From the NCBI GenBank assembly GCA_922989275.2, contig OV277858.1, positions 100,054,794-100,118,793 on the forward strand: a stretch of DNA of 64,000 nt, written 5' to 3'. The position numbers and the translations under genes were made by a program. This DNA is from Gari tellinella (Eukaryota > Mollusca > Bivalvia > Cardiida > Psammobiidae). The notes beneath the pieces are model-generated. The model had not been told where the DNA came from. It did not search any database and worked only from the letters and a program-made list of their open reading frames with translations. Below, piece after piece: positions 1-64,000 of this stretch (position 1 is its first letter; each line of letters starts with the position of its first letter).

Positions 1-360
1 AAACCTGATTACAATAGTGAAAAAGTAAAATAACAGCACCTCTGAAAGTTCTATCTCAAAATTCAAATCGATCATGTCGCGAAAATATGTGACAAATCTG
101 TTTTAATAACTTTTTTGACAGAACTGACACAGATAAATACCTATAGATACTTTCTAAACACTTGAAATATATTTTCTAATTAAAACAGATTCTATTACCT
201 TAGCATTGGTGAAGACTGGGTGCAAATTTCACTTCCTTTGTTTACACAAAGCATCTTCATTTGAACTTGGAGAAAATGGCGGCAATGTTAACTAGAGTGA
301 TCTTTCTTGATTTTAGCAGTTATCTCCCTTGGAAATAGGGTAAAACATTGACTGGTTATG
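1..360. other. Intergenic, nothing recognised
   Basis: AT-rich sequence without a convincing ORF, palindrome or repeat on either strand. Confidence 0.5.
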
Positions 361-800
361 TCTAGCCGACGTTGGGCCGATATAATAAAACCGAGATACA
401 TATAAATGGGATGCAATTATGAAAATAATGTTTGCTCACACATACAAAATTGTTTTTGCAGGCCAACTGAACTGTCTTATTGTTTAACACAAATTTACAA
501 CAACACACCAATATCGATCCGATGTCGGGCCGATATTGCAAATAATGTGTAATGTCGGTCCGATGTCGACCCGATATTTCCAAACCGATATATAGAAAAA
601 ATAATAAAGTAGATCAATATCTGCTATTTGTTTATTGATAACTTACATCACGATGCTGAAATGGCTTCATTATAACCTTAATGAAACATTTAAAGAAAAT
701 ATGCGATATCGGCCCTACAGCGTGCCGATATCGGCATGATGTCGGCAGGCTCTTCCGATATTCCGACCTTAAGCCGACATCGGCCCGATATAGGTGTGCT
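361..800. repeat. Cluster of GCCGATATCGG/CCGACATCGG-like motifs
   Basis: Two blocks (about 363-590 and 700-795) are packed with variants of CCGATATCGG and CCGACATCGG in both orientations, separated by ordinary AT-rich DNA. The blocks are roughly inverted relative to one another, so this may be one decayed terminal-inverted-repeat element whose ends are made of subterminal repeats. No coding potential. Confidence 0.45.
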
Positions 801-835
801 GGCTGGGTAATTGCGTTGGAAAATATTCACAAGCG

Positions 836-878
836 AATTGCCATCGAATTGCAAGCTAATTGCCATCGAATTGCAAGC
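836..878. repeat. Two-copy 22-bp tandem repeat
   Basis: A 21-bp unit starting AATTGCCATCGAATTGC occurs at 836-856 and again at 858-878, with diverged partial copies on both sides. Confidence 0.6.
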
Positions 879-899
879 AAATAGCAACATTTTTTAATT

Positions 900-1397
900 T
901 AATACGGTTCAGTACTGTATCTGTGGATAAGTGCATCCCTTTTTATCCCATGATCAAACTTAAGTTCCGTTGAGTTTTTGCTTAGTTCTCGGCTTCCTAC
1001 GCAGAAGTGTGACCCCGGGACACTTTTCGACTCAGAAAATTAACCTCCCGGGTCATTTTACATGTATTATGCCAAAGCAAGTCCCAAGGACAGTTTTCTA
1101 CATAAAAATTGTCCTCATGTGTCACTCTTTAGACCGGCGCCCGTCTGGCAAACGGTTCACACCGGTTTCCTTTCGGTCTCCCACAGTATTGCACGTTATT
1201 ACTGAATGCCCATGAAGTGGACTATACGATAAGGCAATCGGTTGTATGGTTCCATGTAAGAACGTGAGCAACAAGTGAGCAACATAACAAAGAAGTGAAA
1301 TCAGCGCGTCTTTATAAACCTCATGCATATATTGAACCCACAATAACCAATATCGGGCGATGATGGTCGCCCATCTTAAAACCGTTGCCCGTCTGGT
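900..1397. other. Intergenic, nothing recognised
   Basis: No supported gene. Only short ORFs are present and neither protein looks like a known family. Confidence 0.4.
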
Positions 1398-1645
1398 ATT
1401 TAAGGACTATCGCGGCTATTTGTTCGAATTTTCAAAACATTCATTTTTTTTTTTTTTTTGCATATTGCTAGTATATATACTGTTGTGCAGAAATATGAAA
1501 TAAAAATAGGGAGTCCCCGAACTGGTTCTTTTTAATAGCTTGCTTTTTTTGGTAGCCCCCTAATTATCCAGAGACACATGCAGATTTAAAAAAAATCTGA
1601 ATGGTTTGAAAATTCGAAAAAACTGCCGCGATAGTCCTTAATAAA
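1398..1645. mobile_element. MITE-like element with about 43-bp TIRs
   Basis: The left end (TTAAGGACTATCGCGGC, then a segment ending in TTTTCAAAACATTCA) is repeated in inverted orientation at about 1600-1645, with few mismatches. The interior is about 160 bp and non-coding, with a run of T near 1445. Both ends carry TTAA, compatible with a TTAA target duplication, but the exact termini are uncertain. Confidence 0.6.
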
Positions 1646-2199
1646 ATTTAATTTCAAAAGCTTCGGAATGGCAGAATCTCCCGGAAAAATGTAGAAAGGG
1701 GAATACATCTCACGGTGTTGATACAAGAATTATGAACTTTGTTTGCAATACACATGTACTCATTAAACTCTTTAAATTAAATTTCAGCTTAAAAACTTCA
1801 GTGGAACAGGCGTTAGAGTAAAAAACAAAACCATGACAGTCGGACGATCGGACAGATAGACTACGGAAAAGTGACCGACCCCGACGTGTTATCTTTGCCT
1901 TCAGCTGGTGACACAGAAACCGGTCCATACATTTATAAAGTTCTTAGAATGCATCGTACAGACGGACCGAATAATATCCGATACGACGGAATCGAGTAAA
2001 TTATATGGTCACCAAAAGTGCTTTTATTACCATGATATTTTTCAGTTTTATGTGCCTATAATTAATTATATCGAGTGCTGAAAAATGTGACATTTCTCAC
2101 CGTGTGACCTTGACCTTTTATCATTTAAACAGGCAGTCTAGTACATATGTGTTGTCATTGTGTGAAATATCAAGTAAAGCAAACCTAATATGCCCCCTT

Positions 2200-2430
2200 A
2201 TCCATCTGGGTGGCTAAAAGGTTTTTGGAAAGTGTGAGGTTTTCGTATGCACAAAATTTTTACATTCGTTTTTAAAAAATTTCGACATGTGAAGAATTCG
2301 TATCTACTGTTAGGGGGGCTGAGAGTCAGTACGAATTATTCACACATGTGTGACATATTCGTATGAAATTCCTACGAATTCCTCACAGGTGTGAAGAATT
2401 CGTAGTGTGAAGAATTCGGCTCAACATAGC
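2200..2430. repeat. Dispersed GTGAAGAATTCGTA direct and inverted repeats
   Basis: Variants of GTGAAGAATTCGTA occur near 2287, 2390 and 2407 and in inverse orientation near 2327 and 2360. A small palindromic repeat cluster without ORF. Confidence 0.45.
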
Positions 2431-2509
2431 TGGCTTACTGTTTTTTTAGTGTCTGTGATTTTTTTTCTTCTTTTATTGTCTAGCTACTTTTATGTCACCC
2501 ACCACTATA

Positions 2510-2648
2510 GGGTTAATACACCTTTTTTCGTGCATTAACATCTGAAGAAGCCCGCGGGCTGTATTTGAAGCTCGAGGCTTTAGCCGAGGGCTCCAAGACA
2601 GCACAAGGGCTTCTGCAGATGTTAATGCACGAAAAACAGGTGTATTGA
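2510..2648. mobile_element. Palindromic MITE-like element, about 35-bp TIRs
   Basis: CGTGCATTAACATCTG at the left and its complement CAGATGTTAATGCACG at the right, extended outward by ACACC/GGTGT and inward by GAAGCCC/GGGCTTC, form a near-perfect stem. About 65 bp lie between the arms. Confidence 0.65.
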
Positions 2649-3352
2649 CACTATTCTTGCATAAAAATATGTCTATTTCCCCTTCTTTTTGGATGTCACC
2701 TAACTCTTAGTGTTCTCTTATACACTAACAGCTTACGTGCACCTAGAGAGGTCAAGTTTGTTTACAAAATGTTCATGTATTTTATGTATCCGCGGCCTAG
2801 ATACAGGGCCACGTGCACCGGATTTATCAACGTCGACTCGATTCGCATGTGTAATTTACGCTTGGCATTCAACAGACATCATGTTGTTCTTCGTCCGCTA
2901 AATCAAGGACTTGAACATGTTACAATATGTCTGGACAAGAGGAGAAATTGTTTGGTTGGATGTTGGAATAACGTTGAATGAGTTGGTTTGGTACAACGTG
3001 AGACGTAGCATACAGACCGGTCAGGTTCGACGCAACACAGAACGTCAGAGGTTTTCTCTAGACCAATTCTATGGAAGTACAGGTACTATATTACACCGAT
3101 TTACAGTTTAGCATCTTTAGGGTAGGACTTTATTTATAATGCTATATTTATTAATCAATATCAGACACATGAATGGATTACCAGCAGTCGGTTGCAGTTA
3201 TTTAACTTATTATGACTCCATACTGTAGTCTAGCGGGATCAAGTGTGGTCTATTTCTATTGCTATTTATTACTTCTACGCCACCAATTCTGATGATTATG
3301 AGAAGGGGCACTTTTTAGGTGCACCATTGGGACTGTACCTGTCGAACACAGG
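2649..3352. other. Intergenic, nothing recognised
   Basis: Short overlapping ORFs only. No domain, tandem repeat or TIR was recognised. Confidence 0.4.
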
Positions 3353-3613
3353 TACAGAGGAGATAACGTTATTCTTTCCCGTTTTTAAACGCAAAGAAAT
3401 GCAAACGCAGTGCACTAACATGGAGAAAATTACATCTTTTTTTTTATATACTTCTGACTGTTTATTTTACTCTGAGTAGCAAACATTTGGGAGCCTGATC
3501 AGACACACGGTTACTTGACGTCTGATTTGGCTCCAAACCGACGTCTGATCTGGCTCCAAACTGTTTGCAATGGAAACAATAGTTTAAGAGAATAACGTTT
3601 TTTTCCACTGTTA
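3353..3613. mobile_element. Family A MITE (Tc1/mariner-like ends), degenerate
   Basis: Starts TACAG-AGGAGA and ends TCCACTGT, the decayed form of the CAGTGGAGAA terminus seen in intact copies. Internally it has the family A order: TTATTCTTTCCCG, the TTTAAACGCAAA segment, then core I. The right arm of core I is duplicated here, with two GACGTCTGAT-TGGCTCCAAAC segments at about 3518-3560. Confidence 0.75.
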
Positions 3614-3671
3614 TCTTTGTAGAAACTCAACAAGTCGTTAGAGTGCTAGAATGTTACGTCAGAGACCCTGG

Positions 3672-3827
3672 CTCCAAGGTTATACATTTTTTTAGTTGAG
3701 TCTGAAATCGTCCTAAATGTTTTTAATTGGTCAGATTTGAGTTTTTGATGAGCAAAAACTCAAATTTGACTAAACAATGTCAAAAAACCATATAAGACTC
3801 AACTTAAAAGCTTTATAACCTTTTAAC
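3672..3827. mobile_element. Family O palindromic element
   Basis: An imperfect palindrome centred near 3750 with inner arms GGTCAGATTTGAG and CTCAAATTTGAC. Outer arms include GTTGAGTCTGAA and its complement next to AAAGCTTT. The same structure recurs at 21025-21175. No ORF. Confidence 0.6.
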
Positions 3828-4039
3828 TTTCAATACGTCTAACTGTTATTGTGCTTGGTAACCATTTTTATACTACAGTTGTCTAGGAATTTAGAATAAT
3901 TTTGAAAATATGTTTTGATAATTTTGTAAGCCATTTAAATATTAGAGCGTACTAAGAGTCAGTTACTGAAATAGCTGGAACGGAATTTGGGTTGACATGC
4001 TATTTTATCAAAATTGCCGTTATAGATTCTAAATGTGTG

Positions 4040-4092
4040 TGTCTGTTAGATTTACTTGTAGGTTTTAAATAAAGATTTGAATTTGAATTGTC
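4040..4092 (+). repeat. Possible LINE 3' tail
   Basis: The run AAATAAAGATTTGAATTTGAATTG combines a polyadenylation-like signal with a short tandem tail, the way 5'-truncated CR1/jockey-type LINE copies end. No upstream coding remnant was recognised, so this is tentative. Confidence 0.3.
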
Positions 4093-4521
4093 TCATTCAA
4101 TCAATGCCTTCATTAAAGAATCAAAAATAATTCTAAATAAGATGATAAAGCTGTCTATATGTTTAAACTGTTATTATTTATTTTAATACATGTTTGTTGT
4201 TTCAGATTCTATCACCAGATGTCACTGGCCATCAGCCTTGGATGTTTGTCTAAATCTTGAGAAGTCTGCAATATTAACCCTGGAGTCATCCTTTCTCATT
4301 GACTGTGCACAGAATGTGTCTGGTGCTTAGCCTTACTCAACAGAGAAAAGTGACATTAACGAGAATGAACCAGATTTAACAAAACAAAGTTTAATTCATG
4401 ATGAATTTATGTTTACACAAAGTCATCACCCAGCTGGTCTCAAAATATTAGGAAAAGTCTTAGTTTAATGAGGAGCAGCTAACCCAAGAAATATATTACA
4501 TATACATACTTTGATTGCACA

Positions 4522-4730
4522 TTAACCCATCACTCAATCAATATGCAGTTTTACCCCTCTTATTTATTTCTCCACTGAGCAAAATAGTTCCACACTATGG
4601 AATCATGAATGTATACACTATAAGGAGCCTAAAGCATTTTGAAAGTAAAGCAGAATATACCATTAGGTACTTTCTACTTTACTTTCAACATGCTGTAATA
4701 AAAAACCTAGATAATGGGGTAAAGGGTTAA
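4522..4730. mobile_element. Family B MITE (TTAA-flanked, piggyBac-like ends)
   Basis: TTAA at both ends, starting TTAACCCATCAC and ending GGTAAAGGGTTAA. The centre holds core II (TTGAAAGTAAAGCAGAA...TTCTACTTTACTTTCAA). The CCC(T)-type terminus and TTAA duplication fit piggyBac rules. Non-coding. Confidence 0.75.
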
Positions 4731-5844
4731 ACAGACATAGTCTGAAAGATCAAACTACTACAGAGCTACAGGTAAAAGGCATAATTTTATCTCATTTTCA
4801 AATATTCTAAATGTCTATTTTTTCATTTTTAATTCCATTTCTAAAAAATAATTATTTCCTAAATGCATTACTTTGGCTACTCAAACTCCTTAGAACATAT
4901 CTATTACATTGTGCTTCAGTATATTTACCAAGTTCATTTTATTATCTTGAGCTATGTAATTTTTTAAGTACTTGAAATATGTGTACAAAACCAGAATTTC
5001 AAATAAAATATATTTCAGTAAGCACACTATTTGCATAGATATAAATCATAACAAGAACTTTTGTCTATATATTTGAGATCCATTTCCATTTTTTTTATTG
5101 ATATCAGTCATTTTCTTCCATATCAGAGCTTCCTTTATTCTAATTGCACACCAATTGTATATCTTGCAAGTATTATGCTTCACTACAAACAGTGTACTTA
5201 CAAGAAATGCACTTTTCTTCTGCCTCAGTGTAAACTTTGAACAGAACATCCGCTAAAGGAGCCCTCTGATCAAGGTCGCCACACGAAGAATAAGACTTTA
5301 GTTTCAATGCATCGGTGTACATGTATACTTTAAACAGAACGCAATTAAACAAGCTGGACAAAATTTTATTTTGATTTTAAATGTACATTTAAATCTTCAG
5401 TGGTTATTGAATGAGAGGTTTCGCCTAACTGTGGACAACGTATGCAAATAGTCGCTGTCATGGACATTTTACTGAAATGAACTATCTGGTCGTAGACCAA
5501 TTGGAGTGTCAGATGGCCGATTTTGTCAATTTCAAAATTGATTGATTTGGGTTTACGGCCGCAAACTGTGACACAAAGGTTGTCATAATAGCGCCGATGT
5601 TGTGTCAATTTCATGTCATCTATAATAGCAAGTCGCTGCCGTCGAAAGTTCGGCATTTTAAAAATATGTACATGTATGTGCACAATAACGGTACAATGTA
5701 TACATAACTCGTATACGAGAAATGGGATTCAAGTTGTTTGTTATCGCTTTTATTAATGAGTTAACTGCAAGTTTCAATAATAAATCAAAACTTACTTTGC
5801 CTAGTGTGTTTACTTATATGATGTGTTCTGCTTTGTATCCATCC
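4731..5844. other. Intergenic, one unrecognised 105-codon ORF on -
   Basis: No repeat or palindrome was recognised. A 105-codon ORF on the - strand (5366-5683) has no recognisable motif. ORFs of this length also occur by chance inside non-coding MITEs of this window, so it is not called a gene. Confidence 0.4.
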
Positions 5845-6093
5845 TACAGTGGAGAAAACGTTATTCTTTCCCCTTTAAACGCAAACAAAACGCAAACGCA
5901 AAACACTAAATGTAGAAAAGGCTACTTTTCGATAATTCTGAACTTTCATTTTTTTCAGAGTGGCAAACAGTTTGGAGCCTGACCAGACACCGGCTTAACC
6001 GGCGTCTGATATGGCTCCAAACTGTTTGCAAAGGAAATAATAGTTTTAGCGTAAACGCGTTTATTGGGAAAGAATAACGTTTTCTCCACTGTA
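5845..6093. mobile_element. Family A MITE, full length
   Basis: TA + CAGTGGAGAAAACG at the left and CGTTTTCTCCACTG + TA at the right give perfect short termini with a TA target duplication, the Tc1/mariner pattern. Interior: TTTAAACGCAAAC segment, spacer, core I at about 5963-6033, then TTTAGCGTAAACGCG. About 249 bp; no ORF of substance. Confidence 0.88.
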
Positions 6094-6775
6094 CCTTATA
6101 ATGTCACCTGTCAACAGAATTATTTAGTTGTACAAATTTGGTTGTACTGTATACTATGAAGAAGACGCTATTATTCCCCAATAAACTCGTTAATGCTAAA
6201 ACTATATATGACTATACTTTTCCATCATAAACAGTTTGGAAACAGATCAGTCGCTGGATAACTAAATAGTAATGAGTTCATAGGGTGCAAACTGAATGGG
6301 AAACTGTTTAGATCCCGACCAGAATGCTCCCTCAGGAGTCTACACCATTTGCTAGCTAGTGTCTGTCCAAATACTTAGGGTTATTACAGTAAAAACCTTT
6401 TGCATTTCGCCTTAATGACCGTTATGTGTATTTGGCGCACGGTAATTATTTTGTATTTTCAATTACAATGCATTCACCAGCTTCTTTGCACTGACAGTGT
6501 AGGCTGTAGTTTGGCCAGAACGCTGTTCAAACCGTCATTGTTATTGTTTATACTGGGCCCCGGAAAGATCATAACTATAGCGGTCATTAACGGCGCGTGT
6601 GCACGTGAATCGCCTTGTTAATACACGTTAAAGTCCTCGTTAATGCACCCCCTGGGAACGGCTTTTTATGCAAGAATCTTTGTTAATGCTTGAATATGTG
6701 TATAATATTGATGTAGGTACTGGTTAGCAACCTTAACCACCATACTTTATTAGTCGAAGACAGAAAAATTATGCA
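6094..6775. other. Intergenic, decayed core I remnant
   Basis: Around 6180-6320 there are weak traces of family A and core I (AAACAGTTTGGA near 6230, AAACTGTTTAGATCC near 6302). No gene. Confidence 0.3.
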
Positions 6776-7083
6776 CTGGCACCAGAGTCATGGACTTATT
6801 GTTTCTGTGTCTGTCTGTGTGTTTACTGTATATGTGACTACACATCTAGATTTTCCTCCTTCGTCTACAATTATAGACTTTACAGACTAGAAGAGATATA
6901 GATCTACAAACAGTTAATAAAAACACACAAAAACACCTTATAATAGATAGTCTACAGACAGGTACGGTAGAGGCATAGGGTCTATAGATCAATTACTTTC
7001 TATCCCATATAGATCTATACCGGTAGAGGTATATATACAGTAAACACAATAGAAATAATAAGTCCATGACTTTGGCGCCAGTC
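6776..7083. mobile_element. MITE-like element with about 50-bp imperfect TIRs
   Basis: CTGGCACCAGAGTCATGGAC at the left matches the complement of the right end (GTCCATGACTTTGGCGCCAG). The inner arms TTTACTGTATAT and ATATACAGTAAA extend the stem. The interior is rich in AGATCT/TCTAGA-like motifs and holds no ORF. Confidence 0.6.
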
Positions 7084-7129
7084 ACAGGCCTGCTGCCTTT
7101 TCTTTAACGTACATATGTGTATTTTTGTA

Positions 7130-7268
7130 CTTTTAATGGGTAGCAACTTTCATGTCTTTTCTCGGTTTGGAGGTACATTTATGTAATTTCATGTGAAGGG
7201 CTTTTGAACGCACAATCCCTGTGTGTAAAGAGCGCTATATAAATTTGGTGTAATAAATAAATAAATAT
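7130..7268 (+). repeat. Retroelement 3' end, GCGCTATATAAAT type
   Basis: AAGAGCGCTATATAAATTTG followed by an AATA tail (AATAAATAAATAAATA) is the characteristic 3' end of a widespread invertebrate retroelement. The 5' limit is arbitrary. Confidence 0.45.
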
Positions 7269-7455
7269 GAATACCGATATATACATGTAGACGGAATTTT
7301 TGAATGTTCATGACATTGTAACCCACCGTACTTTATTTAATTTGTACAAAATGAAGTAAAACACTGGTGATCTGTAAGGTTTTTAAAAATTATTGTCATA
7401 TAGTGAAGTAATAATCTATTTCAATACAGTATATTTGAGACTTTGATATTATCCT

Positions 7456-7640
7456 TTAACCCTTTCCCCATTAATAAGTTTGTTATCAGTATTGAAGGCA
7501 GCTAGATTGTTGCTTAAACTATAAAGCTTAAAGTAAAACAGAATGCTCCTGAAGGAGGATTCTGCTTTACTTTCAACTATTTGACGATATAGGACTACTT
7601 GAAGCTATGCGTTTTGTTTTAAATGGGGATGGGGTATTTT
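7456..7640. mobile_element. Family B MITE, decayed right end
   Basis: The intact left end TTAACCCTTTCCCC is followed by core II (AAAGTAAAACAGAATGCTCC and its complement, about 7530-7580). The right terminus is degraded (AAATGGGGATGGGG). Confidence 0.6.
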
Positions 7641-8279
7641 ACTGACGCTTTACGCTGACGACATAGATATCGTTGAATAATACATACCTTATCAGCCATG
7701 CGCGCAAGTGCACAGTGTGCCACAAAAGTAGCTATTGAAAAGCGATTTTATTTATTGTTTGACTGCATTAAGGTGTTATTTGATGTTTGACATGTTGTTG
7801 TGACATTTAATCAGTTTTGATCCTTATGAGACACGTAATGCAGTTTCTGAATGGGATCCAAACTTTTTTTCTGACGTGAAAACACAAAATAAATTTTGAG
7901 CAATAGAAGCAGTCAATTCTTGTTTCAATATATAGATATCGTTCTCGAAGACAAAATCTTGAACTGGTACCATATCAAAACTTAATTTAGACCCCCACCC
8001 CCTTATTTTAGATTCCTTGAGACTTGAATCTAGACCCTGTGTCTGATTTTTTTTATTAAACTTTAACAAACAAACAAAACCTGGACGTAGAGCTAGCTCA
8101 CGAAAATGTTTGACACATAAAGCAGTGTTTTTAGAAAATATCAGAATGTCTCGTCACTCGTCAGTGTTATTTATGTTGACAAACTGTCGATTCAAGAATC
8201 GATACGAAATGATCTTGGGACGAATCGATTCCGGAAACAGTCGGGCATAGATATCTAGATCTATGTAAGATTAAAAGAA

Positions 8280-9152
8280 AATATATGTCGAGGTTTGAAA
8301 GATAGTAAAAAGCGAAGTGATATTTTTAATCTTTTTAAAGAAAAACAAACTGATATCTTGTGTCTGCAAGAAACTCATTTTACGAGCGAAAATGAAAAAG
8401 ATATATACACATAATGGAATGGTGATTGCTATTTCAGTCATGGTAAATCTAATGCAAGAGGTGTGGCCATTCTATTTAGAAAAAACTTAGGTGCAAAGAT
8501 GGTAAGTATTAATCAAGATGATATTGGAAATTATATTGCGATCGAAATACAATACAATGATGTTGCCTTTATCTTAACCAATATCTATGCACCAAACAAT
8601 GATGATCCAGATTTTTTTACAAATGTATTTAAAATGAATGACTCTTTTAAAACAAAAGATAACTACATTATTTGTGGAGATTACAACCTGGTACTTAACC
8701 CTTTAATTGATTATAAAAATTACAAACGATCAGACCATAACAAAAAAGCCAGAGGTAAACTGTTATCACTTATTACTGATAATAATTTCATTGACCCGTT
8801 CAGAGAACTGCATGGAGATAGCAGAAAATATACTTGGAAAAGATTTACACCTTTACAACAAGGTAGACTTGATTTCTATTTAATGACAGCCAGTATGATA
8901 GACTATTTAAGAACGTGTGACGTTGATATTAGTTATAGATCAGACCACTCAATAATATTATTAGAATTGTGTTTTTCAGATAAAAGTCATGGAAAAGGTT
9001 TATGGAAGTTTAATAATGACTTATTAAATGATATTGATTATGTTAACTGTATAAATGATAAAATAAATGAAATTATTTTACAATATTGCGTACCTGTATA
9101 TGATAGAGAACAAATATTGTCAATGATAAGTCAGATATACAATTTGTTATAA
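8280..9152 (+). pseudogene. LINE endonuclease domain (APE type), broken
   Basis: The open stretch 8463-9152 plus upstream in-frame sequence from about 8280 gives an apurinic-like endonuclease that nicks target DNA to prime reverse transcription. Visible motifs: LCLQETHF (near 8370, metal-binding Glu), ICGDYNLVLN (near 8680, Asp and Asn), GRLDFYL (near 8865) and SDHSIILLEL (near 8940, catalytic His). A TAA near 8413 interrupts the frame between QETH and the rest, and the frame is lost again near 9115, after which the next frame continues the same protein. Confidence 0.85.
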
Positions 9153-9687
9153 ATGACCAATTGTTTATTGAAACTCTATTAATGGAAATACGTGGAAAAA
9201 CCATATCTTATTCCAGCTATAAAGCAAAGCAAAGAAGAAATATTGAGGAAAAGTTGTTGTCCGAAATTCTGAATATTGAATCAAGTTTAAATGAAGATAA
9301 TAAAGAGAGATTACTCCTGTTACAAAATGAACTTACAGAAATAAGAAATAAAAACCTCAGAGGTGCTTTTATTAGGTCAAGATCTCAATGGATAGAGCAA
9401 GGTGAAAAGGTCACAAATTATTTTTGTAATTTAGAAAAATATCATAATTCATGTAAAAGTATTCCGTTTATAGACAAAAATGGTTCGTTAATATTTGACC
9501 AAGAAGAAATTATACAAGAAACTAGTAATTTTTATGAAACTTTATACAGCGAACAAAATACAAACAAAAATTATGACTTAGATAGGGAATTAGATGGCTG
9601 TAACGTAAATAAGTTGAATGCTGATCAGAGTAACTGTTTGGAAGGTCTCTTAACCTTTGAAGAAGTGTCAAATACTTTAAAAAAAAT
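9116..9687 (+). pseudogene. LINE linker between endonuclease and RT, frameshifted
   Basis: This frame continues the polyprotein through a basic, charged linker (ETLLMEIRGKTISYSSYKAK, then RSRSQWIEQGEKVTNYFCNLE), the standard region between endonuclease and RT in L1/Tx1-like elements. It ends at TGA 9689 where an A-run of the TTTAAAAAAAATATG type has shifted the frame. Removing the shift would join it to the RT segment that starts KNDKSPGSDG. Confidence 0.82.
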
Positions 9688-11778
9688 ATGAAGAATGATA
9701 AAAGCCCTGGAAGTGATGGCTTTACATCAAATTTCTTTAAAGTTTTTTGGAATAAACTTGGACATTTCGTTGTAAAAGCCCTCAACCATGCGTTCTTGGC
9801 TGATTCCTTTTCTAAAAATATAAAATTAGGAACAATTACATGTATTCCCAAGGACAATAAACCAAAGCAATTTTTGAAAAATTGGAGACCAATGACATTG
9901 TTAAATGTATTGTATAAATTAGCATCTGGTAGTATAGCAAATAGAATTAAAACTGTTTTAAATACGCTAGTGTCTCGTGATCAGACTGGATTTGTTAAAG
10001 GTAGATACATTGGTGAAAATACTAGATTACTGTATGATATTATGAAATACTGTGAAGATAACAATATACCAGGTTTATTAATGCTAATAGATTTTGAGAA
10101 AGCTTTTGACTCCGTGTCATTTGACTTTATTGATAAAACTTTGTCATTCTTTAACTTTGGCGATATGTTCAAAAAGTGGATTAGATTATTTCTGTATAAT
10201 ACTGAGGTTTGTGTACAACTTAATGGGTTTCTATCAAATTTTTTTCAAGTTAAGCGAGGCTGCAGACAAGGGGACCCAATATCATCTTACATTTTTATAC
10301 TGTGTGCTGAAATTCTAGCAATAAGAATAAAAAATTGTAAAAATATCACTGGAATAAAAATCAAGGGGGAAGAATATAATATATCTCAATTTGCAGATGA
10401 CACCTCCTTATTTTTAGATGGCTCTGACAAGTCTTTGCATAATGTTCTAGAAGTTATCAATAATTTTTCAGCTATATCCGGTTTATATGTCAATTTTGAC
10501 AAAACAAAGGTCATTTGGATTGGTTCTCTTAAGTACAGTACAAGGTCAATAAAAACGAAATGGAAACTATCTTGGGGTGATAGTCAGTTTAAAGTTCTAG
10601 GGATTCATTTTGATGTAAATTTAAATGTGATCTGCGAGATAAATTTTGAAGAAAAGATAAAGAGTATACAAAAATGCATTTTATATTGGAAAAGGCGGAA
10701 ACTGACTCCTATCGGCAAAATAACTGTTGTTAAAGCTTTACTTTTACCTATACTTACACATTTGTTTATAGGCTTGCCAACGCCAACAATGAACTTCGTG
10801 AAAAATCTTACTAACATATTTTATGAATTTATATGGAATGGTAAAGCAAAAATAAAACGAAGCGTTCTAATAAAGGATTATTCAGAAGGAGGGTTAAAAA
10901 TGATCGATATTGAAAGCTACATAAGAAGTTTAAAAATTAAATGGTTTAAGAATTTCATAATTCACAATGATAGTAAATGTTATAATCTATTGCAAAACCT
11001 GATAAACATGACAAAGCTACTGAATTCCGGAAGTATGTTCTGCAAATTGATATTAAATAAGTTAAAGAATAAATTTTGGGTCGATGTCTTAGAAGCATAT
11101 ATGCTTTATATTAAAAAGAGTAGTGTTGGAGATATACAAGACATATATAATATGCCATTATTCTATAATGATAATTTTCTCATAAATAAAAAAGCTGTAT
11201 ATATACCATCACTTTACGATAGAGGGATACGATATGTAAACGACATTCTAGATAAAGATGGTAATTTTGTAGATTTAAAATACTTAGAAGAAGTGAGTGG
11301 AAAAAAGATTAATTTCCTTCATTATTATGGCTTAATAAATTCAGTTAAGTCTTTTATGACTAGATCAGGATTTACTCCGAAAAAAGATTCACTTTTAGAA
11401 TTTCAATACCCAACCATTAATTGTTATATGTACCCCATTTTAACCGGAAAATGTGATAATAAATTTGTATATAATGTACTTGCTAATAACGATGATGCCC
11501 CTACTAGTCAATCCAAATGGGTGTCAATATACAAAAATAGTCTTATAAATTGGAAGAATATGTATAGCTATGTATTTAAATGTACTAAAGATACTTATTT
11601 GCAATGGTTACAAACTAGAATTATACATAGAATATTACCTACTAATACATTATTATTTAAAATGAAAATCAAAGATACTAATTTATGCACTTTCTGTCAT
11701 AATCATGAAGAAACTATTGTTTATTTGTTTTGGGAATGTTGTAAAGTGAAACCAATACACATATTTCAGATAGGTTAG
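9688..11778 (+). pseudogene. LINE reverse transcriptase
   Basis: A 696-codon open frame with the RT blocks in order: KSPGSDGF (residues about 5-12), NWRPMTLLNVLYK (about 65-77), TGFVKGRYIGEN (about 96-107), LIDFEKAFDS (motif A with catalytic Asp), GCRQGDPISSYIF (motif B) and QFADDTSLFLDG (motif C, FADD in place of YADD). A CTFCHNHEETIVYLFWEC motif close to the end is the C-terminal CCHC-type knuckle of this clade. The enzyme copies element RNA at the nicked target. The frame terminates early at 11776-11778; the missing tail continues in another frame. Confidence 0.92.
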
Positions 11779-11799
11779 TAAAATATAACCCGTACCTCA

Positions 11800-12038
11800 A
11801 AATAAATAGTTTATATGTACTTTTGGGAACCGATCAAAATGACTTCAAACTTGACATTTTGTTTTTAGAAATAAAACGATATATATTTTTATGTAAAACA
11901 AAGAAAATCGTTCCGTCAATAACCGGGTTAAATAACTCATTGAAACTAGCATGGGATATAAAACAAGTATGTAGTAATACAGAAAATATAGCTTCTACAT
12001 GGGCAATTGTACAATATCTTATATTAAACTACATTTAG
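11800..12038 (+). pseudogene. LINE C-terminal tail, shifted frame
   Basis: About 75 codons (LGTDQNDFKLDILFLEIKR..., ending ILNYI) follow the RT frame after a frameshift and match the position of the extreme C-terminus of Tx1-like ORF2. The stop is at 12036-12038, followed by about 250 bp of 3' UTR. Confidence 0.7.
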
Positions 12039-12358
12039 ACATAAAACGTACTGTAATAAAAATAACCTAGCAAAAATGCATGTTTTTTTCTGTATTTTTT
12101 TTTATTCCATTTTCAATTTTTTCAATAAAAATGTATGTTTTCATATTTACATTCGATAGAAAAATTGTATGTTAGAAATATTTTTTAGTTTTTGACGATT
12201 CTTCATGAAAATTACGTTGTATTGATATTTTCTACTTATACTACATGTAAAAATATGTATGGATGTAATATATGTGAATAAAATTATTGGAAAAAACAAA
12301 AAAACAAAACAAAAAAACCAAAAACAAAACAAAAACAAAATCAAAACAAAAAAAACAA

Positions 12359-13195
12359 CTTATAGATCTGTCTCCGACCTGTATCCAAAATGGTATTGTA
12401 TACACGTTTGATGTGATTTGCTGTCGTGTTTTAGTCTTGATGACTTATTTTGTTAAATTAGTTTATTACAACTTATACAATTTCTGAATAGTATTGCATT
12501 ACTGTTATATAAAACAATTCACGTATACGGCATTGTTTTGGTTTGTTTTCTATTCTGCATTTTCACTTGTCACCAATATGTTTCAATATTACTCAGAGAC
12601 AGTGTAGCTAATATAAGTCATTGTATAACTTAAGTAACACAAATAACACATGTAAAGATTGAAAAGTGATATACTGTAACCAAGCATAATCATTTTTTTC
12701 TGCTTAGACACTAAAAATAAGTTGGCCGATTTGATCCGGTCCGATTAGGTTTTGGGCCGTTTTGACTCGGGGTCCTGACTCCATGCAATTTGGTGTTTGG
12801 CTGATTTGACCCGTTACCGTCGAAAACAGTGTTAAAAGCATATGTGTAAAATTAACACATGCAGCTAAACATAGAAACTTTTACCAGGTAAGAAACAGCA
12901 TATAGAAATAAAAAGAAAGTCGAATGTGTGTGGCATTGATACTTCCCTAATCTGTGGAAATGACGTCATCAATCACAACTATCTTTGGACTGATAAACCA
13001 CGGACTTAGTCCGTGGTTAAACAAACGGGACGTTTTGACAGTGTTGCTAATTTCAGTAGGATGGTTTTAACGAGCGAAGTTTAATTTAAATTTGATGTGT
13101 GATTCTCGCAATAAATTATGTTCATTTGGAGATAAACGGAAACAGTAGCTAGACCACTTGTGCACTTAAAAATCTCAAATAGATTCAGAGGTCAG
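12359..13195. other. Intergenic; one perfect hairpin
   Basis: No gene was recognised. 12995-13017 is a compact perfect hairpin (AACCACGGACT...AGTCCGTGGTT). Confidence 0.45.
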
Positions 13196-13476
13196 TCAGA
13201 ATGTTCGCACGTGTTAGACAATAACATCCGGGTCAACCTTATGGGTCACCGGAAGCAAACATTTTAACGAAACTTTATTTGTTCAACATGTTCATAAATA
13301 AAACGCGAAAAGGGGCGACCAGTTTGTGAAAAATAGCTGAGAGGTCGTAAGTGATAGACAATAACTTCCGGGTCAACGTATGGGTAACCGGAAGCAAACA
13401 TTTTAACGAAACTTTTTTCGTTCAACATGTTCGTAAATAAAACGCGAGCAGGGTCGACCAGTCTGTGAAAAATATT
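13196..13476. repeat. 140-bp unit duplicated in tandem
   Basis: Segments starting TAGACAATAAC at 13215 and 13355 (offset 140) are alike over the full unit, including CCGGAAGCAAACATTTTAAC and TAAATAAAACGCGA. A CCGGGTCAAC...GGGT(A/C)ACCGG inverted motif lies in each unit. Confidence 0.75.
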
Positions 13477-13860
13477 GTAGCAAGTAGATCCGGCGGAAGT
13501 ACAAAAAACCTACGAAGAAAAATCTATTCAATGTACATACAGGTATACAGGTCTAAAAATGTGAATTTTAACTTGAAATTTATTGTATACGTAGCTGTAG
13601 TAGCTTCGCTACGCTCAGTATTATTTGCAGTGCAAACAGTTTGGAGCCAGATCAGAAAAAAATGGACTCATAAATTCTTTTTTCCGAAATAAAATTTTAT
13701 TTTAATGTATTATGCAAAATATTTAATTTTACCTGTATAAAACAATGTCTTATGTATAAATGCATAAATAAATTTTGATTTTTTTATTAATATTTGTAAT
13801 TTTTATCATCGGAAAGAAAAAAGAGGGTAGTCATTTTAGGACGTTTTTTGAAAAGTAGGG

Positions 13861-14110
13861 TACAGTGGAGAATCTGTTATTCTTTCCCAATAAACGCGTT
13901 TACGCTAAAACTATTATTTCCAATACAAACAGTTTGGAGCCAGATCAGACGCCGGATAACCCGGCGTCTGACCAGGCTCCAAACTGTTTGCCACCAAGAT
14001 AAACAAGAATTATCAGAATTGTCCAAAAATTGTTCTTTTCAACGTTTTAGTGCTTTGCGTTTGCGTACGTTTGCGTTTAAACGGGAAAGAATAACAGATT
14101 CTCCACTGTA
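13861..14110. mobile_element. Family A MITE, full length
   Basis: TACAGTGGAGAATCTG...CAGATTCTCCACTGTA with TA duplication. It carries a near-perfect core I (13928-13992: GCCGGATAACCCGGC centre). Orientation is opposite to the 18538 copy. The AATCTG subterminal variant defines a subgroup with 18538 and 58509. Confidence 0.88.
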
Positions 14111-14251
14111 CCAAGACAAAAATACTCATAATTTCAGTTATAGAAGGTGAAAAATCTTTTAACTCTGGAAAATGATGTAGAACTGAATACTGAATAAGAT
14201 GGTGTATAGCTTTTGCGGATTCGATTCGAAAAGCATTACACATCTTAAACC

Positions 14252-14503
14252 TTAACCCTTTCCCCAATAGAAGCGCCTTTTAGCGCATATGATTTATTCC
14301 TCCGCTGAAGAAAGTAGTTCCAATATAATCAGTCATGAATATATAGTATAGGCAATAATTTCTATATTCTAGCACATGAAAGCTTAAAGCAGGCTGCAAG
14401 TAAAGCAGAATGTGCCTAAGGCACATTCTGCTTTACTTTCAACCTGCTTTAAGTAGTCACCTATCTTCAATACTAGAAATAGGCTATCAGGTAAAGGGTT
14501 ATG
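14252..14503. mobile_element. Family B MITE, full length
   Basis: Left end TTAACCCTTTCCCCAATAG; right end GGTAAAGGGTTA with the last base of TTAA changed. Core II is at 14385-14455, a stem of about 32 bp with very few mismatches (GCAGAATGTGCC centre). Subterminal GAAGCGCCTTTTAGCGC is a family signature. Confidence 0.82.
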
Positions 14504-15100
14504 AGTTTAATAAATACGGTAATTGCAGCAGTGAAAGCTTTTGACATACACTCAGCACAAAAAGAAATTTAGCGGTGAAACTTAACTATCAACTAAAACT
14601 TTAGTATGTTACTAGAATTAAAAATCAGCGAGGGATTTAGTATACAGGTAAGCTCTAACTTATTTCGCCCTATATAAAAATCTATAGTAAAATGCCTTAC
14701 TTTCAGAGCCAACAGCTCCCTCCAAAACAGGATCTAAGCTATAAAATACATATCCTTTAACTCTATAGACATTTCCCTGTTGATTGAGGCCAGTAAACCT
14801 AATACATCGCCGTCTACATTTTTTGCTATCAATGATTTGCTAAGGTCACTGTCAAAGTAAAGGTAAACAACTTTCACTTTCACTCCATTTCATATGCATC
14901 CGCCTGGAGAAAAAGTCCTGAGATGAGATGCCTAAAAAAGGCAATTTGGGTGGACATGACCACAAATAGCCAGTTTTCATCAAGAAACCCATTCAAACTC
15001 ACCCACAGGCAAAACTAAACAGTGCAAATCTTTGAAATTGTATTTTTCAAGGTACTACATGTACTTGCAATACCCCAAAGACTCGAAAGTGATTCCTGAC

Positions 15101-15437
15101 CAGGGGCCCGTTTCATAAAACTTCGTACGACAAAAACGATCGTAAGTCAAAACTGTAAAATACATTTAATTTCTGATTTCTCTATCTAATCCTGTCTTGT
15201 GACATCTCTTTGGAATCGTCTTGAAAAGACTATTCCAAAAAGATGTCACAAGACAGGATTAGATAGAGAACTATCTAATCCTGTCTTGTGACATCTCTTT
15301 GGAATTGTCTTGAAAAGACTATTCCAAAGAGATGTCACAAGACAGGATTAGATAGAGAAATAAATAATAGTTTAGACTTTTATAATCTGACTTACGATCG
15401 TTTTTGTCGTACAAAGTTTTATGAAACGGGCCCCAGG
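15101..15437. mobile_element. Large palindromic element with GGGGCCCGTTTCATAAA ends
   Basis: TIRs of about 47 bp begin CAGGGGCCCGTTTCATAAA and include ACGATCGTAAGTCA. The interior contains two consecutive copies (about 15181-15267 and 15269-15357) of an 88-bp unit, each itself a near-perfect palindrome around CTTGAAAAGAC. The whole can fold as a long cruciform. The GGGGCCCGTTTCATAAA end is a widespread animal MITE terminus. No coding content. Confidence 0.82.
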
Positions 15438-15659
15438 CCAACACCATACGTATTAATCGTATATTCACGAAGTGAGAACGTGTACGTACAATGCATCATT
15501 CCGTTCAAGGCAATAGTTAAAGATACAACCAAACTGCGATATCTCGAACTCGCTTAACACTTTACTCCATAGAAGCGCCTTTTAGCGCAGCTAATTTATT
15601 CATCCACTGAAGAAAATAGATCCATTTCATACAGTTATGATTACATTTATCATAAGAAA

Positions 15660-16005
15660 TACAGTGTTAACTCCCTTCAACGGCCGTCTCAACAATGACT
15701 CCCTCCTTACAACGCTCCTTGTCGCTGTTCCCTAAACAGGACATTTATGTCTAACGATTTTATTGCTGCAATGTCGTCTGTATAAAGTTGTCATCTGCTG
15801 TTGTTCTCAAAGTTACATATTAAGTGGACATTTGGATAAAATAAATATAATGACGAGTGACAAACAGCTTAACTCCAGATCTGGATCCAAGCTGTTTGCA
15901 AATGTAAGCAAATTCTTAATTTCTCCTCTCTATAACGACTCCCTCCGAACAACACACACAATATGTGTCTCCCTTTGGGTGTCGTTGTAGAGAGGGAACA
16001 CTGTA
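15660..16005. mobile_element. Family C MITE nested in family B
   Basis: TACAGTG...CACTGTA with TA duplication, subterminal CTCCCT-CAACG and CGTTGTAGAGAGGGA repeats. Core I has lost its centre, leaving CCAGATCTGGATCC (about 15876-15889). Family C has long subterminal blocks of the form CTACAACGAC-CTCCCTC. Confidence 0.8.
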
Positions 16006-16135
16006 TATGCAATATTCTAACAGATGGTTGCTTTAAGCAGGCGTAAAATAAAACAGAATACGCCTTTAGGCGCATTCTGCTTTACTTTCAACATGCTTTA
16101 AGTGGTTACTTGTATTTAATACTATAGAAACAAGC

Positions 16136-16332
16136 TACGGTTGAACTTCGATAAATTGAACTCGGTAAGGTCGAACATACTCGTATTTCAAAGTTAAAAC
16201 GTGGCTAAGCCACGTTTTAACTTTGAATTACGGGTATTTTCGACTTAACCGAGCATGAAATAATGCAATTCATGTGTCGACAAATCGGATAGTTCGAATT
16301 AAGCGATCTCGAGATATCGAAGTTCGACTGTA
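16136..16332. mobile_element. Family D MITE nested in family B
   Basis: Ends GGTTGAACTTCGATA and TATCGAAGTTCGACTGTA with a TA duplication. The interior contains a perfect stem, AGTTAAAACGTGGC + TAA + GCCACGTTTTAACT, at about 16193-16227. The AGTTCGACTGTA terminus is shared with the 26725 copy. Confidence 0.75.
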
Positions 16333-16359
16333 CGGGTGTATGGGGCAATGGGTTAATTC

Positions 16360-16435
16360 GAATATAACCAAACCTGAAACTTGGCTAAGCCACGTTTTAA
16401 CTTTGAAAATATAGATATGTTCGACTGAAGAGTTG
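16360..16435. repeat. Family D fragment
   Basis: GGCTAAGCCACGTTTTAACT and a following TATGTTCGACT repeat part of family D directly beside the nested copy. Confidence 0.55.
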
Positions 16436-16818
16436 TCGTGAACGACTTCACGTTTAAGCAGAACATCAATATGGCGGAGGCACGGAAAAACTACGGCTTC
16501 AATTAATTAAAAAAGGTTTTGAAAATGTTTATATATGTGATAAATAGAATCTCACATTCATGCCCATTACTTATCATCATTAATAAAATCGTTCACCAAA
16601 ATTAATATGACGCTCGCCACGGCTCGAGTCATACTATTTCTAGTCAACTCGTTTATTAAAAATGATAGATAATAAACACTCATATAAGATTCTCTATGTA
16701 TATTAGTGTAGAAAAAGGGGTTATGTTTAAAACAAAACACATTTTAAAGATTCTGTTTATTTAAAATAAGCAGTCGATATTTGAACCTGTCCAGTGAAGA
16801 TAAACTTGATTGTGTAAA

Positions 16819-17176
16819 TACAATGCTCCCTCTCTACAACAACACCCAATGGGGGAAATAGTGTATGTGTTGTTCGGGGGAAGTTGTTATAGGGAGGGAC
16901 ATTGGCTTACATTTGCAAACAGCTTTAATCCAGATCAGACGCCGCGGTACGCGGCGTCTGATCTGGATTCATACTATTTGCCACTCCTGATTATGTTTTC
17001 TTGTCAAATGTCCAATGTGTTACTTTGAGAGAAAAAACAGCAGACGACAATTTCAAGCAGACGATATTGCAGCAGTGAAAGGGTAAAATAATTGTTATGA
17101 TTGAGGAATAGCGGTAAGCATTGTTGTAAGGAGGGAATAGTTGTTCAGAAGGCCGTTGTGGTGTGGGGGCACTGTA
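16819..17176. mobile_element. Family C MITE, full length
   Basis: TACAATGCTCCCTCTCTAC...GGGGGCACTGTA with TA duplication. Core I at 16914-16983 has a GCCGCGGTACGCGGC centre and GATCTGGATTCA arms. The second half contains two GCAGACGA-type motifs also seen in family E. Confidence 0.83.
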
Positions 17177-17225
17177 TATTGAGCTAGACAGGCACATGTT
17201 ATGTGTAAATGTTTGTGTATTTTGT

Positions 17226-17457
17226 TCTACATTATTCCCTCCCTACAACGGCCCTCTCAACAACGATCCCCTCCTTACAACGGCCCTTGTTGCAGTATCT
17301 TAACAGAAAAATTACGTCTGGCGCTTTTACTGCTGCAATATCGTCTGCTTTAAATTGTCATCTGCTGGTTTTTCTCAAAGTTACAATCGACATTTTGACA
17401 GAAGAAATATATATGAAGTGACAAACAGCTTGAATCCAGATCAGACGCCGCGTTAGG
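17226..17457. mobile_element. Family C MITE, truncated inside core I
   Basis: An intact left end (TACATTATTCCCTCCCTAC) and left half, ending abruptly after the left arm of core I (GATCAGACGCCGCGTTA). The right half is absent. Confidence 0.72.
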
Positions 17458-17526
17458 ATATCAAGTAAAACACTGGACTTGTCTATTGAATGTTTCATGG
17501 GATAACGGTTACATTGACATGTTAAT

Positions 17527-17780
17527 GTGTTAAATAAATACAAAATACTCAAGCAGGAAACGCAACACAAACACTACACCCACCTCTCAGGCAGAACACA
17601 CACACAGTCATACCATAACAAACACACACACACACACACACACACATACACTCACACACACACACACACACGCACAATACCATTCCTTCATATACACACT
17701 AAATAGAAAACAACACGCACGACAAACATAAAGCAAAGTGAGCATTGGAGCCCGCCTTGGTACGGTCAGTAACCCTAAAC
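17527..17780. repeat. Family F dispersed repeat with CA microsatellite
   Basis: The sequence from TTAAATAAATAC through a CA-dinucleotide run to GCCCGCCTTGGTACGGTCAG is repeated at 57190-57480 with high similarity. The microsatellite lengths differ between copies. Non-coding; likely part of a retroelement. Confidence 0.65.
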
Positions 17781-17860
17781 CCATTTGTGGTTAGCGTCCC
17801 ATAAAAGGAAAATGACATAGGCAAACAGTGTATACTCTGATCAGACGCTATATAATGCAG
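17760..17860. repeat. Family M fragment with half core I
   Basis: CCCATTTGTG near the start and GCAAACAGTGTATACTCTGATCAGACGC at 17821-17848 show the left arm of core I in the M variant. The right arm is missing. Confidence 0.5.
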
Positions 17861-18081
17861 TAAACTTTAGCCAATGAGATTGTCGTATGTTATTGATTTC
17901 TAAGTCACGTGCTGGAGATGCAATGTAATTGTTTGTACATGTATATATACTCAGCTCGCTATTAATTAGCATCAAGACGACATCCAGTGCAAGTCGATGA
18001 GAAAAGTTTTCACTTAGTGACACCACACCTAACTACAATAATGGTAAGTCTAAGAGAAGTGAACAACACATTGTTAAGTTC

Positions 18082-18416
18082 TAGTGCTCCATATCTACAG
18101 CGACACCAAATGGGAGACAACATTGTGAATTTGGAGGGGGTCGTTATAGGGAGGGAATCGGCTTACATTTGTAAACAGGTTGAATCCAGATTAGACGCCG
18201 CGTTACGCGGCGTCTAATCTGGATTCAAGCTGTTTGTCACTCGTCATTAAGTTGTTTCTGTCAAAATGTTCATTATGTAACTTTGAGAAAAAAGGCAGAC
18301 GACACTTCTAAGCAGTCGAAATTGCGGCAGTAAAAGAGTTAAACATAATTGTCCTGTTTAGGGAACTGCGGCAAGGGTCGTTGTTGGGAGGGCCGTTGTA
18401 GAGAGGGAGCGCTGTA
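18082..18416. mobile_element. Family C MITE, full length
   Basis: From TAGTGCTCC to GAGCGCTGTA. Core I at 18172-18237 is an almost perfect palindrome (GCCGCGTTACGCGGC centre, GATTAGACG / CGTCTAATC arms: a matched change on both sides). Confidence 0.8.
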
Positions 18417-18537
18417 TGATCATAATACAGAGGGAGAAATAATTATTTACCAATTAAATTTGTACTATACAACCATTTAAGCGTTTTCTATGTCAATAAT
18501 CTTATGAATAATGCTGACCTGAATACTTTGACCAAAC

Positions 18538-18787
18538 TACAGTGGAGAATCTGTTATTCTTTCCCGTTTAAACGCAAACGTACGCAAACGCAAAGCACTA
18601 AAACGCAGAAAAGAACAACTTTTGGACAATTCTGGTAATTCTTGTTTATCTTGGTGGCAAACAGTTTGGAGCCTGATCAGACGCCGGGTTACCCGGCGTC
18701 TGATCTGTCTCCAAACTATTTGCACTGCAAGTAATAGTTTTAGCGTAAACGCGTTTATTGGGAAAGAATAACAGATTCTCCACTGTA
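18538..18787. mobile_element. Family A MITE, full length
   Basis: TACAGTGGAGAATCTG...CAGATTCTCCACTGTA with TA duplication; core I at 18656-18724. It lies directly before a family C element. Confidence 0.88.
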
Positions 18788-18810
18788 CGTGTAGCTTTGT
18801 TTGTTAACAC

Positions 18811-19271
18811 TACAGCATTCCCTCCCTACAACGGCCCTCTCAACAACGACTCCCTCCTTACAACGGCCCTCTCAACAACGACTCCCTCCTTACAACGGCC
18901 CTCTCAACAACGACCACCTCCCTACAACGGCCCTCTCAACAACGACTCCCTCCTTACAACGACCCGGACGCAGTTCCCTAAACAGGACATTTTATGTCCA
19001 ACGCTTTTACTGCTGCATATCGTCTGCTTAATGTTGTCGTCTGCTGTTTTACTCAAAGTCACACAATTGACATTTTAACAGAAAATAAACATTACGACGA
19101 GTACCAAACAGCTTGAATCCAGATCGGACGCCGCGTTACTCGGCGTCTGATTTGGATTCAAGCTGTTTGCAAATACTATAAGCAAATTTCCCTCCATATA
19201 GCGATTTCCTCCGAACAACGTACACAATCTGTGTCTCCCATTGGGTGTCGTTGTAGAGAAGGAGCATTGTA
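18811..19271. mobile_element. Family C MITE with internal minisatellite
   Basis: TACAGCATTCCCTCC...GGAGCATTGTA. The left subterminal region is expanded to about five copies of a unit of about 35-38 bp (CTACAACGGCCCTCTCAAC) at 18818-18965. Core I is at 19107-19171. Confidence 0.82.
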
Positions 19272-19541
19272 TAATGTTTGAAAGCTAACTCTTTACATGC
19301 TGCAGTGCCGTCTGCTTGAAATTTATCGTCTGCGATTTTTTTATATCTTTTTTAAACTCGAGTAAAATATCAACTTGAAAGGCAAAAACACGACGCCTGA
19401 TCTAGATACAACCCGTTTAGAAATGTTAGCCAAGTCGCGCTAAGCACAATAAGTGTTAAATTAGCTACTTTTCTTATATTGAGTACATTCATATCAGTTT
19501 TGTGTCACGATTAACCAATTCATGATCAAATTTATCGTAAA

Positions 19542-19750
19542 GTTTACCCCTTCACCGCTATATTGTTGTCTGCTTCAATATTGTTGTCTGCAATATCGTT
19601 TAAAAGTTAGATTTAAGGCAGTATAACTGACGTTATTTCATAGCAAGTTGCAAACAGTTTTGATTTTGTTCAGACGCCGCGTACCGCGGCATCTGATCAG
19701 GATCAAAATTGTTTGCAAATGCGCTTTATGACGTCATTGCAGTTAAGTTA
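19542..19750. mobile_element. Family E element (TTAA type), decayed ends
   Basis: The left part carries CCCCTTCACCGCTATATTG and two TTGTCTGC motifs. Core I at 19650-19717 has arms TTTTGATTTTG / CAGGATCAAAATT. The right end reads CATTGCAGTTAAGTTA. Compared with the intact E copies at 59159 and 59921, the termini are eroded. Confidence 0.6.
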
Positions 19751-20005
19751 TTACGACTTCTTGTATCCCTACATACCTTAGATTGTTGTCAACACTTCAT
19801 TTTCGGATCATTTGATGTTGTTTTTGTATATATTACGAGTTTGCGCGATTCATGGTAAATTTGCCGATCATTTTCTGTCGTTTATATTGCTTAAACGCTG
19901 ACAACATTCAGTCCAATTCTTATATTTATATTATATTTGGTGTAATTTCTAATATTTAATGAACATTTTACTAGAACACATGTATGTTTATTCCACATTA
20001 GAGGT

Positions 20006-20288
20006 AGGGACCTCCGTGGCCTAGTGGTATAGTCACTGTGACTTACATCACTAAGCTCCTCACTGTTGTGAGTTCGAATCCCAGTAGGGTCGTTCGAATT
20101 TTTCATGTGGGGAAGCCTTCCAGCTGGCTTGCGGAAGGTCGGTGGTTCTACCCAGTTGCCGATTTGTGCCTGAAACAGTGCATAAAGGACTTCTTGGGTC
20201 TTCCTCCACCTATAGTTAGTTGGACGTCGCGATATGACTGAAATACTATTGAAAGCGACGTAAAATCAAAACAAATCAATAACAAAAA
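20006..20288 (+). mobile_element. tRNA-derived SINE with 14-bp target duplication
   Basis: The head carries a Pol III A box (TGGCCTAGTGGT, near 20018) and B box (GAGTTCGAATCCC, near 20070), spaced as in a tRNA. The body continues with AAGCCTTCCAGCTGGCTTGC and ends in an A-rich ATCAAAACAAATC tail. The flanks TCCACATTAGAGGT at 19992-20005 and 20289-20302 are identical, a classic LINE-mediated target duplication. A related SINE lies on - at 50255-50445. Confidence 0.9.
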
Positions 20289-20532
20289 TCCACATTAGAG
20301 GTTGTTTACACGAAAAATGTCATTAATGTGTACCCTGAAAGGAATAGCCATATGGCGATACTTAAGCAACGCAACAAAATGATTTGCAGAGAGCAGATTA
20401 ATAAGCCCCGCCTCCTGGGCACAATACAAACGTATATGCACAATTCTAGCCCTCTCGAGAAATAGCGCTTATACAAATTGAACGTCATTTTTGTCAATGG
20501 TTTTGAATCGGGCGAATGTAAATATTAGAATA

Positions 20533-20700
20533 CAGTCAGGAGTCGATACAACGACATCCGTTACAACGGAATACTCACTTCACGACACGAATTCCGTTGG
20601 TACGAACCTGCATAAAGCTTCATATATGAGATTCAATATAACGACAAATTTGTTATAATGACATATTTGTTGGGAACGAAATGTGTCGTTGTATAAACTC
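20533..20700. mobile_element. MITE-like element, ACAACGACA termini
   Basis: CAGTCAGGAGTCGATACAAC at the left pairs with TGTCGTTGTATAAACTC at the right. Interior ATTCCGTTG and CGTTACAACGGA motifs are also inverted. Non-coding. Confidence 0.55.
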
Positions 20701-20821
20701 ATTAAGAGGCCATGTTTCATTGTAAAGATTTCTATAATAGCATGCAATGTTGATTTCAGCTTTCTGTTCTTTTTGGTGTGACCTTACTGGTTGCTGGTGC
20801 GAGGTTAGTATATTTATTCAC

Positions 20822-21000
20822 TTTAACTCATTCGACACGGAAATGTTAAATGGACAGTTCAGTTTCAAACAAAAGTCTATTCCAGTTTGTACTATTTAGG
20901 GTTGGTTTGATTTATAATTTATTGCAAAATGACACACAGTTCAGACTCTGATCGGAGGACTTATCAAAAGATTTGGATCTACACTGTTTGCATAGGAAAA
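20822..21000. repeat. TTAACTCATT-type element with decayed core I
   Basis: TTAACTCATTCGACACGG followed by AAATGACACACAGTTCAGACTCTGATCGG and, at 20970-20993, TTTGGATCTACACTGTTTGC. The two core I arms are recognisable but the central arms have decayed. 22755-23095 holds a similar unit split by about 200 bp. Confidence 0.45.
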
Positions 21001-21024
21001 GCGTATTCTTTACAGGGTTCAATG

Positions 21025-21175
21025 TTTTAAAGCTTTAGAGTTCTGTTTAAGATCTATCCCAAGCATTTAACTGGTCAGATTTGAGCTTTTGCCCAGCAAC
21101 AGCTCAAATCTGACCATTCAAATGCTTGAGAACGATCTCAGAGTCGACTCAAAAGCTTTCCAACCTTAGGGCCAG
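21025..21175. mobile_element. Family O palindromic element
   Basis: AAAGCTTTAGAGTTC...CTCAAAAGCTTT outer arms and AACTGGTCAGATTTGAGC / GCTCAAATCTGACCATT inner arms. Same architecture as 3672-3827. Confidence 0.65.
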
Positions 21176-21431
21176 ATAAGCGGTGGGTAAAAGGTTATTA
21201 TTGTCATCTCTAGGACACAATATGTTAACATTGTAACACGGCTGCGGCATTTTTCTATAGAAAAGTACCCCAGTTTAAGTTGGGTACCGCACACTTTGTA
21301 GTGAGCGGAGTTTCCCCGCCCATGCAATAACTGGTAGAAAACCATGCAGTTAACTAGTTAACCGCACAGTAATGGCGGACATCTAGTTAACCGCACAGTC
21401 TGGCGCACATCCGGTGTGGCAGATATAAAGC

Positions 21432-21615
21432 CCCAGATAAGAGCGAGTAAATGGAACAAATCCAAATTTTCTCACTCATTTCAACATTTAATCCTATGGT
21501 GTTACTATTCATTAGAATCGTCTCGAAGAGACGATTCTAGTGAGTAGTGACACCATAGGGTTTAATGCAGAAATAAAGATTTTAGTTCTTGAAATACTCC
21601 TCTAATCTGGAGCCT
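21432..21615. mobile_element. Family K element (CTGGAGCC ends)
   Basis: The centre TAGAATCGTCTCGAAGAGACGATTCTA is a perfect palindrome inside longer arms containing CCTATGGTGTTACTA / TAGTGACACCATAGG. The right end reads TAATCTGGAGCC. Related copies lie at 59707-59905 and, with a large deletion, 49074-49195. Confidence 0.65.
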
Positions 21616-21639
21616 TGGCATGGTAATAGCAGCACAAGT

Positions 21640-21832
21640 CACAATGGAGAAATTACACGATTTGTTTTGAACAATAAACGATTTTGTGCAAAATTGATAA
21701 TTCCTTTTCAACCAGTTTGGATCCAGACCAGACGCCTTGTACAAAGCGTCTTATCTGGGTCCAAATATTGTGCAAAGGAAAAATTGCTAAATATTTGATT
21801 GAGAAATGCAAACGTGTTCTCTACTGCAAATC
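21640..21832. mobile_element. Family A-like MITE, diverged
   Basis: CAATGGAGAAATTAC...GTTCTCTACTG flank a diverged core I (21714-21775: GGATCCAGACCAGACGCC...GCGTCTTATCTGGGTCC). Confidence 0.5.
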
Positions 21833-22004
21833 GTCCCGTCATCACTGTGCCGATATCCATATAAATCATTTTAAGTAAACACGCGCGAAAGCTAGTGACG
21901 AAAATACAGGGCTGCCATAAGTTGACAAAAAAATCCGAAGGTTTTTCAAGTGCGATTTTACGAATCGTACCTTTTCCCCGTCGCCTGTTTCTAGTTTTGT
22001 TGAC

Positions 22005-22075
22005 ACGTGACTGCTTAAAGCAGGCTGAAGACGCATTCTGCTTTACTCTCAGCCTGCTTTAAGCTACCATGTACT
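22005..22075. repeat. Isolated core II copy (family B remnant)
   Basis: TGCTTAAAGCAGGCTGAAG and GCATTCTGCTTTACTCTCAG with GCCTGCTTTAAGC form core II with the left inner arm shortened. Confidence 0.6.
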
Positions 22076-22447
22076 AGAAAAAAAATCCGAAGATTTAGGA
22101 AAAATCCGGAGAAATGGCAACCCTGCAAATATTTCCAGAAACTAGAACATTCGTATTTACAGCAAAACTTTAACACACTGCCCGCGAAAGCGATCTATGC
22201 TGGAAGTTGTCGGATTGGTTAACGAGTATACGTTCCAGTATTTGATTGGTCTCTTTTATGGGGTTTACACTACCTTTGATTAGCAAAGCGCTCAACATTT
22301 GGTATAACTTGCGCAGATATCGATGTTGTTCCTGTCACTGATTGGTCGTTCAAATGGGGATTCTTATGGATGTCAAAAGCGCTCAATAGTTGATGTAAAT
22401 TGCACAGAGCCCAACCTCTTGGTCTATATTTAGCAATATTACAAGCA

Positions 22448-22571
22448 ATATATTGCAGTATCTCCAACTCGTTATCTAATTAAACACGCCCACATACACT
22501 CGTGCGCATGCGCGCACTCATGTACAGTGTGCGCGTTTAATTGAGATAACTCGTGGGAGCTATGCAATATA
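22448..22571. repeat. Imperfect palindrome with alternating purine-pyrimidine centre
   Basis: Arms ATATTGCAGTATCTCCAACTC and GTGGGAGCTATGCAATAT, plus CGTTATCTAATTAAACACG and its complement. The loop contains CGTGCGCATGCGCGCAC (22501-22517), a run with perfect purine-pyrimidine alternation. Confidence 0.65.
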
Positions 22572-22631
22572 TATAACATAATGTTCGTTTTTCAGGTAAT
22601 GGAAATATGTCATTGGGGAATATACATGTAA

Positions 22632-22728
22632 AGTTGAGAACACGTTATTATTACTCAATAAATGCGTCCGTGTTAAAATAATTATGCTCACTGCAAACAG
22701 TTTGGTGCCAGATCAGACACCGAGTTGC
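22632..22728. mobile_element. Family A MITE, left half only
   Basis: GAGAACACGTTATTATTACTC followed by GCAAACAGTTTGGTGCCAGATCAGACACCG, ending at the centre of core I. Confidence 0.55.
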
Positions 22729-23129
22729 GGAGGTAAAACACCATTCTTTTAACAACTTAACTCATTCGCCCTTGTACATGTAACTCAAAAAGGACATCTC
22801 TAGAGTACAATTAAGTCTAGTCCATATATAGACTATAAATAATAGATAGATATATTTATTTCAACATAAAATGTACAATAGCATGATTGACAATCTGTTA
22901 TTAAAAACATACACAGTAAACAGTGAGTAAAATATGTGATTTAATACAGCCATGTCACTCAGCATTATATGCCAAGGATAAAAACGAAAAAGAGTAAGAA
23001 ATACTCTTATTTCCATTGTGGTCCTTATGAAGGGTGTTCTTTATAATGTATTACAAAATGACAAACAGTGCAGACACTGATCGAATGGTTCCTCAATGAC
23101 ATTTCCTCTTCTTATTATTTAACACTTTT

Positions 23130-23260
23130 AAATTACCGTATAACCAGTTTCTAGTTTTAATGAACGATTGCCACTTAATCAGATTGAAAGTAAAACAGAT
23201 TGCGCCTGGAAGCACATATCACTTTACTTTCAGACAGCTTTAAGCTCTCGTGTGGTAGGA
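23130..23260. repeat. Family B remnant with core II
   Basis: CCAGTTTCTAGTTTTAA is a family B subterminal motif (compare 53105). ATTGAAAGTAAAACAGATTGCGCC and CACTTTACTTTCAGAC pair as core II. Confidence 0.55.
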
Positions 23261-23400
23261 TGGGAACATATTTTCATGCTGCATATTGAAACCTCTGTAG
23301 TCACAGTCGAGTTTCCAAGACTTCGACGCAGCCGCCATCCGCTCAAGACAACAACACTCAATATCTGAATTTATCAATTTGTGCTAAAACTTAATTCCAA

Positions 23401-23463
23401 AAAGTTTTGCGCCAGATCAGACGCCCGATAACAATGCCTCTGATCTGGCTTTAAACTTTTTGT
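23401..23463. repeat. Core I hairpin, no element recognised around it
   Basis: AAAGTTTTGCGCCAGATCAGACGCC...CTCTGATCTGGCTTTAAACTTTTT. The stem holds outside a recognisable MITE. Confidence 0.6.
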
Positions 23464-23689
23464 GATCAGATCACATCAGATCGTCATAATTGTATTGCAT
23501 TTTATTGTATTTAATTTTATACGTCCCAGTCTTCTCCAAATTGCAATGTACACACATGTTCGTATTGTTTGAGAGAGCTGTATGTTTCAGGTTTGATTCG
23601 ACTCATTTGAGTCGCAATGCCAGGGCGTTATTCAATATGGCCGACACAAACAATAATGCACACCTGTCACAATTAAAGCGTCAGCAATT

Positions 23690-24000
23690 CATTCAGCCTT
23701 TTGACATTAGCGGTGCATACAGATCTACACGTACCTATCTGAATTTGATTAAACAGCTGATGTTAAGTTCAAACGGTAAATACAGAATTACACTAACCTA
23801 TCTTATTTTAAGTGATTTTTTGCTGTTTGACATTAGCGGTAAATTCACATCCTGTCTTACTTTAATTGAATTATTGTTGTTTGACATTAACGGTAAATAA
23901 TGAACTACATGTACCTATCTTAGTCGCTGTTTGATATAAACGGTAAATACAGACATTCTCTTATTGAATTGTTGTTGTTTGATATAAACGGTAAATAGAA
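23690..24000. repeat. Degenerate tandem repeat, TGTTTGACATTAGCGGTAAA unit
   Basis: Variants of CTGTTTGACATTAGCGGTAAA recur near 23697, 23765, 23829, 23877, 23927 and 23975 with spacing of about 50-65 bp. In one frame the first copies read FDISG or FDINGK, but the frame stops at 23898, so coding is doubtful. Confidence 0.6.
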
Positions 24001-24011
24001 GAAAAAAAACT

Positions 24012-24149
24012 ATGTTAGGGAGAATGGACGAGTATCTCTCCATTCCTGAAAAATAATGGAGACGAGGCCACGAAGGGGCCGAGTCTGCATTATTTTTCAG
24101 GAATGGAGAGATACGAGTTCATTCTCCCACTTAAAATACACCTAACATG
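24012..24149. mobile_element. Family P palindromic element
   Basis: Outer ends ATGTTAGG / CCTAACAT and inner arms TCTCTCCATTCCTGAAAAAT and complement around GAGACGAGGCC...GGGGCCGAGTC. It shares CATTCCTGAAAAATAATGGA with the palindrome at 25799-25941. Confidence 0.65.
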
Positions 24150-24537
24150 AATTTAGTATTGTTAAATAACAAATGAATTCCCGTTGGTTCCCTCAGCTAA
24201 ATATTGTGTAATTGCACTGTTAGTGATACTCATGCTGATGAGCATGCTTTTTTCAAGAAATTCTAGCAAATAGAAATAAATCTCCATTCCTTTAAGAAAT
24301 CCGTGTACAATGACTGTGTACAGTGCTTTAACTGGTCATTTCGTGTAAAATCACCGTAGACAATCGCTATTCTCAGTCTGTGTTAATATATATGACACCG
24401 GGAACATATTTGAAAACGTTGGATTTATTTCATAATCTGGATTTTCTTTCTTTCGAATGGGACTTATACTTGTGAATGAGTGTATATTTAGCAGCTTGAA
24501 AATATCTTCTAAGTAACATTAGTCTAACATCTTAGAT

Positions 24538-24597
24538 CCGGATCCGTCGTCGACTTACCCGGCATCTGATCTGGATCTAAGGCGTTTGTTCATGTTA
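24538..24597. repeat. Core I variant, diverged left arm
   Basis: CTTAGATCCGGATCC at the left and CCGGCATCTGATCTGGATCTAAGG at the right. The outer GCAAACAG arm is lost on the left. Confidence 0.5.
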
Positions 24598-24657
24598 TTA
24601 TGATCACAATTGTAAGTACGGGTTACAACCCATACCAGACACCATTTGAGCAATTTA

Positions 24658-24872
24658 TACAGTAAACCCCTTCTATCACGACAACTAAACAAAAGGCTAA
24701 TTGATTGTATAAAAGCCAGGTGGGGCTTAAAGAAAGATGAAAGTAAAACAGAAAGCTCCAAACGGTGCTTTCTATTTTTCATCAACCTTACTTTAGGCAG
24801 CCACCTGCCTTAAACACAGTTTTTTTCTAAAATAACCTAGTTTAGTGGTCGTAATAGAGAGGTGTAATTGTA
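24658..24872. mobile_element. Family G MITE (TA-flanked) carrying core II
   Basis: TACAGTAAACCCC...GGTCGTAATAGAGAGG..TTGTA. Intact copies of this family have ACAGTAAAACCTCTCT-type ends and ACGACCACT. Core II is at 24728-24795 with AGCTCC centre. Confidence 0.7.
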
Positions 24873-24974
24873 TACCAAAGCCAGTAGTGTCTGCTAAAGT
24901 TCTCGTCTGCTTCGCTTAGCTAACAAATATCAGCTACATGTATACTTGAGGATATGGATCTATTAATCAAGTGT

Positions 24975-25128
24975 AAACCAGTATGGATCCACATGAGACA
25001 TCGACGTATTTGGTGTCAGGGCTGGATCCAAGCTGTTTGCAAATTTATTATAATCTGATGTTAAATTGATTGGATTCTGTTAAGACGCCAAAGTTTTCGG
25101 CGTCTTATTACATTCCAAGCTTTTTGTA
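24975..25128. repeat. Two adjacent diverged core I hairpins
   Basis: 24978-25040 pairs CCAGTATGGATCCACATGAGACATCG with GGCTGGATCCAAGCTGTTTGC. 25068-25128 pairs TTGGATTCTGTTAAGACGCC with GGCGTCTTATTACATTCCAA. Both keep the GAGACG/GGCGTCT logic with different arms. Confidence 0.6.
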
Positions 25129-25139
25129 AGGGTGTTCGT

Positions 25140-25340
25140 TTTAAGTGTCTAGTCGTAGCTTGCTGAAGGCGAATAAAATACAAGTGACAGGTAAAGGAAG
25201 AGGTAAGTAAAACAGAAAGCTTCAAAATGAAATTTCTGTGTTACATGTACTTTCACTTCCTTGAATGGATCTAATCACCGGTCTTAGACACCAAATAGTA
25301 AACAAAGATTTAGTTGTAGTAATAGGGAGGTTTTACTGTA
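25140..25340. mobile_element. Family G MITE, left end decayed
   Basis: Core II-like AAGTAAAACAGAAAGCTTC (about 25204) and a right end TAGTAATAGGGAGGTTTTACTGTA. Confidence 0.55.
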
Positions 25341-25342
25341 TG

Positions 25343-25552
25343 CACAGTCAAACCTGTCTTCAGCTACCACTAAAATCGACATACATGTATTTGGAGTTTT
25401 CACTGCATGTTGCGGCTTAATGCACGACAAAAGTAATACAGAATGCTCATATAGGAGCCTTCTGTTTTATTTTTGTCCTGCGTTTATCGGCAACCTCTCT
25501 TAAAAGATCACACTGCATCTTCGGTCAGTGGTCGCTTAGCAGTCTCTTTTTA
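25343..25552. mobile_element. Family G MITE abutting family A
   Basis: CACAGTCAAACCTGTCTTC and TACCACT at the left; core II at about 25428-25485 (ACAGAATGCTCATATAGGAGCCTTCTGT). The right end AGTGGTCGCTTAGCAG runs into the family A element at 25551, whose TA may be this element's terminal TA. Confidence 0.6.
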
Positions 25553-25800
25553 CAGTGGATAATACGTTATTCTTTCCCGTTTAAACGCACACCAATCGCA
25601 AACGCATTGCAGTAAAATGGAGCAAATTACAACTTTTTGAAAATTCTGAGTATCCGTTTTAATCTGAGGGGCAAACACTTTGGAGCCTGATCAGACGCAG
25701 GTTTACCCGGCGTCTAATCTGGCTCAAAACTAATTGCAATGGAAATATTATTTTTAGCGTAAACGCGTTTATTGGGAAAGAATAACGCATTCTCCACGTA
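25551..25800. mobile_element. Family A MITE, last bases lost
   Basis: TACAGTGGATAATACG...GCATTCTCCACGTA, with core I at 25671-25738 (GACGCAGGTTTACCCGGCGTC). Confidence 0.82.
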
Positions 25801-25941
25801 TTCAGGAATGGAGCGTTCGGAACAATAAGTCTCCATTACTTTTTTCGACACAATTGTGTAACTATTACACACTTGTGTAGGGAAAAGTAATGGAGACCTA
25901 TTGTTCCGAACGCTCCATTCCTGAAAAATAATGGAGCGTTT
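25799..25941. mobile_element. Family P palindromic element
   Basis: Arms TTCAGGAATGGAGCGTTCGG and complement, continued by AACAATA(A/G)GTCTCCATTAC and complement, around CACAATTGTGTAACTATTACACACTTGTG, itself inverted. It begins where the family A element ends. Confidence 0.65.
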
Positions 25942-25984
25942 TTGAATGGGATAATAGCATAGGTGTATTTTAATTACCATGATA

Positions 25985-26215
25985 AGTTTTCAATGAATGG
26001 GATACTGCTGTGAGTCAATAAAACTAGATATGACAAACGATTGAGATAGTCATATGATCCAGTAGATATATATAATTATATATCTACATTTGATAAGTTT
26101 TCAATGATTGGGATAGTCATGTGCTTCATTAGAAATGGTGCTTAGCAAACTTTGAGTAGTACAAATGTATATGTCATAAATGATTGAGGTAGTCATGTAA
26201 TTCAAAGAAATATAT
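25985..26215. repeat. Degenerate GATTGAGATAGTCATGTGATTCA repeats
   Basis: Variants occur near 26038, 26107 and 26180, with two more at 27385 and 27428 and a truncated one at 27470. The two groups are separated by about 1.17 kb of other elements. The last copies abut the start of the YqaJ gene. Confidence 0.55.
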
Positions 26216-26389
26216 TTGGTTAGGTTTCGAAGTTAACCCTTCTACTACTTATTGCATATATCCATGAGAAAACAGTGTAGACCCGGATCAGAATCTGAAG
26301 GTATCGTCAACGTAAATGACGTCATTCGATGTAATTCTTATATAATATTATATGTCTTATACTTTTCTCCTGCTTATGTAATTATATTT

Positions 26390-26508
26390 GCCTGATCTAG
26401 TACTTTAGAATGTTTACTGTAAGACATGTACATAATTATATGTTATATGGCTATGAACAATGTATATGTTTAATGCCAATAAAAGTTGAATTGAATTGAA
26501 TTGATGCC
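26390..26508 (+). repeat. LINE 3' end with GAATT tail
   Basis: TGCCAATAAAAGTTGAATTG followed by further AATTG repeats: a polyadenylation-like signal and pentamer tail typical of a 5'-truncated non-LTR element. Confidence 0.5.
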
Positions 26509-26635
26509 CCTCTATATACAACGCTTATGGGCAAACAGGTTGGACCGAAACTTAAAGATCTATATTTCTCTTGTGAATCATTCGAAAATATTGAATGGCT
26601 TTATTACACTGCAAGAGGCGACTTAATGTGATAAA

Positions 26636-26966
26636 TACAGTATAACCTGCCTTATCCGACATCCGTTGGTAACAACGGATGATGTCGGATAAAGCAGGGT
26701 GTCGGTTAAAGCAGGTTTTACATATACAACCGAACTGTGATATTTCAAACTCGCCTACGTTTTAACTTTGAAATACGGGTATGTTCTACTTAAGCGATTT
26801 CGAAATAATTATAGAAAATCATCAAAAGAAATATGGGTAAGCTCGACTTAAACATGTTCGAGATAGCGAAGTTCGACTGTTTGCCATTCGACATTTGGGT
26901 CCGAAAATAATTGTCAGATAAAGCAGGTTTCTGGCTTAGGTGTCGAATAAGCCAGGTTATACTGTA
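26636..26966. mobile_element. Family I MITE with nested family D element
   Basis: TACAGTATAACCTGCCTTAT at the left and AGCCAGGTTATACTGTA at the right, with TA at both ends. Inner CATCCGTTG/CAACGGATGATG forms a hairpin. A family D element occupies 26725-26881. Confidence 0.78.
26725..26881. mobile_element. Family D MITE nested in family I
   Basis: Ends ACAACCGAACTGTGATATTT and GATAGCGAAGTTCGACTGT. It includes ACGTTTTAACTTTGAAATACG, also found in the 16136 copy. Confidence 0.68.
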
Positions 26967-27291
26967 TATACCTTTGTTGGAGCATGGCGTCCCTGTACTT
27001 ATTATACAGAAAGGTTTAAACTTTTGAATTGCTTTTTGCTTGCAATATTCCACAAGTGTCTTATAATCTTGTATTGTTTGTTTGTTTGTTTCTGATAAAA
27101 AAGGCCAACGAGCTACGACAAAATTACATGAAGATTGGAGACCACTACGAGCAATGTTTGAGGGAGAATTAGCATATGAAAGTAAGGGTACTGATAGACA
27201 AATTAAACATGTATTAACACATTCAATCCTAGCTACAAATATACATGTCATTAACAACCAGTGTGCATGTAAAAAGTAAACTTGTCCTATA

Positions 27292-27358
27292 CAAACAATG
27301 TAGACTGATAAGAGGATTCCTGCAGAAGCCTGATTAGGGTCTGAACTGCTTGTCATTT
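27292..27358. repeat. Core I hairpin, decayed
   Basis: ACAATGTAGACTGATAAGAGG and CCTGATTAGGGTCTGAACTGCTTGTCA retain the ACTG..TTG outer arms, with a shortened centre. Confidence 0.4.
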
Positions 27359-27483
27359 TGCAATATGTTATTAAAGTCGATTCTAAATAGTCATGTGCTT
27401 AAGTAGACATATATAATTATGGTAAATGACTGAGATAGTCATGTGATTCAATTGAAATATACAAGATAAAATGACTGAGATAC

Positions 27484-30400
27484 ATGTACATCGATGGTAA
27501 AGAATTAAACCTAACAACAGAAAGCCGGTATATCAGCATTGAACAACAATCAGGACCAACAACATCAACAAGGCTTCTCAAGCAGAGATCTCCAGAATGG
27601 CATGCACTAAGAAAACAAGCGAAAATAACAGGAAGCACTGTGTACAAAGCTTTGGGGCTTGATGGACTTGGGAAGCAAAAGGACCATTTCGAGAAAGTCA
27701 TTTGCGGTGTGCCTGAAAGCGAACCAACCGTTTTTTGCAAAAACGCCATGGAACATGGGACTGTGAATGAGGTCAATGCTGTTGCGACAGTTGTAGGAAA
27801 GATATTACCAGTTCTTGAGCCTCGTCTCAAGTTTTGCGAAGAAGGATGTGTTGCAGTTGAACAAAATGATGGACAGATTTTCCTTGTTGTTTCACCAGAT
27901 GGGTCACTCCGGAAAGAGAACATCCTAGATTCCTCAGAAGTAGCTATTGAGATCAAATGTCCTGTGAGGAAAGTTCACACTGAATTTCCAGAAAGATATC
28001 TTCTCCAGTGTCTGTTTGAAATAAAAGTCTTGAACGTTGACAATCTTTTGTATGTCAGCTGGGGCGCAGAGAACACAAATGTCTTCAGGGTGTACAAAAA
28101 TGAGGAGCTGCTGAGCAGAAGCATGAAGCTTGCAACTGAGATCTATGGCAGTGAAAAACCAAAAAAACCGACAAGATTGTCTGCTGATGTCAGATCACTG
28201 AAAGGGGAAATTTCCAGAGAAAGTAAAAATGTCAAAGTTGTTGGAAGATTTCACTCCTGTATTTCCGCTGATGTTCAAAACAAATATGATGAAGAGACAA
28301 AAACGAAAGAAGGACTGATAAAATTGACGGAAAATTTACGTGAGATCTACTTGGAACTGTACAATCTTCGCAGAGAAAAGGCAACAGAAGCGGTGGTGTT
28401 TCTATTGGCAGACCTTGATAGAAGTTGGGCTAGGAATACAATACGAAGTAGCCCAGTTGCATGGTTTACAAAGGGGTACAGCTGGATGGTGACACTATGA
28501 GATCAATCGCAGAGAACGTCCACACTGAATGCCACAAGGCCGGCATTCATGTTCCATGTGAATCCTTTGATGGTCAGTGGCACACGCTTGTGGTCAGAGA
28601 TGTTCAAGGAAAACCTCTAACACTGTATCAATTACAGAGAGAACTATGGAGAGAAGTCGAGGCAAAGAGTAAGAAAGAAATTATAGAGGTGTTGAAATGT
28701 ATTAATAGAACGCCAATCTGTATAGACGAAGAAATCATGAGTGCTGATGGTGAGAAGAAAAAACACATCCAGTCAACAAATGGAGGGCTAAGACTACCTA
28801 AATACAGGCATGTGACGAGCACCGAAAATAAATCGCATGGTAAGGAACACAGAACCGTTGTTTCTGACACCACACTCGCAGATACTGTATCAGACATTGT
28901 AAGAGAAACAGCAGGAATTGACGAGAGTGTATTAGCATTGTCGCAAATAACAGATGAAGTGGAATTAGAAGCTTTCTCAAACAACATTGATGATGAACAC
29001 TGGTCAGAAGAGATACAACGTGTACAAGACATTGAGGGTAATAGTTTAGAAGGAGATTTGCCCAAGAAGCGGAACGTCACATTGATGAAATATTAGAGGC
29101 TGAGATACAGGCAAATACGAAGACAAACGCAGCCCAGGTCTTAGAAAAAAAGATTGACGTTACGGATCTGGAGTGTATGCTAGCGTTATTGAAATCTACA
29201 AAGGACTGCAACAAAAATGGCAAATGGAACAACGCACGCGCCGATGAACTTATCGAACACTTTGCAAGTGCAGACAAAGTTAGCTCGTTCCTTGATGTTG
29301 AGCTTAGGGCGATTGTGCGGTATCTCAAAAAGACGAAAGGACTAAAGAACATCTTGGAATCAAAGCCAAAGAAAATGAAGGTAGATGCCATTGTTGCGTT
29401 TTTAAACCTACCAGGAGATTGCCTCGAAACAAAGAAGAAGAGCAAACGTGTATTCACAGTTAAGCCAGTAAAAGACATAGCTTTGAAGGCCGTGTCGAAT
29501 TATTCAAAACAAGATCTTAACATTGTTCTCGCTGAATACATGTGGGTAGAAAAATACAGGCCATGGAAAAGTGACGTATCGACGATCACTGTAAACAATG
29601 AAGAGTGTGAATGGTTCTACAAACCAGAATTTAGCTCTGTTCGGGAACAAACGGAAGTGAAATGCATCGACAGCACCCATTTGTTGACAAGAATGCGACG
29701 GAAGTCATGCAAAGGTGGGATGGAGGGACTGTCAAACAAAAGCTGGTTAAAAGTTGCTCAACAGAAGAAAACATTGCTGACACCAATTATGGTTGAAGAA
29801 GTGACTGATCCAATGTCTGTGTCCATGGCAAAGACTCACTTTTCAGAATCAGTTGAGATAGAGATGAGACGGAATGGCGACATACCAGCAGCTGGTCTGT
29901 GTAGGGACATACGAAGATGGTGGGAATCAGAAGACTCTCCGGGTATTGATGCAGCAACAAGAATTGAAATGAGAAAACCACTGCGAGCACGACTTTTAGA
30001 AAAGATAGATTTTTCAAGGTAATATTCTTCGTTGAACAAAAAGAACGTAAGGTACTTGTTTATAAGAGCATGTCGCAGACACACATCTGCACACGTTTTC
30101 AGTCTGAACTAGAGGCTTTGTTTGTAATGTAATGGTACATAAAATTGACCTTCTTTCTCAATTAAATACGTATGGCTCAATTAAACATGTATAGTTCTTA
30201 ATCATATTGATTATATTATTGTATACTTGAGTAAATTATTATTATTATTGAGTCCACAAAATAAGCAAGGGTATAGGACCGAGAGTGCTATAGTTGAGTT
30301 GTAAAAATGACCCAATAATTCGTAAAGTAGTAACTTAACCATTCTCAACCAAGATCCAATTTATGAGATCAAGGCAAGCAGTTTAGACCCAGTAACATGT

Positions 30401-31860
30401 AAGAGGGCCTTTTTCGAAGCCATCTGATAATGGTCTAAGCTCTTTGCTCCAACATAGATACACAAATATATCATATTTTAATTTTGTTATTTGTTTTCGA
30501 AACTCCCATGTTTCTTACAAAATGGGTAAGTTCCAAATTACTAAATATAAAATAAAAAAATCCAATTACATGTGAGTCAATATGCAAGTTTGAACCTCTG
30601 TCTTATTTCAGGTTTCCACCAGCAACGCAGTACATTTCCGGTTGGCCAGTACAGCTATGGGAAGCAGTCATTGCAAGCATCGATGCTAAGGCGTACTTAT
30701 ATTCGTTGACACACAACGGGACATACAATGTTAGAGCCTTCAGTAGCTTGATAGGTGAAACGTTTTTCTCTGAGCTTGTGTTGCACGACAAGCGTGGGCA
30801 AGGCACTGTATCCACCAAGGACTTCGGCGAATACATGGGATACACGACAGAACAGCTGCAAATAAGACTTGATAGGGACAGGTAGGTTATTCATTAAAAT
30901 GTTTGGAAATTATAAATCGGAATATAGCAAGCCCTGGTGACGCTTTGATGCGTCTTTTACCAAATAAGTCCAACCTGATTAAACAGCTCCATAGAAGCTG
31001 TCTTATCAGGGTGGACTTAATTTGCCTTTGTGAACCCCAAGAACAACCATTTTCCTTCGTGTGAAGACAACATTATGAAAATAGCATGTTTAATTTTGGG
31101 ATTTTAGCTAATAAGAATTCATGAGGTATCAAATTTTTCTTTGAATTTTCAGGGTTGAATGAGTTAAGCTATGTACGTATATTTGAAAGAGTCAGTTAGG
31201 ATACGCGAACGAATCCATTAGTTGACGCAAAAAATAATAAAGCTTTAGATATTGAATTGTATACTCGGTGTATCGCATCCCATGTTTTAATGTGCGTGTT
31301 GGTGTTTCTTTTCTTTAGGAAATTTGCGTATTGTACTGCTAGACGGAAGGTGTATGACGTTGTCGACGAATCATACGAGAGCGACAGTGAGCATTTTGAC
31401 GACTGTCGTGTTTGTCGGGAAGGCACCAGGCAACTGGGAATTGACATTCAAACTAGGTATAAACTTGAATCAAACAAATTTAGTCCTGTAGTGAACATTC
31501 CAACTTTTCAGATTGATACTTTTAATGTTTAAATTAATGATAATGACCTCTATATCTTAATCGATATTATATGAGAACATTTGGTTATCTTTATGTCTTC
31601 AAAATTCATCTGGGCTCAGCTCTACTCGAAGAATTGCAGAAATGATAAACAATATGTTTTCTACGTTTCATTCCAGAGACTATGCTTTCGACAAAGAAGG
31701 GAGGAAGAAACTGGTAGGGCGAAGAAAACATGATCATGTTCCCATGGACAGAAATGCAGAAATGCGAGGGACATTGGGTGTAAGATGGGAGAAAGCAAGA
31801 TGCAATTACTCAAAGATGCTTGTAACGAAGCGCATGGGAATTTCTGATGATGGTGAATGA
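27484..31860 (+). CDS. Four-exon YqaJ-nuclease gene, two frameshifts in exon 1
   Basis: Exon 1 27484-30018, exon 2 30612-30881, exon 3 31319-31456, exon 4 31677-31860. All three introns are GT-AG and all junctions have the same phase (AG|G codon split), which supports the model. The protein is about 1040 aa. Residues about 30-200 are a YqaJ/lambda-exonuclease-like PD-(D/E)XK nuclease: SPEWHALRKQAKITGS, MEHGTVNEVNAVATVVG, VSPDG (Asp), EIKCP (Glu and Lys). The rest includes SFDGQWHTLVVRD (near 28555), an acidic variable stretch, CIDSTHLLTRMRRKS (near 29665) and exon 2 GWPVQLWEAVIASID. These resemble RNase H-like transposase blocks, which is inference. Frame is lost near 28468 and near 29065; a single missing base at each would explain it, so decay or sequencing error are both possible. 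ATG 27484 follows an in-frame TGA at 27472, but an upstream exon is not excluded. Confidence 0.8.
30019..30611 (+). other. Intron 1 of the YqaJ gene
   Basis: Donor CAAG|GTAATA, acceptor TTATTTCAG|G. It contains a decayed core I hairpin at 30374-30445 (GCAAGCAGTTTAGACCCAG ... CATCTGATAATGGTCTAAGC) and a short ATT microsatellite near 30238. Confidence 0.75.
30918..31167. mobile_element. Family L element in intron 2
   Basis: CCTGGTGACGCTTTGATGCG, then a hairpin TCCAACCTGATTAAACAGC...GTCTTATCAGGGTGGA, ending GGGTTGAATGAGTTAA. Same order as the intact L element at 36672-36920. It lies wholly inside intron 2 (30882-31318), so it does not disrupt coding. Confidence 0.7.
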
Positions 31861-32314
31861 AACGGTGTTTACATAAGCAGAATTTATTGTGAAGGCGAAC
31901 AAGATAAACTTGAGTGTGTGTTCAATATGATGTGTTTATTCAGATGCTGGTAGGGAAGCGCATAGAAATTTCTGATGATGGTGAATGAAACTGTGTTTAC
32001 ATAAGCAGAATTTATTGTGAAGGTGAACAAGATAAACTTGAGTGTTCAATATGATGTGTTTATTCAGATGCTGGTAGGGAAGCGCATAGGAATTTCTGAT
32101 GATGGTGAATGAAACTGTGTTTACATAAGCAGAATTTATTGTGAAGGTGAACAAGATAAACTTGAGTGTTCAATATGATGTGTTTATTCAGATGCTGGTA
32201 GGGAAGCGCATAGGAATTTCTGATGATGGTGAATGAAACTGTGTTTACATAAGCAGACTTTATTGTGAAGGCGAACAAGATAAACTTGAGTGTTCAATAT
32301 GATGTGTTTATTCA
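31815..32314 (+). repeat. Tandem repeat of terminal exon end and 3' flank (about 124 bp x 4)
   Basis: The first unit (31815-31942) contains the last coding bases and stop of the YqaJ gene. Three further 124-bp units start at 31943, 32067 and 32191 and are nearly identical. Each later unit reads TTTATTCAG then ATG and an open frame ending ISDDGE and TGA, i.e. a candidate splice acceptor followed by the same C-terminal peptide. A diverged fifth start may lie at about 32355 (TTTTTCAGATGTTGAG). Confidence 0.85.
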
Positions 32315-32492
32315 TTATTAATTAAACGTTTGCCTCATCATATCTGTGATTTTTCAGATGTTGAGCTCCGTGTTAATTTTAATAGTGGTATTTTAACTCC
32401 ATGTTAGTCAACCTGTAAAACTAAAACAATAGGGGATAAGTGAAAACAAATTAGTAACTTGAAAGTGACTTAATATTCACTTCACATCGCTG

Positions 32493-32829
32493 CTTCAAAA
32501 TTACAGTTTAGAAAACTGATGGAAACATCATATTTTCATCATCCTTCTGTCGTTTTAATGATGTCCATTTTCGGAATATGATGTGTGCTAAGCAAGAGGC
32601 GACAAATTTGCTTTATCATGAATTTTCAATTTACAAGTTTTAATGCTTTTCCAAAAACTTGACATGATATAATGACCCAATAATACTGAACCATTATTCA
32701 GAGTCTGTGGCAACACTGACAGTGGAAATACTCATTAAAACCATTAAAATGTTGTCGACTGCGGTGATTTTGTACACAAGCAATCAATGCCATTTTGTAT
32801 GGATAAGACCTATATCTTTTTAACTCATT
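32493..32829 (+). repeat. Left copy of 337-bp direct repeat flanking the LINE
   Basis: CTTCAAAATTACAGTTTAG to TTTTTAACTCATT, repeated at 36345-36681 (constant offset 3852) with no difference noticed. It behaves as a very long target-site duplication. Confidence 0.85.
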
Positions 32830-32830
32830 A

Positions 32831-35485
32831 TTCGATATTATAGGGCTTGTGGAAACATGGAGTAGCATCAAAGGCGAATTTAACGCATTTCTACAGCAGT
32901 ATACACATTTTGATTGTATTAGATGTAAACCTAACAATGCATTTCGAAACAGTGATGGTGTTAGCGTATTTATAAAAAACAAATTAGTTGAATCGGGTTT
33001 TATTAGACAAATATCCCAAGAGTTTTCGAACTGCATTGTTTTGTATATTAAGGCTAGTGAATTTCATTTAATGAAAGACATAATATTATACATTGCCTAT
33101 GTTTCCCCAGAGGGCTCATCCATTTATAGAGGGACTGAAAAGAACGGTATATTATTGTTAGAGGAGAATATTTCTGCCTTAAAAAGCATATATCCAGAAT
33201 GTTATTTGTATATAGCGGGAGACATGAACGCAAGAACTCTTGATTTGCCTGATTTTATTACTGATGATACTTTAGAGCATTTGTACACAGCTACAGTTGA
33301 TTATAATTCAGATACTTTTGAATTGCCTCGTAATAATAGGGATATTAATAGGTACAATATGTTTGGTAAAACACTTGTAGAATTTTGCTGCACCCATAAT
33401 GTACATATATTGAATGGTCGACTGCACAGGGATACGCCGGGTAACTATACATGCATAGCAAATAATGGTCAGAGCGTTGTCGATTACCATGTAGCTTCGA
33501 CAGAATTATTTTCAATAATTTCAGACTTTAATATTGAAGAACGCGATAACTCCGATCATTTTCCGATATATTCCCAATTAACGTTTAGTAAGAGTAACGA
33601 TATGGCTGAGGAAGCTGATGATGAAAACTGTTCTCAGGAATTTGAGTTCATTGAGCAGTATAAATGGAGAGAAAGTGATCGCGAAAATTTTCTTAGCTCA
33701 TTTAAAACAAAGTTAGAATCTTCGTATGATCATATCATTACACTTATCGGAGAAAATATAAACGATGCAGTATATTTATTGCTTGATATGTTTAAACAAT
33801 CCGCCGAAAAAATGAAAGTGTTACCGAAAATGTCGTCTGCTACAAATACACAACCAGTATGGTGGGATATAGAGTGTGATGAAGCGAAACAGTTAAAATA
33901 TGCATTGTTACGACGATTTCGATGGACAAATAACGCATCGGATTTTGAAAGTTATAAAGCAGCTAGGAATAAATTTAAAGCAATTTGTACAAGTAAAAAA
34001 ATAAAATGTCAATACGATCATAGGCAAAATCTCGTAAACGTACGAAACGATCCTAAACAATTTTGGAAGTTGATTAAAAAGCAAAATCAGAATGATAATG
34101 CATTAATTAGCACTAATCGAATACAGGTTAAAGACTGGCATACGTACTTTCATAGTCTTTTGTTTAAAGATAATCAGCCGTCTACCTCAGATATAAATTT
34201 GCAGTCTTTCAATGAGAACGATGAAATGGACATTCTGCTAAATACGCCAATTACAGAAGAGGAAATTAAGAGAAGTATAAATAAACTTAAACCAGGAAAA
34301 GCGCATGGCAGCGACGGAATAGGGGCTCAGTTTTATATACAAACTTGTAACGAAATAATACCTGTGCTTCATACATTATTCAATAAAATATTAGACTCTG
34401 GTGAATTTCCAACCATATGGTGTGAGAGTATTATAGTTCCTATCTTCAAATCCGGTTCTAGAGACGATCCTTCAAATTACAGGGGTATATCATTAATAAA
34501 TATAATGTATAAAATATTTTCAAATATAGTAAACGACAGAATAACAAGATGGGCAGAGGAATTTGAAATAATCGATGAATCACAAGCAGGATTTAGAAAG
34601 GGTTACTCGGTGATAGATAACATGTTTAATTTACAGAGTATGGTACAGAAATACATCTCTAAACCCGGAGGAAGATTTTATGTTTTATATGTAGATTTTC
34701 AGAAAGCCTTTGATTCTCTAGTTCATTTTAAACTGTTTTCCAGTCTTTTAAGTAAGGGTCTAAATGGCAAAATTATGCAGGTACTAATATCTATGTATTC
34801 AAATATCCAGTCACATATTAAAGTCGGAGCTAAGTTCACTAAGTCGTTCAACTGTAATATAGGAGCAAGACAAGGGGACTTGACTTCGCCGATAATCTTC
34901 AGTCTTTTTATAAACGATCTTTGCAACCACCTTAGAGAAAAATGTAATCGTGGCATATTTATTACAAATGATATTCCGAATGTACTTTGTTTACTTTTCG
35001 CGGATGATGTAGCCAACTGTGCAGACACTGCGGGTAATCTACAGTCGCAGCTGAACGCCCTTTCCGAGTTTTGTGATAACACCGGCATGCAAGTTAATAT
35101 TAAGAAAACCGAAATAATTGTATTTAGAAATGGTGGACCACTGAGATCCTACGAAAAATGGTTCTTTAAAGGCAGTCAGATAAACACGACGTCTGTCTAT
35201 AAGTATATGGGTCTGCTCTTCACTCCGAAGCTCGTTTGGACATCTGCTAAATGTAAATTGGCCGCACAAGCTAGAAAAGCAATTTTTTCTATTAAAAACT
35301 ACCAGAAACCATTTGGAAGGTTCATTCTTAAAGATATTTTCAAACTATTTGACTCTATGGTTGTACCCATTCTCACATTTGGTGCCGAAATTTGGGGTTT
35401 TGAATGCGCTGATAGTATAGAACGCATACACGTTCAATTTTGTAAATACGTCCTAGGAGTCAATTCAACTGTAATGATTCGGTAG
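32831..35485 (+). pseudogene. LINE endonuclease-reverse transcriptase
   Basis: One continuous frame of about 885 codons. Endonuclease: LVETWS (metal-binding Glu), IAGDMNARTLD (near residue 130), NSDHFPIYSQL (near 245). RT: KPGKAHGSDGIGAQF (near 490), NYRGISLINIMYKIF, QAGFRKGYSVIDNMF (near 590), LYVDFQKAFDSL (motif A, near 616), GARQGDLTSPIIF (motif B), CLLFADDVANC (motif C, near 717). The element nicks DNA and reverse-transcribes at the target. The 5' end is truncated and there is no natural start. Frame breaks near 35474, where one lost base converts the continuing SVALGEC reading into a TAG stop. Confidence 0.92.
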
Positions 35486-36195
35486 CTCTGGGAGAATGTG
35501 GAAGGTATCCATTATATGTAATATATTATACAAAATGTATAAAATACTGGGGTAAATTACTTCAAATGCCCGCAAATCGTTATCCTAAAAATTGTTATAA
35601 AATGTTGAAATCCTTAGATGGTATTGGCAGATCTACATGGGCCTCTCACATTAAAATACTACTGTTTAAGTATGGTTTTGGCTATGTATGGCTGGCTCAA
35701 GATGTTGGAGACCTAGATGTATTTGTATCAACATTCAAACAGAGAATATCTGATTGTGCATCGCAATCGTGGCATGATGATATTAATTCATCGTCAAGAT
35801 GTGACACATACAGACATTTCAAATCTTTATTAGATCCTGAAAAGTACTTAAACCTTGATATTTCTTTTAAACTGAAACAATCTCTGGCTCGATTCCGTTG
35901 TTCTTCACATAAATTAAACATTGAACTTGGTCGTCACTTTAATATTAATAGAGAGGATCGAGTATGCTTATTTTGTGTCTTAAGTTCTGATATTTTCGTA
36001 GTAGAAAATGAATATCATGTATTCTTTGTTTGCCCTAAATATGATATTGTTAGAGAAACATATTTATACAACTGGTACACAGGGCATTCGGAGCTTTCAG
36101 ACTTTTACCGCTTATTTCAAAACAACAGTCCAGATGTAATTAGAAAATGTGCGCTTTTCATAGCAAAACTTTTTCAAATTATAGACGGCACATGA
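35478..36195 (+). pseudogene. LINE RT C-terminal region after frameshift
   Basis: In this frame the sequence resumes at SVALGECGRYPLYV and continues to 36195. It includes VCLFC ... EYHVFFVCPKY (near 35965-36045), a C-x2-C...H-x4-C knuckle typical of the 3' end of APE-type LINE ORF2. About 150 bp of 3' UTR follow. Confidence 0.82.
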
Positions 36196-36344
36196 TTTTT
36201 CCCTCCATGTAAGCTAACACATGCTTTGTAACTATACTATAGAAAACAACTCAGTTAAGCATAAATGATTGTTAACTATTGTTGTATTTTGGGCCGGAGG
36301 CCTCTATTTACTCAATAAACTATCTTGTATCTTGTATCTTGTAT

Positions 36345-36681
36345 CTTCAAAATTACAGTTTAGAAAACTGATGGAAACATCATATTTTCATCATCCTTCT
36401 GTCGTTTTAATGATGTCCATTTTCGGAATATGATGTGTGCTAAGCAAGAGGCGACAAATTTGCTTTATCATGAATTTTCAATTTACAAGTTTTAATGCTT
36501 TTCCAAAAACTTGACATGATATAATGACCCAATAATACTGAACCATTATTCAGAGTCTGTGGCAACACTGACAGTGGAAATACTCATTAAAACCATTAAA
36601 ATGTTGTCGACTGCGGTGATTTTGTACACAAGCAATCAATGCCATTTTGTATGGATAAGACCTATATCTTTTTAACTCATT
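36345..36681 (+). repeat. Right copy of 337-bp direct repeat
   Basis: Same as 32493-32829. It runs without break into CAGACCTGGTGACG of family L, showing this is the original junction and the left copy the one split from it. Confidence 0.85.
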
Positions 36682-36920
36682 CAGACCTGGTGACGCCTTT
36701 AGTCGTCTTTTGCAAATCAAATTTACCCAGATAAGACAGCTCCTCAGAGCTGGCAAATCAGGGTAGACTTAATTTGTGTAAGTGTTACCCAATAACAAAC
36801 ATGTTTCTTATAGCCAAAAAAAATCTAATGCAAATCACATTGATATTTTTGACATTTTAGCTAATAATTATTTATGAGGTATCAGATTTTTCTATGAATA
36901 TCCAGGGATAAATGAGTTAA
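36672..36920. mobile_element. Family L element (TTAA-flanked)
   Basis: TTAACTCATTCAGACCTGG at the left, GATAAATGAGTTAA at the right. An internal imperfect hairpin, TACCCAGATAAGACAGC...GGCAAATCAGGGTAGAC, resembles core I in layout. Other copies: 30918 and 39042 (split). Confidence 0.7.
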
Positions 36921-38489
36921 ATTAACAAAAAAGGATTTGTTTTATAAAGTTTAACGGTGTTTCTCTGTGATCATATTTTATAGAATGCCCATGTATATGT
37001 ACAGAAGGGCAGACTATAAGACTATTGAATAATTACAAAGTCAGTTATTTGCACTAGGTGGATTCTGGAAAACAATCTCAACAAGGGGATACGGCTCATT
37101 CCTGCACTACTGTTTAATACCGTTGATGCAATTAACGAACTTTTCGAAAGTTGATGGCAAGTCTTTCATAAGTACTGAATACATATGAATATGCAGTACG
37201 TATAAAGTACTTGCGTTCGACAAACGACTCGTCTTCAGGAATCTATACACCTAGTTACTATATAGTAAGTTTTCGAGTAAACATCTTTTTAATTTAATCA
37301 ACATATGTTTCAAATATTAAAAATACTTATAGTTTTGTCATTATTATTTGTGGTCTGCAAATGAAGACAAAATGTTGTTTATTTGTTTGTTTATTGAAGT
37401 ATTATTGGTGTACTAATTATCACAGAATTGTTGAAAGATTCATAAAAAAATATTGGTAAACACAAAAGCGATAAACGATATAAATCACAATTTGAATCAA
37501 TATATAAATCACAGTATAATCACATAATAAACAGTAACAAAACAGTGAACACCTCGACTCAGTAATCTCTAAAAATAATGCTCTAACTGCACTGATTTTG
37601 GTAAAGTAATCATAGAAAGAACGAAAATGCTTACCTATACAAACGGAACACTTAAGACAAACATGTTTAATGAATGTACAATGTACATGTATATACTTTG
37701 AACCTAATACATAACAGCAGACTTTTTGCGCGTTCTGTGCAAAAAGTCAAACTCGTTATCTCAAAGAAATTGCCATTAGTGAGACAGATCATTACATCTT
37801 ATGCTTCGAGTTATAACTATGCATAACAATGCATAACAAATTTGCATTAATTTTTTCCAATAATATTTGACCGGTCTTTCTCAAACTTACAGCAATATTT
37901 GACTCAAAAGGCTATTGCTCGCTCTAAAATATTTAATTTGAATTGTCTTTAAGGCAACAAATTCCCATATACCTCCATTGTTAAGTTTTACCAGGTTTGA
38001 CGTTGCTGATGGTGGTTAGAATAACAATGGATATATATTTTATAATTGGAATCGTATTCTAACGAAATTTAAAAACTAGTATCAGACATTGCTATATAAA
38101 CATTGTTGTTTATTTGAGTTTTATCGGACAAATATTTTTGAAAATAACCCCAAATTTGTCAGTTTGAATAGTTTTATCATTTAAATGATCATGCTGGTGT
38201 CAATGCAAAAAACAAACTATTACTTTTTGAAACTCAAAAATAGATGTGTTAAAATGCAGTTTGATGGTTAACCAATTTAGCCCGGGTAACGTGTTGATAC
38301 AAATTTGCAAATAAATTATACCCTGTTCATTAAGCTCCCACAGGAGCTATCTGGACCAGGGTATACTTTTTTTGCCTATGGGTGACTCAAGAATTCAATA
38401 TTGTTCTTGTGTTAACACAGAAAATATGCAAGTAAAATAATTTATTTTGACCATTTATCTATTTTTTAAATAAAGATGAATTTTTAGAG
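36921..38489. other. Intergenic; short hairpins only
   Basis: No gene was recognised. 37720-37749 is a hairpin (GACTTTTTGC...GCAAAAAGTC). 38305-38372 has ATACCCTGTTCATTAAGCTCC / GGAGCTATCTGGACCAGGGTAT, a core I-like stem with different arms. Confidence 0.45.
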
Positions 38490-39036
38490 CTTAAAGCGAC
38501 TCGCAACCAGATGGTGCATTAAAAATAGTAATTTGTAAATATGTGTCAAACGCTTATATAAATGGTAAAGAATTAGTTTAGGATAAGAAATTCTGTTTAA
38601 AAAAATGTATTTCAATAAAAAAAAATATTGGTCTCTGGTGGGATTCGAACCCGGGGCCCGGCATTGGCGGACAGAAGGCAAAATAGGGGAAACGGCTTAG
38701 ACCAATGGACCACGGAACTATCCGTTTATCTCGGATCGATTTAACGTATTTCAATGTGTAGCGGTCGAAAGTGCATACAACTTCGTAATTCGGCTCGTGT
38801 TTATGTCTGAGCCCGTGTAGAGAAGCAACAACAACAACTATACCGTCTACTAGTCGGTATAGAAAAACGATGGAAAATATCTAAAAATCTAAGATTCGGT
38901 GACGGTTCTTGAGACTTTTTTTGGACTGATCATATTTTTTTAATGTCAGAAGCCAAATAATGCCACAAATTTGCTTTTATTTGAGTATTTTATTTTATTT
39001 TGACAAGTACACCATCCGGTTGCGAGTCCCTTTAAG
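38490..39036. mobile_element. TTAA-flanked TIR element carrying a tRNA-like sequence
   Basis: TTAAAGCGACTCGCAACC at 38491 matches the complement of GGTTGCGAGTCCCTTTAA at 39018-39035, extended by AGATGGTG/CACCATCC. Both ends carry TTAA. The interior holds a tRNA-like unit on - (38633-38716). Confidence 0.72.
38633..38716 (-). repeat. tRNA-derived sequence with A and B boxes
   Basis: On - it reads CCGTGGTCCATTGGTCTAAG (A box TGGTCCATTGG) and GGGTTCGAATCCCACCAG (B box). The ends do not pair as an acceptor stem and the spacing is that of a tRNA with a long variable arm, so it is more likely a SINE head than a working tRNA. Confidence 0.6.
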
Positions 39037-39041
39037 TCATT

Positions 39042-39625
39042 CATACATGATGACGTCTTCATTCCTCTTTTTCAAATAAATTTACACTGATCAGACAACT
39101 TCTGCAAAGGATGTCTGAGCATGGTGATACAGCGCTCCCTCTCTACAACGACACTCAATGGGAGACTATTTTGTGTGTTTTTCGGAGGGAGTCGTTACAG
39201 GGAGGGGACTTGGCTTATATTTGCAAACAGCTTGAATCCAGATAAGACGCCGCGTAACGCGGTGTCTGATCTGGATTCAATCTGCTTGTCACTCATCATT
39301 AAGCCTTTTCTGTGAAAACTTCCATTGTGTAACTTTGAGAAAAACAGCAGACGACAATTTTAAGCAGACGCTATTACAGCAATTAAAGCGTAAAACATAA
39401 TTGTCACGTTTAGGGAACTTTGGAATATGTCGTTGTAAGGAGGGAATCGTTGTAGTGAGGGTCGTTGTAGAGAGGGAACACTGTACTTATTTGTCTTGAA
39501 TTGCCCAAAGAATAAACATTTTCATTGTGCCGACATAAAAAGTATGCACTTTTGCATGAATAATTTTGACAACCTAGCTAATAATAATTTATATCTATGA
39601 GGTATCATCATTTTAAGGAATAATC
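39042..39625. mobile_element. Family L element split by family C insertion
   Basis: CATTCATACATGATGACGTC and TTTACACTGATCAGACAAC...GGATGTCTGAGCATGG lie left of the family C element. Right of it, AGCTAATAATAATTTAT and ATGAGGTATCA match the distal half of the L copies at 31100 and 36860. Confidence 0.6.
39128..39485. mobile_element. Family C MITE, full length
   Basis: TACAGCGCTCCCTCTCTAC...GAGGGAACACTGTA with TA duplication; core I at 39223-39290 (GCCGCGTAACGCGGTGTC). Confidence 0.85.
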
Positions 39626-39743
39626 AGATCTGTATGATATAATGCTAACACAGCTTAATAATTTTACATAAAGGTAAAGTTTGTTAAAATTCAATTGGTT
39701 TAACTGTACATCTAAATTTGATCATGCATGGGGTATACAGGTA

Positions 39744-39812
39744 GTAGACTGGTCCCACATTCCATCCTTAGAGTCTGTCCGACTGTATGGGTGGGACGCG
39801 GGACCAGTCTAT
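39744..39812. repeat. Small inverted repeat
   Basis: TAGACTGGTCCCAC and GGGACCAGTCTA with a second inner pair (TCCCAC/GTGGGAC). Confidence 0.55.
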
Positions 39813-40040
39813 GAGGATAGTGGCAGTGTGTGTTGTTTTAGAAGCATTTGAAATGCTTTAATTGTGCAAGTAAAATGCGCATCTGTACACTGTATATAAT
39901 TCGCAGAGGTAAAATCACACCGAGTTCCTAGTTAGACCTATTATCTATAAAAATGGAGTTTAGAAAAAAAAATGCCATGTAAAAAGGAAATACATGTATA
40001 ACTGCGTCTTGAATGAAAATGGCTTGTTTTGTTTTTGATA

Positions 40041-40269
40041 TGCAGTCTACTCTCGATATATCGAAATCGGATATCTCGAGTTCTTCGGAAATCTCGATTG
40101 TTTCATCTTAACAAAATGCACACTTTCCTAAAGGCACAGCCCGTATCCTTGATGGGATACATATTTTTATAAGCCCAAATTACCCGAAGTACAAATACCT
40201 TTGCACTTCGGGCTATTCGAACTTGTAAAACTTGTCCCAACAACCTCAGGATATAGAGAGTTGACTGTA
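40041..40269. mobile_element. MITE-like element, CAGTC-ACTCTC ends
   Basis: GCAGTCTACTCTCGATATAT at the left and GATATAGAGAGTTGACTGTA at the right; subterminal ATCTCGAG-type motifs resemble family D. Inner GTACAAATACCTTTGCACTTCGGGC hairpin near 40192. Confidence 0.6.
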
Positions 40270-40599
40270 GTTACATGCGTATCGTACAAATACAACTTGA
40301 CATTCTTTTCATAGTAAAGAGTTATACAACTGTTATGAGTGCGTTCATGATTTTTTTAACACTGTCAACAAAACTACTTACCCCCAATGCCAACACCCTT
40401 TTACCCCAAACTTGTTTTATGTAAAAAAGTGGAAAAATAGCAAGTAAACAGTTGTTTTAAATGTATTTCTTTATGAGGATCGCATAACATCGTTTCGATG
40501 GTTCAACACAATACCATGCACAACTCCTATTGGAGTTAATCGTAGTATTGTGCTGAGCAGTCAATTTCTCTGTATAGTATCCTAATATCACTTGCCTGA

Positions 40600-40858
40600 C
40601 ACACAGGTACCAGACGCACGCTTTGTCCCAATATGACACCTCAAATGACAATTAAAGGGTATAAAACCATGAAAACGTCCTTTTCTATTGCCGAACTCCA
40701 TATTCTGACCAAAAGCTCATTTAAAAAAAAAAAGAAATAGTGAGCTTTTGGTCAGAATATGATATTTGGCAATAGAAAAGGACGTTTTCATGGTTTTATG
40801 CCCTTTATTTGTGTTTTGAGGTGTCATATTGGGGCAACGCATGCGTCTGGCACCTGTG
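40600..40858. repeat. Long inverted repeat, arms about 115 bp
   Basis: The left arm 40600-40717 (ending CTGACCAAAAGCTCA) and right arm (starting TGAGCTTTTGGTCAG at 40740) are complementary with about one mismatch in ten, around an A-rich loop. No ORF or TSD was recognised. Confidence 0.8.
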
Positions 40859-41573
40859 GCCTGACATATATGCATATATATCAACTTTATTCTAAACAAA
40901 ACAGTTCCCACCAACCAACCAAATCTTCGCTACCTTTTTATCGGAAACATGATACTATCTTCGGGTTAATACATAGCTTATATACGCATGTACGAGTATC
41001 TGTGTACATGATGATGCGAAAGTGAGGAAGCGAATTTCAATGAGGAATTGCAATCGATGCACATTTTCCAAAAAGTTTTATGTGTCTGTTACTACATAAC
41101 ACGGAAGTAGCAAGAGTATATAAATAGTTTCTTGATGAGGTACAAATGACAAGGAAATAGCTAACCATGATACATGAAGGAAAAAATCATTGAAGACCTG
41201 GTGGCTGAACTACATAAGTGTGCATACATTGCGACTCTTGATTGACTTTTGCTTACCTACTACATGCGTTAAACTTTCAAAATTAATCTGTTTACAAAAA
41301 ATACACAGTTCGCAAAAATTTACCAACAAACAAAACCAAAAAAAACCAACAACTGTTGTCTCAACTACGGTAGATCTACTGAACTATATCAAGTATTGAA
41401 CCAGTTCGAATGGAACAGAAATCATCGTCTCAAAACTTCTAATGTCACTTTTAAAATTTTGATCCCGTGAGATTCAGATTTACTCTGCAGACTTCGACTA
41501 TTAGCATTTATGTGATCACTTGCAAGTCCTAATGTAATCAAAATAGAAAAAAACTAGAGCTACCACTAAAGGT

Positions 41574-42217
41574 GATTGATACCCCCACTCCAAACTGACC
41601 TGTCACAAACAGCACAATGACATGTAGAAAGAATACTAAGGAACTAAATTTCAAGTTGAAAAAGGGCATGATTCTGTCAAATTGTATGCAAGAGTTGTCA
41701 CACTTGAAGAAAAGTCTCACAATACAGCACTACTAATGTGTACCACGTTTGAAGACAATATCCTGAACAGTTTTCAAGAAATGGCATGTTCCAAGAACAT
41801 GGAACAAAATTTCAAGTTGAAAAGGGGCATTATTCTGTCATTTGTTGGCAAGAGTTATGTAACTTCAAGTAGAGTCTGCAAACATCACACTTATAATGTG
41901 TACCAAGTTTGAAGACAATGGCATAAATAGTTTTCAAGAAAATGACATGTCCAAAGAATAAATGCATATTAAGGAACAAACTTTCAAGTTATAAAGGGGC
42001 ATAATTATGTCAAATTGTGTGCAAGAGTTATGAAACCTGTTAATGAGTGTCCCCAAATAACATTGATAATGTATACCAAGTTTGAAGATGGTATCATAAA
42101 CAGTTTTCAAGAAAAAGGCAAATGTCCCGGAAAAAACGCGACGGACGGACCGATTGACTGACTGACGGACAGACAAGGCGTTCCTATATAGCCACCACTA
42201 GTAGCACTGGGGGTATA
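41574..42217. mobile_element. Repeat element with three 165-bp internal units
   Basis: Short inverted ends TGATACCCCCAC / CTGGGGGTATAA. The unit containing TTTCAAGTTGAAAAGGGGC starts near 41646, 41809 and 41978 and each continues through GCAAGAGTTATG and ACCAAGTTTGAAGAC. A GACGGACGGAC-type microsatellite precedes the right end. This layout is familiar from molluscan dispersed repeats. Confidence 0.68.
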
Positions 42218-42383
42218 ACGACCATAAAATGAGTTCGGTACATCTACCTTAGGTGTCACATGCTCAAACAAGTATTTTTAATACGCCTTTCTTCCTAACA
42301 CATATGCTGCTGATACTTTGTCAATACTAATTTTCCTGGGTAAAAAAACAATGCTTGAGCAAAATTTCGCATGGAACATCCAG

Positions 42384-42657
42384 CTAATGCATCTTACACA
42401 ATCGCCTGTGCTTAGCTAAGCCAGACGAGTACCGGTAACATTTGCCGCACTCACATCTGTGCTTCTTCTCTCCAGTATGTGAATCCATGTGGTCCTTCAA
42501 TTTAGTTATGTCTGCGTAGGCTTGCCCACAGTGATCACACTTGCAATGTCGTTCCATGTGTGTCTGTTTCTTGTGTTTTTCCAACTCGAACTTCGTCCCG
42601 AACTTCGTCTGGCATTCTGGGCATTTTTCTCTCTTAGCGGCGCTGTGTTTGTTGCAT
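42384..42657 (-). CDS. C2H2 zinc-finger protein, last exon
   Basis: On - the exon begins after acceptor TGCATTACAG and ends at TAG 42386-42384. It encodes three fingers: CPECQTKFGTKFELEKHKKQ (H-x4-H type), CDHCGQAYADITKLKDHMDSH and CECGKCYRYSSGLAKHRRLC. The TGEKKHRC linker between fingers two and three is the canonical TGEKP-like linker. Likely a nuclear DNA- or RNA-binding protein. The exon joins in phase to the exon at 43609-43751: the upstream exon supplies AG and this exon supplies A, giving HRCNKH. The short protein may be a partial gene. Confidence 0.85.
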
Positions 42658-42719
42658 CTGTAATGCATAAATCATTCAGGTTGACAAATGGCCTTTAAAA
42701 GTCCACTAGATTTTAACAT

Positions 42720-43608
42720 CTGAGGTTCAAAATCAGACGAAGAAAACTCCGACGTCTGACCTGGGCCTGAGTATTTTATTTTTTTTTAAATTTAGACTTT
42801 TTGTTTTTATTCAATCCGATTAAGAAAGATTGAAAAAGTTGCATACGACGTGTAGTCTGTCAGGCATCAAAGCTGATCATAGCGTCTTGCTCGATATACA
42901 TGTTTATCTAACTAAAGGGGACTACAGAGATTGCCACACGCAAGGTTCTCGTTAATGGCAGCGTCTTTCGACACCATGCATCTACATGGTTTACACGTAT
43001 ATTTGAAACACGTAACAGTTTCATTCACTACGATATCGCATAGACTACCCCTGCATTTTATCAACACATATAAACTATTTTGCTTAACCAATGTACAGTT
43101 TGGCACGCGTGTAACCCTGAATATTCTTTTAGTTTTGAGTCCTGCATATGCAAATAAGTAGATATATATCCTGAGTATACAGCTCCTGTGAACCAACAGG
43201 TGTTACAGAATTTTAATTTCATATCATATATCATTCTCTTAGATTGAGTTTTACTTAAAAATGCCTTTAAACTAAGCTCATAAGATAGTCACAATAAATT
43301 AATTATGTTCTTATAAAGCACTATATGACTAGAAATAATACATTTATAGTGTAAAGCAAAGTATTGACGGGTACGACACGTATGTGCGTATAGGTCAAGA
43401 AAGCTATGAGTGTGTACAGAAATATTAATTTTCTACAAGAAACCTTCAGTTAATAATAAATACTTGTTGATAAATGTGTTAATTTTATTAAGACATGATA
43501 ATTTCGCATACGAACTACACTGGCATAGTGATAATAATATTATGAGGAACATGTTGAACATGAATTATACTTGCTTTTACAATCAATTTGCAGAGATTGA
43601 CAACTCAC
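42720..43608. other. Intron of the zinc-finger gene
   Basis: Between donor CACAG|GTGAGT at 43608-43603 and acceptor near 42658 on -. A weak core I-like trace lies near 42730-42765. The rest shows no repeat. Confidence 0.6.
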
Positions 43609-43751
43609 CTGTGGCTTTGCAGGTGGGTGATGCTGTAAAAATTCTTTCCACAACATCTGTAGGGCGCCTTGTTGATATGCTGGCGCTCATGAATGCTAAG
43701 ACCAGCCCTGCTTTTGTACATTTTGCCACAAGTTGTGCAGACGTGCTCCAT
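43609..43751 (-). CDS. C2H2 zinc-finger protein, upstream exon
   Basis: On -, ATG at 43751 opens MEHVCTTCGKMYKSRAG..., a standard finger (C-x2-C-x12-H-x3-H). It is followed by YRCCGKNFYSITHLQSH, an unusual finger with adjacent cysteines completed by the next exon. The exon ends at a strong donor (CAG|GTGAGT). Upstream reads TTTATAG|ATAGACGAC in frame, so this could be an internal exon starting at about 43760 with the true N-terminus further up; ATG 43751 is the default start. Confidence 0.8.
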
Positions 43752-43769
43752 GTCGTCTATCTATAAACA

Positions 43770-45100
43770 TAAAACAAACGTCGTACTCGTAAAATGTAAA
43801 TAAATCCGTCCTTGATAAACCAAGCTTAACAGAGTTATCCGGATGACGCACCGTTATTCAATTGAACTGATAGACATTAGAAATTTTCGTATGGACAGAC
43901 TAGTGAACGGACAGAATTAACATACAGACAACCCTAAATCAAATAATACTTTCGCACCTTCTGCATGGAATATGATTTTTAACTCTTATTTCGAAATACT
44001 TCAAGTGATTAAAGGAATTATAACATTTTTAAGGCATGTAATGAAATCGTCGAAATGAATCGAGAAACGTCTCGGTATTTCCAACCTCACGAGCCCTTCT
44101 ATTGTATCAGTGCTTAAAGTTGGGCAGTATTGAGAATCCTACGGATTATGATCCATCGTTGGAAGCCAATTTTGACCATCATCCTTTTTTCATGAGCAAA
44201 ACACACTTTTAACTACACTCACTGGTTCTTAAATGTGGGCAGCTATAGCAGAATGTATGAGCGTGTTTTACTTTAAAATATGTTTAGTAGCAATAAACAA
44301 TACTCCTTACAAATTGTTAAACATCCGTGCATGCGTGAAATTTGTGGGATATTTTTGTTACTTATCTCCTTATCCTTATCGCTGGTTCAAGATAAATCAG
44401 GTGCGGGTCCATGATTTTCAGTTAAATGGATCCGGTTAGGTTCCAGACTTTCGTAACAACAAAAACAAAACAAGACAAGGTCGTAAGCACTTCTAACAAA
44501 TAATATTCTCTTATTTTAGGGTTCTGCAGGGCAGGCTATTCTGTTCTTCGAATTTCTGGCCAACGAAACTAAACTTAATCGTATTTTTACAAAGATAAAC
44601 GGTTTAAAAATTCACAAATTTGGTGGGGCGTATGAGTCCGCTCTAAAAGGTACAAAATCAGCAACGGGAACACAGACCACAACTACCGGTAGAGATATTA
44701 GATCTGAGTAACCAATTTTCTAAAAGCTATCAGGTCAGAGTGGTCAATTAAACTGTCCTAGAATGTCATGGAACATTTGGCGAGCACACTTACCGGTTTT
44801 ATAATTAAACCTTTTGAACGCGACTAGCAAACTATAACAAACAAACAGAAACGTTCAAAGGTAATGATGACATGTTGTTCGTGAGCTCTTGAAAAAACGG
44901 TGCCTCTTTTCGGAAATGCCACGCAAACTGGTTCGTTTTGTACATACTGCCATCATTAAAATACTCTATCCATTAAATTTTTTTTATTAGTATACTCTTT
45001 TCATTTATTTCGTTAAAATACACTACTCTTCTTGTACATCATCCTTTCTACTTACTGCCATGACTTGAATTATAGTTTAATATAAAAATTGAGCATTATT
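43770..45100. other. Intergenic, nothing recognised
   Basis: No supported gene or repeat. It may contain 5' sequences of the zinc-finger gene on -. Confidence 0.4.
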
Positions 45101-45155
45101 AAAGATATATTTTTATTTAGTTTATTATTATGATTTATTTTATTTATTATTCATT

Positions 45156-45752
45156 TTATTTTATTATATAAATTATAGTAAAAAATTTCTTGAAGTCAAT
45201 AACTGTTGGTGCAATTTTGGCTGTAACTGGTAGTAAGTTCCATTGTGGGATACTTCTAGGATAAAAAGAAAATTTATAAGCATCTTCACATGACCTGATT
45301 GGTCGGAAGCTGTACGGTGTGTAAAATCTTGTTCTGGGGTCAGTTGGTGTAAATAAAATTGTTCCTGGATGGATGGGTGGCGACAATTTGTTTAACTGTC
45401 TTATATGTCGTAGAACATTATCAGGCGGGCTCTTGTCCAACGAGTTTCAAGTGTTGTCCAGCCTAAATTGTCTAGCATGTTAGACACTGAACTAGTGTTT
45501 TTGTAGCTGTTTCAGACAAGGGCGGCTCTACTTTGAACTTTTTCTATTTTGTTTCTATGATGGGGTCCCAAACCGTTGAAGAAAATGGAATGAACAAGGG
45601 CTTTCTAAGCTCCTTAACATTTTGAGCTGTTACTTTTAAGTTTCTCTTCAGGAAGACTGAGGATTGATTAGCTTTGCTAGTAATGGAGTTGATATATTTA
45701 TCAAATTTAAAGTTATGTTGGAGGGTGACACCTAAGTATTTGGAACTATTTA
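45156..45752 (-). mobile_element. 3' end of a CR1/jockey-like LINE, broken
   Basis: Reading - from 45752: SKYLGVTLQHNFKFDKYIN, later STVWDP, then (other frames) LETRWTRARL-like residues, and at 45440-45156 an open frame with IRQLNKL and AYKFSFYPRSIPQWNLLP, ending FKKFF. This is the region following the RT palm in CR1/jockey-type elements. Several frameshifts and stops occur. The 5' side is cut exactly at the family A element at 45751. Confidence 0.78.
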
Positions 45753-45982
45753 CAGTGGAGAAAACGTTATAGGCGTTTACACTAAACTTTTATTTCCATT
45801 GAAAACAGTTTGGAGCCAGATGACGGGTAACCCCCGATGTCTGACCAGGCTCCAAAATGATTGTCACTCGGTTTAAAAAATCCTGAGAATTGTCAAAAAA
45901 TTGCAATTTCATACATTGTACTGTTACGCGTTGCGTTTCGTTTGCCTTTAATCTGGAATGAATAACGTTTTCTCCATTTTAC
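45751..45982. mobile_element. Family A MITE inserted at LINE fragment edge
   Basis: TACAGTGGAGAAAACG...CGTTTTCTCCATTTTA. Core I at 45800-45870 lost part of its left inner arm (GCCAGATGACGGGTAACC). Confidence 0.75.
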
Positions 45983-46029
45983 TCTTTCAAGTGGGTGGTT
46001 ATGTAATATATATATTGAAGTTAGACAGA

Positions 46030-46158
46030 AGACTACTTTTGAGTAATAGTCAGGACTATACCCGGCGTCTGATCTGGCTCCAAACCGTTTGCAATGCAAA
46101 TAATAGTGTTAGCATAAACGCCTTTATTGGGAAAGAACAACGTCTTCTTTACCGTAAA
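46030..46158. mobile_element. Family A MITE, right half
   Basis: Begins within core I (ACCCGGCGTCTGATCTGGCTCC at about 46060) and continues to TTCTTTACCGTA. Confidence 0.65.
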
Positions 46159-46271
46159 ACTCCCCAACTAATCAACTACATTTTGTTTCTAAACAGTAGC
46201 AGGTCGGAATGTGAGGTCATACCGATATGGATACACTGTCTGGAGAGGAATATCTAATTTACATGTATTGA

Positions 46272-46522
46272 TACAGTGGAGAAAACGTTATTCTTTCCCA
46301 GTAAACGCGTGTACGCTAAAACTATTTTTTCCAATGCAAACAGTTTGGAGCCAGATCAGACGGCGGGTAACCAGGTGTCTGATCAGGCTCCAAACTGTTT
46401 GCCACTCAGATTAAATTGAATAGTTAGAATGGTCAAAATGTTGTCATTTTCTCCATTATAGTGCAATGTGTTTGCGTTTCGTTTGCGTTTAAACGGGAAA
46501 GAATAACGTTTTCTCCACTGTA
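46272..46522. mobile_element. Family A MITE, full length
   Basis: TACAGTGGAGAAAACG...CGTTTTCTCCACTGTA with TA duplication; core I at 46338-46402. Very similar to the 52672 copy over its whole length (shared TAGTTAGAATGGTCAAAATG). Confidence 0.88.
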
Positions 46523-46683
46523 TCCAAGTCTTGTCTGCGACTGTGACTCGAGTAATATATTATAATGCACTTTGCTGTATATTCAAATAATAAATACGTT
46601 CAGAAAAAACATCGAAACAAAATCTGCGAACACAAAAACGTTATTCTTTCTAAACCCACCCACTACGTTACCCTTAGTCAAAT

Positions 46684-46848
46684 AGTTATTTGCAAACAGG
46701 TGTCCTGTCAAGACGCTCTGTGTCGTCAACTGCTGTGACGTACATGAAGTTAACAAACGAACTTGAGCTAAAACTAGTAAACGTCTAAGAGCCTCCTCAT
46801 ACGCCATGTACCGTGTCTTCTGATCAGGCTCCAAATGTTTACCAATTC
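46684..46848. repeat. Possible stretched core I arms
   Basis: GCAAACAGGTGTCCTGTCAAGACGC at 46691 and GTGTCTTCTGATCAGGCTCC at 46812 look like the two arms separated by about 100 bp. Confidence 0.35.
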
Positions 46849-46972
46849 AGATATATACAAATCATAAACATGTTGAAAGATGTGTCATTTTCTACACTTT
46901 ATTTCAAAATTTAATAGTGTTTAATGTCTAATTTTGTTTAAACCGTAGGTGAACAACGTCTATCTCACTGTT

Positions 46973-47165
46973 TACGGTAAAACATCCCTATTACGACCAC
47001 AAAATTGTATAAATTATCAGATGTTAGTGAGGTGACAGTGAAACAGAAAGCTCCTTTAGGAGCGTTCTGTTTTACTGTCATCTTGCTTTCAGATGGACTT
47101 CAGCTGTCTTTTGTACAATCAATTATCCTTCGTTTTAGTGGTCGTACAAGAGAGGTTTTACTGTG
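46973..47165. mobile_element. Family G MITE with core II
   Basis: TACGGTAAAACATCCCTATT...ACAAGAGAGGTTTTACTGT with ACGACCAC/GTGGTCGT subterminal. Core II at 47036-47092 (CAGAAAGCTCCTTTAGGAGCGTTCTG). Confidence 0.75.
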
Positions 47166-47626
47166 GTACTTTATTTGTCGTTTAACTTATATACAGATCT
47201 ACTACTGCCAAATTATAGGGACAGTTGAATGCTTGTTGCACGCATATGTAAAAATATGTATAAGCATAACATGTAAAACATTTCAAAGTCTATATTTTAT
47301 AGCACACTATTTGCGTTTTTGTTCATCTAAGTGGGAAAAATAATGTGTTCTCACGCGTAAACCAAATATAAATATAGACATTGCATTGGCGATTCGCTCA
47401 CCCACTCGTGGGAGTAATATGTGAGAAAGAAAGTAGTATGTATACTGTATTGTTAAAATGAAATTCAATGCACCTTTATAAAAGAAAACAGAACATTTAA
47501 TATTTACAACATTTTCATTTCTCGTCTAATCGAAACAAAACATAAGTACGACAGAATTAAATATAGAAATTGACAGTCTTGAAATTGTGGATGATCTGTT
47601 TTAATCTGAAAGTAATAAAGCAGATA
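47166..47626. other. Intergenic, nothing recognised
   Basis: AT-rich, no gene or palindrome seen. Confidence 0.4.
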
Positions 47627-48115
47627 TACCGGAGAAGATGTTATTCCTTCACGTTAACCCTTTCCCCAATAGAAGCGACTTTTAGCGTATTTAATTTATT
47701 CCTCCGCTGAAGAAAATAGTTCCAGTTTATACCCTCATGAACAATTACCATACCGAATATTTTATATATCCCAGTAGATGGTAGCTAAAAGCAGGTTGAA
47801 AGTAAAGCAGAATGTGCCTTAAGGCACATTCTGCTTTACTTCAACCTACTTTAAGTGATCGCCTGTATTTGATGTTATAAACGGGTTATTGGGTAAAGGG
47901 TTAAACGCAAGCGAAATGCAAACGCATTGCATCAAATGTAGGAAATTTCAATAACTTGACATATCTCACAATTTATTTTAATCAGTGTGGCAAATTGTTT
48001 GGAGCCTGATCAGACGCCGGGTAACCCGGCGTCTGATCTGGCTCAAAACAATTTGCAACGGAAATAATCATTTTAGCGTAAACGCGATAATTGGGAAAGG
48101 ATAACGTCAACTGTA
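47627..48115. mobile_element. Family A MITE interrupted by family B
   Basis: TACCGGAGAAGATGTTATTCC at the left, AACGTCAACTGTA at the right; core I at 47990-48057. The expected TTTAAACGCAAAC segment is split exactly at its TTAA by a family B element (47654-47904), leaving GTT|TTAA...TTAA|ACGCAAGCG. Confidence 0.85.
47654..47904. mobile_element. Family B MITE nested in family A
   Basis: TTAACCCTTTCCCCAATAG to GGGTAAAGGGTTAA, both TTAA copies intact; core II at 47790-47853. The host site shows TTAA is the target duplication, the piggyBac hallmark. Confidence 0.88.
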
Positions 48116-48536
48116 GTGTGCAACATGTTCAGACACCAAGTAATACAGCTTTTAAACAGACTCCAGAGCACCTTTAGTCGACATCAATGTGTTCACGTTC
48201 CCCCTTTGTTTGAAAAGAATAGCATTTTAATTCCTGTATATATACAATTGTCATGTTTTGAATAATTGAAGTGATTTTGTCAATTCAAGAAAACGTATAA
48301 TTTCAATTTATTTTCCGTCCAAGGGATGGTTTCAAAATTACCATAATAAGTTGTCACACAAGTGGCATAACAGTGGCAGTCGGTGGATTTTATGCCCAAT
48401 ACACTTAAATGAATGTCAGAAAAGCAGTACAGTAAAAACCGTCTAAAACGACAATTAAATATTAAAAATTATTTTGTGTTTAACGCATGTATGTGGTTGC
48501 ATTAAGCAATATGAATTGTTCTTAGTAGCTTTCTGT

Positions 48537-48680
48537 TTAACCCATTTGTGCCCCGTTTCCCATATATGGTACATAGGAAAACAGTATAGACTCTGATCAG
48601 ACGCCGTATAATGCGGCGTCTGATCAGTGTCTACATTGTTTGCTGATAGGAATTTCAATATAAAACAAAATGAAAACATT
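48537..48680. mobile_element. Family M element (TTAACCCATTTGTG), truncated
   Basis: TTAACCCATTTGTGCCCCG then core I (48578-48643) with arms GTATAGACTC / GTGTCTACAT. The following GGAATTTCAATATAAAACAAA matches, in inverse orientation, the family M copy at 52486. Confidence 0.62.
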
Positions 48681-49073
48681 CATCCTCATCGTAGCAAACA
48701 CGCGGAATCGATAGAAATGGGATTTGACTGTGTGTGGTTTTATGAATAAAATTCGTGCCCGCTTATAATTTCGTTGTAGGTCACCCTCAAGCTCAGTGGA
48801 GAAAATCTTTTTATCCTGTAACAGACCGCAAAAGCGACCGAGAAACATGGGGGTGGATTTCTTTTCATATCCTACCACTTCCTTATATGGGGCAGTTTCC
48901 CTGGTCCAAGACACTATACATGTAAGCATTGAAGCTAGGACCAACATTTGGTATCCAGTCACTTCCTTATATGGGTGCGTAGGAATACGGAACTATTTTG
49001 ACCTATTTCAATTTTGACAAATGACGTCACGACTGCAGAGTACAGATCAAAACAATGATGCTAAATATAAGAG

Positions 49074-49195
49074 AAAGTAAACTGAAACAAGCCATCATTT
49101 TTATCACTCAATTCTGACAGTATTGGGTTTAATACAGAAACAAAGGCTTAAGTTTTTGAAAAAGAATCTACTCCCCTTACCTGGAGCCCTGATCC
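49074..49195. repeat. Family K remnant
   Basis: TTGGGTTTAATACAGAAACAAAGGC and ACCTGGAGCCCTG match the right half of family K. The central palindrome is deleted. Confidence 0.5.
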
Positions 49196-49248
49196 TGTGA
49201 AAAAATATGATGCAAAATCAGTAACAAATTAGTTTTGTTGCTTAAAGA

Positions 49249-49399
49249 AATTGCAACGTTTTGACATTTCTCAGGATTTATTTCAAGCAGAGTGGCAAAC
49301 ATTTTGGAGTCTGATCTGGCTCTTAACTGTTTACAATGGAAATAATAGATTTTTCGTAAACGCGTTTATTGGGAAAGAATAAAGTTTTCTAAACTGTAT
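49249..49399. mobile_element. Family A MITE, right part with collapsed core I
   Basis: GCAAACATTTTGGAGTCTGATCTGGC has lost the whole inner hairpin, joining the two arms directly, followed by TTTTCGTAAACGCGTTTATTGGG and CTAAACTGTA. Confidence 0.6.
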
Positions 49400-50254
49400 A
49401 ATTATGCTACATGTAGTGACGGGTAAATTTTGCCATTTCCAATCGAAGGAGGTAAAAATATTGCCGATGACCGACTTAAGCAGACAATAGTTTGTTTGTG
49501 AAAAGGTAAAATGAGACAAATAAATTTGGCTGTGAAAATATTCATAATTCTACAACGGACTATCTGTAGATGGAACATGTATGCACTAGCATGGCAATGT
49601 GGGATCACATTTGTCTCAGAACACATGTGCCGTACGTAAGACTAATTCGGTCGCATTTGTCTCGCATGAGACAAATGGGACCGCAAATGTCGTACCAAAA
49701 ACCCATTTGTATATTAAGGGATAAGAAAGCATTTTTGTCTCACGTCATTTTTTTATGGAATACGAACACGTTTGTTACAAATATTTCCAAAATCTTAAAA
49801 TCGAGATTCGCCGTTTTGCCTTATTTCAAGTGTTATCATCAATGGGTTTGCTAATTGTTTTCTATAAAATGTATGGCATGCAGAATATGGAAGTTCTTTA
49901 AGTTAGTATTAAACAAAGGCTTAACTACTTATATAATAAACATATACATTTAATCATGTGTGTTTATTCCTATTTTGACCCTTAGACTTTTGTTTTCAGT
50001 TTTGTATCAAAACAAAATCTATTCCAAAATTTACCCAAATGAAAAATTGCGAAGTATTTCTTTAAAAACACAAAAAGTTATGTACGGGATTTATTAAAAT
50101 AAATGGATCATTATGCCTATCCGTATACTGCATGGCTACACGTCATTGTTCTGTGTTTTTCTGCATTTATAAATAACGTTTTTTACGTCCCAAACTCCCT
50201 GCCTCTTCGTAGCATTTATATACTATTTAGTTTTGTAACTGAGTAGACCCCAAT
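49400..50254. other. Intergenic; one local hairpin
   Basis: GGTCGCATTTGTCTC/GAGACAAATGGGACC at about 49649-49684 forms a compact hairpin next to a third CACATTTGTCTC at 49607. No gene was seen. Confidence 0.45.
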
Positions 50255-50445
50255 AAGCCATTTATATACAGTTTCGGGCACCTTTACGGGCACAAATCGG
50301 CAACTGGGTAGAACCACCTACCTTCCACAAGCCAGCTGGAAGGGTTCCCCTAATGAAAAATCCAAATGGCCATACTGGGACTTGACCCCACAGCGGTGAT
50401 GGAAATCACAGTGACTACATCACAAGGCAACGGGTCCCCTCTACT
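50255..50445 (-). mobile_element. tRNA-derived SINE, 3' truncated
   Basis: On - it reads CCGTTGCCTTGTGATGTAGTC (A-box region), GGGTCAAGTCCCAGTATGG (B box), then CCCTTCCAGCTGGCTTGTGG as in the SINE at 20006. It stops before the tail. Confidence 0.75.
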
Positions 50446-51304
50446 CCACTGTAAAACAATTACATGTACATGTATATCAATTGCAAACACATAGAATGGC
50501 CAGTTCGCCAACGTTTTGCTTAACAATTTTAAATTAGAAAACATAGATCTATAACAAAATAATATCAATTGTCAAACATGTGTTGAGTTTCTTGGCTTCT
50601 CGATATGGATATACTCTGCCAGAAATGCAACTTCATTTGCCATAGGGATGAAAGAACTAAACAAGAATTTAAAGCATTAAGCAATCAATTCAAATATTAA
50701 GCAATCAATTTAGACACCGAAGTTACGTGCTGCCTTTGTATACAAAAGAGGATCTTAATAAATCATCAAAATGTAATGGGACACTTTATCATGTGTGTGT
50801 GTGTCATAAACCATAAATCTACCAAGGAACAGACATAAATCACTCGTTATAGTACGGACATAGCCTCTCATATTACAATTAAGTTTTTGAGATTTATGTA
50901 TTTAAAACTAAAGTCTTTTCATGTTATGTTACTTTGTTGTCTGTAACGGTTTAAAAAATAAAAATCCTCGAAAATCTCTATTCGAAATAGGGGTCAGAGT
51001 GTCAACCAGTTTTGATCCTTATGAGGCGCAGCGTAACGAGGCATTTATTCTGCATCTGTTTGAATAGGTACCTGAAATCACAATTTTGCAACTTGCAAGC
51101 AAACTTCATTCGTCAATTTGTTTCATTCCAGTAAGATATGGCATTGAATCGCTTGTATACGAGAGAATATTATTCTTTCCTGTCTAAGAGAAAATGCAAC
51201 AAATTGTAGCAAATGACATATATACTTGAATACGTTGACTAAATAATGGTGACGCTACCCTGCGTCAGTTCATTGCCACAGACAACATAACAACACTTGT
51301 GTCG
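50446..51304. other. Intergenic with one decayed core I
   Basis: 51008-51066: AACCAGTTTTGATCCTTATGAGG...GAGGCATTTATTCTGCATCTG. A family A-like trace (AATATTATTCTTTCCTG) lies near 51167. No gene. Confidence 0.4.
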
Positions 51305-51525
51305 CCTTTTACACCTTTTCATTATTCCTCCATTCAAGTCAAAATACAAAATACACTTTAAACAGTCATGGATATGTAATATTTCTATGTCTTAGACGGC
51401 TGAAGCTTAAAGCAGAGTAAAATAAAGCAGAATACTCCTTATTGAGCATTCTGCTTTGATTTTAGCCTTCTTTAAGTTACCATCTGCCTTCAATAATGAA
51501 AAACAGGTGACATGAAAAGGTATCA
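51305..51525. mobile_element. Family B-like element, eroded ends
   Basis: ACACCTTTTCATTATTCCTCC at the left; core II at 51408-51475 (AGCAGAATACTCCTTATTGAGCATTCTGCT). Confidence 0.55.
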
Positions 51526-51584
51526 AATGTCACTTATACTTTTACAGAATAGGCTTTGGTGGTCATAGAAGTAAAACTAAGAAG

Positions 51585-51700
51585 TACAGTAGAACCTCGA
51601 TATTTCAAACTCACTTAAATCGTACATACTCGTATTACGATAGCCGAGGCTTAACTGCGAAATAAGGTTAAGTTTGGCAAAGGCGAATAATGTACGTGTA
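51585..51700. repeat. Family D fragment
   Basis: TACAGTAGAACCTCGATATTTC then CAAACTCACTTAAATCG match the left end of family D. The right end was not found. Confidence 0.5.
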
Positions 51701-51743
51701 TGTGTTATCAAAATTCAACAGACGAAATACGGACTGGTTCGAC

Positions 51744-51938
51744 TCAACCTTTTCACTGCCAACGCTGCCAAAAGGCCACTATGCAAACAGTAACGCGGCG
51801 TCTGATCAGGATCCAAACTGTTTGTCACTCGTATCGACATTTCTTCAGTTACAACAGCCCTAAAACTGACTTTAAAAATATTGCAGACGACACTACCAAT
51901 GCAGACGATATTGTGGCGGTCGGGGAGGGGTGTTATTA
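51744..51938. mobile_element. Family E element, TTAA lost
   Basis: CCTTTTCACTGCCAACGC then GCAAACAG fused directly to TAACGCGGCGTCTGATCAGG (left inner arm deleted), CACTCGTATCGACATTTC, and two GCAGACGA motifs. It closely parallels 54214-54430. Confidence 0.6.
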
Positions 51939-52485
51939 CAACAGACGATAAAACATGGGTAAGAGTTGGAGCTATCGAGGGTCGACTGATTTTAGACTTT
52001 CAGATATTGCTGAGCGAGAAAACGGTTTAGCAAATTCCAAATATTTTGAGATATTATTACCGTACAAATCCTCAAAAGTGAGACACTATATAACTGCTGT
52101 AAATATCCAAACATTTGAACTCATTTCTTTAATTACACACTTATTTGTGCAAAAGGTGCAAAAAGAATGGCAAACAGTGTAGATCTTGAACAGACTGATC
52201 CTGTCTATCCTCTGCTTCTCAGGCTGTTATGCCAATATATTTAGGAACAATACGGTATTAAAATAAGATGTTTTTAAAAGTATTTTTGCGTTTTCTGTGG
52301 TTATTAGTGTCATATTTTAAGTTTCAAATTATTTTGTTTTTCAGACGACAGACTAAGATCCGGTCTTTAAATTTATGGTAACAAATTGATTCACTTTTAA
52401 AATTGTCCGATTAATTTGATAATGTAAGATCGGGTTTGTTTTACAGCTCCCTATAGAATGTCCTATCAATACGGAAAAATATATT

Positions 52486-52954
52486 TTAACCCATGTGCGC
52501 CCGGTGGATTCTGCCATGCTTATATATTGGATTGGTCCAGTTTGGATATACATTTTAAGGGGTGCCCAGGTCTAAAATTCATTTTCGGTTTGTTTTATAT
52601 TGAAATTTCTATTAGCAAACAGTGTAGATTATGATCAGACATCGGAGCTATGTCTACACTGTTTGCCTATTTACAGTGGAGAAAAAGTTATTATTTCCCA
52701 GTAAACGCGTTTAGGCTAAAACTATTATTTCCAATGCAAACAGTTTGGAGCCAGATCAGACGCCGGGTAACCCGGCGTCTGATCAGGCTCCAAACTGTTT
52801 GCCATTCACATTAAATTGAATAGTTAGAATGGTCAAAATGTTGTCATTTTCTCCATTATAGTGCAATGCGTTTGCGTTTCGTTTGCGTTTAAACGGGAAA
52901 GAATAACGTTTTCTCCACTGTACCTGTTATATGCGTTAGGTGCAACTGGGTTAA
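52486..52954. mobile_element. Family M element with nested family A
   Basis: TTAACCCATGTGCGCCCG at the left and GGTGCAACTGGGTTAA at the right. A core I variant at 52616-52668 has arms GTGTAGATTATG / TATGTCTACAC. Family A sits at 52672-52922. Removing it leaves a compact TTAA-flanked unit of about 218 bp. Confidence 0.78.
52672..52922. mobile_element. Family A MITE nested in family M
   Basis: TACAGTGGAGAAAAAG...CGTTTTCTCCACTGTA with TA duplication. Core I at 52737-52801 is close to perfect (GCCGGGTAACCCGGC). Confidence 0.9.
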
Positions 52955-53086
52955 AACATATTGCTGCTAACTGCAGTGTGAACGTTATATAGATAGCTTC
53001 TAAATGAGTTTTCTGTATAACGTTTGCCCTGAATTGAGCTGACACCTGTCTTTCAGCCCGATGGTAACACATATTTTCAGTGTCTT

Positions 53087-53349
53087 TTAACCCATTACAT
53101 GTAACACATAGCCTGTTTCTAGTTTTAAAGATAGGTTACCACTTAAAGCAGATTGAAAGCAAAGCAAAATATGCCATTAAGCACATTCTGCTTTACTTTC
53201 AGCCTACTTTAAGCTATAATATGATAGAAAAAACAAAATACTTCTTCATGAAACATATTAATCACTGTATAAAATGGAATTACTTTCTTTCTTTAGTGGA
53301 GGAATAAATTAAAAGCGTAAACAGATGTATTTATGAGGTAATGGGTTAA
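53087..53349. mobile_element. Family B MITE, full length
   Basis: TTAACCCATTACATG to GAGGTAATGGGTTAA; core II at 53134-53212, subterminal CCTGTTTCTAGTTTTAA and GTGGAGGAATAAATTAAAAGCG. Confidence 0.8.
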
Positions 53350-53437
53350 AGGATATTTTACTGTACCGTGTTAATTTTAAATACTTCTACAGATTTATCC
53401 TTGCTCATTTCACTGCCACTTTAACACCATAACCAGT

Positions 53438-53653
53438 CTAACCCTTCATTGCCTTACCCCGGGTGCAAGAGTAATTTGCAAACAGTTTGAATCCTGATAA
53501 GACGCCGTGTAAGGCGGCGTCTGATCAGGATCCAAACTGTTTGCCACTCATTTCAATATTTCTGATATCAAAATATCCAAAATTTAAATTCTAGAAACAA
53601 AAGCAGACGACAATTGTTTTTAATTAATGACTTCACGGCAGTGAAGGGGTTAA
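53438..53653. mobile_element. Family E element, nearly intact
   Basis: CTAACCCTTCATTGCC...CGGCAGTGAAGGGGTTAA; core I at 53478-53544 has arms TTGAATCCTGATAAGACGCCG / CGGCGTCTGATCAGGATCCAA. The CCCTTCA-TGCC terminus with TTAA is piggyBac-like. Confidence 0.72.
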
Positions 53654-54213
53654 TTCTTAAAATTCAGAACGTTGCTTGATATTCACATGAGCTTCAAACC
53701 CTGCCTCACTGATGTAGCAAATGGTCATACATGTATTCAGGGAAACAATAAGACCAAACTCCTAAAATCTGGGACACCCTGTGTATCTGCTGTAATTATC
53801 ATAGCATTTTAACAAATTGTTCATGTCGCACAATAATTTGTCAAAAAATTGCAAATTGAATGGCAAACAGCGTTCATCCGGTAGATCCGGATATAAGTAG
53901 AGAGCGTTCCTGTACTGCATTTCAGTTTCATTTATGTTAGATCCTCTACTCCTGATCTTTGACACGTTTTACATTTTACAGTAAAATCGAAAATGACACA
54001 ATGTACACATTCTCAAGAAGAATATTATTTACAGTATATCGAAGGAATGTGACGGGTTAAAGCTCCTATTTCATCCTGCAGTAAACAGTCACTTGTTTCA
54101 AAAATCAAACATTCAGTTGTTTAAAATATTACTTATATCCAAGACATATGCTAATTTCTGGCAACATTAAAGCTCTTATTTTATATTGCTGTAAGCAGCC
54201 ACCAGTCTAAAAC

Positions 54214-54430
54214 ATTAACGTTTTCACTGCCAAAGGCGCCAAAACGTGCCCTGTCAAATAATTTGGATCCTGATCAGACGCAATATAACGCTGCGTGTGA
54301 TCAGGTTCCAAACTGTTTGTCACTCGTATCGACATTTCTTCAGTCAAAACAGCCCTAAAGCTGACTTTAAAAAGATTGAAGACGACAGTACCGATGCAGA
54401 GGATATTTTGGCGGAAAGAGATTTAAATCA
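54214..54430. mobile_element. Family E element, right end lost
   Basis: TTAACGTTTTCACTGCC at the left; core I at 54258-54321 (CAGACGCAATATAACGCTGCGTG). Then CACTCGTATCGACATTTC and a degraded right end. Confidence 0.62.
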
Positions 54431-54540
54431 GACGATAAAATGATGAAGAAAGAGTTACATGTAAACGTTTATTGGGTTAAATAGAGAAATGCTACTGTTT
54501 TAAGGACGATATTGGAATATTATTTGCAGCGCTATCCAAA

Positions 54541-54747
54541 TACAGTATGACCTCTCTAATACGACCACTGAATAATGCAAGGTATTTCGGTTTTAAGGAA
54601 TGTGGCTGCTTAAATCGATGTGGCAGTAAAACAGAAAGCTCCTTTAGGAGCTTTCTGTTGTACTGTGACATTGCTTTAAGTTGTCCCCTATTTATAATGC
54701 AGCCAATAAGCATTTTTAAGCGGCCGTAAGAGAAAGGTGTTACTGTA
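54541..54747. mobile_element. Family G MITE, full length
   Basis: TACAGTATGACCTCTCTAAT...AGAAAGGTGTTACTGTA with TA duplication; core II at 54613-54676 (CAGAAAGCTCCTTTAGGAGCTTTCTG perfect centre). Confidence 0.82.
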
Positions 54748-54995
54748 ACCTGGTTTATGAAAACTGCATCACATCAAACAGATCGATCTATTTTGTCACC
54801 GTATAGCTGTTCACATAATATGTATTATCATAGGATCAACTAGAATCAATGCTCAGACATCCATGATCAAATTATTTCCTCCTGAAAGATAGGAATGATA
54901 GGAAATAATGCTAGAATAAAGATACCAGACCCTCTACTTTATTAATCGCTGGGACAATTCATGACCAGGTAGCCGAAATTGTGCATTTTCTAAAA

Positions 54996-55206
54996 TACAG
55001 TAATACTCCTCGATTACAACCGCTAGATTATTTAATTTATTATGTGTTGAATGCAAGGGACTGCTAAAAGCAAGATGGAAGTAAAACAAAAAGCTCCTTT
55101 AGGAGCTTTTTGTTTTACTTTCACCTTGCTTTAATATATCACTTGTGTTTCATTAATCCATTGACCTTTGCTTTTCTAGTGTTCGTAGTAGCGAAGTTTA
55201 ACTGTA
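54996..55206. mobile_element. Family G MITE, full length
   Basis: TACAGTAATACTCCTCG...GAAGTTTAACTGTA; core II at 55065-55133 with a matched change on both arms (ACAAAAAGCTCC / GGAGCTTTTTGT versus ACAGAAAGCTCC elsewhere). Confidence 0.82.
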
Positions 55207-55515
55207 CCAATTTGAATGCTTGCTTTTTGAAAGTATATATATACTCTTAAAACTCTGTGAACTATTGCATTCTAAAGACTATGGTGTAATTAACAAACTT
55301 GGTTGCTATATTAAATGCGCAATGAAAATAAGAACAAATATGATTAATGATGTGTATATATAACACTTACTCTCACATGCATGCTTGCTATGATGATTGT
55401 ATAAGAATAAAATTGATGATTTTGACTACTTTATATTTATATCTATGTGTGGACGATAAACATATCGTTTAAGTCCAAAAGAAATAAAATATTGTTCTGT
55501 TCTGTTCTGTTCTTA
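55207..55515 (+). repeat. LINE 3' UTR with TGTTC pentamer tail
   Basis: Ends AAGAAATAAAATATTG plus TTCTG repeats (about 55494-55513), a typical 3' end of a 5'-truncated non-LTR element. The start is set by the preceding family G element. Confidence 0.5.
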
Positions 55516-56412
55516 AAGTGAACATTTCTGAACATCACAGCACGGCACAGCATATATTTTATCTTTCTCGACACTTCAAATGAAAGTTTAATTATGTTTT
55601 TGATATCTGAATTAACGTAAAAGAACAATAATGATAAAAAACTATTATATGAAAAGCAGGTCTTTGTAAGCTTAGTTAATTAGAACATGTAGTAGAAACA
55701 AGAATTCATATAGATAGCATTTCTAAATGTCCGAATTTTACATGTAAGGGTTTGACAAAATACTTAAAGAAATATTCGCCACTCCTTTATTACACACTGT
55801 ACATAATCATATAAAACCTAAAACAACTAACGCGCATGCGAATGAAACTAACATTTTCACATCCAATTATTTTCATCTTTCACAGACAAAACTATCGTCT
55901 ACTAAAAAGTATCGCGTGCATTTAAATGCCACAATATTATTTATGACATAACTTGCAGTCTGGGAATTGAATAAAGCGATTATATAACTATCGGAATCCA
56001 CTAGTGAAATATCGTCTTTGGGCTCCAGCCTAACATTTTCGACCACAAGCACTGGTTCGGCTGGAAAATCTACATAAATGTATTACGGCTTCGATTGATT
56101 TCATAGGTGTTTTAAATTGTTATGTGATAAATAGAATCTCACATGAGTGCTCATTACTTATGATTTTTAATCAACTCGTTGCTAAAATTAATATGACGCT
56201 CATCAAGGCTCGCATCATACATTTGTATTATTTAATCTGCTTGTTTATTAAAATGATAAATAATGAGCACTCGTGTAAGATCCTCCATTTAGGGATGATT
56301 GTTTTTACGAGTGACCAACCGTTTGGTTTCTAACCAGTGCCCAATAGTTTTGTAAGGTCGACTTTAGTCGACATTAGGGATGCAACTGCTCATTAACAAT
56401 GAGATGTCATTT
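55516..56412. other. Intergenic; duplicated AATAGAATCTCACAT block
   Basis: 56100-56290 (TGTGATAAATAGAATCTCAC...TAATGAGCACTCGTGTAAGAT) is an imperfect inverted repeat and is similar to 16510-16700. No gene. Confidence 0.45.
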
Positions 56413-56600
56413 TAACAGTTTCCCTATTAATACGCATTTTTACGCCTTTACTTCACCCCTTCACGTAAGAAAATATGCACCGCACGGAATATTTTAGCAG
56501 ACGGTAGCTTCAAGTAGGCGCATTCTGCTTTACATTCAACCTGTTTTATGTGTGGAAATCTAACTTCGAAACTAAAACAGGTTATATGGTAACGGATTAA
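56413..56600. mobile_element. Family B-like element, diverged
   Basis: TTAACAGTTTCCCTATTAAT, GTAGGCGCATTCTGCTTTAC and ATATGGTAACGGATTAA. The left arm of core II is lost. Confidence 0.5.
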
Positions 56601-56787
56601 AGGAATCAGGGCTTAGACACTCAGACATCAGTTGTTACATTTATGCCAAATGAGACGCCGAGATACAGCTGTGTCCATACTGTTGGTAACGGTTATCATA
56701 AATTCTGCTCGCAGCGGGAAGATTTGTAATAACTGTTTGAATCAGTGTTCAAATGAAGATAAATTCAGTTATTTCAAAGAAGAAAAC

Positions 56788-56850
56788 AACCATAACGGGA
56801 CTTGAACCGTATGCAGTAGCAACGAAAACAACATGACAATCATAAGTGTG
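56788..56850 (-). repeat. SINE head fragment (B box)
   Basis: On -, GCATACGGTTCAAGTCCCGTTATGG resembles the B box and downstream part of the SINE at 50255. No A box was identified. Confidence 0.4.
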
Positions 56851-56940
56851 TTCACCCTTCACTGCCAAACCAATCGTGAGTATTTTACCCATTCACCTCC
56901 ATATTGTCGTCTGTTGGAATATTGGTGTCTACAATAGCGT

Positions 56941-57193
56941 TTAACCCTTTACCTGATAGCATTGTTTCTAGTATTGAAGATATGTGACTACTTAAAGCAG
57001 GTTGAAAGTAAAGCAGAATGCGCCCTAAGGCGAATTCTGCTTTACTTTCAGCCTGCTTTAAGCTATTAACTGCTAGAATAAGGAAAGTATTAAATATGAC
57101 ACATATTCATTACGGAATAATTTGGAACTATTTTCTTCAGCGGATGAATAAAATGAATGTGCTAAAAGTCGCTTCTATAAGGGAAAGGGTTAA
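56941..57193. mobile_element. Family B MITE, full length
   Basis: TTAACCCTTTACCTGATAG to GGGAAAGGGTTAA; core II at 56993-57061. It is inserted at a TTAA whose right flank (ATAAATACGAAAG) matches the uninterrupted family F copy at 17530. Confidence 0.85.
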
Positions 57194-57480
57194 ATAAATA
57201 CGAAAGACTGAAGCAGGAAACGTAACACAAACAATACACCCACCTCTCAAGCAGAACACACACACACAGTCATACCAGAACAAACACACACACACACGCA
57301 ATACCATTCCTTCATCTACACACTAAATAGAAAACAACACGCAAGACAAACATAAAGCTAAGTGAATGTAGGAGCCCGCCTTGGTACGGTCAGTAGCAAT
57401 CAATAATTAATTATTAACAACCACTGGGGGTTAAACCTGGGTTTAGGGGCGCCCAACCTCACTCTTATCTCCTATATTCA
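57190..57480. repeat. Family F dispersed repeat
   Basis: Second copy of 17527-17780: CACCCACCTCTCAAGCAGAAC, a short CA run, CCCGCCTTGGTACGGTCAG, extended by AACCACTGGGGGTTAAACC. Confidence 0.65.
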
Positions 57481-57589
57481 CCTATAAAGACAAACAGTGT
57501 ACATAAAATATAAACCCTGTTCCTAAACCTTACAATCAAAAAGACAAGTCTTGCGTAAGGCAGTTTAACTGCAGGAAGGCCGAAACTAT

Positions 57590-57912
57590 TGTCAAATTGT
57601 TGTAATCATGATCGGATTCCGTATAAGGCGGTATCTGACCTGGATCCAAACTGCTTTAAAAGTCGCATTTAGTCGCATACGGCCGAAAGGTTGAACCCCT
57701 TCACAGCTACTACGTCTTCAACTTTAACCAGCTTTCGTCTGCTTTTATATCTCAAGTAAAAATGTTATGTATTTTGACTTATTGAATATTGAAATGAGTG
57801 TCAAACAGGTTTGATCCTGATTAATTGCCACGTTTGCAAGTATCCATTGTGTTCGGGGTAAGACAGTGACGTTGGCCCGATCGATACTCGGGGAAAGGCA
57901 GTGAAAGGGTTA
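57590..57912. mobile_element. Core I variant plus family E-like element
   Basis: 57596-57660 is a diverged core I (ATCATGATCGGATTCCG...CGGTATCTGACCTGGATCC). 57692-57912 runs GAACCCCTTCACAGC, half core I at 57792 (CAAACAGGTTTGATCCTG) and GGCAGTGAAAGGGTTAA. Confidence 0.55.
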
Positions 57913-58508
57913 AAGTATGGGGAAAATGTAATCACTCCTATGCACAATGTTGTTTCAGATTATTAGAGAAAACAATACAAAAGCCCAACAGTCAGATGAG
58001 ATAAGGACTATTTATTGAATTAAATTAAAACCTTCTTTAATTCGATACAGTAATGTAGCTGTAACGATCAATTTAAACGATGTTAAATATATATCTTTAG
58101 CTTAACGCAGCGTGAAACCAAAGCAGATAACGTCTTTGAGTAAGAACATCCCATAAAGCAAATAAAAATAAATCTTTATTAGTAAAATTTTGAATATTTA
58201 ATTTTAGTTTTAAATTAATATTCATGTAAAAGTATCATCGCTTTACCTAATTTTAACTATGAAGTAAATTTTGCAAATATATTGAGCCATAAAAGGAGCC
58301 GTTAGATTTGATCCGGATTCCAAGATTAGTAAAAATGCATATCATTGCAGATCCTAATTCAACAAATTTTCATATGACAAGTTCAAAGCAAACGATATTA
58401 CGCCAGGATAAGGGTTTATGTCTACGGGATTATAATGCAACGAAAATTGTGCAACAGCGCTACCGCGGTTGATAGAAGGATCGCAGTACCACTGTTTGCT
58501 GTTTAGGT
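57913..58508. other. Intergenic, nothing recognised
   Basis: No ORF, palindrome or repeat with support. Confidence 0.4.
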
Positions 58509-58758
58509 TACAGTGGAGAATCTGTTATTCTTTCCCGTTTAAACGCAAACGTACGCAAACGCAAAACACTAAAACGTAGAAAAGAACAACTTTTGGACAA
58601 TTCTGATAATTCTTGTTTATCTTGGTGGCAAACAGTTTGGAGCCTGATCAGACGCCGGGTTACCCGGCGTCTGATCTGGCTCCAAACGGTTTGCACTGCA
58701 AATAACAGTTTTAGCGTAAACGCGTTTATTGGGAAAGAATAACAAATTCTCCACTGTA
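58509..58758. mobile_element. Family A MITE, full length
   Basis: TACAGTGGAGAATCTG...CAAATTCTCCACTGTA with TA duplication; core I at 58627-58694. Nearly identical to the copy at 18538-18787, suggesting a recent burst of this subgroup. Confidence 0.9.
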
Positions 58759-58789
58759 GCAGTTTCTGCCCCGTGTGCAGCGTGCAGAG

Positions 58790-59026
58790 TACAGAAGAGA
58801 AAACATTTTCTTTCCATATAACCCCGGTTACACTTAAACTATTATTTTCATTGCTAACAGTTTGGAGCCTAATAAGACGCCGGGTAACCCAGCGTCTGGT
58901 CAGGCTCCAAACTGTTTGCCACCCAGAATAAAATTGGTAGTCGGAATTGTAAAAACGTTGTCATTTTCTATATTTCATTGCAATGCATGTGCGTTTGAAT
59001 GGAAGGACAGTGTTTTCTTCACTGTA
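58790..59026. mobile_element. Family A MITE, diverged
   Basis: TACAGAAGAGAAAACA...GTTTTCTTCACTGTA; core I at 58854-58919 (GACGCCGGGTAACCCAGCGTC). Confidence 0.8.
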
Positions 59027-59158
59027 TTTCAGATAGGTACAATGTAGCCAACTCGAAATCGATTGCCATCGACGGCCATCGATTTCTTTACTGAACTCAT
59101 CACTGGTTCGAACCCCACTGCATCACTGTAATTCACGAATCGTCCTTAGGATTAGACC

Positions 59159-59341
59159 TTAACCCTTATCCTGCGGTGATGTCGTCTGCTTCGAAATTGT
59201 CGTCTGCAAAGTTTGTTAAATTTAGATTTATACATTTTTTAAGTAAAGAAACCCAAAGAAGAGTGTCAAACAGTTTGTCTGATCTGGATCTAAACTGTTT
59301 GCAAACATCGATAAAGTCGCGACCAGCAGGCAAAGGGTTAA
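59159..59341. mobile_element. Family E element with collapsed core I
   Basis: TTAACCCTTATCCTGCGG to AGCAGGCAAAGGGTTAA, TTAA on both sides. Core I lacks its centre (CAAACAGTTTGTCTGATCTGG). Two TCGTCTGC motifs lie near the left end. Confidence 0.78.
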
Positions 59342-59706
59342 AACGAGTTCAAGTGGCGGAGTGGGAGACTTATCTTCACTTGGCTAGATGAAAACGACGA
59401 TTATTGGACAGACTATCAAGATATAGTTCAAATCCAAATTTAATTTTACTGTGTTTACAAGTTTTGATGGATATAAAATGTGTCGTAATATACATAGTTA
59501 TATATCTTTTAAAGCCGCATTGTGTTTTTTAGAAACCTGCATAAAACGGTTGTTTGGGGTCCCATTTGAACTACGTGGGACGTGATTCTTTCACAAAAAC
59601 CGGTTTTATCTAAGAAATTCGCTTTTTAAATTTTATTTATAATATTTTGGTGCTGCACACATTAAAGAGCCTCCCTTGTGAATGGAAAGAAGGACAACTC
59701 TGTAAA

Positions 59707-59905
59707 TACAGGGCTCCAGATAACGGAAGTATTTCGAAAACTAAAATCTTTATTTCTGCTTTTAAACCCAATGGTGTCATACTCATTAAAATTGTCTCGA
59801 AGAGACGGTTTAATCAGTAGTAACACCATAGCATTCGGTGCTGAAATGAGTGAGAAATTGTTAGATTAGTTCAGATTACTCTCGCTTACATCTATAGCTG
59901 GAGCA
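59707..59905. mobile_element. Family K element
   Basis: ACAGGGCTCCAGATAACGG to CTGGAGCACTGG with a central TTGTCTCGAAGAGAC palindrome; inverse orientation to 21432-21615. Confidence 0.65.
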
Positions 59906-59920
59906 CTGGAAATGACCCTG

Positions 59921-60132
59921 TTAACCCTTATTCTGCTGCACAGACGTCTGCTTTGACATTGTCGTCTGCAAAATGTGTTCAGTTTAGATTTATGCATTGT
60001 TTTAATTAAACAAACCTGAAGACGAGTGTCAAACAGTTTGGATCCAGATGAGACGCCGCGTTACGCGGCGTCTTTATAGATTCAAATAGTTTGCAAACTC
60101 CTAAAAGTTACGACCAGTAGGCACAGGGTTAA
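59921..60132. mobile_element. Family E element, full length
   Basis: TTAACCCTTATTCTGCTGC to AGTAGGCACAGGGTTAA with TTAA on both sides; core I at 60029-60093 (GACGCCGCGTTACGCGGCGTC centre, perfect). Confidence 0.82.
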
Positions 60133-60245
60133 ACACTATGAGATCCAATAACAACATGTACATAATTATTCACTAGGGGTAAACGATAAAACAAACTACG
60201 GAGAATCTATACCTTGAGCTTGCTGAAAATGACTGTTTCAGCCTT

Positions 60246-60535
60246 GTCCACTCTCTAACTCAAACACTCCTTTTTGGATCTTCACCAAACTTGCTACAAA
60301 TGTTTATTAATATAGAATCTAGGTCAGGTTAAATAACTAGCAAAATCGCATAAGGCATGTCTGAGTTATTGCCCTTGAATAATTAAAAAATGAAATTTTT
60401 AGTCATTCAAGGGCAATAACTCCAACATGCCTTGTGCGATTTTGGTAGTTAAGATGACTGACCTAGATTTTATATTAATAAACATTTTCAACAAGTTTGG
60501 TGAATATCTGATATAAACTGTATGTGTTAGAAAGC
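60246..60535. repeat. Long inverted repeat, arms about 135 bp
   Basis: TAACTCAAACACTCCTTTTTGG region and ATTGCCCTTGAATAATT pair with the downstream AGTCATTCAAGGGCAATAAC to GAATATCTGATATAAAC region. Arms are highly complementary near the centre and weaker outside. ATTCACCAAACTTG-like motifs link it to other molluscan-type repeats in the window. Confidence 0.72.
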
Positions 60536-61065
60536 AAAAAATGCTGAAACATTCATTTTTGATACTAAAGACGATTTCTACAGTTAGTTTCCTTCCAAGA
60601 ATTTTTTTCATTTTTTCACATTTTGTTGTTCAAAGTATGCTGAATTCAAATAAAACAAGAAAAAAGGGGGTTGCTAACTTTATTTTTGAGTTTTTACCAT
60701 GACATAAATATAAGGGTGTTTTTTGCATTTTACATGTGTTACAGTACAAAAAATTGTGACATCGGCGCTATTTCGTAAATTTCTTAAAAAATTTATCCAA
60801 GAATTTTTTTCAAAATTTCCCATTATGTGCTTTATAGTATCCTTAACATGAAATCAAAACAAAATATATGGGTTGCAATCTTCGTTTTCAAGTAATAACT
60901 CGTTTTATGACCTAGGGGTGGTGCTCTGCCCTGAAAAATAGTTATGATTTTATGACAATTATATTGATACATGCAGTATGGTAACAGATTTGCATGAAAC
61001 TTACACCGTATGTACCTCTGTACATGGAATGGAAAAAAATATCTCGAAAATTTATTTCCCGTATC
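60536..61065. other. Intergenic, nothing recognised
   Basis: AT-rich. A 103-codon - strand ORF (60832-61143) shows no motif. Confidence 0.4.
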
Positions 61066-61975
61066 CGGTTGCCATGGCAACGTGAAAATATGGTTTCCCC
61101 CTAAAATCAGTGTATTTGGGTGACTAAACAATGACAAATTCATAGCATTTTCTAGGAAAAAACTGTTTATATCTCAGATAAAAAAAAAACATTCAGTTTT
61201 AACACTAGAATGATACCTGGTTACCTTAGCAACCACTCACAGCATTTGCTAAATGAGAGCATTATATTGCAAATATGAGTCGAATTTGAGATTTTTTAGG
61301 GTAAATTACAGTATTATGTATGTAAGTTTCTATATCATTATTGCAAGGTAACATTGTGATATAAAGATTCATTTTTGACATAAAAACAACATTTGATTAC
61401 CTTAGCAACCATTTACAGAAGTTGCTAAATGAGAGCATTATATAAAAATGTGTGAAATTCGAGCTTTTTGAAGAAAAACTAAAGTAACTTATCGGAACCA
61501 TTGTACTTTAGTTTCATTACCATGTTGTAAGTTAACATTGTCAGATAAACATTCACTTGTAAGCATGTAAATAACATTTGCTTTATCTTAGCAACCATTT
61601 AAAGTAATTGCTATTTGCTAACCGAGAGCACAATATTGCACACAAAATTCACCCTTTTTTAAGTCAAAGTACAACAACAAATTAGAATCTTACACTCTAG
61701 TTTCAGTATCACTTTTGCAAGTTAACATTGTCATATCAACATTTACTTTCAATACGAAAATAACTCTTGTTTACCTTAGCAACCACTCATAACATATGTT
61801 AAATGAGATCATTTTATCAAAATTATGTGTCAAATGCGAAATTTTGTGAAGGCAGAGAATATCGACCTATTAGAACCATTGTTCTTTAGTTTTATCAGCA
61901 TGTTTGCAATTTAACATTGTCAAATAAAAATCACTTTTAACATGAAAAAAAGGTTACCTTAGCAACCATCATCAA
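61066..61975. repeat. Tandem array (about 185-bp unit) with X-box-like motifs
   Basis: The motif TTACCTTAGCAACCA occurs at 61221, 61397, 61583 (TTATC variant), 61771 and 61954, spaced 176-188 bp, with flanking unit sequence (GCTAAATGAGAGCATTATAT, TTAACATTGTCA) also repeated. Upstream, 61068-61081 is the perfect palindrome GTTGCCATGGCAAC. The first and last units (GTTACCTTAGCAAC) and this palindrome fit the RFX X-box consensus GTNRCC(N0-3)RGYAAC. Confidence 0.75.
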
Positions 61976-62980
61976 GACACAATCCACATTTGATTTTGAC
62001 CCAGATTGGATGTAGGCAAAAATTATGGCCATATTTCATTTAGATCTAATGAGAGAGGGTTAACACTGTTTTTCTCTGATTTGAACTAGTGACCTAGTTT
62101 TTAGGTTATTGCTTTTGAAAAATAAAATCAATGAAATGTTCAAATTGAGAAATATATCTTTCTATTCCCCGCTTTGTCTGTAAAACTGGTGTTCCCACTC
62201 CACATTATGTACACGTAGCATGCATCTTTGCTGTTTTATAGCGGTAAACTGTCCAATCAGGTATCAGCTGAAAGGTAAATTAAATCAAGTTATAGCTAAG
62301 GTTAAGATCAGTATATTTTACCGCTGAAATGTGCTTGACCTTTGTTAACTATGACTTAAATTGTACATAGGTCAATAAGAAAACTTCTGAAAAGTCTTCA
62401 CTGCAAATCCTTTGCAGCTCAAACCAGACTGCTGCTTATGAAAATGATGATGCATCCTCTAATCACATAAGTCAACACCCTTCTATATTCAATATATGCC
62501 TTGGCAGCTCAAGTCAGATTTCTCCATCTGCTCCTTTATTGTGTAAAGTTATTGTGGTGTTGTCAACAAACAAACCAGGATAGTGCAAAATTATGCTGTT
62601 GTGAATCCAACAGACAGACACACAACCCTAATATGCTTGTTGATTTTCATGGTAATGTTTTTCATCATTATCTACTGAAGCTGCTGCTGATGATAGGGTC
62701 GTGATTATATTGATGATGATATAATGATAGCGTGATGATTATATCAATGATGATGATGAAATGGTGATGATAGTGTAATGATTAAATCAATCAAATATGA
62801 TGAATATCTCTTTGTCATCTGCCATCCTGATCATAGTGTTAAAACAGATTATATATATATGTAGTATTTATGACTGAAAGAGGCTTAGTACAGGACAAAT
62901 GCAATTTGTAAAACATGTCTTTACATTTAATAATTATGCTGCTTAGTACAGGTAAGAGATAATTCAGACATATTGTAACT
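61976..62980. other. Intergenic; GAT microsatellite
   Basis: 62690-62810 is an irregular GAT/GATGAT microsatellite. GTGACCTAGTTTTTAGG near 62090 resembles sequences common in dispersed invertebrate repeats. No gene. Confidence 0.45.
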
Positions 62981-62984
62981 TAAC

Positions 62985-63302
62985 TGCCTTATTTCTATTT
63001 TGCACTTAAAAGTCGCTTGTCTAAACCACTTACTCCATAGATATACAATTTTCCATTTTTAATTACTAGTACACAGAAGTAGATCTAAATAGAATCTGGA
63101 TCTAGATATAGTTCTAATTAATATGCCTATAGGCACCAATAGATCTAGATATCTGTAGATCTATTTTAAAAGTACAAAATATATTTTCAAGGGTATTAAT
63201 TATAGCTTAAAGCAGGATGAAAGTAAAGCAGAATTAGCCTCCTACTTTACTTTCAACCTGCTTCAATTGATCACATGTTTCTCAAACGAGGTAAAGGGTT
63301 AA
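62985..63302. mobile_element. Family B-like MITE
   Basis: A decayed left end (TTAACTGCC...AAAAGTCGCTTG), core II at 63195-63266 with shortened centre (CAGAATTAGCCTCC), and an intact right end GGTAAAGGGTTAA. Confidence 0.6.
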
Positions 63303-64000
63303 GACGGTTTCTTGATTCTTCAGTAAGTGGCTGCTTGATACAAGATTTGCTCTATTATTACTCAGTGTTACAGTTACACACGTCATAGAGCAATCGTGAT
63401 GCAACAAGGCATTATGATGTCATCTATGACGTCATAATAAAACAGCTGTACTGAGAGAACCTGAGACCCTGATGAGGAATGTACATGTACTTAAACTGAT
63501 GTAAACACATCTAAAGCAGTGCTAAGATTGAAGAAGTGCCGATATGTTTATAAAGAGTATCAAGATAATTGTGATGTATCTGTGGCCAAATGGGCAGGGG
63601 TTCTCCCCTAGCTATGCCATCAATGTATACACCGCTTGTAAAAGACCCTCCCAAGATGACGGATTTTTAAAGGCGAGTAGGCTGGGACAGATGGTGGGGT
63701 ATAAAACCCCATACCACCGTGCCCGTGCCCGTGCCCGTGCCGACAACAAATTACGGATATGACCGAGTGTTTTCCTAAGTTCATTTTTCGATTTTTTTCG
63801 GATTTTTTTCCACATGATACATTTGATCATATCTAATTGGTGCAGAAGTAATTTTTGGCTGTAATAAGTATTTTCCGAGAAAATCCAATTTTTGATTTTT
63901 AGGGGGTATAATAAAACCCCCTACAAATATATTTTCACAAATTTTCGTTTTATAAAGCAACAAAAGTTTCTAGAAACTTTTTTTTTGGGTCAGCGGCTAA
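63303..64000. other. Intergenic; GTGCCC hexamer microsatellite
   Basis: 63718-63742 is a short GTGCCC tandem repeat. GGGGTATAAAACCCC (63697) and GGGGGTATAATAAAACCCCC (63902) are small hairpins. No gene was recognised up to the window edge. Confidence 0.45.

Follow-up and report, generated by a model that had tools for sequence, protein, structure and literature searches.

The usual definition of a non-autonomous transposon rests on its ends, with the interior treated as filler. A 64,000-nucleotide stretch of the Gari tellinella genome (contig OV277858.1; the window hereafter) raises the question of why one and the same hairpin should lie inside elements with two different kinds of ends, as a sequence-only reading of the DNA had proposed. 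We find that this hairpin, core I, is a 67-bp palindrome located inside the TA-flanked MITE families A and C and the TTAA-ended families E and M. All of the DNA evidence on core I comes from this one 64-kb window.

A palindrome shared by four element families

The half-arm sequence GATCAGACGCCG, at two or fewer mismatches, has 51 matches in the window compared with 1.20 expected, a number reached in 0 of 100 shuffles. The two-armed hairpin matches 26 times at six or fewer substitutions, including two matches within one duplicated copy. A scan for palindromes that used no knowledge of the motif concurs, returning 27 long palindromes of which 14 are core I (spans of 61–71 bp in 13, with one reported as 43), five are a second hairpin, core II, and eight are others; the same scan of one shuffled sequence gave none. 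The shared module is thus real. The earlier estimate of about 50 whole, half or decayed copies is of the right order, because the profiles for A, C, E and M match the window at 49 non-overlapping places, some of them lacking the core. A covariance model, suggested with that estimate, was built and run on the window, and recovered further decayed copies in addition to its 20 training copies (the latter by construction).

The core I stem has about 32 pairs, with loops of 3–5 nt in the four folds made; folded as DNA, these four cores give -25.1 to -39.9 kcal/mol (z -11 to -17). The hairpin had been described as central, and it is internal but not exactly central: it lies about one third of the length from one end of its host, centred at position 98 of 251 in the A model, 131 of 360 in C, and 71 of 213 in E. 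Two copies had been listed as standing outside any delimited element. This holds for 25061–25127, where only the core is found, but the copy at 23401 is probably a decayed family A element, because the A profile is still matched there over positions 43–162.

Table 1. Positions of elements and hairpins in the window, with strand, core I coordinates and distinguishing features.
Feature	Position (strand)	Core I	Features
A element	3353..3610 (-)		hairpin arm in tandem duplicate from near apex; A-model pieces 70-251, 3-96
A element	5845..6093 (-)	5963-6029	TIR 16/16, TA both sides; A model 1-251
A element	13861..14110 (+)	13925-13991	TIR 16/16, TA
A element	18538..18787 (-)	18657-18723	TIR 16/16, TA
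A element	25551..25798 (-)	25671-25737	A model 3-251
A element	45751..45978 (+)	damaged	A model 1-248
A element	46272..46522 (+)	46336-46402	TIR 16/16, TA
A element, one end missing	47901..48113 (-)	47990-48056	A model 3-221
A copy	49248..49398 (-)		hairpin tip gone between two GATC repeats; A model 1-178
A element	52672..52922 (+)	52736-52802	TIR 15/16, TA; nested in M element beside M's hairpin
A element	58509..58758 (-)	58628-58694	TIR 15/16, TA
A element	58790..59026 (+)	58853-58919	TIR 12/16; A model 1-251
Half A, stops at apex	6157..6262 (+)		A model 6-100, centre 98
Half A, stops at apex	22631..22725 (+)		A model 3-97, centre 98
Half A, stops at apex	46059..46156 (-)		A model 1-98, centre 98
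Decayed core I, A-like flanks	23397..23463 (+)	23397-23463	A model 43-162 over 23382-23493
C element	15661..16005 (-)		tip (27 columns) gone between two GATC repeats; holds E model 34-199
C element	16819..17175/17176 (+)	16915-16981	TIR 11/16, TA (16819-17176); holds E model 33-211
C element	18082..18415 (+)	18171-18237	holds E model 34-211
C element	18811..19271 (-)	19104-19170	holds E model 34-209
C element	39128..39485 (+)	39223-39289	TIR 14/16, TA; holds E model 34-208
Half C, stops at apex	17229..17455 (-)		C model 130-359, centre 131
Decayed core I, no delimited element	25061..25127 (+)	25061-25127	E model 40-104 only
E-like element	19544..19731 (-)	19650-19716	E model 26-210
E element	51747..51931 (+)		deletion runs from outer arm to hairpin apex; E model 5-211
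E element	53438..53655 (+)	53478-53544	TTAA type, CTAA left, TTAA right; E model 2-212
E element	54217..54426 (+)	54254-54320	E model 4-211
E element	59159..59341 (-)	partly deleted	TTAA both ends, 11/18 matching inside
E element	59921..60117 (-)	60029-60094	TTAA both ends; E model 2-211
Half E, stops at apex	57694..57834 (-)		E model 71-209, centre 71
M element, left part	17776..17866 (+)		broken 12 positions beyond hairpin centre; M model 1-87
M element	48537..48681 (+)	48577-48643	starts TTAACCCA; delimited on left only
M element	52486..52954 (+)	52615-52666, damaged	TTAACCCA..TGGGTTAA, TTAA both sides; split by A element 52672-52922
Core II hairpin	56991..57062 (-)		in TTAA-ended element (about 56940-57194); sisters 14385-14451, 47787-47853 (element 47654-47904), 53144-53211
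TA-ended element (CAGTATGACCTCTCTAATACGACC)	54541..54747 (+)		core II 54611-54678; sisters around 24728-24795 and 55066-55133
Core III hairpin	36712..36777 (+)		register same as core I; sisters 30959-31025, 38307-38375

Termini of the host elements

Using a test for 16-bp terminal inverted repeats (TIRs) adjoining TA, six family A copies score 15–16 of 16, and two C copies are TA-flanked with TIRs. The C copies 18082 and 18811–19271 did not stand out in this test; the right end of the latter is expanded to an array of end repeats (18811–18963), with C model positions 1–355 lying over 18912–19271 and 306–360 over 18811–18865. A (about 250 bp) and C (about 360 bp) are short, multicopy and non-coding, as is characteristic of MITEs, and both have the TIRs and TA target duplication of mariner-like MITEs. 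None of the window's 14 ORFs of at least 120 aa lies within any A or C element, and no transposase domain was found among the seven window ORFs scanned. LINE reverse transcriptases are also encoded in the window and mark the DNA as animal, probably bivalve. We take A, C and the TA-ended core II elements to be Tc1/mariner-type MITEs as a kind, in keeping with their TA target duplications and CAGT... inverted ends, although they differ in that their hairpin cores are common to TTAA elements and no transposase is linked to them.

The termini of E and M are short and imperfect, and the TIR test found neither family. A TTAA duplication with CCC-type ends, the combination seen in piggyBac-type elements, is present at 59159–59341, 47654–47904 and 52486–52954, the last being the one M copy with TTAA on both sides. 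E, M and the TTAA-ended core II elements are presumably piggyBac-type MITEs as a kind, which they resemble in their TTAA ends and CCC termini but not in the short, imperfect TIRs of E and M. Kolobok elements have a TTAA duplication with 5'-RR ... YY-3' termini (PMC9587614); this assignment was rejected for all three groups, as CC follows TTAA in place of the 5'-RR terminus.

Passage of the hairpin between families

The arms on either side of the core differ among the families, and among the cross-family BLAST matches listed, similarity ends about 31–50 bases from the hairpin centre, except in C–E pairs and in the A-like copies 21741 and 23430. All five full C copies hold E model positions from 33/34 to 199–211, corresponding to E's core and right arm; the right arms of C and E are alike (z 5.0, 0 of 200 shuffles), and what the two families share extends beyond the hairpin. 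We infer a nesting of E within a C ancestor, rather than observing it directly, because TTAA is intact in just one of the five C copies (18082) and E's left arm is absent in all five. Since C carries E's hairpin and right arm, nested insertion would be one route of transfer. The claim that the module spreads between families is therefore borne out for the C–E pair, but no route was seen for A and M.

Conservation and compensation in the core

With alignment cells treated as independent, and with damaged-core copies left out of the counts such that ascertainment may enlarge the core–flank gap, the family A core departs from consensus at 27/536 cells (5.0%) compared with 123/858 (14.3%) in the flank (p 1.4e-8) and 56/608 in the TIRs (p 0.008), and the family C core at 20/268 compared with 107/871 in the flank (p 0.027), although a departure lower than in the C TIRs (20/190) was not seen. 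The sequence-only reading had named two contrary outcomes, confinement of all copies to one family with one end type, and divergence of the core in step with its host. Neither was seen in the window, because two end types carry the hairpin and the core diverges out of step. Singletons, which are expected to be neutral after insertion, are also rarer in the core, both in family A (20/67, compared with 48/106 in the flank, p 0.055, and 37/76 in the TIRs, p 0.026) and in family C (18/67 compared with 83/192, p 0.020), which points to ascertainment or correction rather than selection on master copies; for shared variants, the family A core is no different from the TIRs (p 0.34).

Between the A and C consensuses, four of the six changed pairs are altered on both sides, all of them Watson–Crick, whereas copy-specific changes within 13 copies affect both sides in only 4 of 46 pairs (p 0.003). 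Two-sided changes are found in copies 48023 (two adjacent pairs) and 18204 (one). Covariation over 20 copies is 0.210, compared with 0.116 in shuffles that take no account of relatedness, and 0.029–0.047 when slid. As its sequence changes, core I tends to remain a palindrome, and selection maintaining the hairpin is unproven. The apex also marks a point of breakage, as 6 of 16 copies truncated at one end stop there, compared with 0.73 expected (p 5e-5).

Related hairpins and known systems

Core II, like core I, is found in both TA- and TTAA-ended elements and is perhaps related to it. Within 64 kb, both TA and TTAA ends occur in combination with each of cores I and II. Beyond the window, peptides conceptually translated from about 200 further sequences on other contigs show the core, under a loose pattern, in 87/98 and 117/120 matches with varied flanks, and covary (A-A 44, A-T 4, V-A 6, V-T 8).

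That no description of such a hairpin exists, as had been supposed, is doubtful. In the hemoglobin genes of Lucina pectinata, a MITE-like consensus described in 2016 is 210 bp long with 30-bp imperfect TIRs and a 77-bp segment that is 96% self-complementary; a second contains a 68-bp self-complementary segment and shares a short stretch with the first, and fragments more than 80% similar occur in Biomphalaria, Aplysia, Crassostrea and Lottia (PMC4732748). These too are short bivalve elements with a self-complementary segment and, judged by description rather than by sequence letters, may include a relative. They differ in that their authors found no target duplication and, in the available portion of the report, do not discuss a hairpin common to element families (PMC4732748).

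Two further systems were considered. The pearl, CvA and DTC84 elements are modular bivalve MITEs with satellite-like internal repeats, and in DTC84 a palindrome close to the junction of the repeats is conserved (PMC5139131); we rejected a pearl-type assignment for A and C, whose alignments contain one palindromic core each and neither a satellite-like nor any other internal array. The highly conserved domains of SINEs (the V domain), described along with the MER6 MITE, are internal segments common to otherwise different elements, including by passage into a Tc1/mariner MITE (PMC6887750). Those domains are SINE-derived and, in the part of the account available, not called palindromes, whereas core I carriers are DNA elements with TIRs and TA or TTAA duplications, not retroposed SINEs, and core I was rejected as such a domain. 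It is best read, by analogy, as a transferable MITE palindrome comparable to the SINE conserved domains.

What the palindrome may do

We tentatively favor, with rather less than even confidence, the explanation that core I, an internal palindrome module found in MITEs (non-autonomous DNA transposons) with at least two classes of ends, acts in cis on their amplification as DNA. It is supported by the TA and TTAA carriers, the lower core departure, the compensated A–C differences, the covariation, the equal G·T and A·C mismatches, the apex breaks, the DNA folding energies, the presence of core II in both end classes, and the peptides from other contigs. The DNA would fold as a hairpin or cruciform, and elements with good hairpins would amplify better, either through replication stalling and repair or through better access to chromatin or transposase. 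Elements with unlike ends would meanwhile keep gaining the palindrome by nesting and end exchange. The adjacent two-sided changes in copy 48023 count against it, being what template switching predicts. So do the scarcity of core singletons and the likeness of the family A core and TIRs in shared variants.

It is also quite plausible, if again short of an even chance, that an ancestral MITE palindrome has no role and was spread as passive cargo by nesting, end replacement and ectopic recombination, with template switching keeping its arms matched. Template switching reportedly both generates hairpin stems and mends them through multi-base compensatory changes (PMC8794818), and could hold a palindrome symmetrical in the absence of selection, consistent with the changes in 48023 and 18204; palindromes are reported to be recombinogenic (PMC7999016), C resembles a nested E, and the scarcity of core singletons fits as well. 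Passive spread accounts less readily for a family A core that departs less than even its TIRs (not so in C), for the core remnant kept by every A or C element found via its ends, as far as aligned, for the recurrence of the core elsewhere with many different flanks, and for a second hairpin of nearly equal length with the same pattern.

A broader form of the cis-acting explanation, which we regard as possible but doubtful, is that palindromes of about 67–72 bp (cores I, III and perhaps II) constitute a superfamily, a transferable cis part of DNA transposons selected for amplification in many animal genomes, with ends and cores freely combined. Such palindromes would be the DNA-transposon counterpart of SINE conserved domains.

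The other alternatives fare worse. Selection on a transcribed hairpin that is processed or bound as RNA (as a small RNA, in editing or in anti-silencing) would suit the long stem and the covariation, but is distinctly unlikely: G·T and A·C mismatches in the stem are equally frequent (24 each) although one-strand RNA selection should spare G·U, and so give no sign of an RNA role, the loops span 3–5 nt in the four folds, and no Rfam family reaches its gathering threshold in the window. Less probable still is that the palindrome is itself a mobile element inserting into other elements, as had been suggested; the fairly sharp edges between families (among the BLAST matches listed) and the bare copy at 25061–25127 would fit, but C and E are alike well past the hairpin edge, the 23397 copy retains A-like flanks, and an unsystematic look through the window noticed neither a lone core copy with its own target duplication nor a duplication at hairpin edges. 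Chance or assembly artefact can be dismissed, having been refuted already by the half-arm count, and the copies have diverged, occur in either orientation and lie in differing contexts, with the core also seen in peptides from other contigs.

A better-conserved palindromic core in elements of unrelated ends would mean that the interior matters for element multiplication, and could help to account for the very large size of some MITE families. The half-elements ending at the apex, together with the tip losses between GATC repeats, offer a natural record of short-palindrome breakage and repair in genomes.

Core I is a hairpin common to four MITE families

The sequence-only reading of this DNA proposed a hairpin shared by TA-flanked and TTAA-flanked elements, and this hairpin, core I, is real. 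Its half arm GATCAGACGCCG occurs 51 times in the window at up to two mismatches, compared with 1.20 expected, and a two-armed hairpin with a short loop is matched at 26 places, two of them within one duplicated copy. A palindrome scan blind to the motif recovered 27 long palindromes (14 of core I, five of a second hairpin, core II, and eight others), with none in one shuffled sequence, and 13 of the 14 core I palindromes span 61–71 bp. When four of the cores are folded as DNA, energies lie between -25.1 and -39.9 kcal/mol and z-scores between -11 and -17. Among 20 aligned full cores 87.8% of cells are paired, two-sided change is seen in 13 of 32 pairs, and covariation is 0.210, compared with 0.029–0.047 when slid and 0.116 when shuffled, the shuffling control ignoring relatedness. 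The hairpin is internal to its elements, although not exactly central as first described, with its centre at profile positions 98 of 251 (family A), 131 of 360 (family C) and 71 of 213 (family E).

Family A elements have TA duplications and terminal inverted repeats (TIRs), CAGTGGAGAAAACGTT, that match at 15–16 of 16 positions in six copies. Family C elements are TA-flanked, with TIRs near CAGTGCTCCCTCTCTACAACGAC in two copies, two other C copies being missed by the test. In families E and M the ends are TTAA and the termini short and of CCC type; an automatic 16-bp end test did not find them, which makes them weaker evidence than the A and C ends. The TA-ended A element at 52672–52922 is inserted at a TA directly beside the hairpin of the TTAA-ended M element 52486–52954, such that two hairpin elements are nested. 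At 18808–18963 the right end of one C element has grown into a short tandem array, with five overlapping matches to the family C right end about 33 bp apart. Identity with Kolobok was rejected because the termini are wrong.

Coordinates of hairpins, palindromes and TTAA-ended elements in the window
Feature	Position	Ends or remark
Core II	14385-14451	TTAA-ended host
Core II	47787-47853	TTAA-ended host
Core II	53144-53211	TTAA-ended host
Core II	56993-57060	TTAA-ended host
Core II	24728-24795	TA-ended host
Core II	54611-54678	TA-ended host
Core II	55066-55133	TA-ended host
Core III	30959-31025	in register with core I
Core III	36712-36777	in register with core I
Core III	38307-38375	in register with core I
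Near-perfect palindrome, 89-186 bp	15176-15361	unlike core I
Near-perfect palindrome, 89-186 bp	16161-16253	unlike core I
Near-perfect palindrome, 89-186 bp	21050-21138	unlike core I
Near-perfect palindrome, 89-186 bp	21478-21574	unlike core I
Near-perfect palindrome, 89-186 bp	25801-25925	unlike core I
Near-perfect palindrome, 89-186 bp	60334-60451	unlike core I
E element	59159-59341	TTAA-ended
E element	59921	TTAA-ended
E element	53438	CTAA/TTAA ends
M element	52486-52954	TTAA on both sides, the only M copy so

Hairpins shared between element classes

Passage of the hairpin between families, also part of the sequence-only reading, is supported by the alignments for one pair, E and C. Most of the between-family BLAST matches listed break off 31 to 50 bases or so from the hairpin centre, with C–E as the clear exception. 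In each of the five full C copies the match to the E profile begins at E position 33/34, at the hairpin's left edge, and finishes at 199–211 of 213, at or close to the right TTAA terminus of E; the TTAA is intact in one C copy (18082). As E stops at its right terminus and C runs on to its own TIR, we read C, most plausibly, as a TA MITE that took in an E element and lost the left arm of E. A right arm common to A and either C or E was not established; the A–C likeness is reached by 5 of 200 shuffles and the A–E likeness by 13 of 200, and the right arm of C set against the left arm of E, an unrelated pairing, likewise stands at 5 of 200 among the 28 comparisons. The M arms have nothing in common with those of the other families in the shuffle-tested comparison. 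Because the unrelated pairing does equally well, the hairpin is the only shared part demonstrated for A and M.

The sharing of a hairpin by TA and TTAA elements is repeated by core II. The core I covariance model also finds this second hairpin at 13 places, near TAAAGCAGGTTGAAAGTAAAGCAGAATGTGCC, and a third, core III, at three places, near GCAAATTAAGTCTACCCTGATTAGACAGCTCC. Core I and core II each have TA and TTAA hosts, and all four combinations of end class and core are thus present in the 64 kb. In the TA class of core II, a match of over 70 bases to the TTAA class is seen for one copy alone (55066), and it takes in the core plus at most about 20 bases of the right arm. Ends of the TA class resemble C ends (13.1 of 27, 0 of 2000 column shuffles) and are unlike A ends (8.4, 377 of 2000); the similarity to C is lowered by a misplacement, of one or two bases, in 2 of the 12 end sequences of C and the TA class. 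By eye, right-arm-like sequence lies on both sides of the TA-class copies, as if the arm had been copied inverted.

In register with core I, core III has 0.507 identity (0 of 5000 shuffles) and core II 0.446 (2 of 5000), the core II edges being set by a model built on core I. Five core II copies from the unbiased scan, aligned on their centres, give 0.357 (171 of 5000), and 0.417 one base off; taken singly at the best offset they give 0.425–0.523, compared with 0.311–0.413 in seven control palindromes. Homology of core II to core I is thus a possible reading of these identities. Core II and core III compare at 516 of 5000 shuffles. The core III apex (AGCTCC..GGAGCT) resembles the apex of one core II variant, as though a stem could exchange its apex. 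The near-perfect palindromes are perhaps fully palindromic small elements.

Substitution and pairing in the core

Substitutions were counted in eight A copies (one without an end) and four C copies, and paired changes in nine A and four C copies, with damaged, half, duplicated and tip-deleted copies excluded from both. Departures from the family A consensus number 27/536 in the core, 123/858 in the flanks and 56/608 in the TIRs, and from that of family C 20/268, 107/871 and 20/190. With cells taken as independent, core and flanks differ at p = 1.4e-8 (A) and p = 0.027 (C), and the A core and TIRs at p = 0.008. Variants shared by at least two A copies are fewer in the core (3 in 67 columns) than in the flanks (26 in 106, p = 3.5e-4), but not than in the TIRs (7 in 76, p = 0.34), and shared variants among the four C copies do not differ between core and other parts. 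Singletons are also rarer in the core, both in A (20/67, against 48/106 in flanks and 37/76 in TIRs) and in C (18/67 against 83/192), in tallies that omit copies with structurally damaged cores. Mutations arising after insertion should strike all parts alike, and these singletons warn that ascertainment or correction adds to the low departure rate of the core. That the hairpin is passive cargo, merely carried and repaired, is a serious possibility that we place somewhat below an even chance.

The A and C consensus cores differ at six pairs, four of them two-sided, and all four of these are still Watson-Crick; copy-specific changes in 13 copies touch 46 pairs, of which four are two-sided (p = 0.003 against the A–C consensus). 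Comparisons with E, M or the copy at 19683 have more one-sided changes, as expected where one or two decayed copies represent a family, and they do not strengthen the case for compensation. Template switching, reported as a source of compensated changes in stems (PMC8794818), could have produced the A–C pattern, and copy 48023, in which both members of two adjacent pairs have changed, has the look of an event of this kind. An RNA module was rejected or left weak, as G·T and A·C are equally frequent (24 each) among mismatched core pairs and selection on RNA gets no support.

Breakage at the hairpin apex

Of 49 family-profile matches, 16 have one true terminus and one internal end at 30 bits or more. 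Six of the 16 have their internal end no more than 4 bases from the apex, the hairpin centre, compared with 0.73 expected (p = 5e-5). Five are half copies (6157, 17229, 22631, 46059 and 57694) and the sixth comes from the arm duplication at 3353–3610; two of the 16 pieces belong to this duplicated copy, without which the count is 5 of 14. A deletion in 51747–51931 likewise terminates at the apex, and two copies (15661–16005 and 49248–49398) have lost the tip between two GATC repeats. For palindromes in general, cutting of the extruded structure at its loop has been described (PMC7999016), and the breaks and tip losses fit such cutting, although the window alone is no proof. Formation of the half copies by another element inserted at the apex TA was rejected, as no matching half lies in the right place among the 49 matches.

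Sequence context and occurrence elsewhere

The window is 35% G+C, and the core I finding lies in eukaryotic DNA. Two of seven ORFs scanned encode LINE reverse transcriptases (RVT_1, 9688–11778 and 32849–35485) and one has a YqaJ domain (27484–28500); searches of the window gave no tRNA gene and no Rfam match at gathering score. Database relatives of the LINE number 2081; among the 120 listed, the sole named organism is Candidatus Thiodiazotropha endolucinida, a lucinid-clam symbiont, at 44–46% identity, presumably through host contamination. The YqaJ-domain protein has no relative in IMG/VR, and with its neighbouring ORFs (27484–30022) is perhaps a domesticated or mobile-element gene of the animal genome.

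As two reading frames cross the hairpin without a stop, the core can be sought in protein predictions by means of conceptual peptides. Searches with these returned 98 and 120 proteins at E up to 1 (51 and 31 below 0.001), and the whole core is present under a permissive pattern in 87 and 117 of them, on contigs of up to 8.9 Mb; part of the matches may come from Gari tellinella itself. At a crude clustering threshold, right flanks of at least nine residues form 36 clusters from 79 and 36 from 78, with 30 and 25 singletons. Of the 80 matches whose apex reads RRR, 62 combine a left-hand A or V with a right-hand A or T, associated as base pairing requires (A–A 44, A–T 4, V–A 6, V–T 8; p = 2.9e-4), and at a second site 40 of 58 are paired, compared with 29.4 expected (5 of 20000 permutations), both figures being limited by relatedness among matches and by word-based search bias. 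Many external matches, mostly on very long contigs, combine the core I outer stem with another apex (..PDQARQNVGPDLDP..) and two recurrent right flanks, so that core I is one part of a wider hairpin family. Neither the full core nor the half-core pattern has a match in IMG/VR. A shorter palindrome gave one match there, and GTDB contigs gave 46; we take all 47 as unrelated hairpins, since the best of them when scored together (15 best listed) agrees with the core yardstick at 38 of 67 places, in 65% G+C sequence.

Relation to known repeats and possible role

In Lucina pectinata, one MITE-like repeat of 210 bp is reported with ends of 30 bp and a palindromic segment of 77 bp, and another with a palindrome of 68 bp; the two repeats have a stretch in common, and similar fragments are noted in four other molluscs (PMC4732748; GenBank EU999997). 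Likened by description, these may be an earlier sighting of core I or of a sister module. The nearest concept is a SINE conserved domain present also in the MER6 MITE (PMC6887750). Titles and abstract openings among the literature matches listed name no hairpin common to MITE superfamilies; searches by core strings gave only unrelated titles, and those by core peptides and palindromic MITE cores gave none.

Self-mobility of the 67-bp palindrome, raised in the sequence-only reading, was rejected or left weak and is unlikely. The reading we tentatively prefer, by the narrowest of margins over passive cargo and itself somewhat below an even chance, is that core I is a selected, cis-acting hairpin of MITEs, acting as DNA, such that elements with a good hairpin would amplify better. 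The broader proposition, which we regard as rather doubtful, is that palindromes of near-fixed length form a superfamily that would be a transferable cis-acting part of DNA transposons, kept by selection.
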